From Actinoplanes lobatus (GTDB lineage Bacteria > Actinomycetota > Actinomycetes > Mycobacteriales > Micromonosporaceae): 64,000 nucleotides of DNA. The notes beneath the pieces were generated by a model. The model had not been told where the DNA came from. It ran no database searches and saw only the letters and a list, made by a program, of their open reading frames with translations. Made by a program: the position numbers and the translations under genes. The first letter of the stretch is position 1. Every line of letters starts with the position of its first letter. The DNA lies in NCBI RefSeq assembly GCF_014205215.1, contig NZ_JACHNC010000001.1, positions 4,345,001-4,409,000 on the forward strand. The letters are read 5' to 3'. Shown piece after piece: positions 1 through 64,000 of this stretch.

Positions 1-1
1 C

Positions 2-292
2 CTGGTGGAGCACGGGGTGCTCCGGCGCGAGCCCTACCAGGAGCCGGGCGCCCGGGTCCGGCACGAGTACCGGCTCACCCCCAAGGGCTTCGACCTCTAC
101 CCGGTGCTGATCGCCCTGGCCGAGTGGGGCAACCGCTACCTGGCCGACCCGGAGGGCCCACCGATCCGCTACGCCCACCGCGACTGCGGCGCCGACCTGC
201 ACCTGGAGGCGCACTGTGCGGACGGCCACCACCTCACCGACCACCGCGAGATCCAGCCCCGCCCGGGCCCGGGCGCCCGGTTACGCCCGTGA
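2..292 (+). CDS. HxlR-family transcriptional regulator, C-terminal part (5' truncated by window)
   Basis: The frame is open from base 2 and the real start lies upstream of the window. The visible 96 residues are the second half of an HxlR winged-helix domain: the wing and recognition segment (YRLTPKGFDLYPVL) followed by the ALAEWGNRYL helix typical of the family. The tail contains a C-x8-C-x6-H-like stretch often seen in longer HxlR proteins. HxlR proteins are dimeric DNA-binding regulators, often of adjacent redox or detoxification genes. The stop overlaps the convergent N-acetyltransferase by 12 bp. Target unknown. Confidence 0.75.
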   Translation: MVEHGVLRREPYQEPGARVRHEYRLTPKGFDLYPVLIALAEWGNRYLADPEGPPIRYAHRDCGADLHLEAHCADGHHLTDHREIQPRPGPGARLRP

Positions 293-1138
293 CTCCAGCC
301 AGGCCTCGTGGGCCCGGGTGGCCGAGGCCCACAGGATCGCCCGGTCCTCGGCGGGCAGGGTGATGCCGAACACCTCGTCCAGGGCGCCGAAGTAGTCGTC
401 CGGGCTGTTCAGTTCGGTGGGGACCGGCTCGGCCTCGGTCCGGGTCAGGGTGCGGGCGCGCAGCACGTCGAAGCCGGTGGCGTCACGCCGGCAGACCGCC
501 GGGGTGCGGACGAAACCGGACTCCGGCGAGGTGGACAGCTCCTCGTGCTTCGCCCGGAACTCCGACATCCGGGCCGGTTCCGCGCGGAAGTCCATGCCGA
601 GGAAGCTGCCGCGCGGATCGTGGTCGAACCGCCAGCCGCCCGGCTCGGCCTCGGACGGGCGCAGCGCGTACCGGAACGGGCCGTCCGCATGATCGCCCGC
701 GATCAGCGGAAGCGGGCCGTGCAGGCCGTCGCCCATGCCCAGGTCGACCAGCCAGACGCCATCCGGGCAGGCGTCCGACGGCAGGCCGGAGACGGTCAGC
801 ACCAGGTGGTTGGCGGACGCCCCGGCGGGCAGCGTCTGGTTGCCCTGCACGCCGCCGACATGCCGGGTGACCTGGTAGCCGAGCGCCCGCAGCAGCGCCG
901 AGAAGGCCCCGTTGAGATGGAAGCAGTAGCCGCCGCGACCGGCCACGATCCGGGCCGCCGACTCGGTCGGGCAGACCGTGGTGGGCCGCCCGATGTGGAT
1001 CTCCAGGCATTCGTAGGGCACCCGTTCCGCGTGCGCCCGGTGCAGGGCGCCGAGCGCCGCCACACCCGGCTCGTGACCGGCCAGCTCGGACAGGCCCAGC
1101 CGGGCCAGGTAACCGGGTACGTCGATGCTGTCAGGCAT
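281..1138 (-). CDS. Arylamine N-acetyltransferase
   Basis: Cytosolic enzyme transferring acetyl from acetyl-CoA to arylamines, hydrazines or related amines. At 285 aa it has the usual bacterial NAT length. The Cys-His-Asp triad is visible: Cys72 in GRGGYCFHLNG, His111 in ASANHLVLTV and Asp132 in VDLGMGDG. N-terminal helices and the final lid region are present. Its ATG overlaps the end of the upstream diguanylate cyclase by 8 bp, so the two are probably one transcript with coupled translation. In actinomycetes NAT homologues act in xenobiotic metabolism or in amide synthases of ansamycin clusters; no such cluster is adjacent, so the xenobiotic or housekeeping role is more likely. Confidence 0.9.
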   Translation of the reverse strand: MPDSIDVPGYLARLGLSELAGHEPGVAALGALHRAHAERVPYECLEIHIGRPTTVCPTESAARIVAGRGGYCFHLNGAFSALLRALGYQVTRHVGGVQGNQTLPAGASANHLVLTVSGLPSDACPDGVWLVDLGMGDGLHGPLPLIAGDHADGPFRYALRPSEAEPGGWRFDHDPRGSFLGMDFRAEPARMSEFRAKHEELSTSPESGFVRTPAVCRRDATGFDVLRARTLTRTEAEPVPTELNSPDDYFGALDEVFGITLPAEDRAILWASATRAHEAWLESRA

Positions 1139-2738
1139 GGGTAGACGTTAGTCCGAACCCCACACAGACCCGGTTCCGCCCGGCCCGCTTGGCCGCATAG
1201 AGCTGGGCGTCCGCCCGGGCCAGCAGCTCCGCCTGCCCGGCGCCCGGAGCGACCGCGTCCGCTCCGATACTCACCGTCACCGGCAGTTCCCCGGTAACCG
1301 GCCCCCACGGATGGTCGGCCACCGCCGCCCGCACCCGATCCAGGTACTCGGTCGCCTGTGAGCCGTCCATCCCGGTGATGACCAGCAGGAACTCCTCCCC
1401 GCCGAGGCGGGCGGCGAACCCCGCCGACGGTTCCATCTCGGTCAGCAGCCGGGCCACGTCGATCAGCACCCGGTCCCCGGCCTCGTGCGTACACCGGTCA
1501 TTGACCTGTTTGAAGTGGTCCAGATCGAGCAATGCGGCCCAGAGCGAATCCCCGGTCCGCAACGTCTGCTCGATCAGTCCGGGCAGTTGCTCGTCCACGT
1601 AGCGGCGGTTGCGCAGCCCGGTCAGCGGATCACGGCGCGCCTGCTCACGGAACCGTTCCGCCTCCTGCCGGGCCTCGTTGACCTCGAAGAGCGCCTGCCG
1701 GTTGCGGGCCTGCGCCTCCCTGGCCGCGGAGAGCACCTCCCGCTCAGCCGCGTGGAACCGCTTGTGCTCGGCGAAGGCCCGCTCGTAGTCACCGGCAGCG
1801 CCGTGCAGCTCCGCCTGCTCCTGCATCACCCGAACCAGGATCTCGCCGTGCTCGTGCGCCTCGCACTGGTCCCGGCACGCGTCCAGGGTGTGCTGGGCGG
1901 CGGCGAGATCGCCCTGTAGCCGGCGGGTGACCGCCAGGGTGAGCAGGAACTCGGGCAGCGAGTCGGCCTCCTGCGGGCCGTCCGGATATCCGCCGATCGC
2001 GGCCAGAACGGTCTGTTCCGCCTCGGCGTGCTGCCCCAGCGCGATCTGCACGCTGGCCACCGTGTCCAGGTCGTTCGGGTCGAGCCGGTGCCCGCCCGCG
2101 ACGGCGGTGGTGCACATCCGCTGGACCACCGCCCAGGCCCGGTCCGGTTCGCCGGCCAGGTATTCGGCGTACGCGTGATTGTTCAGCACCATGATCTGGT
2201 CGCGGATGTCCGTGCTGTGCCGGGCCAGCTCCTCGGCCTGTTGGTAGCGTTCCCGGGCCGCGTCGATCGAGCCGGTCTCGGTGAGCGCGTCGGCGTACTT
2301 GACCACGTAGGGCAGCCGGCGACGGGCCGGGACGCTGTCCTCCAGGGCCTCGACCGCGGCGACCGCGTGCTCCAGAAGCGCGGCGACGTCACCGAGGTTG
2401 CGGAAGGTGCGGCCGAGCAGCAGGTGGCTGCGGGCGATCAGGTAGCGGTTGCCGTGTTCATGGGCCCACTCGTTGATCAGCCACATCTCCTTGGCGGCGG
2501 CTCTCAGGTCACCGGAGCGTTCGGCGGCGTCGGCCTGGATCAGCCGGGCCCGCATCCGGGAGACCGGATCTCCGTCGGCGACCGCCTCCTGTTCGACCTC
2601 GGCGGCCCGGGCGGCCCGGGCGGCGGGGTCGCGGCCGACCCAGTCCTCGAGATCGTCCAGTTCCGCGGCCCGCGCCGCATGCACGGCGGCGAGCGCGGCG
2701 CTACCGGCCGAGGCCCGCGTCACGGCTGTCACGGTCAT
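1131..2738 (-). CDS. Diguanylate cyclase with N-terminal TPR-like region (GGDEF)
   Basis: Predicted to make cyclic di-GMP from two GTP. Residues about 20-350 are helical and TPR-like (repeated A-x2-x-A helices, no membrane segment), followed by a short coiled coil (340-368) and a GGDEF domain (370-530). The domain starts with DPLTGLRNRR and has the metal/GTP segment DLDHFKQVND and the signature GGEEF at 446-450, compatible with activity. No RxxD inhibitory site is seen five residues before the signature, so product inhibition may be missing. The TPR part is probably a cytosolic sensor or partner surface. In Streptomyces-like bacteria c-di-GMP controls development through BldD; that link is inference here. 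Confidence 0.9.
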   Translation of the reverse strand: MTVTAVTRASAGSAALAAVHAARAAELDDLEDWVGRDPAARAARAAEVEQEAVADGDPVSRMRARLIQADAAERSGDLRAAAKEMWLINEWAHEHGNRYLIARSHLLLGRTFRNLGDVAALLEHAVAAVEALEDSVPARRRLPYVVKYADALTETGSIDAARERYQQAEELARHSTDIRDQIMVLNNHAYAEYLAGEPDRAWAVVQRMCTTAVAGGHRLDPNDLDTVASVQIALGQHAEAEQTVLAAIGGYPDGPQEADSLPEFLLTLAVTRRLQGDLAAAQHTLDACRDQCEAHEHGEILVRVMQEQAELHGAAGDYERAFAEHKRFHAAEREVLSAAREAQARNRQALFEVNEARQEAERFREQARRDPLTGLRNRRYVDEQLPGLIEQTLRTGDSLWAALLDLDHFKQVNDRCTHEAGDRVLIDVARLLTEMEPSAGFAARLGGEEFLLVITGMDGSQATEYLDRVRAAVADHPWGPVTGELPVTVSIGADAVAPGAGQAELLARADAQLYAAKRAGRNRVCVGFGLTSTHA

Positions 2739-2875
2739 ACCCGACCATCGGCGGCACCGCGCCCGGACGTAGGTTTCCCGCCGTCATGCCGATCATCGTG
2801 CGCCCACCGGGCACAACCGGCAAGGACCCGGCGACAGTTCGTCGATGCCTGTGGTCAGCCGCCTACGATCCGCGG

Positions 2876-4063
2876 GTGACTGTCACCGACACCGCCCGGC
2901 GCCGCCCGCTCATCACGCTGCTGGTCGTCTGCCAGAGCACGATCGGGCTGATCTTCGGCGGGATCGGGCTGTTCCTGCCGCTGATCCGTACCGACCTGGG
3001 GCTGAGCTTCACCGAGGCGGGCACGCTGGCCGCCGCGAGCAACCTCACCTACGCCCTGATGCAGGTGCCGTCCGGATACCTGGCCGACCGGTTCACCCCG
3101 CGCCGGCTGTTCCTCATCGGGCTGCTCGGCCTGAACGTCCTGTCGGCCCTGTTCGCTGTGCTCGACACGTACCCCCTGCTGTTGATCGATCAGGCGCTCG
3201 CCGGCTTCTTCCGCGCCCTGGTCTTCACCCCCGGCATGCTGCTGATGACCCAGTTGTTCCCGCCCGGCCGGCGGGCCACCGCCATGGGCCTGTACGTGGT
3301 CGGCGGCTTCTCCTCGAACGTGCTGCTCAGCGCGGTCGGGCCGCTGCTGGTCGGGCCGCTCGGGTGGCGGCTGCTGTTCCTGCTGTTCTCCGGGTTCGGG
3401 CTGCTGGCCCTGGTGCTGTACCGGTTCCTGGCCGGGGCCGCGCCGCGCCGGGAACCCGGCGACCCGGTCCGGTTCGCCGACCTGCCGGGGCTGATCCGGC
3501 AGCGGATCATCCAGCTCACCGGGGTCATCCAGTTCACCCGGCTCGCCGTGGCGCAGGGCTTCACGTTCTGGCTGCCCACCTATCTGGTGGTCGACCGCGG
3601 GCAGTCGCTGGCCACCGCCGGCCTGGTCGCGGCGCTGGCCTCGGCGATCAGCGCGCCGGTCAACTACCTGGGCGGCTACCTGTCCGACCGGATCAACCGG
3701 CCGCTGCTGGTGATCGGCGGTTCGCTGACCGTCCTGACCGTCGGCCTGACGCTGCTCACCTATGTGCCCGGCATGCTGGGAGTGCTCGGCGTGGTGGCGC
3801 TGATCTCGATGGCGATCCAGGTCTACTTCGGACCGCTGTTCGCCCTCCCGTTGCAGGTGCTCGGATCCGGCAACGCCGGGCTGATCAGCGGTTTCGGCAA
3901 CTTCTGCGCCAACCTGGGCAGCTTCGCCCTCGTGTACGCGCTGGGCGCCGTCAAGGACGCCACCGGCTCGTTCCGGGCCGGGTTCCTGAGTCTGGCCGTG
4001 CTCTGCGTGGTGGCCCTGATCGCGACCCGGCTCACCCGGCCGCTGCTTCGAAGAGCCGGCTAG
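2876..4063 (+). CDS. MFS transporter
   Basis: A 395-residue polytopic membrane protein, about 12 hydrophobic segments, major facilitator superfamily. The loop after TM2 (GYLADRFTPRR) matches the MFS motif A, and the second half repeats it (GGYLSDRINRP). The GTG at 2876 is preferred because the long upstream extension is hydrophilic and the first membrane segment (LITLLVVCQSTIGLIFGGIG) starts soon after it. Family resemblance is to the nitrate/sugar-phosphate-like MFS group; the substrate cannot be told. It is divergent from the diguanylate cyclase and its 3' end overlaps the convergent SGNH protein by 32 bp. Confidence 0.85.
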   Translation: MTVTDTARRRPLITLLVVCQSTIGLIFGGIGLFLPLIRTDLGLSFTEAGTLAAASNLTYALMQVPSGYLADRFTPRRLFLIGLLGLNVLSALFAVLDTYPLLLIDQALAGFFRALVFTPGMLLMTQLFPPGRRATAMGLYVVGGFSSNVLLSAVGPLLVGPLGWRLLFLLFSGFGLLALVLYRFLAGAAPRREPGDPVRFADLPGLIRQRIIQLTGVIQFTRLAVAQGFTFWLPTYLVVDRGQSLATAGLVAALASAISAPVNYLGGYLSDRINRPLLVIGGSLTVLTVGLTLLTYVPGMLGVLGVVALISMAIQVYFGPLFALPLQVLGSGNAGLISGFGNFCANLGSFALVYALGAVKDATGSFRAGFLSLAVLCVVALIATRLTRPLLRRAG

Positions 4064-5276
4064 GCACGGCGGCCGCCAGGGCGGCGTACCCGCGCGGGTT
4101 CAGGTGCAGGTGGTCGCCGGCGTCGAAGACCGGCAGCAGTCGCCAGGGCGCGACCGGATCGCGTACCGCCGCGTCGAAGTCCACCCAGCCGTCGAACAGG
4201 CCGGCCCGGATCGCGGCGTTCACCTGCTGGCGGGCGGTCTCCCGTACGCCCGCCTTGTCGTCGTAGATGTTGCCGCCGAAAGGCGTGAGCGTGGCCCCGA
4301 AGATCCGCAGACCGCACGCCTGCGCGCGCAGCGCGATCTGCTGGTACGCGCCGATCAGCCCGGCCACCACACGGCGTTGCGCCAGCTCGGTGGCGGCCGT
4401 CATGCCCAGGTCGTTGACGCCCTCGAAGACGAGCAGCCACCGGGCGCCGCTGACCGTCAGCACGTCGCGATCCAGCCGGGCCAGGGCGTTCGGGCCGAGG
4501 CCGTCACACAGCACCCGGTTGCCGCGGGCCGCCTGGTTGAGCACCGCGAGGCCGGGGCGGCGCAGCCGGATCAGCAGCTGGTCGGGCCAGCGGTCGTTGC
4601 CGTTGAGGGTGGAGCCGCGGCCGTCGGTCAGCGCGTCGCCGAGCACCACCAGCCCGGCCGCGCCGGACGCGGTGACCTCGACCGCGCTGAGCAGGTACCA
4701 GTGGTTGACCGGCACGGCCCCCGGCAGCTCCGGGTCCGCGAGCCGGTCCCCCTCGATCAGCCAGGAGGTGGTACGCGAACCCGGATGCGAGGTGAGCGCC
4801 GACCCGTCCTGCCCCTCCCACAGGTGAACCGTGACCGTCAGGTTCTGCGCCGCGACCACCGGCAGATCGACCGGGTCGGAGATCATCTGCGCGCCCGGCG
4901 GCACGGTCACGCCGGCCCGGCCCCCGAACGTCAACCGCTGCGAGCTGCCCGGCTGGATGCCCGGCGCCCCGGCCCGGCCGTCCCGCGGCAGAGCCACGGC
5001 GGCCGCGGTGATCGGCAGGTCGGTCGTGCCGAACGCGTTGGAGAACCGCACCCGCAGCCGCCGCCCGCCCAGGGACAGGCGCACGGTCTGGCGCAGGGTG
5101 GTGTTCACCAGCATGGAACGGTCGCCGGTGAACGGCTCCGGCGGCAGGTCGTACGGTTCGGTGAGCTGTGGAGCGGCGGTCCAGGTGTGGGTCCAGCGGG
5201 GGCGTGGGGGCGGGTGGGGATCGAACAGAAGCAGCGGGGAGGCGGCTCCCAGGAGGGTGCGTCGCCGCAGGGGCAC
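4032..5276 (-). CDS. Secreted SGNH/GDSL-hydrolase-family protein with Ala at the nucleophile position
   Basis: A 414-residue protein with a twin-arginine-type leader (RRRTLLG at the start). An N-terminal beta-rich part (about 25-200) precedes an SGNH domain (205-414). The block I motif, normally GDS(I/L)TDG, reads GDALTDG at 213-219, so the catalytic serine is alanine (codon gcg). The other blocks are intact: Gly in ARGNR, GVND at 286-289 and D388-x2-H391 in block V. It may be a catalytically dead binding protein, may use another residue, or the base may be an error. The same architecture is common in actinomycete extracellular esterases. It converges with the MFS gene. Confidence 0.85.
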   Translation of the reverse strand: MPLRRRTLLGAASPLLLFDPHPPPRPRWTHTWTAAPQLTEPYDLPPEPFTGDRSMLVNTTLRQTVRLSLGGRRLRVRFSNAFGTTDLPITAAAVALPRDGRAGAPGIQPGSSQRLTFGGRAGVTVPPGAQMISDPVDLPVVAAQNLTVTVHLWEGQDGSALTSHPGSRTTSWLIEGDRLADPELPGAVPVNHWYLLSAVEVTASGAAGLVVLGDALTDGRGSTLNGNDRWPDQLLIRLRRPGLAVLNQAARGNRVLCDGLGPNALARLDRDVLTVSGARWLLVFEGVNDLGMTAATELAQRRVVAGLIGAYQQIALRAQACGLRIFGATLTPFGGNIYDDKAGVRETARQQVNAAIRAGLFDGWVDFDAAVRDPVAPWRLLPVFDAGDHLHLNPRGYAALAAAVPSRLFEAAAG

Positions 5277-5357
5277 ATCCCGAAACGTATAGCCGTGGAT
5301 CTATACAGTCAATGGGCTCACGATGCGTTTGGGAGCGCTCCAAGATAAGCTTCCGCC

Positions 5358-5936
5358 ATGCTGATGGCCCTGCTGCTCGACATCGCGAACATCGTCGGCG
5401 GGCTGCTGCTCGCCATCCCCCTGCTCGGCCGCTTCCCGGTCGTCGCCAAGGTCACCGCGCGGATCGCCCCGTGGCGCTGGCTCGCCGGGATCGTCGCCCT
5501 GGTCGCGGGAGGATACTTCCTCATCGTGCACCTGTTCTCCGGGCCGCACCTGTTCCACTTCGAGGTGGTCGGGATCGCGGTCGGCGTCCTGCTGGCCTGG
5601 GAGCGCCTGACCGGCCGCAAGCCCCTGGTCCCGGCCGCACCGGTGACCACCCCGGCCGCCCCGGCCCCCGTACCTTCGTCTTCACCTTCGTCTTCACCTT
5701 CGTCTTCACCTTCGTCTTCGCCTTCGTCTTCACCTTCGTCTTCACCTTCGTCTTCGCCTTCGTCTTCACCTTCGTCTTCACCTTCGTCTTCGCCTTCGCC
5801 TTCATCTTCGCCTTCGCCTTCACCCGAGCCGGTCGCGGTCGCTCCGGCTGATCTCGCCGGGCCGGCGCTGCTGGTCGCGGTCTTCGGCATCATCGCGATC
5901 ATCGTGGGCCTCCAGGGCCTTTTCACCCCCAACTGA
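5358..5936 (+). CDS. Small membrane protein with Ser/Pro-rich linker
   Basis: A 192-residue protein of unknown function. Hydrophobic segments lie at about 3-20, 37-55 and 57-78, and a last one at 165-187 ends just before the C-terminus. Between them residues about 96-158 are a low-complexity SPSS/SSPS run encoded by a 12-bp tandem repeat. The layout (N-terminal membrane part, flexible linker, C-terminal membrane segment) suggests a membrane anchor with an exposed, possibly O-mannosylated spacer; that is inference. It stands alone, divergent from the SGNH gene with an 81-bp gap. Confidence 0.6.
   Translation: MLMALLLDIANIVGGLLLAIPLLGRFPVVAKVTARIAPWRWLAGIVALVAGGYFLIVHLFSGPHLFHFEVVGIAVGVLLAWERLTGRKPLVPAAPVTTPAAPAPVPSSSPSSSPSSSPSSSPSSSPSSSPSSSPSSSPSSSPSSSPSPSSSPSPSPEPVAVAPADLAGPALLVAVFGIIAIIVGLQGLFTPN
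5673..5823 (+). repeat. Tandem Ser/Pro-coding microsatellite
   Basis: About 150 bp built from the hexamers CTTCGT and CTTCAC (CTTCGC toward the end), in frame with the membrane protein and encoding its SPSSS linker. The repeat length keeps the frame, so copy number can vary without breaking the gene. Confidence 0.9.
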
Positions 5937-6289
5937 TCTTGTACGCGTGACGCCGTCCCCAACCGCATCGGACCCGTCCCGCCCAGCCACGCGATCTCCT
6001 GCCCACTTTCGCCTTTGCCGCGCCCGCCGGGCGGAGCTCGGTGGTCCCGCGGGACCACTCAGCCCTCCTGCGGCCACTTACGCCGGGTGGGTGGTTGCGC
6101 TTCGGCTTCCCAGGCGCGGGGGCTGCCTGCTCGCGGCCGTCACGCCGGTCGCCCGGTGTGGGTGGTCGCGCTTACGTGAGGGTGTGCGCGCACGGCGGCG
6201 GTGTCGTGGTCGCCTACGTGCTAGGCGAGAATGGGGCTTTCGCCGGAAACGGGCGCCCGTTTCGCCCGCTTTGTACGCCGCTGTTGTGC

Positions 6290-6337
6290 GATCTTGAACG
6301 ATTTGCCACCCGAGGCGGTGGCAAATCGTTCAAGATC
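6290..6337. repeat. 48-nt palindromic element, copy 1
   Basis: Perfect inverted repeat. Including the flanking base at 6289 and 6338 the arms are 22 bp (6289-6310 and 6317-6338) around a 6-nt loop CGAGGC. Outer arm GATCTTGAACG differs by one base from the family consensus GATCTTGGACG, with the compensating change in the other arm. No T-run follows. Confidence 0.85.
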
Positions 6338-6445
6338 GCTCCGGGTGGCGCGTCCTGCTGGCGAGGGATTGCGGATTCGGCCGTAGGTAGCCAGGAAGAA
6401 GACTCCCGGATGTATCCGATAGCCCAAGGTCTTTCAGCGGAAATA

Positions 6446-6498
6446 GATCATGGACGATGATTGACCGCGCGGTTACGGTGGCCGATCGATCCAAGATC
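6446..6498. repeat. Degenerate copy of the 48-nt palindrome
   Basis: Starts GATCATGGACG and ends CGATCCAAGATC, with TTGACCGC and CGGTGG inside, but is about 5 nt longer than the full copies and poorly paired. Probably a decayed copy. It directly precedes the CCG tract. Confidence 0.45.
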
Positions 6499-6503
6499 GC
6501 CAC

Positions 6504-6858
6504 CGCTGCTGCTGCCATCACCGCCACCGCCATCACCGCCACCGCCGCACCGCCGCCACCGCCGCACCGCCGCTGCCGCCGCACCGCCGCACCGCCGCCG
6601 CCGCACCGCCGCCACCGCCGCCGCCGCACCGCCGCCGCCGCCGCACCGCCGCCGCCGCTGCCGCCGCACCGCCGCCGCCGCCGCACCGCCGCCGCCGCCG
6701 CCGCACCGCCGCCGCCGCCGCACCGCCGCCGCCGCCGCACCGCCGCCGCCGCCGCCGCCGCCGCACCGCCGCCGCCGCCGCACCGCCGCCGCCGCCGCAC
6801 CGCCGCCGCCGCCGCACCGCCGCCGCCGCACCGCCGCCGCCGCACCGCCGCCGCCGCG
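6504..6858. repeat. CCG-rich trinucleotide tract
   Basis: About 355 bp made almost only of CCG triplets interrupted at intervals by CA (CCGCA), so that units of 12-25 bp recur. Five of the six frames are open but code only for Ala, Pro/His/Arg or Gly/Ala runs; I treat it as non-coding. It lies between two palindromic elements. Confidence 0.9.
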
Positions 6859-6895
6859 GCTGGCGCGGTGCCTGCTGGCGCGGGCGCCCTCTCGC

Positions 6896-6943
6896 GATCT
6901 TGGACGTTTTTCTACCGGTTGCGGTGGTCAATCGTCCAAGATC
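6896..6943. repeat. 48-nt palindromic element, copy 2
   Basis: Outer arms GATCTTGGACG and CGTCCAAGATC pair perfectly (14 bp with flanking CGC/GCG); the inner part has CTACCG and CGGTGG around GTTG. Same 48-nt length as the other copies. Confidence 0.85.
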
Positions 6944-7308
6944 GCGGGCTGTGGTTTGGCTCGCGCCTTTCGTTCGGCCTTCCGTCTTCCGGCCGTTTCT
7001 GTTTTCTGGCACTGCGCTGTCCGCCGGTTGCGGATCTCGGCATGCCACGGCCGGGTGATCATCGGACGCGCGAGTCGCGGCTTTTGGGAGGATTCGGCCT
7101 GAGGGTCGCCCCACAGCCGCGCCCCCATCTGGAGCGCCACTGCCCGGCTCGTGGGGTTTTACCGCCCGCAGCCCGAATCACCCGCAAGGGAGGGTCCGGT
7201 CCGGTCGAATCCCGCACAGGCTGAGGAAGGTCCATTTCCCGGCCGGAGATACGGATCTCCAGCCGCCACGGCCGCAGCCCGGTCACGACCCGGGCGGAGG
7301 GGGTCCGC

Positions 7309-8616
7309 GTGACAGAGGCGCGCATGACAGGGAGACGCCATACCCAGAGCCGGCTCCGGCTCGCCGGGTCAGGCGTGCAGCCGCTACTGCTGATGTTCCC
7401 GCTCGGGCTGTTCTGGATGGCGTTCGTCTTCGACCTGGCCACCACGCTCGGCGCGCCCCCTCTGATCGGAACGGTCGCCTTCTGGAACCTGGTGGCCGGC
7501 CTCATCGGTGGCCTGCTCGCCGCACTGGCCGCCGCGGTCGACGCTTTCGGCGCCTCGGACCCGTCCGCCGCCCGGATCTTCTTCCTCGCCCTCCTTCTCG
7601 ACGTCGGTGTACTGATCGTCTTCGCGGTCCTCACCCTGATGCGGGTCCGGGGCCACGACCGCTCCGCCGACGGCGGCCTCCTCGCCCTCGAAGCCGCCGC
7701 TCTGGGGCTGGCCGGTTTCACCGCCTGGTTCAGCGGCCGCCTCGCCGACCCCCAGGCCCCGGTCTCCGACCCACGCCCATCCCACCGCCGCGGCGGCAGC
7801 CTCCTCGACCCGGAAACACCGAGCGACATCCCTGCCCCGCGGGGCGAGCACCCTGGCCCGCGAGGCGGGAATCCCGGCCCGCGAAGCGATAGCCCCGGCC
7901 TGCGGAGCGGGAATCCCGGCCCGCGAAGCGAGACTCCCGGCTCACGGAGCGAGTACCCCGGCCCGCGAAGCAGGGCCTCCAGCCGCGTGCCCGCGGACCC
8001 TGACCCGCGGCGCGAAGACTCCGGCACTCGCTCTTCGCGGCGTGAAACCGCCGTCCCCACCCCTCGTCCTTCGCGTGGATGGCAGGCTGCGGGCCGCCAG
8101 CCGACCCCACCCCAGCGAGGCAGAACCACAGTGCCCGAGGCGCGAGGGCACGGGCCCGCAGCCGTCGAGCGGGAGGTTGGTGGGCAGGCGGGTGCGGCCG
8201 TCGGGCGGGAGCCGGGACGGTGGGGGACGGCCGCGGGGTCTGGGGTGCGTGGGCGTGGGGGTGCGGCTGTCGAGCGGGAGGCTGGTGGGCGTGGGGGTGC
8301 GGCTGTCGAGCGGGAGGTTGGTGGGCAGGCGGATGCGGCCGTCGGGCGGGAGGTTGGTGGGCAGGCGGATGCGGCCGTCGGGCGGGAGCCGGGACGGTGG
8401 GGGACGGCCGCGGGGTCTGGGGTGGGTGGGCGTGGAAGCGCGGCCGTTGAGCGGGAGGCGGGTGCGGACGCCGGGCGGGAGTCCGAGTGGTGGGGCGCGG
8501 CCCCTGGGTCCGGGTCGCGTGGGGGTGGAGACTCGGCAGACGAGTGGGAGTCGGGTCGGCGGGGCGGAGCTGAGCCTCCGCAGTGGCCGGCGCCTACCGG
8601 GCGGGCCGCCCGGTAG
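7309..8616 (+). CDS. DUF2231-type membrane protein with long repetitive tail
   Basis: The first 145 residues resemble DUF2231 membrane domains: about four hydrophobic segments, with PLGLFWMAFVFDLAT and AGLIGGLLAALAAAVDAF typical of the family, whose function is unknown. The following 290 residues are low-complexity and charged: first imperfect PGPRSE/PGPRGG units (7840-7975), then 11-residue units like AAVEREVGGQA (8160-8460). The GTG at 7309 follows a purine-rich GGAGGGGG; ATG 7324 is an alternative. The tail has no stop in frame, but its composition makes me unsure that all of it is under selection. Its stop is 6 bp before the convergent monooxygenase-like gene. Confidence 0.6.
   Translation: MTEARMTGRRHTQSRLRLAGSGVQPLLLMFPLGLFWMAFVFDLATTLGAPPLIGTVAFWNLVAGLIGGLLAALAAAVDAFGASDPSAARIFFLALLLDVGVLIVFAVLTLMRVRGHDRSADGGLLALEAAALGLAGFTAWFSGRLADPQAPVSDPRPSHRRGGSLLDPETPSDIPAPRGEHPGPRGGNPGPRSDSPGLRSGNPGPRSETPGSRSEYPGPRSRASSRVPADPDPRREDSGTRSSRRETAVPTPRPSRGWQAAGRQPTPPQRGRTTVPEARGHGPAAVEREVGGQAGAAVGREPGRWGTAAGSGVRGRGGAAVEREAGGRGGAAVEREVGGQADAAVGREVGGQADAAVGREPGRWGTAAGSGVGGRGSAAVEREAGADAGRESEWWGAAPGSGSRGGGDSADEWESGRRGGAEPPQWPAPTGRAAR
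8160..8460 (+). repeat. 33-bp imperfect tandem repeats in the DUF2231 tail
   Basis: Units encoding AAVERE(V/A)GGQA/GRG and AAVGREPGRWG recur; an approximately 75-bp block including GRWGTAAGSGV occurs twice (around 8209 and 8386). Units are multiples of three, so the frame is kept. Confidence 0.75.
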
Positions 8617-8622
8617 GGCGGG

Positions 8623-8928
8623 TCAGGCGGGTGGGGGCCAGGCGGAGACGACCTCGGCGTGGCGGATGCCGCCCGACTCGGTGATGTGCCGGAACCAGGC
8701 GGCACACTCGGGGATCGAGGCGATCTCGCGGGCCGACGCCTCCGCCTCCTCCCGGGAGCGCCAGACCAGGACGTCCAGCCAGCCGCCGTCCTCCTCCTTG
8801 CTCAGGTAGGCGGCCAGGCAGCCGGGGAAGCCGCGGCGTAACGCCGCCAGCATGGCGGGGCGCTCGGCGATCAGTTGCTCCTCGGCGCCCTCGGCGATGG
8901 TGAAGCGGGCCAACTCGAGAACGGCCAT
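8623..8928 (-). CDS. Antibiotic-biosynthesis-monooxygenase-like (ABM/dimeric alpha-beta barrel) protein
   Basis: A 101-residue protein starting at ATG 8928. Its pattern of beta-alpha-beta with LARFTIAEG, a helix with RPAMLAALRRGFPG, and GWLDVLVWRSREEAEA fits the dimeric alpha-beta barrel superfamily that includes ABM quinone-forming monooxygenases and many proteins of unknown role. No cofactor residue can be assigned. It lies 41 bp downstream of the WYL regulator on the same strand and is probably co-transcribed with it. Confidence 0.7.
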   Translation of the reverse strand: MAVLELARFTIAEGAEEQLIAERPAMLAALRRGFPGCLAAYLSKEEDGGWLDVLVWRSREEAEASAREIASIPECAAWFRHITESGGIRHAEVVSAWPPPA

Positions 8929-8969
8929 GGTTCCTCGATTCTCCAGCGGGGACCGGTATGCCGCGGACC

Positions 8970-9941
8970 CTACGCGGCACCCCCGACATTTTTCGGCCGC
9001 GCGGCTGCGAGCAGGCGTTCCGCGATCCGGCGGGCGGCGTCGCGGATCTCCGGGCTGTCGACGATGCGGTAGTCGGCGGGGATGACGGTGAGCTGCTGGG
9101 CGTACCAGCGGGGGTTGCTGGTGCTGCCGGTCAGGATGGTGGTGCCCGGCTCCGGGCCGGGGGTCAGCGCGCCCAGGGCGGGGCTCAGCCAGGCGGGGAT
9201 GTCGGCGATCGGGGCCTCGATCAGGATCTCGGCGCGGAATTCCCAGCCGACGGCCAGGTGGGCGTCGAGCACGGCGACCGGGTCCAGGTCGGCGGGCGGC
9301 CGGAAGCCGGTGGGCAGGATCTCCACGGCGGTGACCCGGTCGATCCGGTACGCCCGTCGCGCGCCCGCCGCATGGGAGTGGCACAGCAGATACCACCGCC
9401 CGTGCCGCACCACGATGGCCCACGGGTCCACTTCGGCCGTCCACTCCGAACCGGCCTCGGTGCGATAGCCGACCCGTACCCGGAGATTCTGAGCGCACGC
9501 CCGCACCAGGCCGCTGGTGATCTCGGGGTCGGGCCGCGCGGCGCCGCGGTCGGGGGCCGGTGCGGCCGTCCGCCGGACCGCCTCGACCTGTGCGCCCAAG
9601 CTCTCCGGCAGCACCCGGACGATCTTGCCGAGGGCGCTGCCGACCGGATCGGCTGTGTCGCCGGCCGCGTGGTGGCCGTCGAGGACCGCCATGACCAGGC
9701 CGAGCGCCTCCGCCTGCGTGAAGATCAGCGGGGCGGGCCGGGCGCCGCGACCGACCTTGTATCCGCCGTAGGGCCCGCGGACGGACTCGATGGGGAGCCC
9801 GGCCTCGCGCAGGATGGCGATGTAGCGCCGGGCCGCCCGGTCGGAGATGCCGAGCCGTTCGGCGATCCGGTCCGCGGTGATCCCGGGAGCGCCCTGGACC
9901 GCCTCGTAGGCCATCAGCGCCCGTGCGGTCGGGCTCAGCAT
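8970..9941 (-). CDS. WYL-domain transcriptional regulator (YafY/DeoR-like)
   Basis: A 323-residue protein: N-terminal winged HTH (about 5-60; ITADRIAERLGISDRAARRYIAIL) followed by a WYL domain around 150-230 (DPWAIVVRHGRWYLLCHSH) and a C-terminal WCX-like part. WYL proteins bind nucleic acid or nucleotide-like ligands and control DNA-damage, phage-defence or metabolic genes. Here the only same-strand partner is the small ABM-like gene downstream, so local autoregulation is the simplest reading. It is divergent from the GNAT gene. Confidence 0.88.
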   Translation of the reverse strand: MLSPTARALMAYEAVQGAPGITADRIAERLGISDRAARRYIAILREAGLPIESVRGPYGGYKVGRGARPAPLIFTQAEALGLVMAVLDGHHAAGDTADPVGSALGKIVRVLPESLGAQVEAVRRTAAPAPDRGAARPDPEITSGLVRACAQNLRVRVGYRTEAGSEWTAEVDPWAIVVRHGRWYLLCHSHAAGARRAYRIDRVTAVEILPTGFRPPADLDPVAVLDAHLAVGWEFRAEILIEAPIADIPAWLSPALGALTPGPEPGTTILTGSTSNPRWYAQQLTVIPADYRIVDSPEIRDAARRIAERLLAAARPKNVGGAA

Positions 9942-10078
9942 CGGCGTACCCCTCGAATCCGGAAGTAGAACGTCCGGAGCGGAAGGCTAGCGTGCGGGCG
10001 TGACGGAGAACATCCCGCGAGCGCCCGCCGGTCTGAAACATCGTCGCGTGGCGGCGGTCGTTGTGTGATCGTGGGCGG

Positions 10079-10645
10079 ATGCCGCAACCGACGCTGACCA
10101 CCGAGCGGATGGTGCTGGTCCCGCTGACGGACGAGCATCTCGAGTACGAGGTGGAGCTCGACGCCGATCCCGAGGTGCTGCGTTACATCGAGGGCCGGGC
10201 CCGCACCCGTGAGGAGGTGGCCGGCTGTCACGCGGAGCGCATGGAGCTGGGTGGGCGGGTGGACGGGCTGGGCTACTGGCTGGCGACCGAGAGGACCGGA
10301 GAGTTCGTCGGCGTGATGATGCTGCCGCCGGCGGAACGGCCGGGGGAGGCCGAGCTGGGCTACCGGCTGCTGCGACGGTGCTGGCGGCGGGGCCTGGCCG
10401 CGGAGGGCGCCGCCGCGCTGGTGCGGCACGGCTTCGCGACGGCCGGCCAGGAGCGGATCATCGCGCAGACCATGACGGTGAACACCGGCTCCCGGCGGGT
10501 GATGGAGAAGTGCGGGCTACGGTACGTGCGGACCTTCTTCCCGGACTATCCGCCGATCCCGGGCTCCGGCGAGGGCGAGGTGGAGTACGCGATCACCCGT
10601 GCCGAATGGCGGGCCGCCACCGGTCTGCGGGAGGTGGGCCTGTGA
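10079..10645 (+). CDS. GNAT-family N-acetyltransferase (RimJ/RimL-like)
   Basis: A 188-residue acetyltransferase starting at ATG 10079. It opens with the RimJ/L-type LTTERMVLVPLTDEH, has the beta-strand/helix region GEAELGYRLLRRCWRRGLAAEGAAALV containing the acetyl-CoA pyrophosphate loop (RRGLAAEG), and ends with NTGSRRVMEKCGLRYV, typical of RimL-like enzymes that acetylate protein N-termini or small amines. The substrate is not predictable. Followed by the DUF4265 gene after 42 bp or more. Confidence 0.85.
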   Translation: MPQPTLTTERMVLVPLTDEHLEYEVELDADPEVLRYIEGRARTREEVAGCHAERMELGGRVDGLGYWLATERTGEFVGVMMLPPAERPGEAELGYRLLRRCWRRGLAAEGAAALVRHGFATAGQERIIAQTMTVNTGSRRVMEKCGLRYVRTFFPDYPPIPGSGEGEVEYAITRAEWRAATGLREVGL

Positions 10646-10687
10646 TGCGACGGTCGATCTTCTGGGAGACTACGTCTCCGCGCGGCT

Positions 10688-11215
10688 GTGGGGTGCGACG
10701 GCAAAGGGGTCCGGCATGACGAAAGCCGCTTGGTGACCGTCGTGGACGCGGTCAAAGTCCACTTCGACCTGCCGAGGACGAACGACGACTGGCCACCCGT
10801 GTCGGTCGAGAGCCTCTGGGCCGAACCGGTCGGCGACGACGTGGTCCGGCTCAGCAACGCGCCCTGGTTCGTGCGCGGTGTCGCCAACGGTGATCTGATC
10901 CGGGTGCGGCGGGACGAGGACGGCGTCCACTGGGCCACCGAGCAGGTGGAGTGGTCCGGGCGCTGCACGATCCGGGTCGTCCCGTTCGGCAGTGGCCCGT
11001 TGCGCGGTTCGGTGCAGCGGGTGCTGGACGCGTTCGAGCCGTTCGGGGTGACCGGTGAGGGCATCCGTCAGTACCACCTGGCCGCCCTGGACGTGCCGCC
11101 GGACGCCGACCTGGCCGCCGTCCAGCGGGTGCTGCGCGCCGGAGCCCGCGACGGCTGGTGGGACTACGACGAGGGCTGCGTGGGCGACGACTGGCTGGCC
11201 GCCGCCCCGAACTGA
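10688..11215 (+). CDS. DUF4265-domain protein
   Basis: Up to 175 residues; GTG 10733 is an alternative start giving about 160 residues and beginning just before the domain. The pattern VKVHFDL... VESLWAEPVGDDVVRLSNAPWF followed by VANGDLIRVR matches DUF4265, a family of unknown function often found near toxin-immunity or signalling genes. C-terminal WWDYDEGCVGDDW is also a family feature. No enzymatic residues are evident. It converges with the alpha/beta hydrolase. Confidence 0.7.
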   Translation: MGCDGKGVRHDESRLVTVVDAVKVHFDLPRTNDDWPPVSVESLWAEPVGDDVVRLSNAPWFVRGVANGDLIRVRRDEDGVHWATEQVEWSGRCTIRVVPFGSGPLRGSVQRVLDAFEPFGVTGEGIRQYHLAALDVPPDADLAAVQRVLRAGARDGWWDYDEGCVGDDWLAAAPN

Positions 11216-11224
11216 AAGCCCACC

Positions 11225-11240
11225 GGGCTGAGGTCAGCCC
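11225..11240. terminator. Possible bidirectional terminator hairpin
   Basis: Inverted repeat GGGCTGA-GG-TCAGCCC lies between the convergent DUF4265 and hydrolase genes and overlaps the hydrolase stop codon. The loop is tight and there is no T-run, so this is tentative. Confidence 0.35.
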
Positions 11241-12025
11241 ACCCGGGCGGGTGCGGCGAAGAACTCCGCGAGCGGCTCGACCACCTGGGCGGGCGCCCGG
11301 TTGACGGCGTCGTGCGCGGCGCGCGGCACCAGCAGGGTGCGGGCGTGCGGCAGCACCGCGGCCAGTGCCTCGTTGAGCCGCGGATAGTAGGACGGTCCGT
11401 TCGCGCCGCAGGCCAGCAGCACCTCGCAGTCGATCCCGGCCCACTGCTCGGCCGGCCCGGTGAAGGCCCGGATCCCGTCGACCTCGTCCAGCGTCAACGG
11501 CAGGAGCTCACCCATCTCGCGGCCGATCGGGGTGCGCATGAACAGCCGGCAGATCGCCGTCTGCACCGAGAGCGGCAGCCGGCTGGCCGCGCTGTGCGTG
11601 TTGATCCCGGCGCTGGTCAGGGCGAGCGCGCGGGCGATGTCGCCGGCTCGTGCCGCCTCCCGGGCGGGTTCCACCCAGGCGGTCGGGAAGAGGTCGCCGA
11701 TCGGGACCACCCCGTCGTAGAGGGCCAGCCGCTCGACCGCGCCCTGCCGTGCGGCGAGCAGGGCGACGATGCCGCCGCCGCTGTGCCCGAGGACGTTGTG
11801 CGAGCCGGTCTGCCGCAGCACCGTGAGCAGGTCGTCGACGTCCTCCTGGACGTCGTAGGGCAGGGACCGGGCCGGTGCGTCGCCGCGCCCCCGCCGGTCG
11901 TAGAGGTGCACGGTGAACCGGTCGGCCAGCTTCCCGGCCAGTCGGCGGTAGATGCCGGAGGTGACCCCGCCGCCGTGCACCACCACGATTCCCGGCCCGT
12001 TGCCGGTGGAGTGGACCTGAACCAT
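11234..12025 (-). CDS. Alpha/beta-fold hydrolase
   Basis: A 263-residue cytosolic hydrolase. Visible are the oxyanion region HGGGVTSGIYRRLA, the nucleophile elbow GHSGGG (Ser in NVLGHSGGGIVAL), an acid in the lid-following strand and a C-terminal His in RAAHDAV. The fold is that of esterases/haloperoxidase-like enzymes; the substrate is unknown. It is divergent from a TetR gene with a clear inverted-repeat operator between them, so the TetR protein probably represses this gene and itself. Confidence 0.85.
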   Translation of the reverse strand: MVQVHSTGNGPGIVVVHGGGVTSGIYRRLAGKLADRFTVHLYDRRGRGDAPARSLPYDVQEDVDDLLTVLRQTGSHNVLGHSGGGIVALLAARQGAVERLALYDGVVPIGDLFPTAWVEPAREAARAGDIARALALTSAGINTHSAASRLPLSVQTAICRLFMRTPIGREMGELLPLTLDEVDGIRAFTGPAEQWAGIDCEVLLACGANGPSYYPRLNEALAAVLPHARTLLVPRAAHDAVNRAPAQVVEPLAEFFAAPARVG

Positions 12026-12049
12026 CTGAACCCTGCCTTCGGTGAGGAA

Positions 12050-12076
12050 TAAACCGCGAACGACGTTCGCAGTTTA
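12050..12076. promoter_or_regulatory. Inverted-repeat operator between hydrolase and TetR genes
   Basis: TAAACCGCGAA (12050-12060) and TTCGCAGTTTA (12066-12076) form arms matching at 10 of 11 positions, separated by CGACG. It sits between the divergent starts at 12025 and 12082, 5 bp before the TetR start, a typical TetR self-operator position. Confidence 0.65.
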
Positions 12077-12081
12077 CAGTG

Positions 12082-12729
12082 ATGCGAGTGAGCGACGCAT
12101 CCCCCATCTGGATCCGCCCGGCCCGCGGCGCCCGCGGGCCCCAGCCCACCCACAGCCGGGACGAGATCGTCGAAGCCGCGATCGCCCTGGCCGACGCCGA
12201 GGGCCTGGCGGCCGTCTCGATGCGGGCGGTGGCCACCGCGCTGAACACCGGCGCCGGGTCGCTCTACCGCTACCTGTCGTCCCGCGACGACCTGCTCGAC
12301 CTGATGACCGACCGGGTGGTGACCGGGTTGCGGCCCTTTCCGGATCCCGCCGGGGAGCCGGTGGACTCGCTGACCGTCCTGGCCGGGCGGCAGCTCGCCC
12401 TCTACCGCCGGCATCCCTGGGCGATCGACCTGCTGCACCGCCCGACCGGGATCGGGCCGGAGGCCCTGGCCTGGTTCGACCACTGTCTCGGGGTGCTGGC
12501 GCCGGTGCCGTGCGGGTCGGCCGCCAAGTTCGAGGCGCTGGCCATGATGACCGGCGTGGTGACGCTCTTCGCCCGCTCCGAGAGCGCAGTGCCGCCGCCC
12601 GCCTTCACCGGGCTCGACCTGACGGTCTATCCCCATCTCGTCGCGGCTTTCGCTGATCCCGGGGCGCGGCGCCCGGACCTTTTCGACCGTACGCTGCGCG
12701 GCCTGCTCACCGCGCTGCTGTACGACTGA
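12082..12729 (+). CDS. TetR-family regulator (TetR_C-type ligand domain)
   Basis: About 215 residues. The N-terminal HTH is clear (SRDEIVEAAIALADAEG, then MRAVATALNTGAGSLYRYLSSRDDLL), with the C-terminal part (70-215) resembling the tetracycline-repressor-type ligand domain. ATG 12082 is preferred; a GTG one codon upstream is possible. It likely controls the divergent hydrolase through the palindrome at 12050-12076. The ligand is unknown. Confidence 0.88.
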   Translation: MRVSDASPIWIRPARGARGPQPTHSRDEIVEAAIALADAEGLAAVSMRAVATALNTGAGSLYRYLSSRDDLLDLMTDRVVTGLRPFPDPAGEPVDSLTVLAGRQLALYRRHPWAIDLLHRPTGIGPEALAWFDHCLGVLAPVPCGSAAKFEALAMMTGVVTLFARSESAVPPPAFTGLDLTVYPHLVAAFADPGARRPDLFDRTLRGLLTALLYD

Positions 12730-12961
12730 GGGGTGACCGCGACCCACCACTCAAGCCCGGATGCGGGCGCCACGGCCCGGAGTGGCAGACGATCGCGACC
12801 GCGCCGCCAGGGCCGCGCGTAGCCGTACCGGAAATCGGTGTCATGAAGTGGACCAGAGGCCGCAGCCGGCCGACAGGAAGGCAAAGCCCGCCCCTTCACT
12901 CACCGTTCACAACGGGTGACTCGGTGCAAGAGATCAGAAATGGGTGCCTAGGATGATCGGC

Positions 12962-13177
12962 ATGGACGATCCAGCTGAGGGTCCGGTCACCGCGGTACGT
13001 GTGGAGTGGACCGGGGCGCGCTACCGGATTCATCTGGTTCGCGGCGCCGGTGGGATGAGCGTCGTCGACGGCGGCGCCAAACCGGGCGAGGTGATGGCGG
13101 GGCTGCTGGCGCTCGGGGTTCCCGCCGGCGAGGCCGAGCACTGCGTGCGTGAGGTGGAGCCCGGCTACCGGGCGTGA
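12962..13177 (+). CDS. Small hypothetical protein
   Basis: A 71-residue acidic protein starting at ATG 12962 (MDDPAEG). No recognised domain; no membrane segment or signal. Coding is supported mainly by third-position GC and by a well-placed terminator-like hairpin right after the stop. Function unknown. Confidence 0.5.
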   Translation: MDDPAEGPVTAVRVEWTGARYRIHLVRGAGGMSVVDGGAKPGEVMAGLLALGVPAGEAEHCVREVEPGYRA

Positions 13178-13203
13178 GGGCCGGCCCGCTGGGGGACCGG
13201 CCC
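13178..13203. terminator. Bidirectional terminator-like hairpin
   Basis: GGGCCGG (13178-13184) and CCGGCCC (13197-13203) around a 12-nt loop, between the convergent small gene (stop 13177) and the FAD oxidoreductase (stop 13212). Confidence 0.45.
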
Positions 13204-13211
13204 GTCAGCCG

Positions 13212-14633
13212 TCAGGAGTCGAACGAGAAGCCGACGGCGTTGGCCGCCTTCAGGATGAAGCCGTCCCGGCCGCTGCGGTCGGCGCGGGCGATCGCGTTCC
13301 GGATGATCTGCACGGCCGGGTAGAGCACCGGCTCCGGCGGCACCGGCAGCGGCTTGCGCCGGGCCATCTTCAGCCGGGTACGAGCGGTGTCGCGACCGTC
13401 GAGCAGGTCCAGCATCACGGTCGCGCCGTAGCGTGTGGCGGCCACGCCGAGACCGGTGAAGCCGCTGCTGTAGGCCACCTTGCCGCCCATCGCCCGGCCC
13501 TGGAACGCGGCCAGCTGGGTGCACATGTCGATCATGCCGCCCCAGGCGTGGCTGAACCGGATGTCACCGAGCTGCGGGAACGTCCGCAGGAAGTGGTCGG
13601 CGAGCCGGGCGAAGGTCTCCGGGTTCTGGTCGTGCTCGGGCCGGATCGTGCCGCCCTTGTGGTAGACGACGTCGTAGCCGCCCCACAGGATCCGGTTGTC
13701 CGAGGTCATCCGGTAGTAGTGGAACTGCCGTGAGGCGTCCGAGATGCCGAACCGCCGGGTCCAGCCGATCTCCTCGATCTGGGCGGCGGTGAGCGGCTCG
13801 GTCATCAGCGCGTAGTCGTAGACCGGAACGGTCAGCAGGCGGTTGCGCTTGAGCAGCGACGGGAAGCCGTTGGTGGCCAGCGCCACCTTGCCGGCCCGGA
13901 TGCTGCCGGCCCAGGTCGCCGCCCGGATCGTGGCGCCCTCGTCCTTGATGTCGGTGACCGGGGTGTTCTCGAAGATCCGCACACCGAGCCGCAGGCAGGC
14001 GGCCTTGAGGCCCCAGGCCAGCTTGGCCGGGTGCACCAGCGCGGCGCCCTCGTGCTGCATGAGCCCGGCCCGGTAGAGCGGGGAGCGCACCAGCCCGGCC
14101 AGCCGCTCGCGGTCGTAGAAGGTGGTCCCCGCGGTGGTCGCCGCGCGCAACTCCTCGACCTGGTGCGGCTCGGTGGCGACGGCCAGCACACCCTCTTTCA
14201 CGAACTCGGCGTCGATGCCGTGCCGGACCAGGGTGTCCTCGAAGGCCGCGAAGTTCTCCGCGGCCAGACCGTCCAGGATCGGCAGCTCGTCGGCGAAGTG
14301 CCGGCGCCCGTTCTCGGTGCCGTGGGTGAGGCTGGCCTCGACGAAGCCGCCGTTGCGCCCGCTGGCCGCCCACGCGATCTCGTTGCCCTCGACGAGCACG
14401 ACGTCCCGGGACGGGTCGGCCTCCTTGGCGATCAGCGCGGTCCACAGGCCGCAGTAGCCGCCGCCGATGACCAGCAGGTCGGCCTCGGTCGAGCCGTTGA
14501 GTGCCGGCTCGGGAGCGGGCCGGCCGGGGTCTTCCAGCCAGAAGGGGGTGCGGACCGCGCCGTCCAGCGCCCGGCGGATGCGCTGCTCGTCGGTACGGAT
14601 GTCCTGATCGTAAGCGGGGGGTGTGGCCGCCAT
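13212..14633 (-). CDS. FAD-dependent oxidoreductase (DAO family)
   Basis: A 473-residue flavoenzyme. ATG 14633 is chosen because an AAGGGA ribosome site precedes it. The Rossmann signature VIGGGYCG (55-62) and GRNGGFVEASLT region are typical of the D-amino-acid/gamma-glutamylputrescine-oxidase-like group that oxidises C-N bonds. The first 50 residues (TPFWLEDPGRP) match the PuuB-like leader. A specific amine or amino-acid substrate cannot be named. A perfect palindrome and a TetR gene lie just upstream in divergent orientation, so control by that regulator is likely. Confidence 0.85.
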   Translation of the reverse strand: MAATPPAYDQDIRTDEQRIRRALDGAVRTPFWLEDPGRPAPEPALNGSTEADLLVIGGGYCGLWTALIAKEADPSRDVVLVEGNEIAWAASGRNGGFVEASLTHGTENGRRHFADELPILDGLAAENFAAFEDTLVRHGIDAEFVKEGVLAVATEPHQVEELRAATTAGTTFYDRERLAGLVRSPLYRAGLMQHEGAALVHPAKLAWGLKAACLRLGVRIFENTPVTDIKDEGATIRAATWAGSIRAGKVALATNGFPSLLKRNRLLTVPVYDYALMTEPLTAAQIEEIGWTRRFGISDASRQFHYYRMTSDNRILWGGYDVVYHKGGTIRPEHDQNPETFARLADHFLRTFPQLGDIRFSHAWGGMIDMCTQLAAFQGRAMGGKVAYSSGFTGLGVAATRYGATVMLDLLDGRDTARTRLKMARRKPLPVPPEPVLYPAVQIIRNAIARADRSGRDGFILKAANAVGFSFDS

Positions 14634-14714
14634 GGGGAGTCCCTTCCAACTCTCGAGACCGCCCGGCTGTGAACCGGTGGAGATCTCGTGAACCGAGGAT
14701 GCCGATGTCCCCAC

Positions 14715-14740
14715 TCTTATGTCAATGCGTTGACATAAGA
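14715..14740. promoter_or_regulatory. Perfect TetR-type operator palindrome
   Basis: Arms TCTTATGTCAA (14715-14725) and TTGACATAAGA (14730-14740), perfectly complementary over 11 bp, spacer TGCG. It is 18 bp before the TetR start and 81 bp before the divergent FAD oxidoreductase. The TTGACA in the right arm could also serve as a -35 box, which would make binding directly repressive. Confidence 0.75.
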
Positions 14741-14758
14741 ACACCCTAAGGTGGTGAC

Positions 14759-15454
14759 GTGCCAGGAGTGGAGCGCGTACGCAGTGTCGGAGCCCGTCGC
14801 CGCAAGACCCGCAGCGGAGTGGTGCTGACCGAGGACCTGATCGTCGATGCGGCGCTGCGGCTCATCGAGTCGCCGAGTGGCGATCGTCTCAGCGTCCGCC
14901 GCCTCGGCGCCGAGCTGGGCGCCGACCCGACGGCGGTGTACCGGTACTTCCGGGACCTGGACGCGTTGCTGCTCGCCGTCGCGGACCGGCTGATCGGTGA
15001 CGCCTTCGCCGATTTCGTCCCCCGCGACCACTGGGTCGACTCGCTGCGCGACCTCGCCCACTCGCTGCGCCGTTCGATGCGGCAGCACCCGCGGCTCGCC
15101 CACCTGCGGGCCATCCGGGTCACCGCCGGCCCGCACGAGATGCGGGTCGTCGACACCGGCATCGGGATCATGCTGAACGCCGGGTTCGCCCCGGCCGACG
15201 CGGTCCGGCACTACCGCGACTTCGTCGACACCGTGCTCGCCGTGGCGGCGGTCGACGCGGCCGAGCTCACCGAGGGGCAGGAGACGGCCGAGCAGGAGGC
15301 GTGGTCCCGGGTCTACACCTCACTGCCCGCCGACGGGTACCCGAACGTGCACCTGGTTCGCGAGCACCTCCCGTCGATGTACAACTCGGCCTTCCCGGGG
15401 ACCATCGAGAAGCTCCTCGACGCGCTGGTTCAGGCCGCCCCGACCCCGGCGTAG
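14759..15454 (+). CDS. TetR-family regulator
   Basis: A 231-residue regulator with a GTG start. After a basic leader (GARRRKTRSG) comes the HTH (LTEDLIVDAALRLIES, then VRRLGAELGADPTAVYRYFRDLDALL). The C-terminal part (80-231) is a helical ligand domain. It is divergent from the FAD oxidoreductase with the palindrome between them, and its 3' end overlaps the convergent methyltransferase by 25 bp. Likely represses itself and the oxidase; ligand possibly the oxidase substrate (inference). Confidence 0.88.
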   Translation: MPGVERVRSVGARRRKTRSGVVLTEDLIVDAALRLIESPSGDRLSVRRLGAELGADPTAVYRYFRDLDALLLAVADRLIGDAFADFVPRDHWVDSLRDLAHSLRRSMRQHPRLAHLRAIRVTAGPHEMRVVDTGIGIMLNAGFAPADAVRHYRDFVDTVLAVAAVDAAELTEGQETAEQEAWSRVYTSLPADGYPNVHLVREHLPSMYNSAFPGTIEKLLDALVQAAPTPA

Positions 15455-16230
15455 GCGCCGTACCGTTCCGGGTTGTCCACCGGCTCGCCCGTCTCGGGAC
15501 GCCACAGCGGCAGGTGCACCAGACCCGGCTCGACCAGTGGGAAACCGTCGAACCAGGCGGCGATCTCGGCGTGCGGCCGCAGCACGATCCCGGTGCCGGT
15601 GCGCGCCGACAGCCGCTGCGCCTCGAGCACCTCGGGCGGCTGCCCGTCCGAGGTGGCGTGCGAGATCACCAGGAAACTGCCCGGCCCCACCGCGTCACGC
15701 AGTGCGCCGACCAGCCCGGCCGGGTCGTCGGCGTCCGGCACGAAGTGCAGCACCCCGGCCAGCAGCACGGCCACCGGCTGCCCGAAATCGATCAGGCCCG
15801 ACCTGGCGGTACCGGTCAGGATCAGGCCGGTGTCCCGGGCGTCGGCGCAGATCACCCCGGTACGCTCCACGCCCGCCAGGATCGCCCGGCTGTGCTCCAC
15901 CGCCACCGGGTCCACGTCCACGTAGACCACCGCCGACCCGGGCGCCTCGGCCTGCGCGATCTCGTGCACGTTGCCCGCCGTCGGGATGCCCGAACCGATG
16001 TCCAGGAACTGCCGCACCCCGGCGCCGGTCAGGAACCGCACCGCCCGGCGCAGGAACACCCGGTTGGCCCGCATCGTCTCGCCGATGTCCGGCGTCATCG
16101 CCTCGATCTGCCCGGCCAGCTCCCGGTCCACCGGCAGATGGTGGGTGCCGCCGAGAAAGTAGTCGTACACCCGGGCGGTGCTCGGCCGGCTCGTGTCGAT
16201 GCCGGCCGGCACCCAATCCGTATCAGTCAT
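15430..16230 (-). CDS. SAM-dependent methyltransferase, PF04672 family
   Basis: A 266-residue protein of the actinobacteria-specific S-adenosyl methyltransferase family (Methyltransf_19). The N-terminal hallmark PSTARVYDYFLGGTHHLPVD is clear, followed by the SAM-binding glycine loop FLDIGSGIPTAGNVHE and the acidic loop VVYVDVDPVAVEHSR. These genes are abundant in Streptomyces and Actinoplanes and their substrates are mostly unknown. It follows on the same strand as the aminotransferase/acyl-CoA dehydrogenase genes with a 10-bp gap and may be the last gene of that operon. Confidence 0.9.
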   Translation of the reverse strand: MTDTDWVPAGIDTSRPSTARVYDYFLGGTHHLPVDRELAGQIEAMTPDIGETMRANRVFLRRAVRFLTGAGVRQFLDIGSGIPTAGNVHEIAQAEAPGSAVVYVDVDPVAVEHSRAILAGVERTGVICADARDTGLILTGTARSGLIDFGQPVAVLLAGVLHFVPDADDPAGLVGALRDAVGPGSFLVISHATSDGQPPEVLEAQRLSARTGTGIVLRPHAEIAAWFDGFPLVEPGLVHLPLWRPETGEPVDNPERYGAYAGVGAA

Positions 16231-16240
16231 GCACGCAGGT

Positions 16241-17293
16241 CTATCGGTTGTGGGCGATCACGGCAACGGCCTCGCCCAGCCGCGCCGCCGCGACCTCCAG
16301 ATCGGCGGCCGGCAGAAGCGAGAAACTGAGCCGGATCCGGTCCGCGCCGCCGCTGCCGTCGGCCCAGAACCGGGGCCCCGGCACGAACGAGACGCCACGC
16401 TCCTCGGCGACCGGCAGCAGCGCCTCGGCGGTCACCCCGGCGGGCAGCCGCGCCCAGACGAACCAACCCCCGGCGGGCGACCGCACCGCCAGCTCCGGGA
16501 CATGCTTGCGCAAGGCGCCGACCAGGGCATTCCTTTGCGTACGGTAACTCGCTCGCAATCCTGCCACGTGCCGCTCGAAGCCCCCGCCCGTGCAGAACGC
16601 CGCCATCGTGACGGCCGTCGTGTGGTTGACCCCGCCGCCGCTGTGCACGTACCCGAGCCCGGTCAGCCGCGCGATGATCTCCGGCTCGGCGTTGATCCAG
16701 CCGAGCCGCAGACCGGGCGCGACCGTCTTGGCGAACGACCCGAGCCGGACGACGGGGTCACCGCCGGCCATCGACCACAGCGACTCCGGGGCCGGTCCGT
16801 CGTAGGACAGCTCCCGGTAGGTGTCGTCCTCCACGATCGTCGCACCGACCTCCCGGGCCGCCTCGATCAGCTCGATCCGGCGTTTCCACGGCAGGCTGGC
16901 GCCGGTGGGATTGCCGAACGTCGGCACCAGGTAGATCAGTTTCGGTCGTACCTGCCGGACCGACCCGGCCTGGACGATCCGCAGCCCCCGGTCGGCCAGG
17001 ATCGGGAAGGCCAGGTGATAGGTGGGGGAGACGGCCAGCACCACGTCACCCGGGGCGGTGAGCACCTGCGTCACCAGGGCCAGGGCGTGCGAGGCGCCGC
17101 CGGTCACGAACGTCCGGCCCGGATCGCCGAGCCACTCCAGCAGCGGATCCGGCCCGGCCGCCGACCCGTAGGTCAGGGCCCGCCAGTCGTTGTCCCGTCC
17201 GGCGGAGGACCACTCCCGGACCGGCAGCAGGTCCGGCCGGGGATGCCCCCACGACAGGTCGAGGATCCCCGGCCGGTGATCGAACTGGATCAC
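16241..17293 (-). CDS. PLP-dependent aminotransferase, fold type I
   Basis: A 350-residue class I/II aminotransferase, shorter than the usual 390-420 (no N-terminal GntR domain, short first subdomain). Features: NPTG motif at 128-131, the PLP-ring Asp in VEDDTY (155-159), and the Schiff-base Lys189 in SFAKTVAPGLRLG. It resembles the MocR/2-aminoadipate-aminotransferase group. GTG 17293 lies 1 bp after the stop of the acyl-CoA dehydrogenase, so translation is coupled. In this context it may act on an amino-acid-derived carboxylate, but the substrate is unproven. Confidence 0.85.
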   Translation of the reverse strand: MIQFDHRPGILDLSWGHPRPDLLPVREWSSAGRDNDWRALTYGSAAGPDPLLEWLGDPGRTFVTGGASHALALVTQVLTAPGDVVLAVSPTYHLAFPILADRGLRIVQAGSVRQVRPKLIYLVPTFGNPTGASLPWKRRIELIEAAREVGATIVEDDTYRELSYDGPAPESLWSMAGGDPVVRLGSFAKTVAPGLRLGWINAEPEIIARLTGLGYVHSGGGVNHTTAVTMAAFCTGGGFERHVAGLRASYRTQRNALVGALRKHVPELAVRSPAGGWFVWARLPAGVTAEALLPVAEERGVSFVPGPRFWADGSGGADRIRLSFSLLPAADLEVAAARLGEAVAVIAHNR

Positions 17294-17294
17294 C

Positions 17295-18431
17295 TCACTG
17301 GTAGCCGAACATCTTGGCGGCCAGGTCGGTCATGATCTCGCTGGCCCCGGCGCCGATGCCGAGGATCCGGGTGTCCCGGTAGTGCCGCTCCACCTCGGAC
17401 TCGCGCATGTAGCCCATGCCGCCGTGCAGCTGGACAGCCTCGTCCACCACGTACTTGCAGGCCTCCACCGCGGTGTTCTTGGCCAGGCAGACCTCGCCGA
17501 TCATCGGCTCACCGGCGGCGTGCCGCTCGGCCAGCCACCGGGTGTACTGGCGGGCCACGTCGATCCGCTGCCGCATCTGGACCAGCTTGTGCCGGACCAC
17601 CTGGCGGCTGATCAGCGGACGGCCGAACGTCTCGCGGGCCCGCGTGTACTCCAGCGTCAGGTCGAGGCAGCGCTGCGCCACCGAGTAGGCGTGCACCGCC
17701 GCGATGATGCGCTCGGACACGAAGGCCTGGCCGATCAGCGCGAACCCGAAGTTCTCCGGGCCGACCAGGTTGGCGGCCGGCACCCGGCAGTCGACGAAGG
17801 ACAGCTCCGCGGTGTCCGAGCAGAGCCAGCCCATCTTGTCGAGCTTGCGGGACACCGTGAAACCGGGCGTGCCCTTCTCGATCACCAGCATGCTGATGCC
17901 GGACGCGCCCGGGCCGCCGGTGCGCACCGCGGTGGTCACGAAGTCGGCCCGGACCCCGGAGGTGATGAACATCTTGGCGCCGTTCACCACGTACGCGTTG
18001 CCGTCACGGACCGCCGTGGTGCGCAGCGAGCCGACGTCGGAACCGGCCTCCGGCTCGGTGATGCCGAGCGCGCCGATCTTCTCCCCGGCCAGGGTCGGGC
18101 GGACGAACCGGTCGATCAGGCCGCTGTCACCGGACGCGATGATGTGCGGCAGCGCGATCCCGTGCGTGAACAGCGAGGCGTGCGCGCCGGACGATCCGCC
18201 GGCCTCCAGGAACGCCTCGGTGGCGACGACCGTGTCGACCGTGTCGCCGCCGTCGCCGCCGACCTCCTCCCCGAAGCCGACGCCGTACAGGCCGGCCTTG
18301 GCGAGACGGGCGTGCACGTCACGGGGGATCTCACCGGCCCGCTCCCAGTCGGCCAGATTCGGGAGGATCTCCCGGGCGGTGAACTGTTTCATGGAGCCGG
18401 CGAGGGCTAGGCGTTCCGGGGTGTCGAACAT
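17295..18431 (-). CDS. Acyl-CoA dehydrogenase
   Basis: A 378-residue FAD enzyme catalysing alpha,beta-desaturation of acyl-CoA thioesters. Seen: LGITEPEAGSDVGSLRT (FAD/substrate region), the VNGAKMFITSG segment and the C-terminal QLHGGMGYMRESEVERHYRD plus GAGASEIM signatures. The start is ATG 18431, whose A is shared with the TGA stop of the upstream TetR gene (TGATG), preceded by AAAGGAGAG; a TTG one codon earlier is unlikely. It is the second gene of a TetR-led operon opposite a thiolase/crotonase fusion and an acyl-CoA ligase, so it fits one beta-oxidation-like pathway. Confidence 0.93.
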   Translation of the reverse strand: MFDTPERLALAGSMKQFTAREILPNLADWERAGEIPRDVHARLAKAGLYGVGFGEEVGGDGGDTVDTVVATEAFLEAGGSSGAHASLFTHGIALPHIIASGDSGLIDRFVRPTLAGEKIGALGITEPEAGSDVGSLRTTAVRDGNAYVVNGAKMFITSGVRADFVTTAVRTGGPGASGISMLVIEKGTPGFTVSRKLDKMGWLCSDTAELSFVDCRVPAANLVGPENFGFALIGQAFVSERIIAAVHAYSVAQRCLDLTLEYTRARETFGRPLISRQVVRHKLVQMRQRIDVARQYTRWLAERHAAGEPMIGEVCLAKNTAVEACKYVVDEAVQLHGGMGYMRESEVERHYRDTRILGIGAGASEIMTDLAAKMFGYQ

Positions 18432-19069
18432 CAACTCTCCTTTGAGCGGGCGCGTTCCACCAGGGTGGACGGATCGCGGTGGCCGAGCAGGATGGCGGCC
18501 GCCCGTTTCCAGCGGCGGATGAGCAGCTCACGGCGGCCCAGATCGCCGCTGACGATGCCGGTCATGGCCAGTCCGGTGAGGACCTCGTAGCTGAACTCGA
18601 CCACGGTCGGCACGCGGGGATCACCGGGCGAGCTCCCGCTGAGCAGATCGCGGGCCCGGTCGTGCAGAACGGCGAAGATCTCCTTCTCCACCGGGAGCAG
18701 CGCGGCGCGCAGCTCGGTGTCGGTGCGGCAGGCGTTCCACAACTCGAGTGCCGCCCAGAACAGCGGGGAGGAGAAGTGCCGCCAGATGATGTCGATCAGC
18801 GCGTCGAGACGGTCCGCCTCCGGCGGGATCGCGGCCAGCTCGGCGGTCAGCGACTCCACCCGGCGGCCGGCCACGTGGTGCACCGCGCCGACCAGCAGGT
18901 CGACCTTGGTCGGGAAGTGGTGCAGCAGCGTGCCCCGGGGCACGTCGGCGCGGGCCAGGACCTCGGCGGTGGTGGTCTCCGCGTAGCCGCGCTCGACCAG
19001 GCACTGCACGGTGGCCTCCAGGACCTTCGCCCTGGTGTCGGCACTGCGCTGCGCCTGCGTTCGTTTCAC
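18431..19069 (-). CDS. TetR-family regulator of the acyl-CoA cluster
   Basis: A 212-residue regulator starting at GTG 19069 (VKRTQAQRSADTRAKVLEA); a longer upstream frame is rejected because it would run through the operator and into the divergent gene's leader. HTH: TTTAEVLARADVPRGTLLHHFPTKVDLL. Its first position in the operon with the acyl-CoA dehydrogenase and the two related 24-bp operator-like sites in the divergent region suggest a FadR/KstR-like acyl-CoA-responsive repressor. The ligand is inference. Confidence 0.88.
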   Translation of the reverse strand: MKRTQAQRSADTRAKVLEATVQCLVERGYAETTTAEVLARADVPRGTLLHHFPTKVDLLVGAVHHVAGRRVESLTAELAAIPPEADRLDALIDIIWRHFSSPLFWAALELWNACRTDTELRAALLPVEKEIFAVLHDRARDLLSGSSPGDPRVPTVVEFSYEVLTGLAMTGIVSGDLGRRELLIRRWKRAAAILLGHRDPSTLVERARSKES

Positions 19070-19072
19070 GGA

Positions 19073-19096
19073 TTTACCGTACGGCTTGACGGTTAG
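19073..19096. promoter_or_regulatory. Candidate TetR operator O1
   Basis: TTTACCGT (19073-19080), N8, ACGGTTAG (19089-19096): a dyad with 6 of 8 arm positions matching. It lies 4 bp from the TetR start codon. Confidence 0.55.
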
Positions 19097-19156
19097 TTGC
19101 GTCCATACAGCTTGTTTCAATGATCGACTCGCTCTTGCCGTGACCCAGGTCACCCC

Positions 19157-19180
19157 TTTACCGTCAGGTCGGACTGTTAG
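19157..19180. promoter_or_regulatory. Candidate TetR operator O2
   Basis: TTTACCGT (19157-19164), N8, ACTGTTAG (19173-19180). It matches O1 at 18 of 24 positions in the same orientation, 84 bp away, and abuts the ribosome site of the fusion gene starting at 19191. Confidence 0.55.
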
Positions 19181-19190
19181 GGGAGCGTCG

Positions 19191-22073
19191 ATGCCCGCTG
19201 GAAACCTGGCCCGGATGTTCGCTGTCGCGCGAGCGGCCGCGACCACCGCACTGACCCGCCGCCGGCCCGAGCCGGACGCTCCAGCGGCGGTCGAACCACC
19301 CCGGGTCTTCGCCTACCCGTGCAGCGTCGCGGTCGAGGTGGCCGCCCGCCCCGACCAGGTGTTCGCGGTGCTCGCCGACCCGGCCCGGATGCCCGGCTGG
19401 GTGCTCCAGCACACCGGATGGATCGACGCGCCGCCCGCCGAGTTCGCCGAGGGGGTGCGCTTCCGGCAGCGGATCAAGCTGATGGGCGTACCGAGCGAGG
19501 TCCGCTGGACGGTCGCCGGGGTCGTCGAGGACCGGGCCGTCTGGTTCGAGGGCACCGCGCCGATGGGCATCGAGGTCGGCTTCTATCTGTCGGTGGCGCC
19601 GTCGGCGGCCGGTGCGCTGGTCCGCTTCGACGGCGGCGTCGAGGGCGGGCCGGCGGACGGGCCGCTCGGGCCGATGGTCGCCCGGAACCTGGCCGACGCC
19701 ATGAGCAAGAGCCTCGCCGAGCTGGGCCGGCTGGCTCCGGCGGCGAGCGCGTCACGGCCGCGTGCCGTCACGGCCGTGCGAAGGACCCACGAAAAGCCCG
19801 ATCCGATCCGGTACGAGCGGACCGGCCAGGATGTCGCCGCGTGGACGCCGGTGATCGTCGGCGCCGGCCAGCTCTCCGAGAAGTCCACCGAGCCCGGCGG
19901 TGGGGACCCGGTGTCGCTGGCCGTGCGCGCGCTGCGGCAGGGCGCCGGCGCCGGACTGCTCGCGAAGGCCGACTACGTCGGCTACGTGGCCAGCGTGTCC
20001 TGGCAGTACCCGGACGGGGCCGCGCTGATCGCCGCGGCGGTCGGCGCGACACCCGCCCAGACCGTGCAGACCACCATCTTCGGCGGTGACGGCTCGCTGC
20101 GGCTGCTCAACGACGCGGCCGCCGAGATCGCCGCCGGACGGGCCTCGATCGCCCTGGTCGGCGGCGCGGAATCGGCCGCCACCGCGGCCGCCGCCGAACG
20201 CTCCGGTAACACCCTGGACTGGCCCGCCCAGCCGGACGGCACGGCGCCCACCCGCACGCTGGGCAACGACTCCCCGGCCAACAACGACGCCGAGACCGCC
20301 GCCGGTCTGGTCGCGCCGATCCACCTCTACGCGCTGATCGAATCCGCCGTCCGTGGCCGTCTCGGCAACACGCCGGAGGAACACCTGGACCGGATCACCC
20401 GGCTCTGGGCGAGCTGCTCCGAGGTCGCCGCCGCCAACCCGGCCGCCTGGCAGGGCGTCCCGCACACCGCGGAGGAACTGGCAACCCCGACCGCCGCGAA
20501 CCGGATGATCTCCGCGCCCTACCCCAAGCTGCTGACCGCGAACCTCCAGGTCAACCAGGGGACCGGCATCGTCGTGTGCAGTGCGGCGGCGGCACAGGCG
20601 GCCGGGATCAGCCAGGACGACTGGATCTTCGTGCACGCCGGGGCGCACGCCACCGAGGAGTGGTACGTCACCGAGCGCGCCGACCTGGCCAGCTCGCCCG
20701 CCATCAGGGCGATCGGCGACGCCGTCCTCGGGCACAGCGGGCTCACCATCGACGACGTCGAACACATCGACCTGTACGCGTGCTTCCCGTCCGCCGTACA
20801 GATCGGCGCCCTGGAACTGGGGCTGCCGGTCGGCGACCCGGGGCGGCCGCTCACCGTGACCGGCGGGCTGACCTTCGCGGGCGGGCCGGGCAACAACTAC
20901 ACCAGTCACGCGGTCGCCAACCTGGTGCCGCTGCTGCGTGCCGAGCCGGACAGCTACGGGCTGGCCACCGCGCTGGGCTGGTACCTCACCAAGCACGCGG
21001 CGACCGTCCTGTCCGCCCGGCCGCCGGTCTCCGCGTTCGCCGACATCGACGCCGACCCCCGGTTGCCGCGGCCGCCGGCCCGTCGCGCGCTGCGGTCCCA
21101 CCACGGCCCGGCGGTCGTGGAGGCGTACACCGTCCCCTACGAGCGGGACGGCTCGCCTGCCGCCATGATCATTACCGCGATCACCCCGGCGGGCGATCGC
21201 GTCGTCCTCCGTACTTCCGACATTTCAGAAATGTCGGAATTCTGGAAGCTGGAGGTGGACGGCGCCGGCTTCGCCGTGACCGACCGTGGCCGGCATGAGC
21301 TGCCTCCGCCGCCTCCGCCGCCGCTGATCGTCGAGTGGCACGGCCCGGTGACCGTCCTCCGCCTGAACCGGCCCGCCGTGCGCAACGCCATCGACCTGGC
21401 CACCGCCCGTGCCCTGGAGAAGGCCGTCGACGCGTTCGAGGCCGACCCACGGGCCCGGGTCGCGGTCCTCACCGGCTCGGACACCGTGTTCAGCGCCGGC
21501 ATGGACCTCAAGGCCGCCGCCCGCGGCGAGTACCCGGTCACCGAGGGCCGCGGACTGCTCGGCATCACCGCCAAACCGCCCGCCAAACCGCTGATCGCCG
21601 CGGTCGAGGGGGCGGCCCTGGCCGGCGGGTGCGAGCTCGCCCTCGCCGCCGACCTGATCGTCGCCGCGGAGGACGCCGTGTTCGGCATCCCCGAGGTCAA
21701 GCGCGGCCTGGTCGCCGCCGCCGGCGGGGTGCTCCGGCTCGCCCGGAGCCTGCCCCGCAGCACCGCCCTGGAACTGGCCCTCACCGGCGAGCCGATGCCC
21801 GCCCGCCGGCTGCACGATCTGGGCTTGATCAACCGCGTCACGTCACCGGGCAAGGCGCTCGAAACCGCCCTGGAACTGGCCCACGACATCGCGGCCAACG
21901 CGCCCCTGGCTGTACTGCTCTCGAAACGCATCGTCGACGAACACCGCGACTGGGGCGCCGCGGAGGCCTTCGACCGTCTCTCCGACATCGCCGGCGAGGT
22001 GATCGGGTCCGCGGACGCCGTCGAGGGCATCCGCGCGTACGCCGAGAACCGCGCCCCCATATGGAAAGGCTGA
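19191..22073 (+). CDS. Three-domain fusion: SRPBCC, thiolase-like protein (TLP1 type), enoyl-CoA hydratase/isomerase
   Basis: A 960-residue protein; ATG 19191 is preceded by AGGGGAG. Domain 1 (about 41-180) is an SRPBCC/polyketide-cyclase-like ligand-binding fold. Domain 2 (about 218-700) is thiolase-like, beginning WTPVIVGAGQL; where active thiolases have the acylated Cys this one reads FGGDGSLRLL, so it belongs with the Cys-less TLP1-type proteins, and the matching additional C-terminal beta domain is present (about 625-700). Domain 3 (712-960) is a crotonase with oxyanion-hole segments FSAGMDL and GAALAGGCEL and glutamates in GGCEL and GIPEV. A Pro run (PPPPPPP) links 2 and 3. It precedes the acyl-CoA ligase by 3 bp. 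Role: probably channelled acyl-CoA modification; exact reaction unknown. Confidence 0.88.
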   Translation: MPAGNLARMFAVARAAATTALTRRRPEPDAPAAVEPPRVFAYPCSVAVEVAARPDQVFAVLADPARMPGWVLQHTGWIDAPPAEFAEGVRFRQRIKLMGVPSEVRWTVAGVVEDRAVWFEGTAPMGIEVGFYLSVAPSAAGALVRFDGGVEGGPADGPLGPMVARNLADAMSKSLAELGRLAPAASASRPRAVTAVRRTHEKPDPIRYERTGQDVAAWTPVIVGAGQLSEKSTEPGGGDPVSLAVRALRQGAGAGLLAKADYVGYVASVSWQYPDGAALIAAAVGATPAQTVQTTIFGGDGSLRLLNDAAAEIAAGRASIALVGGAESAATAAAAERSGNTLDWPAQPDGTAPTRTLGNDSPANNDAETAAGLVAPIHLYALIESAVRGRLGNTPEEHLDRITRLWASCSEVAAANPAAWQGVPHTAEELATPTAANRMISAPYPKLLTANLQVNQGTGIVVCSAAAAQAAGISQDDWIFVHAGAHATEEWYVTERADLASSPAIRAIGDAVLGHSGLTIDDVEHIDLYACFPSAVQIGALELGLPVGDPGRPLTVTGGLTFAGGPGNNYTSHAVANLVPLLRAEPDSYGLATALGWYLTKHAATVLSARPPVSAFADIDADPRLPRPPARRALRSHHGPAVVEAYTVPYERDGSPAAMIITAITPAGDRVVLRTSDISEMSEFWKLEVDGAGFAVTDRGRHELPPPPPPPLIVEWHGPVTVLRLNRPAVRNAIDLATARALEKAVDAFEADPRARVAVLTGSDTVFSAGMDLKAAARGEYPVTEGRGLLGITAKPPAKPLIAAVEGAALAGGCELALAADLIVAAEDAVFGIPEVKRGLVAAAGGVLRLARSLPRSTALELALTGEPMPARRLHDLGLINRVTSPGKALETALELAHDIAANAPLAVLLSKRIVDEHRDWGAAEAFDRLSDIAGEVIGSADAVEGIRAYAENRAPIWKG

Positions 22074-22076
22074 TTA

Positions 22077-23681
22077 GTGAGCACCCTGCAAGCGGTTCTG
22101 CGGATGCACCAGATTGGCATCGTCAACCTTCTGCGCCCGGACCGGCTGATCAAGGCGGCCGGCAACAACGCGAAGATCGGGCCGCAGGCGGCCCTCACCG
22201 AGAAGGCCGCGACCGAGTTCCCCGACCTGCCGGCGCTCACCGACGAGCGGGGCACCTGGACGTACCTCCAGTTCTTCCAGCGCTCCAACGCCCTCGCGCA
22301 CGCGCTGCGCAAGGTGCGCCTGCCGGAGAAGTCGATCATCGGAGTGCTGGCCCGGGACCATCGTGGGCTGGCGCTGGCGATCACCGGCACGGCCCGGGCC
22401 GGACTGCGGCTGGCGATGCTCAACACCGGTCTCGCCGCCTCCCAGCTGGCTGAGGTGATCCAGCGGGAGAACGTCCGCTTCCTGATGTACGACAGCGAGT
22501 TCGCCGACACCGTCGATGCCCTGCCGGACGACATCCCCCGCTACCTGACCTGGGAGGACGACGGCTACGACCGGCCGCCGGGGCTGCTCAGCGTGGAGGA
22601 GTTCACGGCCGCCGAGCCGACTACGATTCCGCAGCCGATCCCGGAGAAGCCGGGCGGGTTCATCATCCTCACCAGCGGCACCACCGGACTGCCCAAGGGC
22701 GCTCCGCGTACCAAGGTGTCGCCGTTGGCCAGCGCCGTCATCGCGGACCGGATCGACTTCCCCCGCCAGGGCACCGCGGTGATCGCGTCCCCGCTGTTCC
22801 ACGCCACCGGGTTCGGCGCCTGGACGGTCGGGCTGTCGCTGGCCAACCACGCCGTGCTGCTGCGCCGTTTCGGGGCCGAGCAGATCCTCGCCGCGATCGC
22901 CGAGCATCGGGCGCACATGCTGGTGGCCGTCCCGACCATGCTGAACCGGATCCTCGCCCTCGGCCCGGACGTGATCGCCAAGTACGACACGTCCTCGCTG
23001 AAGACCGTCTTCCTGGCCGGGTCGGCCCTGCCGCCCGACGTGTGCGTCCGCTTCCAGGAGGTCTTCGGCGACGTGCTCTACAACGTCTACGGTTCCACCG
23101 AGGTGGCCGTCGCGTCCGTGGCCCAGCCGCACGAACTGCGTAAGTCGCCCGGAACGGTGGGCCGGCCGCCGGTGACGGTCCAGGTGGCGCTCTACGACGG
23201 GGAGGACAGGCGGATCACCGCGGCCGAGACGAAGGGCCGGGTCTTCGTCCGTACCGGCATCCCGTTCGAGGGCTACACCGACGGCCAGAACAAGCAGATC
23301 ATCGACGGCTTCATGGCCACCGGCGACCAGGGGCACTTCGACGCCGACGGCCTGCTCTACATCGACGGCCGCGAAGACGACATGATCATTTCGGGTGGGG
23401 AGAACGTCTACCCGCTCGAGGTGGAGAACCTGCTCTCCCAACGGGCCGACGTGATGGACGCCGCGGTCATCGGCGTCGACGACCCGGACTTCGGCACCCG
23501 GCTGCGCGCCTTCATCGTCCCGACCGAGGAGTCCGCCCGGGACCCGCAGGAGATCCGCGAGTTCGTCCGCGCCAACCTGGCCCGGTACAAGGTGCCCCGG
23601 GACGTGGTCTTCGTCGACGACCTGCCGCGCAACCCGACCGGCAAGCTGGTGCGCCGGGAACTGCCCACCGGGCCGCTGTAG
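22077..23681 (+). CDS. Acyl-CoA synthetase (AMP-dependent ligase)
   Basis: A 534-residue ANL-superfamily enzyme that activates a carboxylic acid through an acyl-AMP and transfers it to CoA. Motifs: ILTSGTTGLPKGAPR (phosphate loop), YNVYGSTEVAVA, TGDQGHFDADGLLYIDGREDDMI (hinge) and the C-terminal lysine in NPTGKLVRREL. The GTG start is 3 bp after the fusion gene stop, so it is in the same operon. Together with the divergent acyl-CoA dehydrogenase it would feed a beta-oxidation-like pathway for a lipid or steroid side chain; substrate not determined. Confidence 0.92.
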   Translation: MSTLQAVLRMHQIGIVNLLRPDRLIKAAGNNAKIGPQAALTEKAATEFPDLPALTDERGTWTYLQFFQRSNALAHALRKVRLPEKSIIGVLARDHRGLALAITGTARAGLRLAMLNTGLAASQLAEVIQRENVRFLMYDSEFADTVDALPDDIPRYLTWEDDGYDRPPGLLSVEEFTAAEPTTIPQPIPEKPGGFIILTSGTTGLPKGAPRTKVSPLASAVIADRIDFPRQGTAVIASPLFHATGFGAWTVGLSLANHAVLLRRFGAEQILAAIAEHRAHMLVAVPTMLNRILALGPDVIAKYDTSSLKTVFLAGSALPPDVCVRFQEVFGDVLYNVYGSTEVAVASVAQPHELRKSPGTVGRPPVTVQVALYDGEDRRITAAETKGRVFVRTGIPFEGYTDGQNKQIIDGFMATGDQGHFDADGLLYIDGREDDMIISGGENVYPLEVENLLSQRADVMDAAVIGVDDPDFGTRLRAFIVPTEESARDPQEIREFVRANLARYKVPRDVVFVDDLPRNPTGKLVRRELPTGPL

Positions 23682-23715
23682 ACGCCGGCGCCGCCGACGG
23701 CCGGGTGATCGCGGA

Positions 23716-24093
23716 TCAGTCCAGCTCCACGATCTCCCGGCCCAGCGGCCAGAACGCCACCGGCACCAGCTTGAAGTTCGCGATCCCGAACGGGATGCCG
23801 ATGACCGTGATGCACTGCGCGACACCGGCGATCAGGTGGGTGAGCGCCAGCCACCAGCCGGCCAGCACCACCCAGAGGATGTTGGCGAGACCGGAGGCGA
23901 CGCCCGCGCCCGGGCTGCTGACCACGGTCCGCCCGAACGGCCACATCGCGTAGACGGCGAGCCGCAGCGCGGCCACCCCGAACGGGATCGTGACGATCAG
24001 CAGGAAACAGACGAGTGCGGCCAGCCCGTAGCCCAGGGCCAGGAGGAAGCCGCTGCCGAAGATGAACCACAGCACGTTGAGGATGAATCGCAC
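23716..24093 (-). CDS. yccF: YccF-domain inner membrane protein
   Basis: A 125-residue membrane protein starting at GTG 24093. It matches Escherichia coli YccF along its length: an opening VRFILNVLWFIFGSG, the pattern GWWLALTHLIAGVAQCITVI, and the closing GIPFGIANFKLVPVAFWPLG. About three to four membrane segments. Function is unknown. A longer frame exists upstream but its first residues are hydrophilic and overlap the divergent gene. Confidence 0.9.
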   Translation of the reverse strand: MRFILNVLWFIFGSGFLLALGYGLAALVCFLLIVTIPFGVAALRLAVYAMWPFGRTVVSSPGAGVASGLANILWVVLAGWWLALTHLIAGVAQCITVIGIPFGIANFKLVPVAFWPLGREIVELD

Positions 24094-24149
24094 CCCCTCA
24101 GGATGACCCGTGACCGCCACCCCTGGCGTGCGGACGCGTTTGACGGTAT

Positions 24150-24929
24150 GTGCCCTCACCGCTGACCCGCCGCCGAGCCGCGGTGATCGCCCTGCTGGCG
24201 CTGCTGCCGGTCGCCGTCCTCGCCGCCGTGGTCTTCTTCCGCCCGACCGGACCCGCGCCGGCCGTCTGGGTCACCCCCACGTCGCCGCCGGCGCCACCAC
24301 CGCTGACGCTGGCCCACTACGACTTCGACGGTCCGCGACCGTGGGACGACACCTCCCGGTTCGGCCACCATCTGACCCCGTTCGGCGGCAACCGGGCCCG
24401 CCCCCGCCGCGTCCCGCACGACGCCGGCCGGGCGGTGCAGTTCCCGCGGCCGTGCGAGCGGGAGCCGTGCCCACGGCTCATCCTGCGCGTGCTCAGCCGC
24501 CCGGAACTCAACCCGGGTGACGCGCCGTTCAGCTACGGCGCCACCGTCCGGCTGGCCGCGCGGCACACCACCGACGGGCAGAACGTGCTCCAGAAGGGCT
24601 ACTCGGCCGAGGGCAGCCAGTACAAACTCCAGATCGACGGTCGGCCCGGGCAGCCGAGCTGCGTCATGCGCGGCGAGGACTCCCGCGTCATCCACGTGGC
24701 CGTCGCGCCGATCGGGGTGGCCGACGGGACCTGGCACCGGCTCGAGTGCCGGCGGACCCGTACCGATCTGATCCTGTTCGTGGACGGCTCGCCGCACGCC
24801 GCCGTCCGCATCCCCGCGAGGCTGCGCATCGACAACGCCATGTCCCTCAACGTCGGCGGCAAGAGCGCACACGCCGACAACGACCAGTTCCACGGCGCCG
24901 TCGACGACATTTTCCTTTCAAAACCGTAG
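24150..24929 (+). CDS. Secreted or membrane-anchored LamG-like (concanavalin A fold) protein
   Basis: A 259-residue protein: an N-terminal signal/anchor (RRRAAVIALLALLPVAVLAA, about 7-28), a Pro/Ala spacer and a LamG-type jelly-roll domain (about 50-255). Typical pieces are AHYDFDG, the VADGTWHRLECRR strand and LILFVDGSP, ending NDQFHGAVDDIFL. Four cysteines could form two disulfides. LamG domains bind carbohydrate or protein; the ligand is unknown. GTG start. Confidence 0.8.
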   Translation: MPSPLTRRRAAVIALLALLPVAVLAAVVFFRPTGPAPAVWVTPTSPPAPPPLTLAHYDFDGPRPWDDTSRFGHHLTPFGGNRARPRRVPHDAGRAVQFPRPCEREPCPRLILRVLSRPELNPGDAPFSYGATVRLAARHTTDGQNVLQKGYSAEGSQYKLQIDGRPGQPSCVMRGEDSRVIHVAVAPIGVADGTWHRLECRRTRTDLILFVDGSPHAAVRIPARLRIDNAMSLNVGGKSAHADNDQFHGAVDDIFLSKP

Positions 24930-24969
24930 ATTTCGTACGCCTCCGTGAGCCTCGAGAAGCACGTGTGAT

Positions 24970-25031
24970 GTAAACGTCCGTTGACCTACCTTCCGGTGGA
25001 CCCTAACTTGGATAAGTCAGCGAATGTTTAC
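24970..25031 (+). promoter_or_regulatory. Promoter with two TetR operator boxes in front of the DHA2 pump
   Basis: Box 1 is GTAAAC-GTCC-GTTGAC (24970-24985), box 2 GTCAGC-GAAT-GTTTAC (25016-25031). A likely promoter lies between and across them: -35 TTGACC (24981-24986), 17-bp spacer, -10 TAACTT (25004-25009). Box 1 covers the -35 and box 2 the start-site region. The box-to-box distance (46 bp) is the same as in the region at 27129-27190. Confidence 0.75.
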
Positions 25032-25050
25032 TTCTTCCTCCGGGGATCTG

Positions 25051-26472
25051 ATGACGCAAACCATCGCCGAGCCGTCCAAGTCCGGCACCGCTCCGGGGAG
25101 GCACGCGAACACCACGCTCGTGGTGCTCTTCCTGTCTCTGGGCGGGCTCGCCTTCGCCGTGCTCCAGTCGCTGGTCGCGCCGGCGCTGCCGGTGATCGCC
25201 CGGGAGTTCCAGGTGGACACCGGGGAGATCAGCTGGATCCTGACCGCGTACCTGCTCTCCGCCTCGGTCCTGACCCCGATCCTGGGCCGCCTGGGTGACA
25301 TGGTCGGCAAGCGCAAGGTCCTGCTCGTGGTCCTGGTGCTGCTCGCCGCCGGCACCCTGCTCGCCGCCCTCGCGCCCAACCTGGCCGTGCTCATCCTGGC
25401 CCGGACGTTGCAGGGCGCGGCCGGCGCGATCATGCCGCTCTCCATCGGCATCGTCCGGGACGTGCTGCCGCCGGAGAAGGTCAGCGTGACCGTCGGCGGC
25501 CTCTCCGCGATCTTCGGTATCGGCGCGGGCGTCGGCATCGTCGCGGCCGGCCCGATCGTCGACCACCTGTCCTGGCACTGGCTGTTCTGGTTCCCCCTGG
25601 TCATCGTCATGATCGCGCTGGTCGGCGCGATCTTCGGCGTGCCCGAGTCGACCAGCCGCACCCCGGGCAAACTCGACCTGGTCGGCGCGGGCATCCTGTC
25701 CGTCTCCCTGGTCTCGATTCTGCTGGCCATCAGCGACGGCGACGACTGGGGCTGGACCTCCGCCAAGACGCTCGGCCTGCTCGGCTTCGGCCTGGTCACG
25801 CTCGTGGTGTTCGTCCTGGTCGAGCTGCGCATGGCGGAGCCGCTGATCAACATGCGGCTGCTCACCAAGCGGGGCGTGTGGACCGCCGACCTGGTGGCGC
25901 TGATCCTGGGCTTCGCGATGTTCGGCAGCTTCCTGCTGATCCCGATCCTGCTCCAGCTGCCCACCGCCCTCGGCTACGGCTTCGGCAAGACCGTCTCGGA
26001 GGCCGGCTTCTACCTGCTGCCGACCACCCTCATGATGCTGGTCTTCGGCCCGCTCGCCGGCTTCCTGGACCGTAGGTACGGCCCGAAGATCCCGCTGGTG
26101 ACCGGCGCCGTCGCGGTGGTCGCCGCCTTCGCGCTGCCGGCCGTCGGGCACGGCGAGATCTGGCAGATCCTGGCGTCCGGCTGCCTCACCGGCATGGGCA
26201 TCGGGCTGTCCTTCGCGTCGATGTCGAACGCCATCATCGCGGCCGTCCCGGCGGCCAACACCGGCGAGGCGACCAGCGTCAACGCGATCGCCCGGTCGGT
26301 CGGCAGCAGCATCGGCACGGCCGTGATCGCCGCGGTGATCGCCTCCGAGACCGGGCCGCGGGGCATCCCGTCGGACGCCGCCTTCACCAAGGGCTTCTGG
26401 ATCTGCGCGGGGGTCGCGGTGCTGGCCGTCCTGGCGTCCCTGCTCGTGCCGTCGTCCCGGCGCCGCGCCTGA
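25051..26472 (+). CDS. DHA2-family (EmrB/QacA-type) MFS drug-efflux pump
   Basis: A 473-residue protein with about 14 hydrophobic segments. Typical DHA2 features: VVLFLSLGGLAFAVLQSLV start, the motif region SWILTAYLLSASVLTPILGRLGD, and the motif C-like GFGLLDRRYG-equivalent at GFLDRRYGPK. ATG 25051 is chosen; the ATG at 25024 is inside operator box 2 and is unlikely. Its stop abuts the stop of the convergent TetR gene. The matching operators in front of both the pump and the gene at 27209 make this a TetR-controlled multidrug or lipid exporter. Confidence 0.9.
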   Translation: MTQTIAEPSKSGTAPGRHANTTLVVLFLSLGGLAFAVLQSLVAPALPVIAREFQVDTGEISWILTAYLLSASVLTPILGRLGDMVGKRKVLLVVLVLLAAGTLLAALAPNLAVLILARTLQGAAGAIMPLSIGIVRDVLPPEKVSVTVGGLSAIFGIGAGVGIVAAGPIVDHLSWHWLFWFPLVIVMIALVGAIFGVPESTSRTPGKLDLVGAGILSVSLVSILLAISDGDDWGWTSAKTLGLLGFGLVTLVVFVLVELRMAEPLINMRLLTKRGVWTADLVALILGFAMFGSFLLIPILLQLPTALGYGFGKTVSEAGFYLLPTTLMMLVFGPLAGFLDRRYGPKIPLVTGAVAVVAAFALPAVGHGEIWQILASGCLTGMGIGLSFASMSNAIIAAVPAANTGEATSVNAIARSVGSSIGTAVIAAVIASETGPRGIPSDAAFTKGFWICAGVAVLAVLASLLVPSSRRRA

Positions 26473-27114
26473 TCAGTTCTTCTTGAGGAGGGCCTCGACC
26501 AGGTCGCGCAGCGGCGGGACGAGGTCCTCCTCGGTGGCCTGGGCCAACGGTCCCAGGCCGGTCTTGGTACGCAGGAGCGCGATCCCGGCGGCGGCGGCCA
26601 GCACCACCTGTGCGCGCAACAGCAGGTCGTCGCCTTCGGGGGAGCCGGGTGACCAGCCGGCCACCGCGGCCAGCCGCTCGCTGTAGGACTGGAGCAGCCC
26701 GAGCCGGATCCGGTCGGCCCCCTCGTCGCCGGACGAGCGCAGCAGCAGCACGAGGTGGTAGGGCAGGCCGTCCGCGCACGGGCCGGCGATCTGCCGGGCG
26801 ATCGCCTCCGGCGTACGGCTGAGGGGGGTCTCGCCGGTGTTGCGCCGCAGCTCGTCGACGCTGCTGGTGAGGCAGGCCTCGAAGAGGCCCTCCTTGGACC
26901 GGAAGTAGCGGCTGATCAGCGCTACGTTGACGCCCGCGTCGTCGGCGATGTCGCGGACGGTGGTGGCCGCGTAGCCATCCCGGGTGAACCGCTGGATCGC
27001 CGCGTCGAGCAGAAGGCGCCGGGTCTTCGCGGCGTCCCGGCGCCGTGGCGGCGGCGTCGCGGTCTCCCCTGTGGTCAAAGCCGTCCTTCCGGTCAGTTCC
27101 GCCAGCTTAGCCAC
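26473..27114 (-). CDS. TetR-family regulator of pump and membrane-protein genes
   Basis: A 213-residue regulator with GTG start 27114. HTH: RRLLLDAAIQRFTRDGY then VRDIADDAGVNVALISRYFRSKEGLF, typical TetR; the C-terminal helical domain (90-213) resembles the QacR/AcrR type. It is divergent from the LPG-synthase-like gene, and its probable binding sites flank both promoters (24970-25031 and 27129-27190). It converges with the pump gene with no gap. Confidence 0.9.
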   Translation of the reverse strand: MAKLAELTGRTALTTGETATPPPRRRDAAKTRRLLLDAAIQRFTRDGYAATTVRDIADDAGVNVALISRYFRSKEGLFEACLTSSVDELRRNTGETPLSRTPEAIARQIAGPCADGLPYHLVLLLRSSGDEGADRIRLGLLQSYSERLAAVAGWSPGSPEGDDLLLRAQVVLAAAAGIALLRTKTGLGPLAQATEEDLVPPLRDLVEALLKKN

Positions 27115-27128
27115 CCTGTGCCTGTGAC

Positions 27129-27190
27129 GTAAACGGCTGTTGACCCCTATGCCGTACGCCGGTACGGTTTTGAAGTCAACAACTGTTTAC
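27129..27190 (+). promoter_or_regulatory. Promoter with two TetR operator boxes in front of the LPG-synthase-like gene
   Basis: Box 3 GTAAAC-GGCT-GTTGAC (27129-27144) and box 4 GTCAAC-AACT-GTTTAC (27175-27190), 46 bp apart start to start, exactly as in front of the pump gene. Candidate -35 TTGACC (27140-27145) and -10 TACGGT (27163-27168) with a 17-bp spacer. Box 3 lies 14 bp from the divergent TetR start. Confidence 0.75.
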
Positions 27191-27208
27191 TAGAGGCCGG
27201 ATTCAGGA

Positions 27209-28195
27209 ATGACCACCCTCGTCGAGGAGCCGACCAAACGGCGCGCCGGCTGGATAGTCGTCGCCGTGGTCGCCGCGATCCTCGGTGCCGAACTGGTCCT
27301 CGGCTGGCAATCGCTGCTCGGCGCGCTCGCCCACCTGCGCGCCCCGCACCTCGGCTGGCTGGCCGCCGCACTGCTCGCCGAGACCGCCGCCATGCAGGCC
27401 TACGCCCGGATGCAGCGCCGCCTGCTGCGCTCCGCCGGCGTCCGGGTGCCGTTGCGGCGGCACGTGGCGCTCGCCTACGCCGCCCACTCGCTCAGCGTGA
27501 GCCTGCCCGGCGGCCCGGCCTTCTCCACCGCCCTCAACTACCGGCAGATGCGCCGTTTCGGGGCCTCACCGGCGATCGCCTCCTGGTGCATCGCCCTCTC
27601 CGGCATCCTCTCCGCGGCCGCCCTCGCCGCGATCACCCTGTTCAGCACGGCCACCGCCGGCGACACCGCCGACTGGCACACGCTGGCCGCCCTGGCCGTG
27701 GCCGTCGTCCTGGCCACCCTCGGGGTGCGCCGGCTGGCCCGCCACCCGGGCCGCCTCGCCGCGCTGCTCACCGTGGTGAACCGGCTGCGCCAGCGGCCCG
27801 CCGACCACGGCCGGGACCGCGTCCAGGACTTCCTCGAACAGCTGCGGGTCGCCCGGCTCACCCCCGGCCACGGCGCCGCGGCGATCACCTTCGCCCTGCT
27901 CAACTGGCTGCTCGACGCGCTCTGCCTGTGGCTGTGCTGCGTCGCGGTCGGCGGCGGCACGATCAGCACCGGACAGCTGCTGCTGGCGTTCTGCGCCGGG
28001 ATGGCCGCCGGCAGCCTGCCGATCGTGCCCGGCGGGCTCGGCATCATCGACGGCGCTCTCATCCTCGGCCTGATCGCCGGCGGCATGACCACCGAGATCG
28101 CCATCGCCGCGGTGGTCCTCTACCGGCTCATCACGCTGGGCTTCATCATCGGCCTGGGCTGGCTCTCGTACCTGGCGATCCGCCGGATAACGTGA
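27209..28195 (+). CDS. Lysylphosphatidylglycerol-synthase TM-region/UPF0104 family membrane protein
   Basis: A 328-residue polytopic protein (about 7-8 membrane segments) of the LPG_synthase_TM (PF03706) family, without the catalytic aminoacyl-transferase half. Family marks: SLPGGPAFSTALNYRQMRRFGAS and the C-terminal PIVPGGLGIIDGALI. Stand-alone members are thought to move lipids or lipid-linked substrates across the membrane. Its promoter carries the same operator pair as the DHA2 pump, so both are probably induced together by a membrane-active compound (inference). Confidence 0.85.
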   Translation: MTTLVEEPTKRRAGWIVVAVVAAILGAELVLGWQSLLGALAHLRAPHLGWLAAALLAETAAMQAYARMQRRLLRSAGVRVPLRRHVALAYAAHSLSVSLPGGPAFSTALNYRQMRRFGASPAIASWCIALSGILSAAALAAITLFSTATAGDTADWHTLAALAVAVVLATLGVRRLARHPGRLAALLTVVNRLRQRPADHGRDRVQDFLEQLRVARLTPGHGAAAITFALLNWLLDALCLWLCCVAVGGGTISTGQLLLAFCAGMAAGSLPIVPGGLGIIDGALILGLIAGGMTTEIAIAAVVLYRLITLGFIIGLGWLSYLAIRRIT

Positions 28196-28199
28196 GCGT

Positions 28200-28679
28200 A
28201 TGTCTTCGATGGACGACGTGATCGACAGGCCGCTGCGCGAGCAGTGGGAGTTCTTCCTCGACGAGCACCGGGCGGCGCTGTACGAATGCCTCGACGGCCT
28301 CACCGAGGAGCAGGCCCGGCGGAGCCTGGTGCCGTCCCGGACCACGCTGCTCGGGCTGGTCAAGCACGCCACGTTCGTCGAGAAGGTGTGGTTCGACGAG
28401 GCGATCACCGGGCGGTCCCGGGACGAGATCGGGATCCCGGCGACACCCGACGAGTCGTTCGTCCTGACCGGCGAGGACACCGTCGACAGCGTGCGGGCCG
28501 CCTACCGGGAGACCTGCGAGGCCTCCCGGAAGGCGACCGCGGGGCTCGGGCTGGACGACGTGGTGACCGGCAACCGGCGCGGGCCGCTGCCGTTGCGCTG
28601 GGTCTACCTGCACGTGCTGCGGGAGTTCGCGCAGCACTGCGGGCACGCCGACATCCTGCGCGAACAGATCCTCGCCTAG
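28200..28679 (+). CDS. DinB-family protein (mycothiol-dependent-transferase-like, DUF664)
   Basis: A 159-residue four-helix-bundle protein. The metal-binding histidines are visible: His in LVKHATFVEKVWF, and the pair in AQHCGHADILREQ. This is the DUF664 branch of the DinB/YfiT superfamily, several of which use mycothiol in actinobacteria. ATG 28200 is 4 bp after the upstream stop, so it may be in the same transcript. Substrate unknown. Confidence 0.85.
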   Translation: MSSMDDVIDRPLREQWEFFLDEHRAALYECLDGLTEEQARRSLVPSRTTLLGLVKHATFVEKVWFDEAITGRSRDEIGIPATPDESFVLTGEDTVDSVRAAYRETCEASRKATAGLGLDDVVTGNRRGPLPLRWVYLHVLREFAQHCGHADILREQILA

Positions 28680-28685
28680 CTTCGC

Positions 28686-29222
28686 CTACGCGAAATCGCG
28701 GTACTTGATCTTGGCTCGGCGGCCGTCCGGGTGATGCCAGACGATGCCCTCGAACTTCGGGTGCGCCAGCAGCCAGGTGCGCAGCCCGTCCAGGTCGCGG
28801 GGCACGTCCAGCCGGTCCGCCTTCGCGTGCGCCACGAGCGCGTGTCCGCGTACCCCCTCGGGGTTGCCGTTGATCTTCTCGCCGATCAGCTCGTAGGTGC
28901 CCGGATCGCCGCGGAACGACGCGGCGGCCTCGGCGTGATATCTCGCGTAGGCCGACTGGGCGATCGGCTCCCAGCCCACCGTCTTGCCGGTGACCTCGTC
29001 GGTCATCACCGGCCGGTAACCCGGCGGGCGGGTCCGGCTCGGGCGGACCTCGCGGCGCGCCCACCACGTGCCGTCGGCGTCGAGCAGCACGCAGGTGCCG
29101 TCGTATTTCCGGGTGGCGATCCCCTCGCCGTCGAGAACCCACTGGCAGACGGGGTTGGCCTCGGGTAGCACGCGCTTACGGTCCTGCGGGTCACGCTGGA
29201 ACAGCGTGGGGATCTTCTGCAT
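28686..29222 (-). CDS. RNA-ligase-like nucleotidyltransferase
   Basis: A compact 178-residue protein with the core of the covalent nucleotidyltransferase superfamily: motif I KYDGTC at 39-44 (Lys39 would be adenylated), a motif III-like YELIGEKINGNPEG, motif IV FEGIVWHH and motif V AKIKYRDF at the C-terminus. It lacks an OB-fold or any added ligase domain. Such small T4-Rnl1-like proteins are scattered in actinobacteria and some phages; the true substrate (RNA repair, tRNA or capping-like reaction) is unknown. No toxin or phage gene is adjacent. It is convergent with DinB. Confidence 0.8.
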   Translation of the reverse strand: MQKIPTLFQRDPQDRKRVLPEANPVCQWVLDGEGIATRKYDGTCVLLDADGTWWARREVRPSRTRPPGYRPVMTDEVTGKTVGWEPIAQSAYARYHAEAAASFRGDPGTYELIGEKINGNPEGVRGHALVAHAKADRLDVPRDLDGLRTWLLAHPKFEGIVWHHPDGRRAKIKYRDFA

Positions 29223-29259
29223 GGCGCCATGGTCGCATCGGGCTCAACCCGTTATCGGC

Positions 29260-29298
29260 GCTGCCGTCACCCGCTCGGTGTGAGCGGGTGACGGCAGC
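29260..29298. terminator. Strong hairpin downstream of VCBS gene 1
   Basis: Perfect 17-bp stem (29260-29276 with 29282-29298) and 5-nt loop GGTGT, located after the stop of the leftward gene at 29316. The core of the same hairpin recurs at 30785-30817. Confidence 0.75.
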
Positions 29299-29315
29299 GG
29301 TTTGCGCGGGGTGGG

Positions 29316-30743
29316 TCAGACGATCAGGTCGAAACCGCCCCAGCCGGCCCAGATCTCCTTCTGCGCACCGAATTCGAAGCTGCCGTTGCCGTCGCCCTTG
29401 TACAGCCAGATGGCCTTCGTCGTGGAGTTGCGGGCGATCAGGTCGGGGTCGCCGTCGCCGTCGAAGTCGCCGGGGGTGATGATCATGTCGTAGCCGCCCC
29501 AGCCGGCCCAGAGTTCCTTCTGCTCGCCGAATTCGAAGCTGCCGTTACCGTCGCCCTTGTACAGCCAGATGGCCTTGGTGGTGGCGTTGCGGGCGATCAG
29601 GTCCGGGTCGCCGTCGCCGTCGAAGTCGCCGGGGGCGATGATCATGTCGTAGCCGCCCCAGCCGGCCCAGAGTTCCTTCTGCTCGCCGAACTCGAAGCTG
29701 CCCTTGCCGTCGCCCTTGTACAGCCAGATGGCCTTCGTCGTGGAGTTGCGGGCGATCAGGTCCGGGTCGCCGTCGCCGTCGAAGTCACCGGGAGCGATGA
29801 TCATGTCGTAGCCGCCCCAGCCGGCCCAGATCTCTTTCTGCTCGCCGAATTCGAAGCTGCCGTTACCGTCGCCCTTGTACAGCCACAGCGCCTTCGTGGT
29901 GGAGTTGCGGGCGATCAGGTCCGGGTCGCCGTCGCCGTCGAAGTCACCGGGAGCGACCACGATGTCGTAGCCACCCCAGCCGACCCAAACCTCTTTCTGC
30001 TCGCCGAACTCGAAGCTGCCGTTACCGGCCCCCTTGTACAGCCACAGCGCCTTGGTGCTGGCGTTGCGGGTGAACAGATCCGCATCCCCGTCCCCGTCGA
30101 AGTCATGGTTGCCGGGGGCGGCGCTCCCGTTCCACAGGGCATCGACGATGATCTGGGCGTCGCCGGCCTGGGGCTGATACTTGGACCCGTACTGGGACTG
30201 CTGTACCTCCTGGCACACCGCCCCGATCTGCGCGGTCTTCCAGGAGTCGTCGGGGTACTCCCGCAGCATCTTGTCGAGGAAGGCGTTGGTCGCCCAGACC
30301 GGGTCGAGTCGCTGCGCCTCGCTGCCCCAGGGATCCTGCTGCTGGAACAGCCCCAGGCTGGTGTGGTCGAGCTTGACATTGAGGTTCACCAGGTGGGTTT
30401 CCACGATGACCGTGGTGATCGCGATGACGGCGGCCCGCTCGCTCAAACCGCGGGCCTTGACCGCCTCGACGACCATCCGGGCGCAAGAGGTCCGGTACGC
30501 GTTCATCGCCCCGCGCATGTCGACCTGTAGTTGGCTGTTCAGCTTGGTGGCCAGCGCCGCGTCAGCGGCGGTCGTACCCTGCGGGTCGCAGGCGGCGCTG
30601 TCGGAGGCCGCGGCGGCTTCCGCGCTGAGGGGCTGTGCCGTGTCGGCTGGATCGGCGAGCGCCGGAGTGCCGGCGAGCATGACCGTCGCGCCCACCGCTG
30701 CTGCCAGGCTGTGGCGCAGGCCGGTGGAGAGGATGTTCCACAT
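29316..30743 (-). CDS. Secreted lysozyme-like domain plus five FG-GAP/VCBS repeats
   Basis: A 475-residue secreted protein: signal peptide (about 1-30, ending LAGTPALA), a helical domain (about 60-190) resembling lytic-transglycosylase/lysozyme-like modules (AVIAITTVIVETHLVN, SLGLFQQQ), and five tandem 53-residue units (213-475), each with a calcium-loop-like DFDGDGDPDL and a WLYKG strand. FG-GAP/VCBS repeats form beta-propeller blades, usually for adhesion or ligand binding, here probably to a cell-wall polymer. Glu in VETH is a candidate catalytic residue. The 3' half is almost identical in DNA to the neighbouring gene. Confidence 0.8.
   Translation of the reverse strand: MWNILSTGLRHSLAAAVGATVMLAGTPALADPADTAQPLSAEAAAASDSAACDPQGTTAADAALATKLNSQLQVDMRGAMNAYRTSCARMVVEAVKARGLSERAAVIAITTVIVETHLVNLNVKLDHTSLGLFQQQDPWGSEAQRLDPVWATNAFLDKMLREYPDDSWKTAQIGAVCQEVQQSQYGSKYQPQAGDAQIIVDALWNGSAAPGNHDFDGDGDADLFTRNASTKALWLYKGAGNGSFEFGEQKEVWVGWGGYDIVVAPGDFDGDGDPDLIARNSTTKALWLYKGDGNGSFEFGEQKEIWAGWGGYDMIIAPGDFDGDGDPDLIARNSTTKAIWLYKGDGKGSFEFGEQKELWAGWGGYDMIIAPGDFDGDGDPDLIARNATTKAIWLYKGDGNGSFEFGEQKELWAGWGGYDMIITPGDFDGDGDPDLIARNSTTKAIWLYKGDGNGSFEFGAQKEIWAGWGGFDLIV
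29319..30107 (-). repeat. Five 159-bp FG-GAP units of VCBS gene 1
   Basis: Tandem units of 159 bp (53 codons), the last one slightly short. The unit nearest the N-terminus is the most diverged (GAGNGSF, WVGWGGYDIVV). Adjacent units differ at few positions. Confidence 0.9.
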
Positions 30744-30784
30744 CAGATTCCTCGCTGGGTGTTGAGGGATGGGCTTCGGGGGGT

Positions 30785-30817
30785 GCCGTCACCCGCTCGG
30801 TGTGAGCGGGTGACGGC
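30785..30817. terminator. Hairpin downstream of VCBS gene 2
   Basis: 14-bp perfect stem with loop GGTGT; same sequence core as the hairpin at 29260-29298, showing that the duplicated segment includes the terminator. Confidence 0.75.
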
Positions 30818-30827
30818 TGTCGGTGGG

Positions 30828-32321
30828 TCAGACGATCAGGTCGAAGACGCCCCAGCCGGCCCAGAGTTCCTTCTGCTCGCCGAATTCGAAGCTGCCGTTG
30901 CCGTCGCCCTTGTAGAGCCAGATGGCCTTGGTGGTGGAGTTGCGGGCGATGAGGTCCGGGTCGCCGTCGCCGTCGAAGTCGCCGGGGGCGATGATCATGT
31001 CGTAGCCGCCCCAGCCGGCCCAGAGTTCCTTCTGCTCGCCGAATTCGAAGCTGCCCTTGCCGTCGCCCTTGTACAGCCAGATGGCCTTGGTGGTGGCGTT
31101 GCGGGCGATCAGGTCCGGGTCGCCGTCGCCGTCGAAGTCGCCGGGGGCGATGATCATGTCGTAGCCGCCCCAGCCGGCCCAGAGTTCCTTCTGCTCGCCG
31201 AACTCGAAGCTGCCCTTGCCGTCGCCCTTGTACAGCCAGATGGCCTTCGTCGTGGAGTTGCGGGCGATCAGGTCCGGGTCGCCGTCGCCGTCGAAGTCAC
31301 CGGGAGCGATGATCATGTCGTAGCCGCCCCAGCCGGCCCAGATCTCTTTCTGCTCGCCGAATTCGAAGCTGCCGTTACCGTCGCCCTTGTACAGCCACAG
31401 CGCCTTCGTGGTGGAGTTGCGGGCGATCAGGTCCGGGTCGCCGTCGCCGTCGAAGTCACCGGGAGCGACCACGATGTCGTAGCCACCCCAGCCGACCCAA
31501 ACCTCTTTCTGCTCGCCGAACTCGAAGCTGCCGTTACCGGCCCCCTTGTACAGCCACAGCGCCTTGGTGCTGGCGTTGCGGGTGAACAGATCCGCATCCC
31601 CGTCCCCGTCGAAATCGTGCGACGAAGCAGGGCGGGCCGCCGTCCACCAGGTGGTCTCCTTGCGTGCGCCGGCCCAGCTGAAGCTGAAATGGATGTGGTC
31701 GGTGTGCGCGCTTTCGCCGCTGTACGGCTGCCAGCCCGCCGAAGCCTCGCTCGCGTGCCAGATCTGGCGGTTCCAGATCAGGTACATGATGCCGAGGCGC
31801 CGGGCGTTCGCGTGCTTGTTGCCGTACCGGTCCGTGGCCAGCAGCCAGTTCAGGATGGATTCGGCGACGGCCTTCTGGTCCGCGTCGTTGACGTTCAGCA
31901 TGTAGTCGAGGGCCCGGCCCTCCTTGTGCTCGCTTCGCCCGCCCACATCGCAGGCACGCAGGAAATAGCCGGTGTGGTCGCCGTAGGTCTGGTCCAACAG
32001 CGCCTCCAGCGCGAGCGGCCCCGGCCGCACGCCTTCGGGGCAGGTGGTCTGCCCATCGGAGGCGGCATAGTCATCGATGCTCGGGCCGAAGATGGGAGTC
32101 ACCGGCTTCCGCGGGTCCGCGGCCGCAGCCGATTGCAGAACCGAAGGACCGGTGGTCACACCGTCTTTCAGGACAGCCTCGGCGAAATCGGTCTCGCCCT
32201 CGATGACGGACGGCGCGGGCGGGTCGGCGGCGAACGCGGCGGTGGCGGCGAACGGGCTGATCACGGAGCAGACGGTGGCCAGCAGCGCCGCCCGGTAGGC
32301 CTTGTTCATGAGAGTGTTCAT
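30828..32321 (-). CDS. Secreted M15/ARB-07466-like peptidase domain plus five FG-GAP/VCBS repeats
   Basis: A 497-residue secreted protein; ATG 32321 follows AGGAAGG, and the upstream TTG is less likely. After a signal peptide (about 1-33) comes a domain (about 70-230) with the LAS-type zinc pattern: His and Asp in SEHKEGRALDY and the HxH in AHTDHIHFSF, as in D-Ala-D-Ala peptidase-like ARB-07466 proteins. Five 53-residue FG-GAP units follow. It probably cuts peptidoglycan or a related peptide, with the propeller units for targeting. It is the tandem partner of the gene at 29316. Confidence 0.82.
   Translation of the reverse strand: MNTLMNKAYRAALLATVCSVISPFAATAAFAADPPAPSVIEGETDFAEAVLKDGVTTGPSVLQSAAAADPRKPVTPIFGPSIDDYAASDGQTTCPEGVRPGPLALEALLDQTYGDHTGYFLRACDVGGRSEHKEGRALDYMLNVNDADQKAVAESILNWLLATDRYGNKHANARRLGIMYLIWNRQIWHASEASAGWQPYSGESAHTDHIHFSFSWAGARKETTWWTAARPASSHDFDGDGDADLFTRNASTKALWLYKGAGNGSFEFGEQKEVWVGWGGYDIVVAPGDFDGDGDPDLIARNSTTKALWLYKGDGNGSFEFGEQKEIWAGWGGYDMIIAPGDFDGDGDPDLIARNSTTKAIWLYKGDGKGSFEFGEQKELWAGWGGYDMIIAPGDFDGDGDPDLIARNATTKAIWLYKGDGKGSFEFGEQKELWAGWGGYDMIIAPGDFDGDGDPDLIARNSTTKAIWLYKGDGNGSFEFGEQKELWAGWGVFDLIV
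30831..31619 (-). repeat. Five 159-bp FG-GAP units of VCBS gene 2
   Basis: Near-identical at DNA level to 29319-30107, including the order of unit variants; a run of roughly 340 bp (about 31270-31612) appears identical to 29760-30100. Confidence 0.88.
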
Positions 32322-32352
32322 GGCAACCTTCCTCAAAGTTTTCGAAGCGGTT

Positions 32353-32634
32353 TCAGAGCAGGCGCCATTGCGTCAACAACGGCGTGCTGAGAATGGTGGT
32401 GTTGATGAGCCGGCGAATGGCGTCGTCGGATTCGTATTGATTCATCGCGACGGTGAAAGCGGCGATCCGGAGGCATTCGTGTCCCCGGCCGACCCGGATG
32501 TGCTCCACCGGGTCATGCGTTGAACGGTGCTGCCACAACCGGCTGCGCAACCATTCCGGGGTGATGTCCACCCGGCCCTGCAATGGCGCGATGCGGGCTA
32601 TGGACAGGAGCATCAGGGAGCCGTGGATCCCCAC
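32353..32634 (-). CDS. Hypothetical 93-residue protein
   Basis: GTG start, no signal or membrane segment. A segment VEHIRVGRGHECLRIAAF followed by TVAMNQ and a C-terminal DAIRRLINTTI helix suggests a compact alpha/beta fold. It overlaps the end of the small gene upstream (32613) by 22 bp, which supports a two-gene operon. Not recognised; function unknown. Confidence 0.45.
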   Translation of the reverse strand: MGIHGSLMLLSIARIAPLQGRVDITPEWLRSRLWQHRSTHDPVEHIRVGRGHECLRIAAFTVAMNQYESDDAIRRLINTTILSTPLLTQWRLL

Positions 32635-32786
32635 CCGAACCCGGCCACCGTGTCCGTGACCAGGCCGAACCCGGAGTCACCGGCGAGCGTGCCGGTGAGA
32701 GCCGCCGTGACGGCCAGCGCCACGCCGGCGAGGACGGTCACCCGGCGAACCGGAACAGTGGCCAGAAAAGCTCGGATGGAAAGCAT
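32613..32786 (-). CDS. Small secreted or membrane peptide
   Basis: 57 residues: basic start MLSIRAFLATVPVRR, hydrophobic segment TVLAGVALAVTAALTGTLAG and a short Gly-rich tail ending GWGSTAP. It looks like a signal peptide with a 20-residue mature part, or a single-span peptide. It overlaps the next gene and was originally divergent from the regulator at 34359 before the IS inserted. Possible signalling peptide; speculative. Confidence 0.45.
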   Translation of the reverse strand: MLSIRAFLATVPVRRVTVLAGVALAVTAALTGTLAGDSGFGLVTDTVAGFGWGSTAP

Positions 32787-32915
32787 GAGTCGGTCCCCGT
32801 TCTGAAGCGATTGTTTGTCTCCCGGTCGTGTCCGTTTCCCCCGGGGCTCCATAAGCATTTCTCGCCGGGAAGCCGAAGTCACTACCTCCGGCCCGGCGTG
32901 AACACGCCTGGCGTA

Positions 32916-32943
32916 TTGACGCCGAACGAAGATCCCCTAGGGT
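32916..32943 (+). promoter_or_regulatory. Probable promoter split by the IS
   Basis: TTGACG (32916-32921), 16-bp spacer, TAGGGT (32938-32943). The -10 lies inside the 10-bp sequence duplicated on insertion (32936-32945). Removing the IS places this promoter about 40 bp upstream of the regulator start now at 34359. Confidence 0.5.
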
Positions 32944-32945
32944 GT

Positions 32946-34311
32946 CAGGGTCATTGCGTTCTCGGATAGCTGCTGGTCACTGCGGTGATCAGGTCGTTTG
33001 ACCGGCGGTTGGCTTGACGGGTGGCGCGGGCGATGTTGGTGGCGCCGGTGGTGCGGTGCCAGCCGATCGCAGTGTTACGTAGGGTCGCGATGACGGCGGG
33101 TCCGGTTCCGGTCCGGGCTTGGTGTTGGTCTTCACGGAACGTCACGTCGCGGACGTGATGGAGGCGGTTCTCGATGTGCCAGTGCCGGCGGATCCAGGTT
33201 TGCAGGTCGCGGGGCAGGGCTTGGCCTGCGGGTAGGGACACGGTCAGGTAGGCGGTTTCTCGGCTGGTCCTGCCTGCGATGATGCGGGTCCGGGTGATCC
33301 GGACGGCCTGCTGGGCGTGGGGGAAGGTGATGCCGCCGGGCGTGGCGACGGTGACGGCTTTGACGGTGCGGGTCTCGCGGCGGCCGTGTCCGCGGTCGCG
33401 GGTCCGGTCACCGACCGGGATCTGTGCCCAGGGAAGCCGTTTGAGCTGCTTGAACAGGGTCGGCTGGTTACCTTTCACCTGGACGAGCAGGTGTGCCTGG
33501 CGGATGGTGACCTCGTCGGCGTGCCTGGTTTGGGTGTGCAGGGCGTCGGCGATGAACAGGACTCCGGCGAGGGTTCCGAGGACCGTTTCGACGGCGTCGA
33601 GCAGCGGTGCGAACGACGTGATCTCGTTGCTTTTCGTGTCCACGGTGACCTGGGCGAGCACAATCCCGGTGGCGGTGTCCAGGGCGGACATCAGGTGGAC
33701 CTGACGGCCGTCGCCGAGGCGGGCGCCGCGCAGGGTCTTGCCGTCGATCGCGATCACCCGGCGGTACCGGCGTGGTGGTGGGCCCGGCGGGTCGGTTCGG
33801 GTGTGCAGCCAGCCTGCGAGAACGGCGGCAAGCAGGGTCGGGTCGAGACGGATCAGTAGTCGCCACATCGTTGTCGAAGCGGGAACGGCATTGCCGAAGC
33901 CGAGCCGGTTGCGGGCGTGTTCGTCGAGGTCATGGAGCCAGTCGGTGATCGCCGCGAATGATGATGCGCCGGCTATGACCGCGCAGACCGCGACTGCCAG
34001 TACCGCGGCCAGCGGGTAGCGGATTCCTCGTGGGTCACGTGGATCCGGAACCTTTGCGAGCGCGTGCAGCAACCCGTTGTGTTCACCGTCGGTGATCAGT
34101 GCGGGTGCGCCGATGGCGTGGGGTGTCGTGACGGTCAGTGCGGTGATGAGAGATGATGCCATCGGCGGGTGAGGTCCTCGGAGCTTCGTGCGGCGTAGAG
34201 AACTTCATGATCACCGATGTGATCTCACCCGCCACCTTCGCCTCCACAGAGGCCACTCATCTCATGAAACCCCAGTTCAGACGTCCTCCTTCGGACTACG
34301 CAATCGCCCTG
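32946..34311 (-). mobile_element. ISAs1-family insertion sequence
   Basis: 1366 bp, bounded by imperfect 13-bp terminal inverted repeats: CAGGGTCATTGCG on the left (32946-32958) and CGCAATCGCCCTG on the right (34299-34311), 11 of 13 matching. A perfect 10-bp target duplication CCTAGGGTGT flanks it (32936-32945 and 34312-34321), so insertion is fairly recent. It contains a single transposase gene, apparently intact. Confidence 0.88.
32951..34162 (-). CDS. ISAs1-family transposase
   Basis: 403 residues, full length for the family. The DDE triad fits: Asp in AIDGKTLRGAR, Asp in LFIADALHTQ and Glu in RHWHIENRLHHVRDVTFRED. The N-terminal DPRDPRGIRYPLAAVLA region is the DDE_Tnp_1-associated domain. 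Its stop lies inside the left terminal repeat. It should be functional as read. Confidence 0.95.
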   Translation of the reverse strand: MASSLITALTVTTPHAIGAPALITDGEHNGLLHALAKVPDPRDPRGIRYPLAAVLAVAVCAVIAGASSFAAITDWLHDLDEHARNRLGFGNAVPASTTMWRLLIRLDPTLLAAVLAGWLHTRTDPPGPPPRRYRRVIAIDGKTLRGARLGDGRQVHLMSALDTATGIVLAQVTVDTKSNEITSFAPLLDAVETVLGTLAGVLFIADALHTQTRHADEVTIRQAHLLVQVKGNQPTLFKQLKRLPWAQIPVGDRTRDRGHGRRETRTVKAVTVATPGGITFPHAQQAVRITRTRIIAGRTSRETAYLTVSLPAGQALPRDLQTWIRRHWHIENRLHHVRDVTFREDQHQARTGTGPAVIATLRNTAIGWHRTTGATNIARATRQANRRSNDLITAVTSSYPRTQ

Positions 34312-34358
34312 CCTAGGGTGTAGGCACGCGGCGACGGGGGTCGCGGGAAGGATGTTCC

Positions 34359-35327
34359 ATGCTCACTGAACTGGGTCTGTCCACCTGGGACGAGACGGTG
34401 TATCGAGCAATGCTCCAGAGTCCCAGGGCCGGTGTGGCGCAGTTGGCCGCACAGCTCGAGGTCGACGAGCCGGCGGTCCGCGGCGCTCTGGACCGGCTCC
34501 TCGATCTCGCGTTGCTCCGCAGTTCCGACGACGGCCTGTGCGCGGTGAGGCCGATGGCGGGACTCATGTCGCTGCTGGACCGGGCCGAACGCGAGGTGAC
34601 CCTTCGGCAGCGCCGGCTCGAAGTGGCGCGGCTGTCCATCGCCACCTTCGCCACCGAGTTCTCCCACCAGGCCGGCACCGACCTGATCACCCGGCTGGAA
34701 GGCATCGACGCGGTCCGGGACCGGCTCGTGGAACTGGCGCAGGAGGCGAAACACGACTGCCTCAGCTTCAACAGCGGTGGCGCGCAGGCGCCGGACATCA
34801 TCGACGCGGAGAAGCCGCTCAACCAGCAGGCCCTGGAACGCGGGGTGCAGATCCGCGAGATCTACCAGGAGAGCTTCCGCAACGACCCCGGCACGCTGGC
34901 GCACGCCGAATGGATGGCGCGGCTCGGCGGACACTCCCGGACCGTGCCGACACTGCCGATGCGCCTGGTCATCGTCGACCAGCGGACCGCCCTCGTGCCG
35001 ATCGACCCCGACGACCCGCGAGCCGGGGCGCTGGAGATCAGCACACCGGGCGTCGTGGCCGGGCTGATCGCCCTCTTCGAACACATCTGGGCTTCGGGCC
35101 GCCCGTTCGGCGAGGCGGCCGCCCGGGACCAGCTCGGCCTGACCACCCAGGAGCGTGGCCTGATCGAACTGCTCGCCGAAGGCCACACCGACGAGTCGGC
35201 CGGTCGCAAGCTGGCGATATCCACCCGCAGCGTGCAGCGGACCATGATGGTGCTTACCCAGCGGCTCGGCGTCAGCAGCCGGTTCCAGGCCGGGGTGGAG
35301 GCGACCCGGAAGGGTTGGGTGCGCTGA
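34359..35327 (+). CDS. TrmB-like/LuxR-type transcriptional regulator
   Basis: A 322-residue protein: N-terminal TrmB-like winged helix (about 1-70; GVAQLAAQLEVDEPAVRGALDRL), a middle ligand or phospholipase-D-like region (100-240), and a C-terminal LuxR-type HTH (about 258-315; LTTQERGLIELLAEGHTDESAGRKL). Such regulators are numerous in Streptomyces and Actinoplanes and often sit beside small peptide or export genes, as here. The ISAs1 insertion lies directly upstream and probably cut its promoter. Confidence 0.85.
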   Translation: MLTELGLSTWDETVYRAMLQSPRAGVAQLAAQLEVDEPAVRGALDRLLDLALLRSSDDGLCAVRPMAGLMSLLDRAEREVTLRQRRLEVARLSIATFATEFSHQAGTDLITRLEGIDAVRDRLVELAQEAKHDCLSFNSGGAQAPDIIDAEKPLNQQALERGVQIREIYQESFRNDPGTLAHAEWMARLGGHSRTVPTLPMRLVIVDQRTALVPIDPDDPRAGALEISTPGVVAGLIALFEHIWASGRPFGEAAARDQLGLTTQERGLIELLAEGHTDESAGRKLAISTRSVQRTMMVLTQRLGVSSRFQAGVEATRKGWVR

Positions 35328-35375
35328 GAGGCCGCTTTCAGAGGCGCCTTTCGAGGCCGCCTGTTGTCACTGTGC

Positions 35376-35513
35376 TCAGTTCCACCTGGGAGGCGGGGGT
35401 GAGTTCCGGCCCGGACTGTAGGCGGTACCCAAGTCCACGGTGCACTGACCGAAAACGATCAGCAGACTGAGCGCCGACAGCGCGAGGGCGAGATTGTTTC
35501 GCCAAATTCTCAT
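35376..35513 (-). CDS. Possible 45-residue small membrane or secreted peptide
   Basis: An ATG-initiated frame of 45 codons: basic start MRIWRNN, hydrophobic stretch LALALSALSLLIVFG (8-22), one Cys (24), then a polar tail with four prolines ending RWN. No good ribosome site is seen before it, so expression is uncertain. It lies between the TrmB/LuxR regulator (convergent) and the MFS gene (divergent). It could be a signal-type peptide or chance. Confidence 0.35.
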   Translation of the reverse strand: MRIWRNNLALALSALSLLIVFGQCTVDLGTAYSPGRNSPPPPRWN

Positions 35514-35574
35514 GGTGGTAAATATTGGGAAGTGTCGCGCTTGGTGGTGTCCCGGCGCGGGCTACCGTTCCCGG

Positions 35575-36768
35575 GTGACCGAGACCGCCGCCGCCCAGGG
35601 CCAGACGCTGCGCCAGCTCGGACCGACCGTCTACCTGCCGTCGGCGGTCTACTCCACCGGCATCGGGGCAGTCGCGCCGGTGATCGTGCTGACCGCCACC
35701 GGCCTCGGCGCGTCCCCCGCGGTCGCCGCGATCGTCGCCGGGCTGCTCGGCCTGGGCCAGATCAGCGGCTCCCTGCCGGCCGGCGTGCTGATCTCCCGGG
35801 TGGGGGAGCGGCGCACCATGCTCGCCGCCGCCGGGCTCGCCATCCCCGCCCTGATCTGCTGCATGCTCGCCCCGAACGTGCTGCTCCTAGGAGCGGCGGT
35901 CGCGCTCCTGGGAGTGTGCGGTTCGGCGTGGGCGCTGTCCCGCCACGCCTACCTCACCGAGGCGGTCCGCCCCGAACTGCGCGCCCGCGCCATGTCCACC
36001 CTCGGCGGCGTCGGCCGGATCGGCACGTTCACCGGCCCGTTCCTCGGCGCCGCCGCCATGCACCTGGCCGGGCTCGACGGGGCGTACCTCGTCGCCGTCA
36101 CCGGAGTCGGCCTGGCCACCGTCGTACTGATCGTGTCCCCGCCGGTCCCGCACGACCGCGCCGTACCGGCCGGAACCGAACGCCCCGGCCTGTGGACGGT
36201 CATCCGCGACAACCGGCACACCCTGCGCACCCTCGGCGTCGGCGTACTGCTGGTCGGCGCGCTGCGCGCCTCCCGCCAGACCATCGTCCCGCTGTGGGGC
36301 GTATCCCTCGGCCTCGACCCGGCCACCATCGGCCTGATCTACGGCGTCTCCGGCGGCGTCGACATGCTGCTGTTCTATCCGGCCGGCAAACTCATGGACC
36401 GCTACGGCCGGCGGTGGGCCGCGGTCCCCGCGATGACCCTGCTCGGTGTGGCACACGCCCTGCTGCCGCTGGCCACGGGCGCGTTCGGCCTCACCGCGGC
36501 GGCGCTGCTCATGGGCCTCGGCAACGGCCTGAGCGCGGGCCTGGTCATGACCCTCGGCGCGGACGCGTCCCCCGCGGCCGGGCGCGCCGAGTTCCTCGGC
36601 GCTTGGCGTCTCTGCTCCGACATCGGCCAGGGCGGCGGCCCCCTCCTGATCGGCGCGGTCACCGCGGTCGCCTCCCTAACAGCCGCCGCGATCACGGTGG
36701 GCGGCGCGGGCCTGCTCGCCGCGGTCCTGCTCCACCGATGGATAAAACCCCATCCCCAGTACGCGTAA
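35575..36768 (+). CDS. MFS transporter
   Basis: A 397-residue protein, about 12 membrane segments; GTG 35575 chosen because the upstream 27 residues are polar and Cys/Trp-rich, unlike a leader. Motif A after TM2 reads GVLISRVGERRTM, and the middle repeat has GKLMDRYGRRW. Probably a drug or metabolite exporter. Together with the neighbouring regulator and peptide frame it could form a small regulated unit; this is inference. Confidence 0.85.
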   Translation: MTETAAAQGQTLRQLGPTVYLPSAVYSTGIGAVAPVIVLTATGLGASPAVAAIVAGLLGLGQISGSLPAGVLISRVGERRTMLAAAGLAIPALICCMLAPNVLLLGAAVALLGVCGSAWALSRHAYLTEAVRPELRARAMSTLGGVGRIGTFTGPFLGAAAMHLAGLDGAYLVAVTGVGLATVVLIVSPPVPHDRAVPAGTERPGLWTVIRDNRHTLRTLGVGVLLVGALRASRQTIVPLWGVSLGLDPATIGLIYGVSGGVDMLLFYPAGKLMDRYGRRWAAVPAMTLLGVAHALLPLATGAFGLTAAALLMGLGNGLSAGLVMTLGADASPAAGRAEFLGAWRLCSDIGQGGGPLLIGAVTAVASLTAAAITVGGAGLLAAVLLHRWIKPHPQYA

Positions 36769-36782
36769 AGCACACCGCCCAC

Positions 36783-36872
36783 CCCACCGTGCCCGACCCC
36801 TCGCCCGCCTACCGCATCCCTCGCTCGCCCCACCGTGCCCGACCCCTCGCCCGCCTACCGCATCCCTCACCC
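36783..36872. repeat. 45-bp direct duplication
   Basis: Two tandem copies (36783-36827, 36828-36872) beginning CCCACCGTGCCCGACCCC, differing by a few bases at the end. Non-coding. Confidence 0.85.
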
Positions 36873-36990
36873 GCCCGCAAAATCCCCGGCCTCTCTCACT
36901 CCACTCAATCCGTCACCCGTGGTCCTCGGGTTGTGCCCGTCCTCGCGTGTGCCCGCCCTCCTGCCCTCGCGTCTCGGGGCTTTCCCCATT

Positions 36991-37038
36991 GATCTTGGAC
37001 GTTTGTTCACCGCGTTTGGTGGGTGAGCGTCCAAGGTC
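36991..37038. repeat. 48-nt palindromic element, copy 3
   Basis: Arms GATCTTGGACG and CGTCCAAGGTC (one G-T type mismatch), inner TTCACCG and TTGGTGGG. Confidence 0.85.
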
Positions 37039-37092
37039 GTCGCAGTTGGGGAAGTGTGAGTCGTTGCAGGGCGGACCCGCATGTCTCGTCCT

Positions 37093-37140
37093 GATCTTGG
37101 ACGTTCGGCCGCCGCCCTGGGTGGAGAGGCGTCCAAGGTT
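37093..37140. repeat. 48-nt palindromic element, copy 4
   Basis: Arms GATCTTGGACG and CGTCCAAGGTT; starts 102 bp after copy 3. Confidence 0.85.
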
Positions 37141-37196
37141 GTCGTGGTTGGGGAAGTGTGAGCTGGTGCGGGGATGGATCGCGCGCGCCTCGTCCT

Positions 37197-37244
37197 GATC
37201 TTGGACGTTCGGCCACCGCCCTGGGTGGAGAGGCGTCCAAGGTT
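37197..37244. repeat. 48-nt palindromic element, copy 5
   Basis: Differs from copy 4 by a single base (CCACCG for CCGCCG) and lies 104 bp after it, so copies 4 and 5 arose by tandem duplication. Confidence 0.88.
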
Positions 37245-37317
37245 GTCGCTTTTGGAGAAGTGTGAGCCGTTGCAGGGATGGGCCGCACGCCTCGTCGCGA
37301 TCTTGGCGTTCCCCACT

Positions 37318-37465
37318 CTGATCTTGGGCGTTCCCCGCCGCCTGATCTTGGGTTTTACCCGCCGCCTGATCTTGGGTGTTTGTGCACCGTCTGGCCCTGG
37401 GCGTTTGTGCACCGTCTGGCCCTGGGTGTTTGTGCACTGTCTGATCTTGGGGATTTGTCCACCGT
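37318..37465. repeat. Ladder of 24-25-bp half units of the palindrome
   Basis: Units beginning CTGATCTTGGG or CTGGCCCTGGG repeat at 24, 24, 25, 25 and 25 bp. Each equals the left half of the 48-nt element, without its right half; the last unit runs into full copy 6. Confidence 0.8.
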
Positions 37466-37490
37466 TGTCGGTGGGGGAGCGTCCAAGGTC
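37443..37490. repeat. 48-nt palindromic element, copy 6
   Basis: Left arm GATCTTGGGGA is diverged, right arm CGTCCAAGGTC is kept; inner CCACCG and CGGTGG pair. Confidence 0.8.
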
Positions 37491-37546
37491 GTCGTGGTTG
37501 GGGAGTGTGAGCTGTTGTGGGGGCGACGGATCGCGCGCCTTGGCGC

Positions 37547-37594
37547 GATCTTGGGTGTTTGGCCACCGCGCTTGGTAGGGGAGCGTCCAAGATC
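37547..37594. repeat. 48-nt palindromic element, copy 7
   Basis: Left GATCTTGGGTG, right CGTCCAAGATC, inner CCACCG and TTGGTAG. 104 bp after copy 6. Confidence 0.8.
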
Positions 37595-37647
37595 GCCATG
37601 GCTTGTGGAAGTGGAGGGTGGGTGAGTGGGGTCTGGAGGGGGTGTTG

Positions 37648-38403
37648 TTAGACGTCTATCAGCAACAGGCCGTCGCCTATCAGGCCTACGTCGGGGTCGC
37701 CCTCGTAGGGGGCGACCTGCAAGGTTCGCTCGCCGTCGACCCGGAAGAGCTGGCCGATCTCGAAATCGTGGCCCTCGGCCAGCATTCGGGCCAGGTGGTT
37801 GAGGATCATGGCGGTCTGCTCGATCCGCGCCGGCGGGACTCCGGCGATCAGGTCCGGGCGACCAAATTTGATCATGCCTCGGGTGTGCACCGGATGCCCG
37901 AAGCCGGGACGGCTGTCGGTCTCCGCGACCAGCCCGACATCCCGCTGGATGACGAACGGCCGGTGCGCGTCCAACCCGGCGACCTCGTCACCCGGGTGCC
38001 AGCTGTGCGTGTACACGTCCAGCACCGCGAACGCCCCCGCCTCGGCCAGCAGCCCGGCCACCGCCCAGCCGAGCTGTAGATGGGTCAGGTCGGACGGGTC
38101 GTCGACGATCAGCCGGATCGAGTAGCACCACGTCGCGGCGTCCAGACGCTCCGGGTCGGGCAGTTCCCGGGCCGCCACCTGCCGCAGCGGCCCCGAACGC
38201 CACCCGTCGAACCACTCCGGGTCGTCGGAATACCGGTGCTGACGCAGGTCCAGCGCGGCCAGCGGCGCCGACGGCGGGGCGCCGACCTTGAGGTCGAGTC
38301 CGCTCAGCACGTCCCGTTCGGCGAAGGCGACGAACATCGTCGACGCCGGGCGGCCGGTGGGGCGGAATGCCGGGCGCGGCCACGGTTCGATCAGAGTGCT
38401 CAC
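37648..38403 (-). CDS. Hypothetical 251-residue protein
   Basis: Cytosolic, acidic, no membrane segment. Recognisable features are only a VVYTHSW-like strand (VLDVYTHSWHPGD) and HTRGMIKFGRPDL near residue 185, which vaguely recall DUF4261-type proteins. ATG 38403. Third-position GC is typical of real genes. It lies downstream of the sigma/membrane-partner pair on the same strand with an 18-bp gap, so it may be their third gene. Function unknown. Confidence 0.65.
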   Translation of the reverse strand: MSTLIEPWPRPAFRPTGRPASTMFVAFAERDVLSGLDLKVGAPPSAPLAALDLRQHRYSDDPEWFDGWRSGPLRQVAARELPDPERLDAATWCYSIRLIVDDPSDLTHLQLGWAVAGLLAEAGAFAVLDVYTHSWHPGDEVAGLDAHRPFVIQRDVGLVAETDSRPGFGHPVHTRGMIKFGRPDLIAGVPPARIEQTAMILNHLARMLAEGHDFEIGQLFRVDGERTLQVAPYEGDPDVGLIGDGLLLIDV

Positions 38404-38421
38404 CTGATCATCCTGCCAGCG

Positions 38422-39405
38422 TCAGCCCCGGTAGGTGATCCCCGCGGCAAACCTCAGGATGCGTTCCCGGCCCAGCGGAATCGTCCGTTGATCCCACTCG
38501 ATCCGCAGGGTGCGACCGCCATCCAGGTCGATGTCGAAGATCCCGGCGTCGACATTCAGACACGCCTGCTTGCCGCCGATGATCAGTCGCTCCCCATGTG
38601 GCCTGGGCTCGAACTCCTCCTCCAGGACGTAGACGCACAAGCCCTCGGGCTGCTGCTGCTTGCCGGACATCTCCTGCGGAACCTGGCAGACCATGGTCGG
38701 GCTCACGTACTGCGGAGCCATGCCGGCAATGTGCTCGGCGAACGTGAACGTGGGTAGCGCCGGCGGAACCACGCCGGGCTCGCTGCCCAGTTCCCGGGCG
38801 AACCGGAGGACCTCCTCCTCGCTGTACGGTCCGAGGCTCGTCACCTGGACCCACTTGTCCTCGCCTGTCTTCCAGCGCACGCCCACATATCGGTAACCGG
38901 GAGCCGCGCCGTCGTAGTCGTCGGCGGTGTGCACGATCGCGGGACGGTCGCCGATCGTCGTGGAGCTCTCGGCGGTCGCCTCCACCTCCCACTCCGGTTC
39001 CAGCGGACCGAACTCGGCGGCCAGCATCTGAGTGTCCTTCTCGTAACGCAGGACCTGGTTGGGGCCCATCATCTCCAGTGTGGTCGGGCCCACCCCCTCC
39101 GGAACGTAGCCTGGTCGTAGGTCGAAGACAGGCATCGGCTCCCATGGTCCGAGACCCGACATGTCCGGCAGCGAGGGGCCCGGTGCGGCCGGAACACCCG
39201 ACGACGAACCGTCCCCGTTCCGGATCACGAGTGGCACGGCAAGTACCGCTGCGGCCGTCACCACGGCCACTCCGGTCGCCAGCCACCGACGGCGGCGCTG
39301 ATCACGTCGTACCCCTTGAATGGTCTCGGTCAGTAGATCGGCCGGCGGCATCGTCTCCGAGGCCCGGTCCCGAAGGGTGATCCGAAGGTCGTCCTCGAAG
39401 CTCAT
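38422..39405 (-). CDS. Single-span membrane protein, likely partner (anti-sigma-like) of the SigE-family factor
   Basis: 327 residues: a cytosolic N-terminus (about 1-42; FEDDLRITLRDRASETMPPADLL), one membrane span (43-60; ATGVAVVTAAAVLAVPLVI) and a long extracytoplasmic part. This is the layout of the proteins encoded after SigE-family sigma genes in actinomycetes; many lack a classic zinc anti-sigma domain, and so does this one. It starts 25 bp after the sigma stop. Probably holds the sigma factor at the membrane; not proven. Confidence 0.75.
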   Translation of the reverse strand: MSFEDDLRITLRDRASETMPPADLLTETIQGVRRDQRRRRWLATGVAVVTAAAVLAVPLVIRNGDGSSSGVPAAPGPSLPDMSGLGPWEPMPVFDLRPGYVPEGVGPTTLEMMGPNQVLRYEKDTQMLAAEFGPLEPEWEVEATAESSTTIGDRPAIVHTADDYDGAAPGYRYVGVRWKTGEDKWVQVTSLGPYSEEEVLRFARELGSEPGVVPPALPTFTFAEHIAGMAPQYVSPTMVCQVPQEMSGKQQQPEGLCVYVLEEEFEPRPHGERLIIGGKQACLNVDAGIFDIDLDGGRTLRIEWDQRTIPLGRERILRFAAGITYRG

Positions 39406-39430
39406 GCCGGCACCTCCGTGCTGTTCTCAG

Positions 39431-39931
39431 TCATGGGTTCGATTCCTCTTTCGTGGCCTGCGCCAGGCCGGCCCGCAACCGGGCCAGAGCACGAGCGGCA
39501 TGGACCCGCACCGTGCTGGGCGAACAGCGCAGCACCTCAGCGATCTGCCGGTCGTCGAGATCCTCGTAGTACCGCAGCACCATGACCGCCCGCTGCGCCC
39601 GGGTGAGAGCGCCGAGCCGGGACCAGATCTCGTCGCGCAGCGCCTGCCCCTCGGCGAAGTCACCGTCGACGGGCGCGTCCGGCACGACGCCCGGGCGCTC
39701 CCCGCTGGACCGGCGGCGCAGCCACGAGACGTGCGATCTGACGATGGCGGTCCGCACGTACCGATCGGGTTGGTCTGTTTCGATCTTTGGCCATCGTCGA
39801 AACGCCTTGACCAGCACCTCTTGCACCAGATCCTCGCCGAGGTGCCGATCGCCGCAGATCAGATAGGCGAACCGTCTCAGCGAGTCACCCCGATCCCGCA
39901 CGAACTCCTCGAACCCGCTCCGCACTGGCAC
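39431..39931 (-). CDS. SigE-family RNA polymerase sigma factor (ECF group 4)
   Basis: 166 residues. Region 2 opens FEEFVRDRGDSLRRFAYLICGD and continues HLGEDLVQEVLVKAFRRWPKI; region 4 is ALTRAQRAVMVLRYYEDLDDRQIAEVLRCSPSTVRVHAARAL. This is the SigE-family group frequent in Micromonosporaceae. It is the promoter-proximal gene of a leftward operon with the membrane protein and possibly the hypothetical gene at 37648. Target promoters unknown. Confidence 0.92.
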   Translation of the reverse strand: MPVRSGFEEFVRDRGDSLRRFAYLICGDRHLGEDLVQEVLVKAFRRWPKIETDQPDRYVRTAIVRSHVSWLRRRSSGERPGVVPDAPVDGDFAEGQALRDEIWSRLGALTRAQRAVMVLRYYEDLDDRQIAEVLRCSPSTVRVHAARALARLRAGLAQATKEESNP

Positions 39932-40028
39932 TCCCCGCCGTCGATCGCTCCGTCAATTTCTAGGACGCGCCGGCGAGCCGGATCCGCTTACCCCTCAGCC
40001 GGTGACACCGCTTTCTACAGTGGCAAGG

Positions 40029-40313
40029 ATGCGGATGAGCTTCGATGTAGGTGCCGAGGAGCGCCACACCGTGGTGTTCTCGTTCAACAAGTTCTGGGGT
40101 GGCCTGTCCATCACGGTGGACGGTCACGAGGTCGTCAACACCGTACGGATAGCCTCGTTGAAGCTGGTCAAAAGGTACAACCTTGTGGTCGGGGCTCGGG
40201 AACAGCACTTCGTGACGATCGAGCACCATCGGAAGCTGCTCTTCGCCGGCCTGCGGGATCAGCCGGTCCATGCGTACGTCGATGGGGTGCTCGTTGCGGA
40301 GGGTGTCGCCTGA
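40029..40313 (+). CDS. Hypothetical 94-residue protein
   Basis: A small beta-rich protein (MRMSFDVGAEERHTVVFSFN, FWGGLSITVDGHEV, KLLFAGLRDQPVHAYVDG), resembling a single immunoglobulin-like or PH-like sheet; no assigned family. ATG 40029; another ATG two codons later. Unlinked in operon terms. Function unknown. Confidence 0.6.
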   Translation: MRMSFDVGAEERHTVVFSFNKFWGGLSITVDGHEVVNTVRIASLKLVKRYNLVVGAREQHFVTIEHHRKLLFAGLRDQPVHAYVDGVLVAEGVA

Positions 40314-40409
40314 TTTCCCGTCCTTATCCCGGCCTTAACGTTCACACAGCGTGCCCATAGTGATCTTCGCGGGATGGTTCACCCGTTCCGATCGACAGGA
40401 GGGGAAGCC

Positions 40410-41048
40410 GTGAAGAAGAAGATCACCGTGGCGATGTTCGCCGCTGGATCGCTGGTCGTGCTGGGTTTCGGGGGCGCCGCGCTGGCGGAGGGCTCGGATG
40501 ACGGTCGGCCGCGGGCGGTCGCCTCGCCATCGGCTACGGCGAGTGAGTCGGTCGACCCGAGTGAGTCGCCCAGCCCCAGCGGAACCGTGAACTCCACCGT
40601 GCCGGCCGGCGTCGGCGTGACCGCCGGTGAGGCGCGGGCCATCGCGCTCCGTGCCGTCCCGGGCGGTGTCATCGAATCGGTCGAGCGGGAGACGGAGCAC
40701 GGCCGGATCGTCTGGGACATCGACGTGGTCGTCGGCGGCGTCGAGCATGACATCGACGTGGATGCCGCCACTGGCGAGATCACCCGCCACCGAACCGACG
40801 ACGACCGGGACGGGAAGAGCCGTACCGACGACGGTGGGCGTGTACGGAGCGACGACAGTGGCCGTGATGACCGGGCTGACGACAGCGGCCGATCCCGGAG
40901 TGACGACAGTGGCCGCGACGACCGGGCTGACGACAGCGGCCGATCCCGGAGTGACGACAGTGGCCGTGATGGCCGCAACGACGACAAGGGCCGTGACGAC
41001 GCTGGCGACGATCACGGTGGTGACCGTAACGGCAGCGACGACGACTGA
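40410..41048 (+). CDS. Secreted PepSY-domain protein with Asp/Ser/Arg repeat tail
   Basis: 212 residues from GTG 40410, preceded by a strong AGGAGGGG site. A signal peptide (about 1-28, VKKKITVAMFAAGSLVVLG) is followed by a PepSY domain (about 68-128; VTAGEARAIALRAVPGG and WDIDVVVGGVEHDIDVDAATG) and a C-terminal 80 residues of DDSGRDDRADDSGRSRS-type repeats. PepSY domains inhibit or modulate peptidases or sense the envelope. The two-component genes at 41812-43742 lie beyond the repeat region; PepSY proteins are often their targets, but no direct link is visible. Confidence 0.85.
   Translation: MKKKITVAMFAAGSLVVLGFGGAALAEGSDDGRPRAVASPSATASESVDPSESPSPSGTVNSTVPAGVGVTAGEARAIALRAVPGGVIESVERETEHGRIVWDIDVVVGGVEHDIDVDAATGEITRHRTDDDRDGKSRTDDGGRVRSDDSGRDDRADDSGRSRSDDSGRDDRADDSGRSRSDDSGRDGRNDDKGRDDAGDDHGGDRNGSDDD
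40846..40973 (+). repeat. 51-bp tandem repeats in the PepSY tail
   Basis: Units encoding SDDSGRDDRADDSGRSR recur about 2.5 times, in frame, differing by few bases. Confidence 0.85.
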
Positions 41049-41118
41049 TCGGGCGTCGCTCGCGGCCGCGCCTCACGCCCGCGGCTGATTGCGCTCGCCT
41101 CCGCCGCCCTCGCACGCG

Positions 41119-41166
41119 GATCTTGGACGCTTGACCACCGAATGCGGTCGTCGATCGTCCAAGATC
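41119..41166. repeat. 48-nt palindromic element, copy 8
   Basis: Perfect 11-bp outer arms GATCTTGGACG and CGTCCAAGATC; inner CCACCGAATGCGGT. Confidence 0.88.
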
Positions 41167-41336
41167 GCGGCGGGGGCGGTTTTGCGTGTTGCTTGTGCTT
41201 GGCTGCGCACCTTCTTCGCTGTCCGCAACGCCCGGATCCTTGGATGACTGGCCAATGGTTCTGGTGGTCGTCGCCTTGATCGCGTGGGGTTGGCGTTGCG
41301 TTGTGCCTGATCTTGCGCGTCCGCTTCTTGGGGCGC

Positions 41337-41384
41337 GATCTTGGGCGGTTGACCACCGCCTCGGGTGGTCGATCGTCCAAGATT
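41337..41384. repeat. 48-nt palindromic element, copy 9
   Basis: Arms GATCTTGGGCG and CGTCCAAGATT; inner arms GACCACC and GGTGGTC. Confidence 0.85.
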
Positions 41385-41440
41385 GCGGCGAGGTGGTCCT
41401 GCGGCCTTTCGGTTATTGATGGCCCAAGCCCTTGGCCTGC

Positions 41441-41488
41441 GGATCTTGGACGCTTGGCCACCGAATGCGGTTGTTAATCGTCCAAGAT
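41441..41488. repeat. 48-nt palindromic element, copy 10
   Basis: Perfect 11-bp outer arms as in copy 8; inner CCACCGAATGCGGTT is almost the same as copy 8, so these two are recent relatives. 104 bp after copy 9. Confidence 0.88.
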
Positions 41489-41495
41489 CGTCGGC

Positions 41496-41718
41496 GTCGG
41501 CGAGGCGAGGGCGACGGCCAGGGCGAGGGCGACGGCGAGGGTGACGGCGACGGCGACGGCGACGGCGACGGCCAGGGTGAGGGTGAGGGTGAGGGTGACG
41601 GCGAGGGTGACGGCGACGGCCAGGGTGAGGGTGACGGCGACGGCGACGGCCAGGGTGAGGATGACGGCGACGGCGAGGGCGACGGCGGGGGCGAGGGCGA
41701 GGGCCGACGGTGAGGGCG
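41496..41718. repeat. Purine-rich hexamer tract
   Basis: About 220 bp of GACGGC, GAGGGC, GAGGGT and CAGGGC units, strand-asymmetric (almost no T on the plus strand). The plus frame encodes only Glu/Gly/Asp runs. Treated as non-coding. Confidence 0.85.
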
Positions 41719-41811
41719 AGGGCGACGGCCTGGGCGAGAGGTGCGGTGACTGGGAGGGACAGGGTGGGAGGGACGGGGAGGTGGCGGGGTGGGTGGGCCT
41801 GCGTGGGAGGG

Positions 41812-43062
41812 TCAGGGGCCGGGGATCTCCAGGCGGACCACCGCTCCGCCGGCGGATGGGGGGCTGATCTCGAAGGTGGTCGCCACCTGGCGGGCGATGT
41901 CCAGGCCCAGGCCGGTGGAATCGCCGCCGGAGGCGCCTCGCTGGGCGGCGGCGCCGGAGGGGAAGCCGGGGCCGGAGTCGGCGACGGTGAGGATCGCGCC
42001 GCCGGCTGGGCGGGGGGTCAGGGTGACCGACAGCGGGGTGCCGTCGGGGGTGTGGGCGAAGACGTTGCCGAGGAGGGCGTCCAGGGCGGCGGCCAGGTCG
42101 TCGGCGGCCACCGCCACCGGTACCGGAACGGATGGCAGGGCCTGGTGGACGTCGCGGCCGGTGTCTTCGGCCAGTACCGCCCAGAACGCCACCCGGGCGC
42201 TGACGATCTCGGTCGCGTCGCAGGTCGCGGTGGTGGGGGTGGTGCCGGCGCGGCGGGCCTGGTGGATCACCGCGGTGACGGCGCGGGCGACCTCGTCGGC
42301 GGCGGACGCCACCCGGGCCGACTCCTCGGGGTCGCGGAGCGACTCGGCTTCCAGGCGCAGCGCGGTGAGCGGGGTGCGCAGGCGGTGGGAGAGGTCGGCG
42401 ACTCGTTCCCGTTCGGTGGCCAGCAGGTCCTGGATGCGGCCGGCCAGATGGTTGAGCGCGCCGGCGACCTCGCGCAGTTCGGGTGGGCCGGTCGGGTCGG
42501 CGCGTGCGGTCAGCTCCGCTCTGGCGAGCCGGTGCGAGACCGCGGACAGCTCGGTGATCGGCGCGATGATGGCGCGGGCCAGCCGGTCCGCCACCAGCAG
42601 GCCGAGCAGTACCAGCGCGGCGCCGAGGGCGGCCAGCGTGGTCCAGGCGCGGGTCACGCCGCGGGTCAGTTCGGCGTCGGTGACCAGGGTGCGGATCACT
42701 GTCACCCCGGCCGCCCCGAGCACCGGCACCACCAGTTCCTGGCCTTCGCCGGTGGTCACGGTGAGCGCTTCCCGGCGGGCTCCGGCGAGGCGGACCGCGG
42801 GGGTGGGCGCGGCGGGCGCGCCGAGCACGCTTCCGTCGGGGAGGAAAACCGTGACCGGTACGGACTGAGCCGACACCGAAAGCCGCAGCGCGTCGATGTC
42901 GCCCGTCCCGGCGATCGGCACGATCGACTGCACCACGTCGTCGGCACGGCTGAGCGCCCGGTCCGCGGCGACCTGCCGGACCAGCAGGGCGAGCGGCACC
43001 AGGAACGCCAGCAGCACCAGCACCGTGGTGGCCGCGACCAGCAGGGTGAGCCGTGCCCTCAT
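41812..43062 (-). CDS. Sensor histidine kinase (OmpR-system type)
   Basis: 416 residues: two membrane spans (about 6-29 and 143-164) bracketing a roughly 110-residue extracytoplasmic sensor, HAMP-like segment (165-215), HisKA domain with phospho-His in VADLSHRLRTPLTALRLE, and HATPase (N box LDALLGNVFAH, DSGPGFP, STGLGLDIAR). Its ATG overlaps the response-regulator stop by 4 bp (ATGA). Together they form a two-component system of the CutRS/envelope-stress type; the signal is unknown. Confidence 0.93.
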   Translation of the reverse strand: MRARLTLLVAATTVLVLLAFLVPLALLVRQVAADRALSRADDVVQSIVPIAGTGDIDALRLSVSAQSVPVTVFLPDGSVLGAPAAPTPAVRLAGARREALTVTTGEGQELVVPVLGAAGVTVIRTLVTDAELTRGVTRAWTTLAALGAALVLLGLLVADRLARAIIAPITELSAVSHRLARAELTARADPTGPPELREVAGALNHLAGRIQDLLATERERVADLSHRLRTPLTALRLEAESLRDPEESARVASAADEVARAVTAVIHQARRAGTTPTTATCDATEIVSARVAFWAVLAEDTGRDVHQALPSVPVPVAVAADDLAAALDALLGNVFAHTPDGTPLSVTLTPRPAGGAILTVADSGPGFPSGAAAQRGASGGDSTGLGLDIARQVATTFEISPPSAGGAVVRLEIPGP

Positions 43063-43742
43063 GACGGTTCGCTCAGGCGGACGCCGACGCCGCGGACGGT
43101 GTGCAGGTAGCGTGGCTCCTGGGCGGTTTCACCCAGTTTGCGGCGCAACCAGGACAGGTGTACGTCGACGGTCTTGTCGGCGCCGCCGTACGGCACCTGC
43201 CACACCTCGCTGAGCAGTTCGCGTTTGGTGACCACCTGACCGGCGTGCCGGGCCAGATGGTGCAGCAGGTCGAATTCGCGCGGGGTCAGCTCGACCACCG
43301 CCCCGTCCAGGGTGACCGAGCGGGCCGCCTGGTCGATGCGCAGCCCGCCGACCTCGATCACCGGCGCCGCCTCCTCGGGGCCGGCGCCGCGCCGCAGTAC
43401 CGCACGGATCCGCGCGTCGAGCTGTGCCGCGGTGAACGGCTTCACCACGTAGTCGTCGGCGCCCGCGTCGAGCAGCCGGACCATCTCGGTCTCCTCGTCG
43501 CGGGCGGTCGCCACGATCACCGGGACCTGGCTGACCGCCCGCAGCATGCGCAGCAGCTCCCGCCCGTCGAGGTCGGGCAGGCCCAGGTCGAGGACGATCA
43601 GGTCGGGCCGCTCGGCCAGGGCGGTCTGCAGGCCCTCCATGGCGGCGGCCGACGCCGCCACCGCGTGCCCGCGCTCCCGCAGGGCGCGCAGCAGCGGCGT
43701 CCGGATAGCCGGGTCGTCCTCGATCAGCAGGAGTCTCGCCAC
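43059..43742 (-). CDS. OmpR-family response regulator
   Basis: 227 residues: receiver domain (1-115) with acidic pocket LIEDD, phospho-Asp in LIVLDLGLPD, Thr/Ser in VIVATARD and Lys in DDYVVKPF; C-terminal winged helix (130-225; ELTPREFDLLHHLARHAGQVVTK, DVHLSWLRRKLGE). First gene of the pair with the histidine kinase. Divergent from the small membrane protein at 43844, which may be a target. Confidence 0.95.
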   Translation of the reverse strand: MARLLLIEDDPAIRTPLLRALRERGHAVAASAAAMEGLQTALAERPDLIVLDLGLPDLDGRELLRMLRAVSQVPVIVATARDEETEMVRLLDAGADDYVVKPFTAAQLDARIRAVLRRGAGPEEAAPVIEVGGLRIDQAARSVTLDGAVVELTPREFDLLHHLARHAGQVVTKRELLSEVWQVPYGGADKTVDVHLSWLRRKLGETAQEPRYLHTVRGVGVRLSEPS

Positions 43743-43843
43743 CGCTGCACGGTAACCGCCGGGTCCGGCGGAACCGGGCTTCTTAACCTTCCTTTAGCGC
43801 TCTCCGGTGCCCGGCTTATCGTCCGGCGGCGGATAGTTGCGGG

Positions 43844-44314
43844 GTGCGCCTCTTGGACCGGCTCGGCCGGCTGCCCCTGGTCATCGTCGCGGGATGGATC
43901 GTCGCGGCGGTGCTCGCCGTGCTGGTCGGGGTGGTCGGGATCGGTCTGGTCGGGTCCGGGCTGGTGTCCCGGCAGGGGGCCCCGATCAGCGAGGACGAGG
44001 TGGAGCGGGCGCTGGACGGGCTGGGCGATGCGTCCCCGTCGACGTCGCCGGAGCCGTCGAAGGGCGAGCCGTCGAAGGGCGAGCCGTCGGCCACGGCTGC
44101 CCGGGGCCGGTCGTTCCCGACCCGGGGCGGCACGGTGGTGGCGGACTGCGAACGGATCATCTCGATGTCGCCGGCGCAGGGTTTCGCGGTGCACGATCAG
44201 GACGACGACGACGGCGAGTTCCGTCAGGTGCGCGGTGAGGTGAAGGTGGAGGTGGAGCTGACCGGATGCGATCAGGGGACGCCCCGGCTGGCGGTCAGCG
44301 AGGAAGCCGGCTGA
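43844..44314 (+). CDS. Hypothetical single-span membrane protein
   Basis: 156 residues: GTG start, one long hydrophobic segment (about 10-40, LPLVIVAGWIVAAVLAVLVG), a Ser/Pro/Glu linker with two SKGEP units, and an extracytoplasmic part containing two Cys (DCERI, LTGCDQ) that could form a disulfide. No family recognised. Divergent from the two-component operon with a 101-bp gap, so regulation by it is possible. Confidence 0.6.
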   Translation: MRLLDRLGRLPLVIVAGWIVAAVLAVLVGVVGIGLVGSGLVSRQGAPISEDEVERALDGLGDASPSTSPEPSKGEPSKGEPSATAARGRSFPTRGGTVVADCERIISMSPAQGFAVHDQDDDDGEFRQVRGEVKVEVELTGCDQGTPRLAVSEEAG

Positions 44315-44338
44315 CGTCCGGTTCCGGGCCGGCGCCGC

Positions 44339-44418
44339 GCAGACCTGGAGCGGCTGGCCGGGGTCGCACAGCGCGGCAGGGCGCCCGGCCGCGCCACCAC
44401 GAACTCCTCGAAAGTCAT
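44339..44418 (-). pseudogene. Remnant of a SigE-family sigma factor N-terminus
   Basis: An AGGAGC site and ATG (44418, leftward) start MTFEEFVVARPGALPRCATP, which follows the conserved opening of SigE-family sigma factors (compare FEEFVRDRGDSLRRFAY in the gene at 39431). After about 22 codons the similarity is lost and no region 2 follows. I read it as the stub of a deleted gene; short length makes this tentative. Confidence 0.35.
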
Positions 44419-44485
44419 GCTCCTGTGACGCTTCCGGTCCGGCGAGTGCTCAGCGACGCCCGGGAATTTCACGGACAATCCGAGG

Positions 44486-45094
44486 ATGCTGCGAGTGGAT
44501 CACGGTGTCGTCACGGGCACCTTCAGCCTGGACGGCCAGACCTTCGACGTCGACAACAACATCTGGGTGGTCGGCGACGACGACGAGTGCGTGGTGATCG
44601 ACGCGCCGCACGACGTGGAGGCGATCCTCGCGGTGGTGGGGGAGCGGCAGGTACGGGCGATCATCTGTACGCACGCCCACGACGACCACGTCCGCGTCGC
44701 CCCCGGTCTGCGCGACCGCACCGGCGCCCCGATCCTGCTGCACCCCGCCGAGTGGCCGCTGTGGGAGCTGACCCACGGCGACGGCGTGTGGTGGAACATC
44801 GACCTGGCCGACGGCGCCCGGATCGAGGTGGGCGGGTCGGTGCTGGAGGTGCTGCACACGCCCGGTCATGCGCCCGGCGCCGTCTGCCTCCACGTCCCCG
44901 ATCTGAACTGTGTCTTCACCGGCGACACCCTGTTCAACGGCGGGCCGGGCGCCACCGGCCGGTCCTTCTCCGACGCCGGGCTGATCGTCGAGTCGATCCG
45001 GGAGAAGCTGTTCGCCCTGCCGGACGCGACGGTGGTGCACACCGGGCACGGCGAGGACACCACGATCGAGGCCGAGCGGTCCCGGATGGGTTGA
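44486..45094 (+). CDS. Metallo-beta-lactamase-fold hydrolase (glyoxalase II-like)
   Basis: 202 residues. Metal-binding motifs: THAHDDH (HxHxDH), His in TPGHAPG, Asp in FTGDTLF and the final His in TGHGEDT. The family includes glyoxalase II, persulfide dioxygenases and quorum-quenching hydrolases; in actinobacteria close relatives are thought to act on mycothiol thioesters. Substrate not assigned. Stand-alone gene. Confidence 0.9.
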   Translation: MLRVDHGVVTGTFSLDGQTFDVDNNIWVVGDDDECVVIDAPHDVEAILAVVGERQVRAIICTHAHDDHVRVAPGLRDRTGAPILLHPAEWPLWELTHGDGVWWNIDLADGARIEVGGSVLEVLHTPGHAPGAVCLHVPDLNCVFTGDTLFNGGPGATGRSFSDAGLIVESIREKLFALPDATVVHTGHGEDTTIEAERSRMG

Positions 45095-45224
45095 GCCCGG
45101 CCACCGATTCAAGCCCGGCGGGCGCGGCACGAGCCTGACCCGGCAGACGGCCGGGCGGAACAGGCGGGACAGCCCTGATCGGTACGGGGCGGTCCCCGCC
45201 CGTACCGGAACAATGGTCTCTGGG

Positions 45225-45243
45225 TTAGGGTGGCCTAACCTTA
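45225..45243. promoter_or_regulatory. Iron-box-like (DtxR/IdeR) site
   Basis: The 19-mer starting TTAGGGTGG and ending CTAACCTTA matches the IdeR/DmdR consensus at about 15 of 19 positions; its core is a GGTTAGG-N4-CCTAACC inverted repeat. It ends 15 bp before the ATG of the DUF3159 gene. Confidence 0.45.
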
Positions 45244-45257
45244 AGGGGCGGGTGGAG

Positions 45258-45911
45258 ATGGCGCAGCCGGAATCGCTGGCGGAGTTGCTCAACGGGCGGC
45301 GGGCCGCGGTCGACGCGTCGCTGCCCGCGGTCGGGTTCGTGGCCGGGTGGCTGGCCTTCGGGGAGTCGATCTGGGCCGGGGCGATCGCGGCCGTCGTGTC
45401 GGCGATCGGCGTGTCCTGGTGGCGGCTGCGCAAGGGCGACAAGCCGCGGGCCGTGCTGATCGGGCTGTTCCTGGTGTGTGTGGCCGCCCTGATCGCGCTC
45501 TACACCGGCAAGGCCGAGGACTTCTTCCTGCTCCAGCTGCTCAGCAACGCGGCCAGCGCGCTCGCCTGGATCATCAGCATCGTGATCCGGTGGCCGCTGC
45601 TCGGGCTGGTGGTCGGCACCGTGCTGGGGCAGCGGACCCGCTGGCGGCGGGATCCGGCGCTGCTGCGGGCCTATTCGCGGGGCAGCTGGGTGTGGGTGAT
45701 GCAGTACGTCATCCGGGTCGCCGTGTTCCTGCCGCTCTACCAGGCGGGCTGGACCGAGGCGCTGGCCGCGGCCCGGCTCGGGCTGTCCGGGCCGCTGATC
45801 GCCGGGTGTCTGGCGGTGAGCTGGTGGGTGATCCGCCGCAGCCTGCCGGCGGACCACCCCGGTCTGCGTCACCCGGTCGTGGACGACCCGGTTCAGAAGG
45901 CCGCTTCGTAG
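45258..45911 (+). CDS. DUF3159 family membrane protein
   Basis: 217 residues from ATG 45258 (GGTGGAG just upstream). About six membrane segments; family marks are the opening ESLAELLNGRRAAVDASLPAV, GWLAFGESIWAGA and the RGSWVWVMQYVIRVAVFLPLY segment. DUF3159 proteins are actinobacterial and uncharacterised. An iron-box-like site lies directly before the gene. It converges with the gene at 45893, overlapping by 19 bp. Confidence 0.88.
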   Translation: MAQPESLAELLNGRRAAVDASLPAVGFVAGWLAFGESIWAGAIAAVVSAIGVSWWRLRKGDKPRAVLIGLFLVCVAALIALYTGKAEDFFLLQLLSNAASALAWIISIVIRWPLLGLVVGTVLGQRTRWRRDPALLRAYSRGSWVWVMQYVIRVAVFLPLYQAGWTEALAAARLGLSGPLIAGCLAVSWWVIRRSLPADHPGLRHPVVDDPVQKAAS

Positions 45912-46477
45912 AGCTCGCGCAGGCCGGGCGTGCCGGCCTCGCCGCTGTAGCCGCAGATCATCACGTCCGCGCCGACGGCTGACACCAGATATTCCTTGCC
46001 GACCTCGAAGTCACCGGAGCCGAGCAGCAGCTCCGGGTTGCCGCCGGGCTGGTTCACCGCGATCCGGGGGACGTCCGCGCCCCGGTAGTTGCGGGTGACC
46101 TCCATCAGCGCGGTGGAATCGTCGACCTCGTCGACCCGGCCGGCGAAGGCGATGGTGGCCCGCTCGGCCAGCGACTCGGGTTTCGCCTCGGCGCACTTGG
46201 CCTGCCCGCCGGCCGGAACCTGGACCGACGGGACGGGCGCGGCCGCGACGATCGGGAAAGGGACCGGTTCCGGTGCCGGGCCCGGGCGCAGGGTCGCCCA
46301 GGCGGTTCCGCCGGCGAGCAGCACGAGGGCCGCGGCGACGGGCAGCGTCCACCGGCGGACGTGGGTACGGGACATGGCTTCCTCCACGAGGTGCTCGACC
46401 AGGGCGGGGGAGGCCGGTTCCAGGCGCGCGGCCGGGTCGGCGCGGCGCAGGCGCTCCCGGAGATCGTCGTCGGTCAC
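45893..46477 (-). CDS. Single-span membrane protein, likely partner of the ECF sigma factor
   Basis: 194 residues: cytosolic N-terminus (1-41; DDDLRERLRRADPAARLEP), a span (42-61; WTLPVAAALVLLAGGTAWA), and an extracytoplasmic C-terminal half with two Cys. Its ATG overlaps the sigma stop by 4 bp, so it is translationally coupled. Layout and coupling suggest an anti-sigma or sensing partner, as for the pair at 38422-39931, though no zinc anti-sigma motif is visible. Confidence 0.75.
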   Translation of the reverse strand: MTDDDLRERLRRADPAARLEPASPALVEHLVEEAMSRTHVRRWTLPVAAALVLLAGGTAWATLRPGPAPEPVPFPIVAAAPVPSVQVPAGGQAKCAEAKPESLAERATIAFAGRVDEVDDSTALMEVTRNYRGADVPRIAVNQPGGNPELLLGSGDFEVGKEYLVSAVGADVMICGYSGEAGTPGLRELYEAAF

Positions 46478-47019
46478 GTCCGGCTCCCCTCTGTCGACCT
46501 GTCATGTCCGGCGGCGGGGCCGGTCTTTCCCACCAGTTCGTCGCGCAGCCGCTGCCGGGCCCGGTGCAGGCGGATCGACGCGGCGTTCGCGGTGATGCCG
46601 AGGACCACGGCGATCCCGGCCGGGGCGAGGTCCTCCCAGGCCCAGAGGCGCAGCAGCTCGGCGTCCTCGGGGCGCATCCGGGACAGCGCCCCGGCCAGGT
46701 CGCCGTCGGGTGGGGAGGGGCCGTCGACCACGGTCGGCGGCGGGTCGAGCCGGGAGATCCGGGCGACCAGCCGGAACCGGCGGCGGTGGGCGCGTTCGGC
46801 GTTGGCGAGGCAGTTGCGGGCCACCGCGTACGCCCACGGCAGGTGTTCCTCCGGCATCTCGTCGAGGCGCCGCCAGCAGATCAGCAGCGTCTCCGAGAGC
46901 ACGTCGTCGGCGGTCGCCGGATCGGTGCGCCGGGCCAGGTAGCGGCGCACGGCGTCGATCACCGTGGGGGCCAGCCGCTCGAACCGGGCCCGGCGCGGGT
47001 CGGGGTTCACGAGGTCCAC
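46474..47019 (-). CDS. ECF RNA polymerase sigma factor
   Basis: 181 residues. Region 2: VRRYLARRTDPATADDVLSETLLICWRRLDEMP and LPWAYAVARNCLANAERAHRR; region 4: MRPEDAELLRLWAWEDLAPAGIAVVLGITANAASIRLHRARQ. The sequence is of the small SigE-independent ECF type. First gene of the pair with the membrane protein at 45893; divergent from the molybdopterin oxidoreductase with a 100-bp gap, which could be a target gene. Confidence 0.9.
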   Translation of the reverse strand: MDLVNPDPRRARFERLAPTVIDAVRRYLARRTDPATADDVLSETLLICWRRLDEMPEEHLPWAYAVARNCLANAERAHRRRFRLVARISRLDPPPTVVDGPSPPDGDLAGALSRMRPEDAELLRLWAWEDLAPAGIAVVLGITANAASIRLHRARQRLRDELVGKTGPAAGHDRSTEGSRT

Positions 47020-47119
47020 CTCCGCACATGTCCGGCAGCCCGGTCAGTCTTTCAACCTGTCCGGCCCCGGGGTCGGCGTGGCAGGATACCGACCAGTAAC
47101 CCAGCGTTGGGAGACGGCC

Positions 47120-49279
47120 ATGCGGACCGCGTACCGGACCTGCCCGCTCTGTGAGGCCGCCTGCGGCCTGGAGCTCACCATCGACGCCGACCGTGTCGTC
47201 GCGGCCCGCGGCGATCGTGAGCACGTGTTCAGTCACGGCTTCGTCTGCCCCAAGGGCGCCACGTTCGGGCAGCTCACCGACGACCCCGACCGGCTTCGCC
47301 GGCCTCTGGTCAAGGGCGTCGAGGTGAGCTGGGCGGAGGCGTTCGCCGCGGTCCGTGCCGGGTTGCGGCCGATCATCGAGCGGTACGGTGCACAGGCCGT
47401 CGCCCTCTACCTGGGCAACCCGAACGCCCACACCATCTCCGGCGGCCTCTACGTGGCACCGCTGATCCGGTCGCTGGGCAGCCGCAACGTCTACTCGGCG
47501 AGCACCGTCGACCAGATGCCGAAGCACGTGTCCTGCGGGTACCTGTTCGGCAATCCGCTGACCATCCCGGTGCCCGACCTGGACCGCACCGACTTCCTGC
47601 TGATGCTCGGCGCCAACCCGTGGGAGTCCAACGGCAGCCTCGCCACGGCCGCCGACTTCCCGGGGCGGCTCAAGGCGATCCAGGCGCGCGGCGGCCGGTT
47701 CGTGGTGGTGGATCCACGGCGGACACGCACCGCCGAGCACGCCGACGAGCACCTCTGGATCCGGCCGGGCACCGACGCGTACCTGCTGTTCGGCATCGTG
47801 CACACGCTCTTCGCCGAGGACCTGGCCACCATCCCGGAGTACGTGAGCCGCGTCGAGCCGGTCCGTGAACTGGCCGGGGGTTTCCCGCCCGAGCGGGTCG
47901 CCGACGTCTGCGGGATCCCGGCCGAGCGGATCCGCGGCCTGGCCCGGGAGCTGGCCGCCGCCCCGACCGCCGCGGTGTACGGGCGGATCGGCACCTGCAC
48001 GGTCGAGTTCGGCACGGTCACCAGCTGGCTGATCGACGTGGTCAACATCCTCACCGGGAACCTGGACCGGCCGGGCGGCGTGATGTTCCCGCTCGCCCCG
48101 CACCTGTCCGGCGCGGCGAAACCCGGGAAGGGGTTCCGGACCGGGCGCTGGCACAGCCGGGTCCGCGGGCTGCCCGAGGTGAAGGGCGAGCTGCCGGTCG
48201 CCACCCTCGCGGACGAGATCGAGACCCCCGGCGACGAGCAGGTCCGGGCGCTGATCACGATCGCCGGGAACCCGGTGCTGTCCACACCGAACAGCGGGCG
48301 CCTGGACCGGGCCCTGTCCGGGCTCGACTTCATGGTGAGCGTGGATCCGTACCTGAACGAGACGACCCGGCACGCCGACGTGGTGCTGCCGCCGACCGAC
48401 TCGGTACGCAAGGGCCACTACGACTTCAGCTTCCTGGCGCTGTCGGTGCGCAACTTCGCGGCCTACTCCCCGCCGGTGCTGCCGCCCGACCCGGACGTCC
48501 CGGACGAGTGCGACATCCTGGCCCGGCTCATGCTGATCGTTCTCGGCCAGGATGGCGACGACCCCGCCGTCGTGCACGACGAGCTGCTGCGGCAGGCACT
48601 GCGCCGGGTCCCGGAGGACCGGCACACGCTGGTCACCGGCGACCATCCGGCCGAGCGGCTGATCGACGTGGCGCTGCGCACCGGGGCGTACGGGGACGGC
48701 TTCGGCGAGAACCCGGACGGGCTGACCCTCGACCGGTTGAAGGCCGCACCCCACGGCATCGACCTCGGGCCGCTGCGGCCCCGGATCCCGGCCGCGCTGC
48801 GAACCGCCTCCGGCACGGTCGAACTGTGCGTGCCCGAGCTGGCCGCCGAGGCGGAACGGCTGCGGGACGCCCTCGACTCTCCCGCGCGCGACGGGATGGT
48901 CCTGGTCGGACGGCGGCATCTGCGGTCGAACAACAGCTGGATGCACAACGTCCCGGCACTGGTGAAGGGGCGCGACCGGTGCACGCTCCAGATCCATCCG
49001 GCCGACGCCGAACGGCTCGCGGTCGCCGACGGGGACGCCGTACAGGTCACCTCACGGGCCGGCGGCCTGGTGGCCCGGGCCGAGGTCACCGACCGGGTGA
49101 TGCCCGGCGTGGTGAGCCTGCCGCACGGCTGGGGGCACGACCTGCCGGGCACCCGGATGACGGTCGCGGCCGAGCATCCCGGCGTCAACTCCAACCTGCT
49201 CACCGACGAGCTGGTGATCGACCCGCTGTCCGGGAACAGCGTCCTCAACGGGATCCCGGTCGAACTCAAACCGGCCTAG
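47120..49279 (+). CDS. Molybdopterin-dependent oxidoreductase (formate-dehydrogenase/nitrate-reductase superfamily)
   Basis: 719 residues from ATG 47120. N-terminal [4Fe-4S] site C8-x2-C11-x3-C15 ... C43 (CPLCEAACG, VCPKGA), a central bis-MGD-binding region with AVALYLGNPNAH and SASTVDQMP, and a C-terminal dinucleotide-binding domain (about 605-719; LQIHPADAERLAV, LPHGWGHD). No Tat signal is present, so it is cytosolic. Neither electron-transfer subunits nor cofactor genes are adjacent, so its electron acceptor and substrate are unknown. Its stop overlaps the convergent response regulator by 4 bp. Confidence 0.92.
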   Translation: MRTAYRTCPLCEAACGLELTIDADRVVAARGDREHVFSHGFVCPKGATFGQLTDDPDRLRRPLVKGVEVSWAEAFAAVRAGLRPIIERYGAQAVALYLGNPNAHTISGGLYVAPLIRSLGSRNVYSASTVDQMPKHVSCGYLFGNPLTIPVPDLDRTDFLLMLGANPWESNGSLATAADFPGRLKAIQARGGRFVVVDPRRTRTAEHADEHLWIRPGTDAYLLFGIVHTLFAEDLATIPEYVSRVEPVRELAGGFPPERVADVCGIPAERIRGLARELAAAPTAAVYGRIGTCTVEFGTVTSWLIDVVNILTGNLDRPGGVMFPLAPHLSGAAKPGKGFRTGRWHSRVRGLPEVKGELPVATLADEIETPGDEQVRALITIAGNPVLSTPNSGRLDRALSGLDFMVSVDPYLNETTRHADVVLPPTDSVRKGHYDFSFLALSVRNFAAYSPPVLPPDPDVPDECDILARLMLIVLGQDGDDPAVVHDELLRQALRRVPEDRHTLVTGDHPAERLIDVALRTGAYGDGFGENPDGLTLDRLKAAPHGIDLGPLRPRIPAALRTASGTVELCVPELAAEAERLRDALDSPARDGMVLVGRRHLRSNNSWMHNVPALVKGRDRCTLQIHPADAERLAVADGDAVQVTSRAGGLVARAEVTDRVMPGVVSLPHGWGHDLPGTRMTVAAEHPGVNSNLLTDELVIDPLSGNSVLNGIPVELKPA

Positions 49280-49869
49280 ATCCACCCCATCCGCTGAGCG
49301 TGCCGGATCGCGGTGATCCGGTTGGCGGCGCCCAGCTTGGTGATCGCGTTGGACAGGTAGTTACGCACCGTGCCCTCGCTCAGGTGCAGCCGACCGGCGA
49401 TCTCGGCGACCGAGGCGCCCGCCGCGGCCAGGGCCAGGGCGTCGCGTTCCCGGTCGGTGAGCGGGTTCTCGCCGGCCATCATGGCCGAGGCGGCCAGCTC
49501 CGGGTCGAGGTAGCGGCCACCGGCGTGGATGCGGCGGATGGCGTCCGCCAGCTCGGCACTGGAGGAGTCCTTCGGGATGAAGCCGCGCACCCCGGCCGCG
49601 ATGGCCCGCCGCAGGTGGCCGGGGCGGGCGAAGGTGCTGAGGATGAGCATGGCCCGGCCGGGCAGCCGTTCGGCGACGCTGAGCCCGTCCAGGCCGGGCA
49701 TCTCGATGTCCAGGACGATCACGTCCGGATCGTGGGCGCCGACCGCGGTGAGCACCTCGTCGCCGCGGCCGCACTGGGCGACCACGGTCAGGTCCTCCTC
49801 GAACTCCAGCATCATCGCCAGGGCCTCGCGGATCAGATGCTGATCGTCGGCGAGCAGGACACGGATCAC
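49276..49869 (-). CDS. NarL/LuxR-family response regulator
   Basis: 197 residues from GTG 49869. Receiver (1-115): acidic LLADDQ, phospho-Asp in VIVLDIEMPG, Thr in LSTFARP, Lys in GFIPKDSS. C-terminal LuxR HTH (about 135-195; PLTDRERDALALAAAGASVAEIAG, GTVRNYLSNAITKL). The GTG overlaps the kinase stop (GTGA), so they are coupled. It is the fourth gene of the leftward ABC-permease/kinase/regulator set opposite the megasynthase. Confidence 0.94.
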   Translation of the reverse strand: MIRVLLADDQHLIREALAMMLEFEEDLTVVAQCGRGDEVLTAVGAHDPDVIVLDIEMPGLDGLSVAERLPGRAMLILSTFARPGHLRRAIAAGVRGFIPKDSSSAELADAIRRIHAGGRYLDPELAASAMMAGENPLTDRERDALALAAAGASVAEIAGRLHLSEGTVRNYLSNAITKLGAANRITAIRHAQRMGWI

Positions 49870-51017
49870 GCGGCGGCTCCGGTCGGGGCGGTGGCACGGA
49901 CCAGGAAACGGCCGTCGCCGGTGGGCTGTGCGGTGAGCGAGCCGCCGATCGCGGCCAGGCGCTCGCCCAGCCCGGCCAGCCCGGTGCCGGCCGGATCGGA
50001 ACCGGTCGCCGCGCCGTCGTTGACCACCTCGAGGACCGCCGAGCCGTCGGCCGCCCGCAACGACACCCGGCACCAGGTGGCCGAGCTGTGCCGCAGGATG
50101 TTGGTGGCGCTCTCCCGCACCACCCAGGCGAACGGGGCGGCCGTCTCCGGTCCGACGGCTCCCGGCGGCAGGTCGATCTCGCAGCGCACCCCGTCGGCCT
50201 CCAGGATCGCGCGGACACTGTCCAGTTCGGAGGCCAGGTCCAGGACCCGGTAACCGCGGACCGCCTCCCGGATCTGGCGCAGGCTGTCCTGCGCCAGACC
50301 GCGGACCACCGTCATCTCCTCGGCGGCGCGGGCCGCGTCTATGGTGGCGAGCTTGCCGGCCAGCTCGCTCTTCACGGCGATCACCGACAGGCTGTGGCCG
50401 ACCAGATCGTGCAGGTCACGGGCGAACCGCAGCCGCTCCTCGGTGACCGCGAGCCGGGCCTCGGCGTCCTTGCTGGCGTGCGCCTGCTCACCCAGATCCA
50501 GGATCCAGATCCAGAGCTTGTTCGCGTACGGGACGGTCAGGCACATGACCCCGTAGACGATCGCCGCCACCTCGACCGGGAACTCCTGGATGCCGGGGTT
50601 CACCGACAGCAGGAGCACGCAGAACACGGCGGTGCCGGCCGCCAGCAGGATGCTCGCCAGCCGCCCGGCCCGGACCGTCACCACACTCACCCAGGCGATC
50701 GCGACCATGCCGAAGCCGGACGGGTCGGCGTCCTGTACGAGCAGGATCACCAGGACCGCGATGCCGGAGTACAGCGCGTAGCGGCGGCTCTCCCGGGCCT
50801 CCTCCGGCCAGCGCACCGACACCGCCCGGATGAAGCGCCAGACGTACCAGTTGAAGACGGCCAGCGCGACACCGGCGACGGCGAACCGCACCGGGTCGGC
50901 CCGGCCCTCGGAGATGTGCAGGACGGCGCCGGCGAGAGCGCCGAACCAGGCCAGGACCAGGGTGAACGCCAGACTCCACATGGTCAGCCGGCGAGCGCGG
51001 TGTACTGCGGCGGTCAT
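49866..51017 (-). CDS. NarL-system sensor histidine kinase (HisKA_3)
   Basis: 383 residues from ATG 51017. Five to six N-terminal membrane segments (about 10-165) without a large extracytoplasmic domain, then a coiled coil, a HisKA_3 dimerisation domain with phospho-His in RFARDLHDLVGHSLSV, and a short HATPase (VRESATNILRHS, GTGLAGLGERL). Such intramembrane-sensing kinases, next to ABC-2 exporters, usually detect membrane-active peptides or lipids. This supports a role in sensing the product or related antibiotics (inference). Confidence 0.93.
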   Translation of the reverse strand: MTAAVHRARRLTMWSLAFTLVLAWFGALAGAVLHISEGRADPVRFAVAGVALAVFNWYVWRFIRAVSVRWPEEARESRRYALYSGIAVLVILLVQDADPSGFGMVAIAWVSVVTVRAGRLASILLAAGTAVFCVLLLSVNPGIQEFPVEVAAIVYGVMCLTVPYANKLWIWILDLGEQAHASKDAEARLAVTEERLRFARDLHDLVGHSLSVIAVKSELAGKLATIDAARAAEEMTVVRGLAQDSLRQIREAVRGYRVLDLASELDSVRAILEADGVRCEIDLPPGAVGPETAAPFAWVVRESATNILRHSSATWCRVSLRAADGSAVLEVVNDGAATGSDPAGTGLAGLGERLAAIGGSLTAQPTGDGRFLVRATAPTGAAA

Positions 51018-51035
51018 GGCGGACACCCTAGCTTT

Positions 51036-51791
51036 TCAGCCGCGCCGCGGATCCCAGCGGAAATACCGCCGGGCCACCACCGCGGCGACCGCCACCCACG
51101 CCGCCAGCAGTCCGAGGTTCGGCAGCACGCCCTGCCCAGCGTTGTCGGTGGAGCCCAGGAAGCCGGTCCGGATCAGCTCGGTGACCGGGGTCATCGGCAG
51201 GTACCCGGCGATCCGGCCCAACCGCTCCGGCAGCGCGTCCAACGGCACGATCGCCGGCGACAGGAACAGGCAGAGGAACATGAACGGCACGGTCGCGATC
51301 TGCGCCAGCTCCCCGGTCGAGCTGAACCCGGAGATCACCATCGAGACCAGGCTGAACAGGCCCGCCGCGCCGAGCACCCCGGCCAGAAGCAGCAGCGGAT
51401 TCTCCGGCAGGCCGACGCCGAGCGGCACCGCGGCCACGCACAGCGCGACCACCTGGAGCAGGTAGACGGCGGTCGCCCCGGCCGCGCTGCCGCCCAGGAT
51501 CGCGGTCGCCGAGGCCGGGCCGCCGAGCAGCCGCTTCAGGATCAGCTCCTCCCGGCGGGTGGTGTAGAAGCCGGCCAGATTGACCAGCGGGGCGAACAGC
51601 GCCAGCGTGGCCACCTGCCCGGTCAGCATGAACGGGACCTGGTCGGCGGCCTGCGACCGGGCCGTGAAGATCAGGAAACCGGCTACCAGCAACGGCATCA
51701 GCACGGCGTTGGTCAGCGCCGACCGGTTCCGCATGATCAGCAGGATGTCGACCCGGGCCAGCCGGACGGTGTGCTTGAGATCGGTGGTCAT
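51036..51791 (-). CDS. ABC-2 type transporter permease
   Basis: 251 residues with six membrane segments; typical ABC-2 features are RVDILLIMRNRSALTNAVLMP at the start and LFSLVSMVISGFSSTGELAQ. Partner of the ATPase upstream, with ATG overlapping its stop (51788-51791). Probably exports a drug, lipid or lipopeptide; position opposite the megasynthase makes the product a candidate. Confidence 0.9.
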   Translation of the reverse strand: MTTDLKHTVRLARVDILLIMRNRSALTNAVLMPLLVAGFLIFTARSQAADQVPFMLTGQVATLALFAPLVNLAGFYTTRREELILKRLLGGPASATAILGGSAAGATAVYLLQVVALCVAAVPLGVGLPENPLLLLAGVLGAAGLFSLVSMVISGFSSTGELAQIATVPFMFLCLFLSPAIVPLDALPERLGRIAGYLPMTPVTELIRTGFLGSTDNAGQGVLPNLGLLAAWVAVAAVVARRYFRWDPRRG

Positions 51792-52753
51792 CGGCTCTCC
51801 TCCACGATGGTCAGGAAGACGTCCTCCAGCGAGGCCGGGCGCACCGACAGCCGGTTCAGGGTGACGTTGCGGGAGGTGGCCCAGGCCAACAGGGTGGCCA
51901 CGGTCCGGTGGGCCCGGCCGTCCGGTTCGCCGCTGGTCACCGTGTACCGGGCGGTCGGCCGCCCGTCGTCCACCACGATCTCCGGGGCGGCCCCGTCGAT
52001 CCGGGGCAGCGAGTCGATCGGCGCCTCGGCCGGCACCAGGAACGCGATCCGGTCACCGTGACCGGCCACCACCTCCGGCACCGTCCCGGCGATCCGGATC
52101 TCACCCCGGTGCATGATCGCCACCCGGTCGGCGAGCCGCTCCGCCTCCTCCAGGTAGTGGGTGGTCAGCAGCACCGTGGTGCCGGCCGCCACCAGATCCT
52201 GGATCAGCCGCCAGGTGGCGATCCGGGCCTCCGGGTCCATGCCGGTGGTCGGCTCGTCGAGGAACAGCACCTCGGGGCGGCCGACGACGGCCAGAGCCAG
52301 GTCCAGACGGCGCTTCTGGCCACCGGAGAGCTGTCGTACGCGTACGCCCGCCTTGTCGGTCAGCCCGACCAGCGCCAGGGCCGCCACCCTTTCCATCGGC
52401 CTGACGTGCAGGTCACGCCACAGGTCCACGGTCTCGGCCACGGTCAGATCGCCGATCAGGCCACTCTCCTGGAGCATGATCCCGACCCGGGGGCGCAGCG
52501 CCCTCCGCGACCGGTACGGGTCCAGCCCCAGCAACCGCACCGTCCCACCGGCGGCCGGCCGGAACCCCTCCAGCACCTCGATGGTGGTCGTCTTGCCGGC
52601 CCCGTTCGTGCCCAGCAGCGCGAACAGGCCCCCGGACGGGACGGTGAAATCGATGCCCTTGACCGCCTCGAACTCGCCGTAGCTCTGGCGCAGGCCGGCC
52701 ACCTCGACGGCGGTATCGGTGCCGGTCAGTGTCTGCGTGCTCATGTCCACCAT
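51788..52753 (-). CDS. ABC transporter ATP-binding protein (DrrA-like)
   Basis: 321 residues. Walker A LGTNGAGKTTTIE, signature RQLSGGQKRR, Walker B LFLDEPTTG and the switch His in LLTTHYLEEAE. The C-terminal extension (about 230-321) is of the DrrA/CcmA type. ATG 52753; another ATG three codons later. First gene of the leftward set with permease, kinase and regulator. Divergent from the megasynthase (start 52837), sharing an 83-bp region with an inverted repeat. Confidence 0.95.
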   Translation of the reverse strand: MVDMSTQTLTGTDTAVEVAGLRQSYGEFEAVKGIDFTVPSGGLFALLGTNGAGKTTTIEVLEGFRPAAGGTVRLLGLDPYRSRRALRPRVGIMLQESGLIGDLTVAETVDLWRDLHVRPMERVAALALVGLTDKAGVRVRQLSGGQKRRLDLALAVVGRPEVLFLDEPTTGMDPEARIATWRLIQDLVAAGTTVLLTTHYLEEAERLADRVAIMHRGEIRIAGTVPEVVAGHGDRIAFLVPAEAPIDSLPRIDGAAPEIVVDDGRPTARYTVTSGEPDGRAHRTVATLLAWATSRNVTLNRLSVRPASLEDVFLTIVEESR

Positions 52754-52803
52754 GGTTCGCGAACACGCGGGACGACGGCAGTCGCCGCCGTCAGCGGTCC
52801 GCC

Positions 52804-52817
52804 ATGACAGATGTCAT
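52804..52817. promoter_or_regulatory. Inverted repeat between ABC operon and megasynthase
   Basis: ATGACA-GA-TGTCAT, arms perfect over 6 bp. It sits 20 bp before the megasynthase start and 51 bp before the ABC ATPase start; a candidate site for the NarL-type regulator or another dimeric factor. Confidence 0.45.
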
Positions 52818-52836
52818 CTCTCGGTAGGGTTCGATC

Positions 52837-64000
<11,164 letters not shown>

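Follow-up and report, generated by a model that had tools for sequence, protein, structure and literature searches.

A 48-nt palindrome scattered through the genome of Actinoplanes lobatus is REP-like in the broad sense, being a short repeated palindrome that is extragenic with a bias towards gene 3' ends, and it is best explained as a RAYT-independent family that is probably recognised as DNA by a putative protein. Ten copies had been described in a sequence-only reading of the window, the 64,000-nucleotide stretch of contig NZ_JACHNC010000001.1 analysed here, and the label "REP-like" is borne out by the short palindromic unit, its extragenic location, its many copies, its position at 3' ends and its arrays.

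The 48-nt unit and its distribution

The unit, 22+4+22 nt, has dyad symmetry, with an outer 11-bp arm, an inner 11-bp arm and a 4-nt loop. The outer arm, GATCTTGGACG, is common to all copies searched for, and the inner arm has a lineage-specific sequence whose two halves match. Direct reading of the window copies with perfect arms showed CGTC paired with GACG inside the stem. With up to two mismatches, GATCTTGGACG occurs 65 times in the window versus a shuffle mean of 19.1 (sd 4.4). Every one of the ten reaches E <= 1.6e-14 under a covariance model, but these values are not independent, since the ten were among the sequences used to build it. Nine of the ten reported starts were exact and the tenth lies at 41442 instead of 41441; an eleventh, decayed copy was absent from the earlier ten (Table 1).

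Table 1. Palindrome copies and associated elements in the window
Feature	Position	Strand	Basis
Truncated 266-bp MITE-like element containing palindrome copy 1	6221..6407	+	G000:C1:4351221-4351407 = query positions 85-271 of 291, 96%
48-nt palindrome (copy 1), GAACG/CGTTC subfamily, within MITE fragment	6290..6337	.	direct reading + covariance model
Decayed 53-nt palindrome copy	6446..6498	.	covariance model, 19.8 bits at 6444-6500
48-nt palindrome	6896..6943	.	direct reading + covariance model
48-nt palindrome, in array between convergent genes	36991..37038	.	direct reading + covariance model
48-nt palindrome, 102 bp past preceding copy	37093..37140	.	direct reading + consensus scan
48-nt palindrome, 104 bp past preceding copy	37197..37244	.	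direct reading + consensus scan
Tandem half-palindromes, about six left halves, each roughly 24-25 nt	37300..37442	+	by eye
48-nt palindrome	37443..37490	.	direct reading + covariance model
48-nt palindrome, 104 bp past preceding copy	37547..37594	.	direct reading + consensus scan
48-nt palindrome	41119..41166	.	direct reading + covariance model
48-nt palindrome	41337..41384	.	direct reading + covariance model
48-nt palindrome, 105 bp past preceding copy	41442..41489	.	direct reading + consensus scan

The assertion that every copy is exactly 48 nt long held wherever both arms are perfect. All 47 perfect-arm copies in the 10.4-Mb A. lobatus genome are 48 nt, with an interior of 26 nt in 47/47 pairs when 24-28 nt were allowed, and length was equally fixed in 46/46 perfect-arm pairs of the fetched A. 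lobatus regions with interiors of 10-60 nt allowed. The sequence-only reading would have been refuted had its ten copies been the only ones and lacked covariation, which is not the case. Covariation appears across genomes (see below), and a 40-position consensus scan of 469 kb of A. lobatus returned 151 copies, scoring 26-39 (148 of them at >=31) against a background of <=24 and a reversed-sequence control of <=23. The proposed search of related genomes found the perfect-arm form in 16 of 300 genomes of Micromonosporaceae, belonging to 7 of 44 genera; its absence from the other 284 indicates that it is no general housekeeping site. Among the matches listed, the known hosts are Micromonosporaceae and one unplaced actinomycete MAG.

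Copies lie at the 3' ends of genes, most of all where two genes converge; gene context was taken from a purpose-made simple caller instead of a published program. Gaps of at least 50 nt with copies in A. lobatus comprise 28 convergent, 14 tandem and 1 divergent, versus 15, 91 and 69 for gaps of at least 50 nt without copies in the same regions. The other genomes gave 36/56/14 places with copies versus 32/178/101 gaps in the same order (convergent versus divergent, Fisher p = 4e-9). In the convergent gaps of these other genomes, copies lie at median distances of 28 and 70 nt from the two stop codons. The idea that copies occur only in gene-free stretches is correct for the window copies and fails beyond them, as an array about 370 nt past the window end lies in frame within an NRPS-like ORF; five further copy places in other genomes are inside predicted ORFs. 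An automatic in-frame test gave 0/381, which is no evidence, as its filter was too strict and missed even locus L232. No gene family recurring beside the copies could be trusted among permissive six-frame ORFs, and the largest neighbour cluster (11 loci) has the look of common large families translated in more than one frame. Separately, 20 of the 44 listed loci fall within 3.2-5.0 Mb (Rayleigh p = 0.018), which was noticed post hoc and not used.

Helical phasing, covariation and the hairpin question

Spacings within arrays of A. lobatus and A. flavus peak at 82-83, 93, 104, 115 and 124-126 bp, close to whole turns of the DNA helix (about 8, 9, 10, 11 or 12), and the valleys between are empty at short range: the 166 spacings of <=170 bp include none at 85-89 and none at 96-101 bp. 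With one value per strict component (n = 17, <=130 bp), R(10.5) was 0.70 (jitter p = 3e-4). One value per locus yielded phasing in A. lobatus alone (n = 22, p = 2e-5) as well as in A. flavus alone (n = 17, p = 0.002), the array loci having been picked by high model score with decayed copies under-sampled. Phasing is clear only to about 130 bp, with a best period of 10.5-11 that varies with the set, and the three A. utahensis spacings of <=170 bp (132, 132 and 170) do not bear on it. The largest arrays contain up to nine units, and arrays are lacking in the other genera seen. The helical phasing suggests that a protein reads the copies as DNA. The proposal of a protein-recognised unit is thus favoured, indirectly, by the phasing, the outer arm shared across genera and the missing G-U preference described below, with the binder itself putative.

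Across genomes, the alignment of 27 copies from 17 genomes had a covariation score of 0.331 versus 0.108 (sd 0.015) for shuffles, reached by 0/500, and the score dropped to 0.07-0.11 when the alignment was slid. Inner pairing was no selection criterion for these copies; the pairing of CGTC with GACG in 27/27 rows is fixed by construction of the search pattern. Pairs with any two-sided change showed no excess in this alignment (11 versus a shuffle mean of 10.3, 214/500). The covariation of the inner arm fits DNA and RNA hairpins alike. Among the A. lobatus copies no covariation was found: their columns pair no more often than independence predicts, and 12/37, 15/34 and 16/33 fall short even of that. 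For this reason the "compensating" change of copy 1 is not used as evidence; GAACG/CGTTC is no private event and marks a subfamily that belongs to a 266-bp MITE-like element.

These results bear on the reading of the copies as bidirectional terminators or 3'-end-stabilising RNA hairpins that turned repetitive and end or protect the transcripts of converging genes, which we consider rather unlikely. Copies lying shortly after stop codons, and between convergent genes, agree with it. At the heme oxygenase/DEAD-helicase locus (L219), moreover, A. flavus has the palindrome and other species an unrelated short hairpin of the type GTGGGACC..GGTCCCAC, and at 10 of 30 loci, A. flavus included, there is a stem reached by at most 2 of 100 shuffles. 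No such stem was present at the other 20, including A. lobatus L246 (where only the 6-bp inner stem was counted), by a measure that misses bulged hairpins and at loci several of which have lost the gene arrangement. T makes up only 9% and G 50% of the 8 nt outside the palindromes, so that the U tract that follows the GC-rich hairpin of an intrinsic terminator is lacking. No overall preference for G-U over A-C was observed on the sense strand of the 42 A. lobatus copies between same-direction genes (65 versus 66), in a weak test where two arrays with opposite bias make much of the counts. A terminator also has no need of a common 11-bp sequence, of helical spacing or of arrays with as many as nine units. 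The suggestion of a structured RNA found no backing in covariation among the A. lobatus copies or in Rfam (0 matches at gathering score within the window), and the cross-genome signal is neutral between DNA and RNA. The balanced G-U and A-C counts, the lack of dependence between paired columns in A. lobatus and the low T content count towards recognition as DNA.

Mobile elements and the origin of the copies

The 266-bp element is MITE-like by its terminal inverted repeat (TIR), GAGTCTYCTTCTTGG, its non-coding size and its target duplication. It inserts into the 4-nt loop of the palindromes, duplicating the loop, and itself carries a copy of its own target palindrome, of the GAACG/CGTTC subfamily. 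The 4 bp on either side match each other in 18 of the 28 copies that could be resolved, versus 207/3000 in the control, most of the 18 sharing one amplified shell. The fragment in the window ends on the right with ..AGAAGACTC. No long TIR pair that could represent an autonomous partner was seen by eye among paired hits with <=1 mismatch in A. lobatus. The whole element occurs in none of the other 66 genomes of the genus, one of which (G149) has a 68-base match to the right end.

For the 48-nt unit, which is the target of this separate element, a MITE-like nature is at most a candidate reading. Comparison of A. lobatus with A. flavus showed that sites persist and that copy number and spacing differ. 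Two A. flavus sites (L121 and L183) have no copy at the corresponding A. lobatus place; the two species differ there in large blocks, and a clean empty site was looked for without success. Nor was a target duplication seen at the unit. The dispersed copies, their fixed ends and these two sites are what an improbable origin as a transposon relic would predict, in which two terminal inverted repeats closed to a minimal MITE served by a DDE transposase in trans. Such an origin is opposed by the lack of a target duplication and of a recurrent linked gene. Moreover, a search at 80 of 120 named loci for outer arms separated by 60-4000 bp whose inner arms match yielded only three weak pairs, and the two split pairs of A. 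lobatus, 318 bp = 48+266+4, are accounted for by the MITE (about 100 of 220 places listed). A full-length transposon with GATCTTGGACG ends was found neither in 80 of the 120 loci nor among about 100 of the 220 single-arm places listed.

Mobilisation as a REPIN by a RAYT (REP-associated tyrosine transposase) is very improbable and largely refuted. The REP-like size, palindromes, 3' position and tandem arrays speak for it, and ordered clusters in tandem are likewise described for REPINs of P. fluorescens (PMC3116915). On the other side, the six carriers tested yielded no RAYT (Y1_Tnp) gene with the repeat at its flanks. Y1_Tnp had 0 matches in four of the five other carrier genomes tested (15 other carriers exist), among them a carrier with 71 perfect copies. 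In A. flavus there are a single gene containing a stop and three fragments at contig ends; A. lobatus carries two genes of the IS200/IS605 type plus four fragments, and no palindrome lies within 1.5 kb of any of these. The search for a linked transposase came out negative in 6 of 16 carriers, and no recurrent neighbour gene was found beside the copies.

Relation to known repeats and a possible role

No description of the 48-nt repeat was found among the CC-licensed PMC papers listed, and we regard it as a probably new family, set apart from GTAG and CGTC REPs by their descriptions. Untagged REP-like families are also mentioned for M. tuberculosis and D. radiodurans (PMC3733652). GTAG-tagged REP/BIME and REPINs are described as short extragenic palindromes in tandem arrays with stems of 5-13 bp (PMC3733652, PMC3116915). 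The present repeat resembles them in being short, extragenic and present in many copies, next to convergent or unidirectional genes, in tandem arrays and with lineage variants (PMC3733652, PMC3116915), and departs from them in a unit without GTAG tag and a 22-bp stem (PMC3733652). It also differs in the constant 48-nt length, the RAYT not found and the helix-phased arrays. An unpaired CGTC, a stem of 8-9 bp and a CCA tail characterise the CGTC-tagged REPs (Di Nocera et al. 2013), which rarely form clusters and are listed in five other phyla (PMC3733652). The absence of a dedicated transposase, the 3'-end position and the letters CGTC in the arm are shared, whereas CGTC lies inside the stem here and is unpaired there (PMC3733652). 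IS1397, ISKpn1, IS621 and others target REP palindromes, so that a mobile element entering a repeated extragenic palindrome has precedent (PMC1525189). Here, in contrast, the insertion is by a MITE of 266 bp, which brings along a copy of the palindrome it targets and leaves the 4-nt loop duplicated. IS1397 inserts in the palindrome loop. Rickettsia palindromic elements are palindromes in frame within protein genes, which the present repeat resembles at one NRPS-like locus.

For a family recognised as DNA, the outer arms would be two half-sites of a putative sequence-specific DNA-binding protein, to which the unit would be legible in double-stranded or cruciform form. Several putative complexes would lie on one helix face in arrays, and units may act at transcript ends as a boundary, topology or 3'-end element. 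Arrays would grow through local tandem duplication, and dispersal to new sites may involve a putative enzyme or a piggy-back ride inside elements such as the MITE. More speculatively, arrays could be assembly sites of a higher-order nucleoprotein complex, in which a putative dimer would bind each 48-bp dyad via the 11-bp arms and phased neighbours would interact on one face, forming a boundary or supercoil sink at places where supercoils accumulate through convergent transcription, a RAYT-free analogue of gyrase-binding BIMEs that would bear a function and be kept in register by selection on phase. If so, such selection would preserve the phase even as species come to differ in array length and unit size.

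Many REPs elsewhere are explained by a transposase; a REP-like family that lacks it separates the question of how REPs spread from that of why they are kept. A MITE that targets the loop and carries its own target illustrates that one repeat family can feed another. With fixed length, a shared half-site and phased spacing, REP function becomes open to simple binding and spacing experiments.

Fixed-length palindromes in Actinoplanes lobatus and related genomes

All ten 48-nt palindromes that the sequence-only reading claimed for the window were read in the sequence; nine begin where it placed them and the last does not, beginning at 41442. The arm GATCTTGGACG is enriched in the window (C1:4345001-4409000 of the 10.4-Mb genome), with 65 places at up to 2 mismatches vs 19.1 in shuffles. 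The constant length was borne out as well, since all 47 perfect-arm copies of the genome have an interior of 26 nt when 24-28 nt were permitted, as do 46 of 46 perfect-arm pairs in the fetched regions and the window when 10-60 nt were permitted. A covariance model of the palindrome gave at least 150 matches counted per strand (the best 150 of 15,896 candidates scored) and thus at least 75 places. In the 469 kb made up of the window and 40 regions fetched around places mostly outside the MITE-like element described below, a 40-position consensus scan found 151 copies, 148 scoring 31-39 and three 26-28, against a background of at most 24 and a reversed control of at most 23; the choice of loci accounts for part of the scarcity of half-decayed copies. 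In addition, 20 of the 44 listed loci lie at 3.2-5.0 Mb, a sixth of the chromosome picked post hoc (Rayleigh p = 0.018).

The perfect-arm pattern was found in 16 of 300 family genomes, including this one, and in 7 of 44 genera, with no matches for the reversed pattern in the same 300 genomes. Copies number 71 in the metagenome-assembled genome (MAG) VAWN (G043), 47 in A. lobatus, 20 in A. flavus, 16 and 11 in the carriers G055 and G074, 7 in A. utahensis, and 1-2 in each of the remaining ten. A scan of named genomes gave at least 120 stretches; the matches listed include Actinoplanes, Virgisporangium, Micromonospora, Planosporangium, Hamadaea and four MAGs, two labelled Micromonosporaceae and two merely Actinobacteria/Actinomycetota, one of the latter being VAWN, which is placed in the same family. 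There may be hosts outside the family as well.

Features and loci associated with the palindromes (L, fetched loci with local coordinates)
Feature	Position	Remarks
Decayed 53-nt palindrome copy	window 6446-6498	
Tandem half-palindromes	window 37300-37442	the left half alone, about six times in units of roughly 24-25 nt (by eye); some have GGCCCTGG replacing GATCTTGG
Low-complexity tracts directly adjoining palindromes	window 6520-6860; 41490-41710	CCGCCGCA-like; GCGAGGGCGACGG-like
Imperfect inverted repeat near the right end	window 63706-63902	96-nt arms, 71% complementary
Further dispersed repeat, about 530 nt	L121:1407-1933 and many A. lobatus places	several dozen mostly partial matches, roughly 66-89% identity; frequently adjoins MITE copies
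In-frame NRPS-like arrays, three Actinoplanes species	L232:4629-5141; L316:2065-2856; L322:2427-3182	spacings 93; 93; 198/132/132/246, all multiples of three
Alternative hairpin at the heme oxygenase/DEAD-helicase site	L249, L250, L252, L253, L255-L258, L260, L261	stem matched by 6 of 100 shuffles in L257, by at most 2 of 100 in the rest
MITE/loop orientation variants	L019-L021, L026-L040, L056-L085	

Inner arms and the MITE-like element

The inner arms are entirely different between genomes (for example TTGGTGGCCCC, GAAACGGCCCC, CTTGTGCATCG and CTTAGACCGGC), yet each pairs with its own partner. Covariation was measured on 27 copies from 17 genomes (every copy where a genome has 1-2, otherwise the first two by locus number), selected by a pattern that fixes the outer arms and the length and leaves inner pairing free. 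Paired cells reached 88.4% vs 74.6% in shuffles, two-sided cells 85 vs 37.5, and covariation 0.331 vs 0.108 (0 of 500 shuffles in each case), with slid controls at 0.07-0.11; the count of pairs with any two-sided change was not raised (11 vs 10.3, 214 of 500). Arms of the same copy pair better than arms across copies in five of the ten genomes with at least two copies, namely Virgisporangium ochraceum, V. aurantiacum, SLSW, P. thailandense and WHTQ, and no better in the other five, including A. lobatus and A. flavus. Copies within A. lobatus pair as often as independent columns predict, so that the symmetry in Actinoplanes reflects a shared consensus without compensation inside recent copies; the compensating change previously taken as the mark of a conserved hairpin is accordingly not counted as evidence.

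Copy 1, the palindrome at 6290, sits within a 266-bp element with the terminal inverted repeat GAGTCTYCTTCTTGG, which has at least 41 matches of at least 174 bp in the genome (best 40 of 108 candidates scored). Across the 66 other genomes of the genus, matches were limited to its palindrome, or to a 68-base right end in G149. Both ends are present in 28 of 30 fetched copies, and the 4 nt on either side agree fully in 18 of the 28, at three of four positions in 8 and at one in 2, while random places given the same freedom were identical in 207 of 3000. In seven copies (L056, L060, L063, L073, L074, L079 and L083), both flanks are 22-nt palindrome halves (9 or more of the 11 arm positions matching on each side), so the 4 flanking nt are the palindrome loop, which is identical in five, alike at three of four positions in L063 and at one in L074. 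Most other copies lie in one larger common shell, a weak 22+4+22 palindrome with the loop CCGG, and because this shell was amplified whole they are not independent insertions. The element occurs in either orientation within the shell, and the loop of its own palindrome is reversed relative to it in 6 of 18 copies, the other 12 lying the other way (by eye). These two-way loops and two-way elements are read as nested inversions at inverted repeats.

Gene context, arrays and helical phase

Based on a home-made codon-usage gene caller, the 46 A. lobatus arrays and singles comprise 29 convergent, 14 tandem, 1 divergent and 2 undetermined places. Among gaps of at least 50 nt in the same regions, the convergent/tandem/divergent counts are 28/14/1 with copies vs 15/91/69 without. 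The 124 places in other genomes comprise 36 convergent, 56 tandem, 14 divergent, 13 contig-edge and 5 inside predicted ORFs, with copy-free gaps at 32/178/101. Pfam matches were obtained for three of ten neighbour ORFs in the window (MFS, PepSY, histidine kinase) and nine of ten neighbour genes elsewhere (heme oxygenase, DEAD helicase, Dus, argininosuccinate synthase, M20 peptidase and others), all ordinary genes. At the heme oxygenase/DEAD-helicase site, A. lobatus and A. flavus carry the 48-nt palindrome, and a different hairpin, GTGGGACC..GGTCCCAC or similar, recurs in other Actinoplanes. About 370 nt beyond the right end of the window, an array lies within an NRPS-like ORF of 2063 aa with AMP-binding, PP-binding and Condensation domains, where it translates into a repeat roughly 31 residues long. 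Its orthologues in A. flavus and A. utahensis keep an open frame too, and in all three species each unit encodes a DLGR- or DLER-...SKI-like repeat.

Arrays in A. lobatus hold up to nine copies. The 166 neighbour spacings of up to 170 bp in A. lobatus, A. flavus and A. utahensis peak at 82-83, 93, 103-105, 115-116 and 124-126 bp, with none at 85-89 or 96-101 bp. Because many linkers are related (15 loci in one component), the spacings were collapsed. With orthologues merged and each locus counted once, R(10.5) was 0.665 up to 130 bp (n = 31, jitter p = 2e-5), and one value per strict component gave R = 0.702 (n = 17, p = 3e-4), the merged locus L232/L316/L322 being confounded because it is coding with spacings in multiples of three. 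Extending the range to 170 bp gives R = 0.55 per locus (n = 39, p = 8e-5) and 0.63 per component (n = 19, p = 0.001); the best period then shifts to 10.7-11.0. By locus up to 130 bp, A. lobatus alone (22 loci) gave R = 0.78 (p = 2e-5) and A. flavus alone (17 loci) R = 0.63 (p = 0.002); in A. utahensis all spacings exceed 130 bp. The examined loci of VAWN, V. ochraceum, SLSW, A. utahensis and others showed no neighbouring copies less than 300 bp apart, and phased arrays have so far been seen in two Actinoplanes species.

For twelve A. lobatus loci, copies are also present at the matching place in A. flavus, a set biased by the use of the repeat itself to find most A. flavus loci; at one of them, L219, both outer arms of the A. 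flavus copy have changed symmetrically from T-A to C-G. The paired arrays compared have different copy numbers and spacings (124 x 3 vs 93/92/230/93/92; 105/104/106/161 vs 103/103/82; 188/94/191/93 vs 95 x 3 bp). When two A. flavus loci lacking a counterpart were traced in A. lobatus, copies were absent there and no clean empty site was seen.

Mobilization and recognition

No linked Y1_Tnp transposase was found in the six carriers surveyed. A. lobatus has two IS200/IS605-type Y1_Tnp genes and four pieces, none with a palindrome within 1.5 kb, and A. flavus has one gene containing a stop plus three fragments at contig ends; A. utahensis, VAWN, G055 and G074, the other carriers surveyed among the 16, have none. 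No recurrent neighbour protein was found near copies. Six copies, some picked for good pairing, fold as single-stranded DNA at -15 to -29 kcal/mol (z -5.9 to -13). The sense strand of 42 A. lobatus copies between same-direction genes holds 65 G-U vs 66 A-C mismatches, a weak test because the oppositely biased arrays L240 (23:2) and L210 (2:23) carry much weight. The ratio is 152:119 at convergent places, where the sense strand is undefined, and 15:4 in five copies of one divergent locus; the 8 nt outside the palindrome are 50% G and 9% T. Neither the mismatch balance nor the flank composition speaks for a hairpin formed in RNA or for a terminator with a U tract.

The palindromes are a real REP-like family, and its new features are the fixed length, lineage-specific covarying inner arms, no linked RAYT (REP-associated tyrosine transposase) in the six carriers surveyed and helix-phased arrays. 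Recognition as DNA by some protein is the best-supported mechanism we infer.
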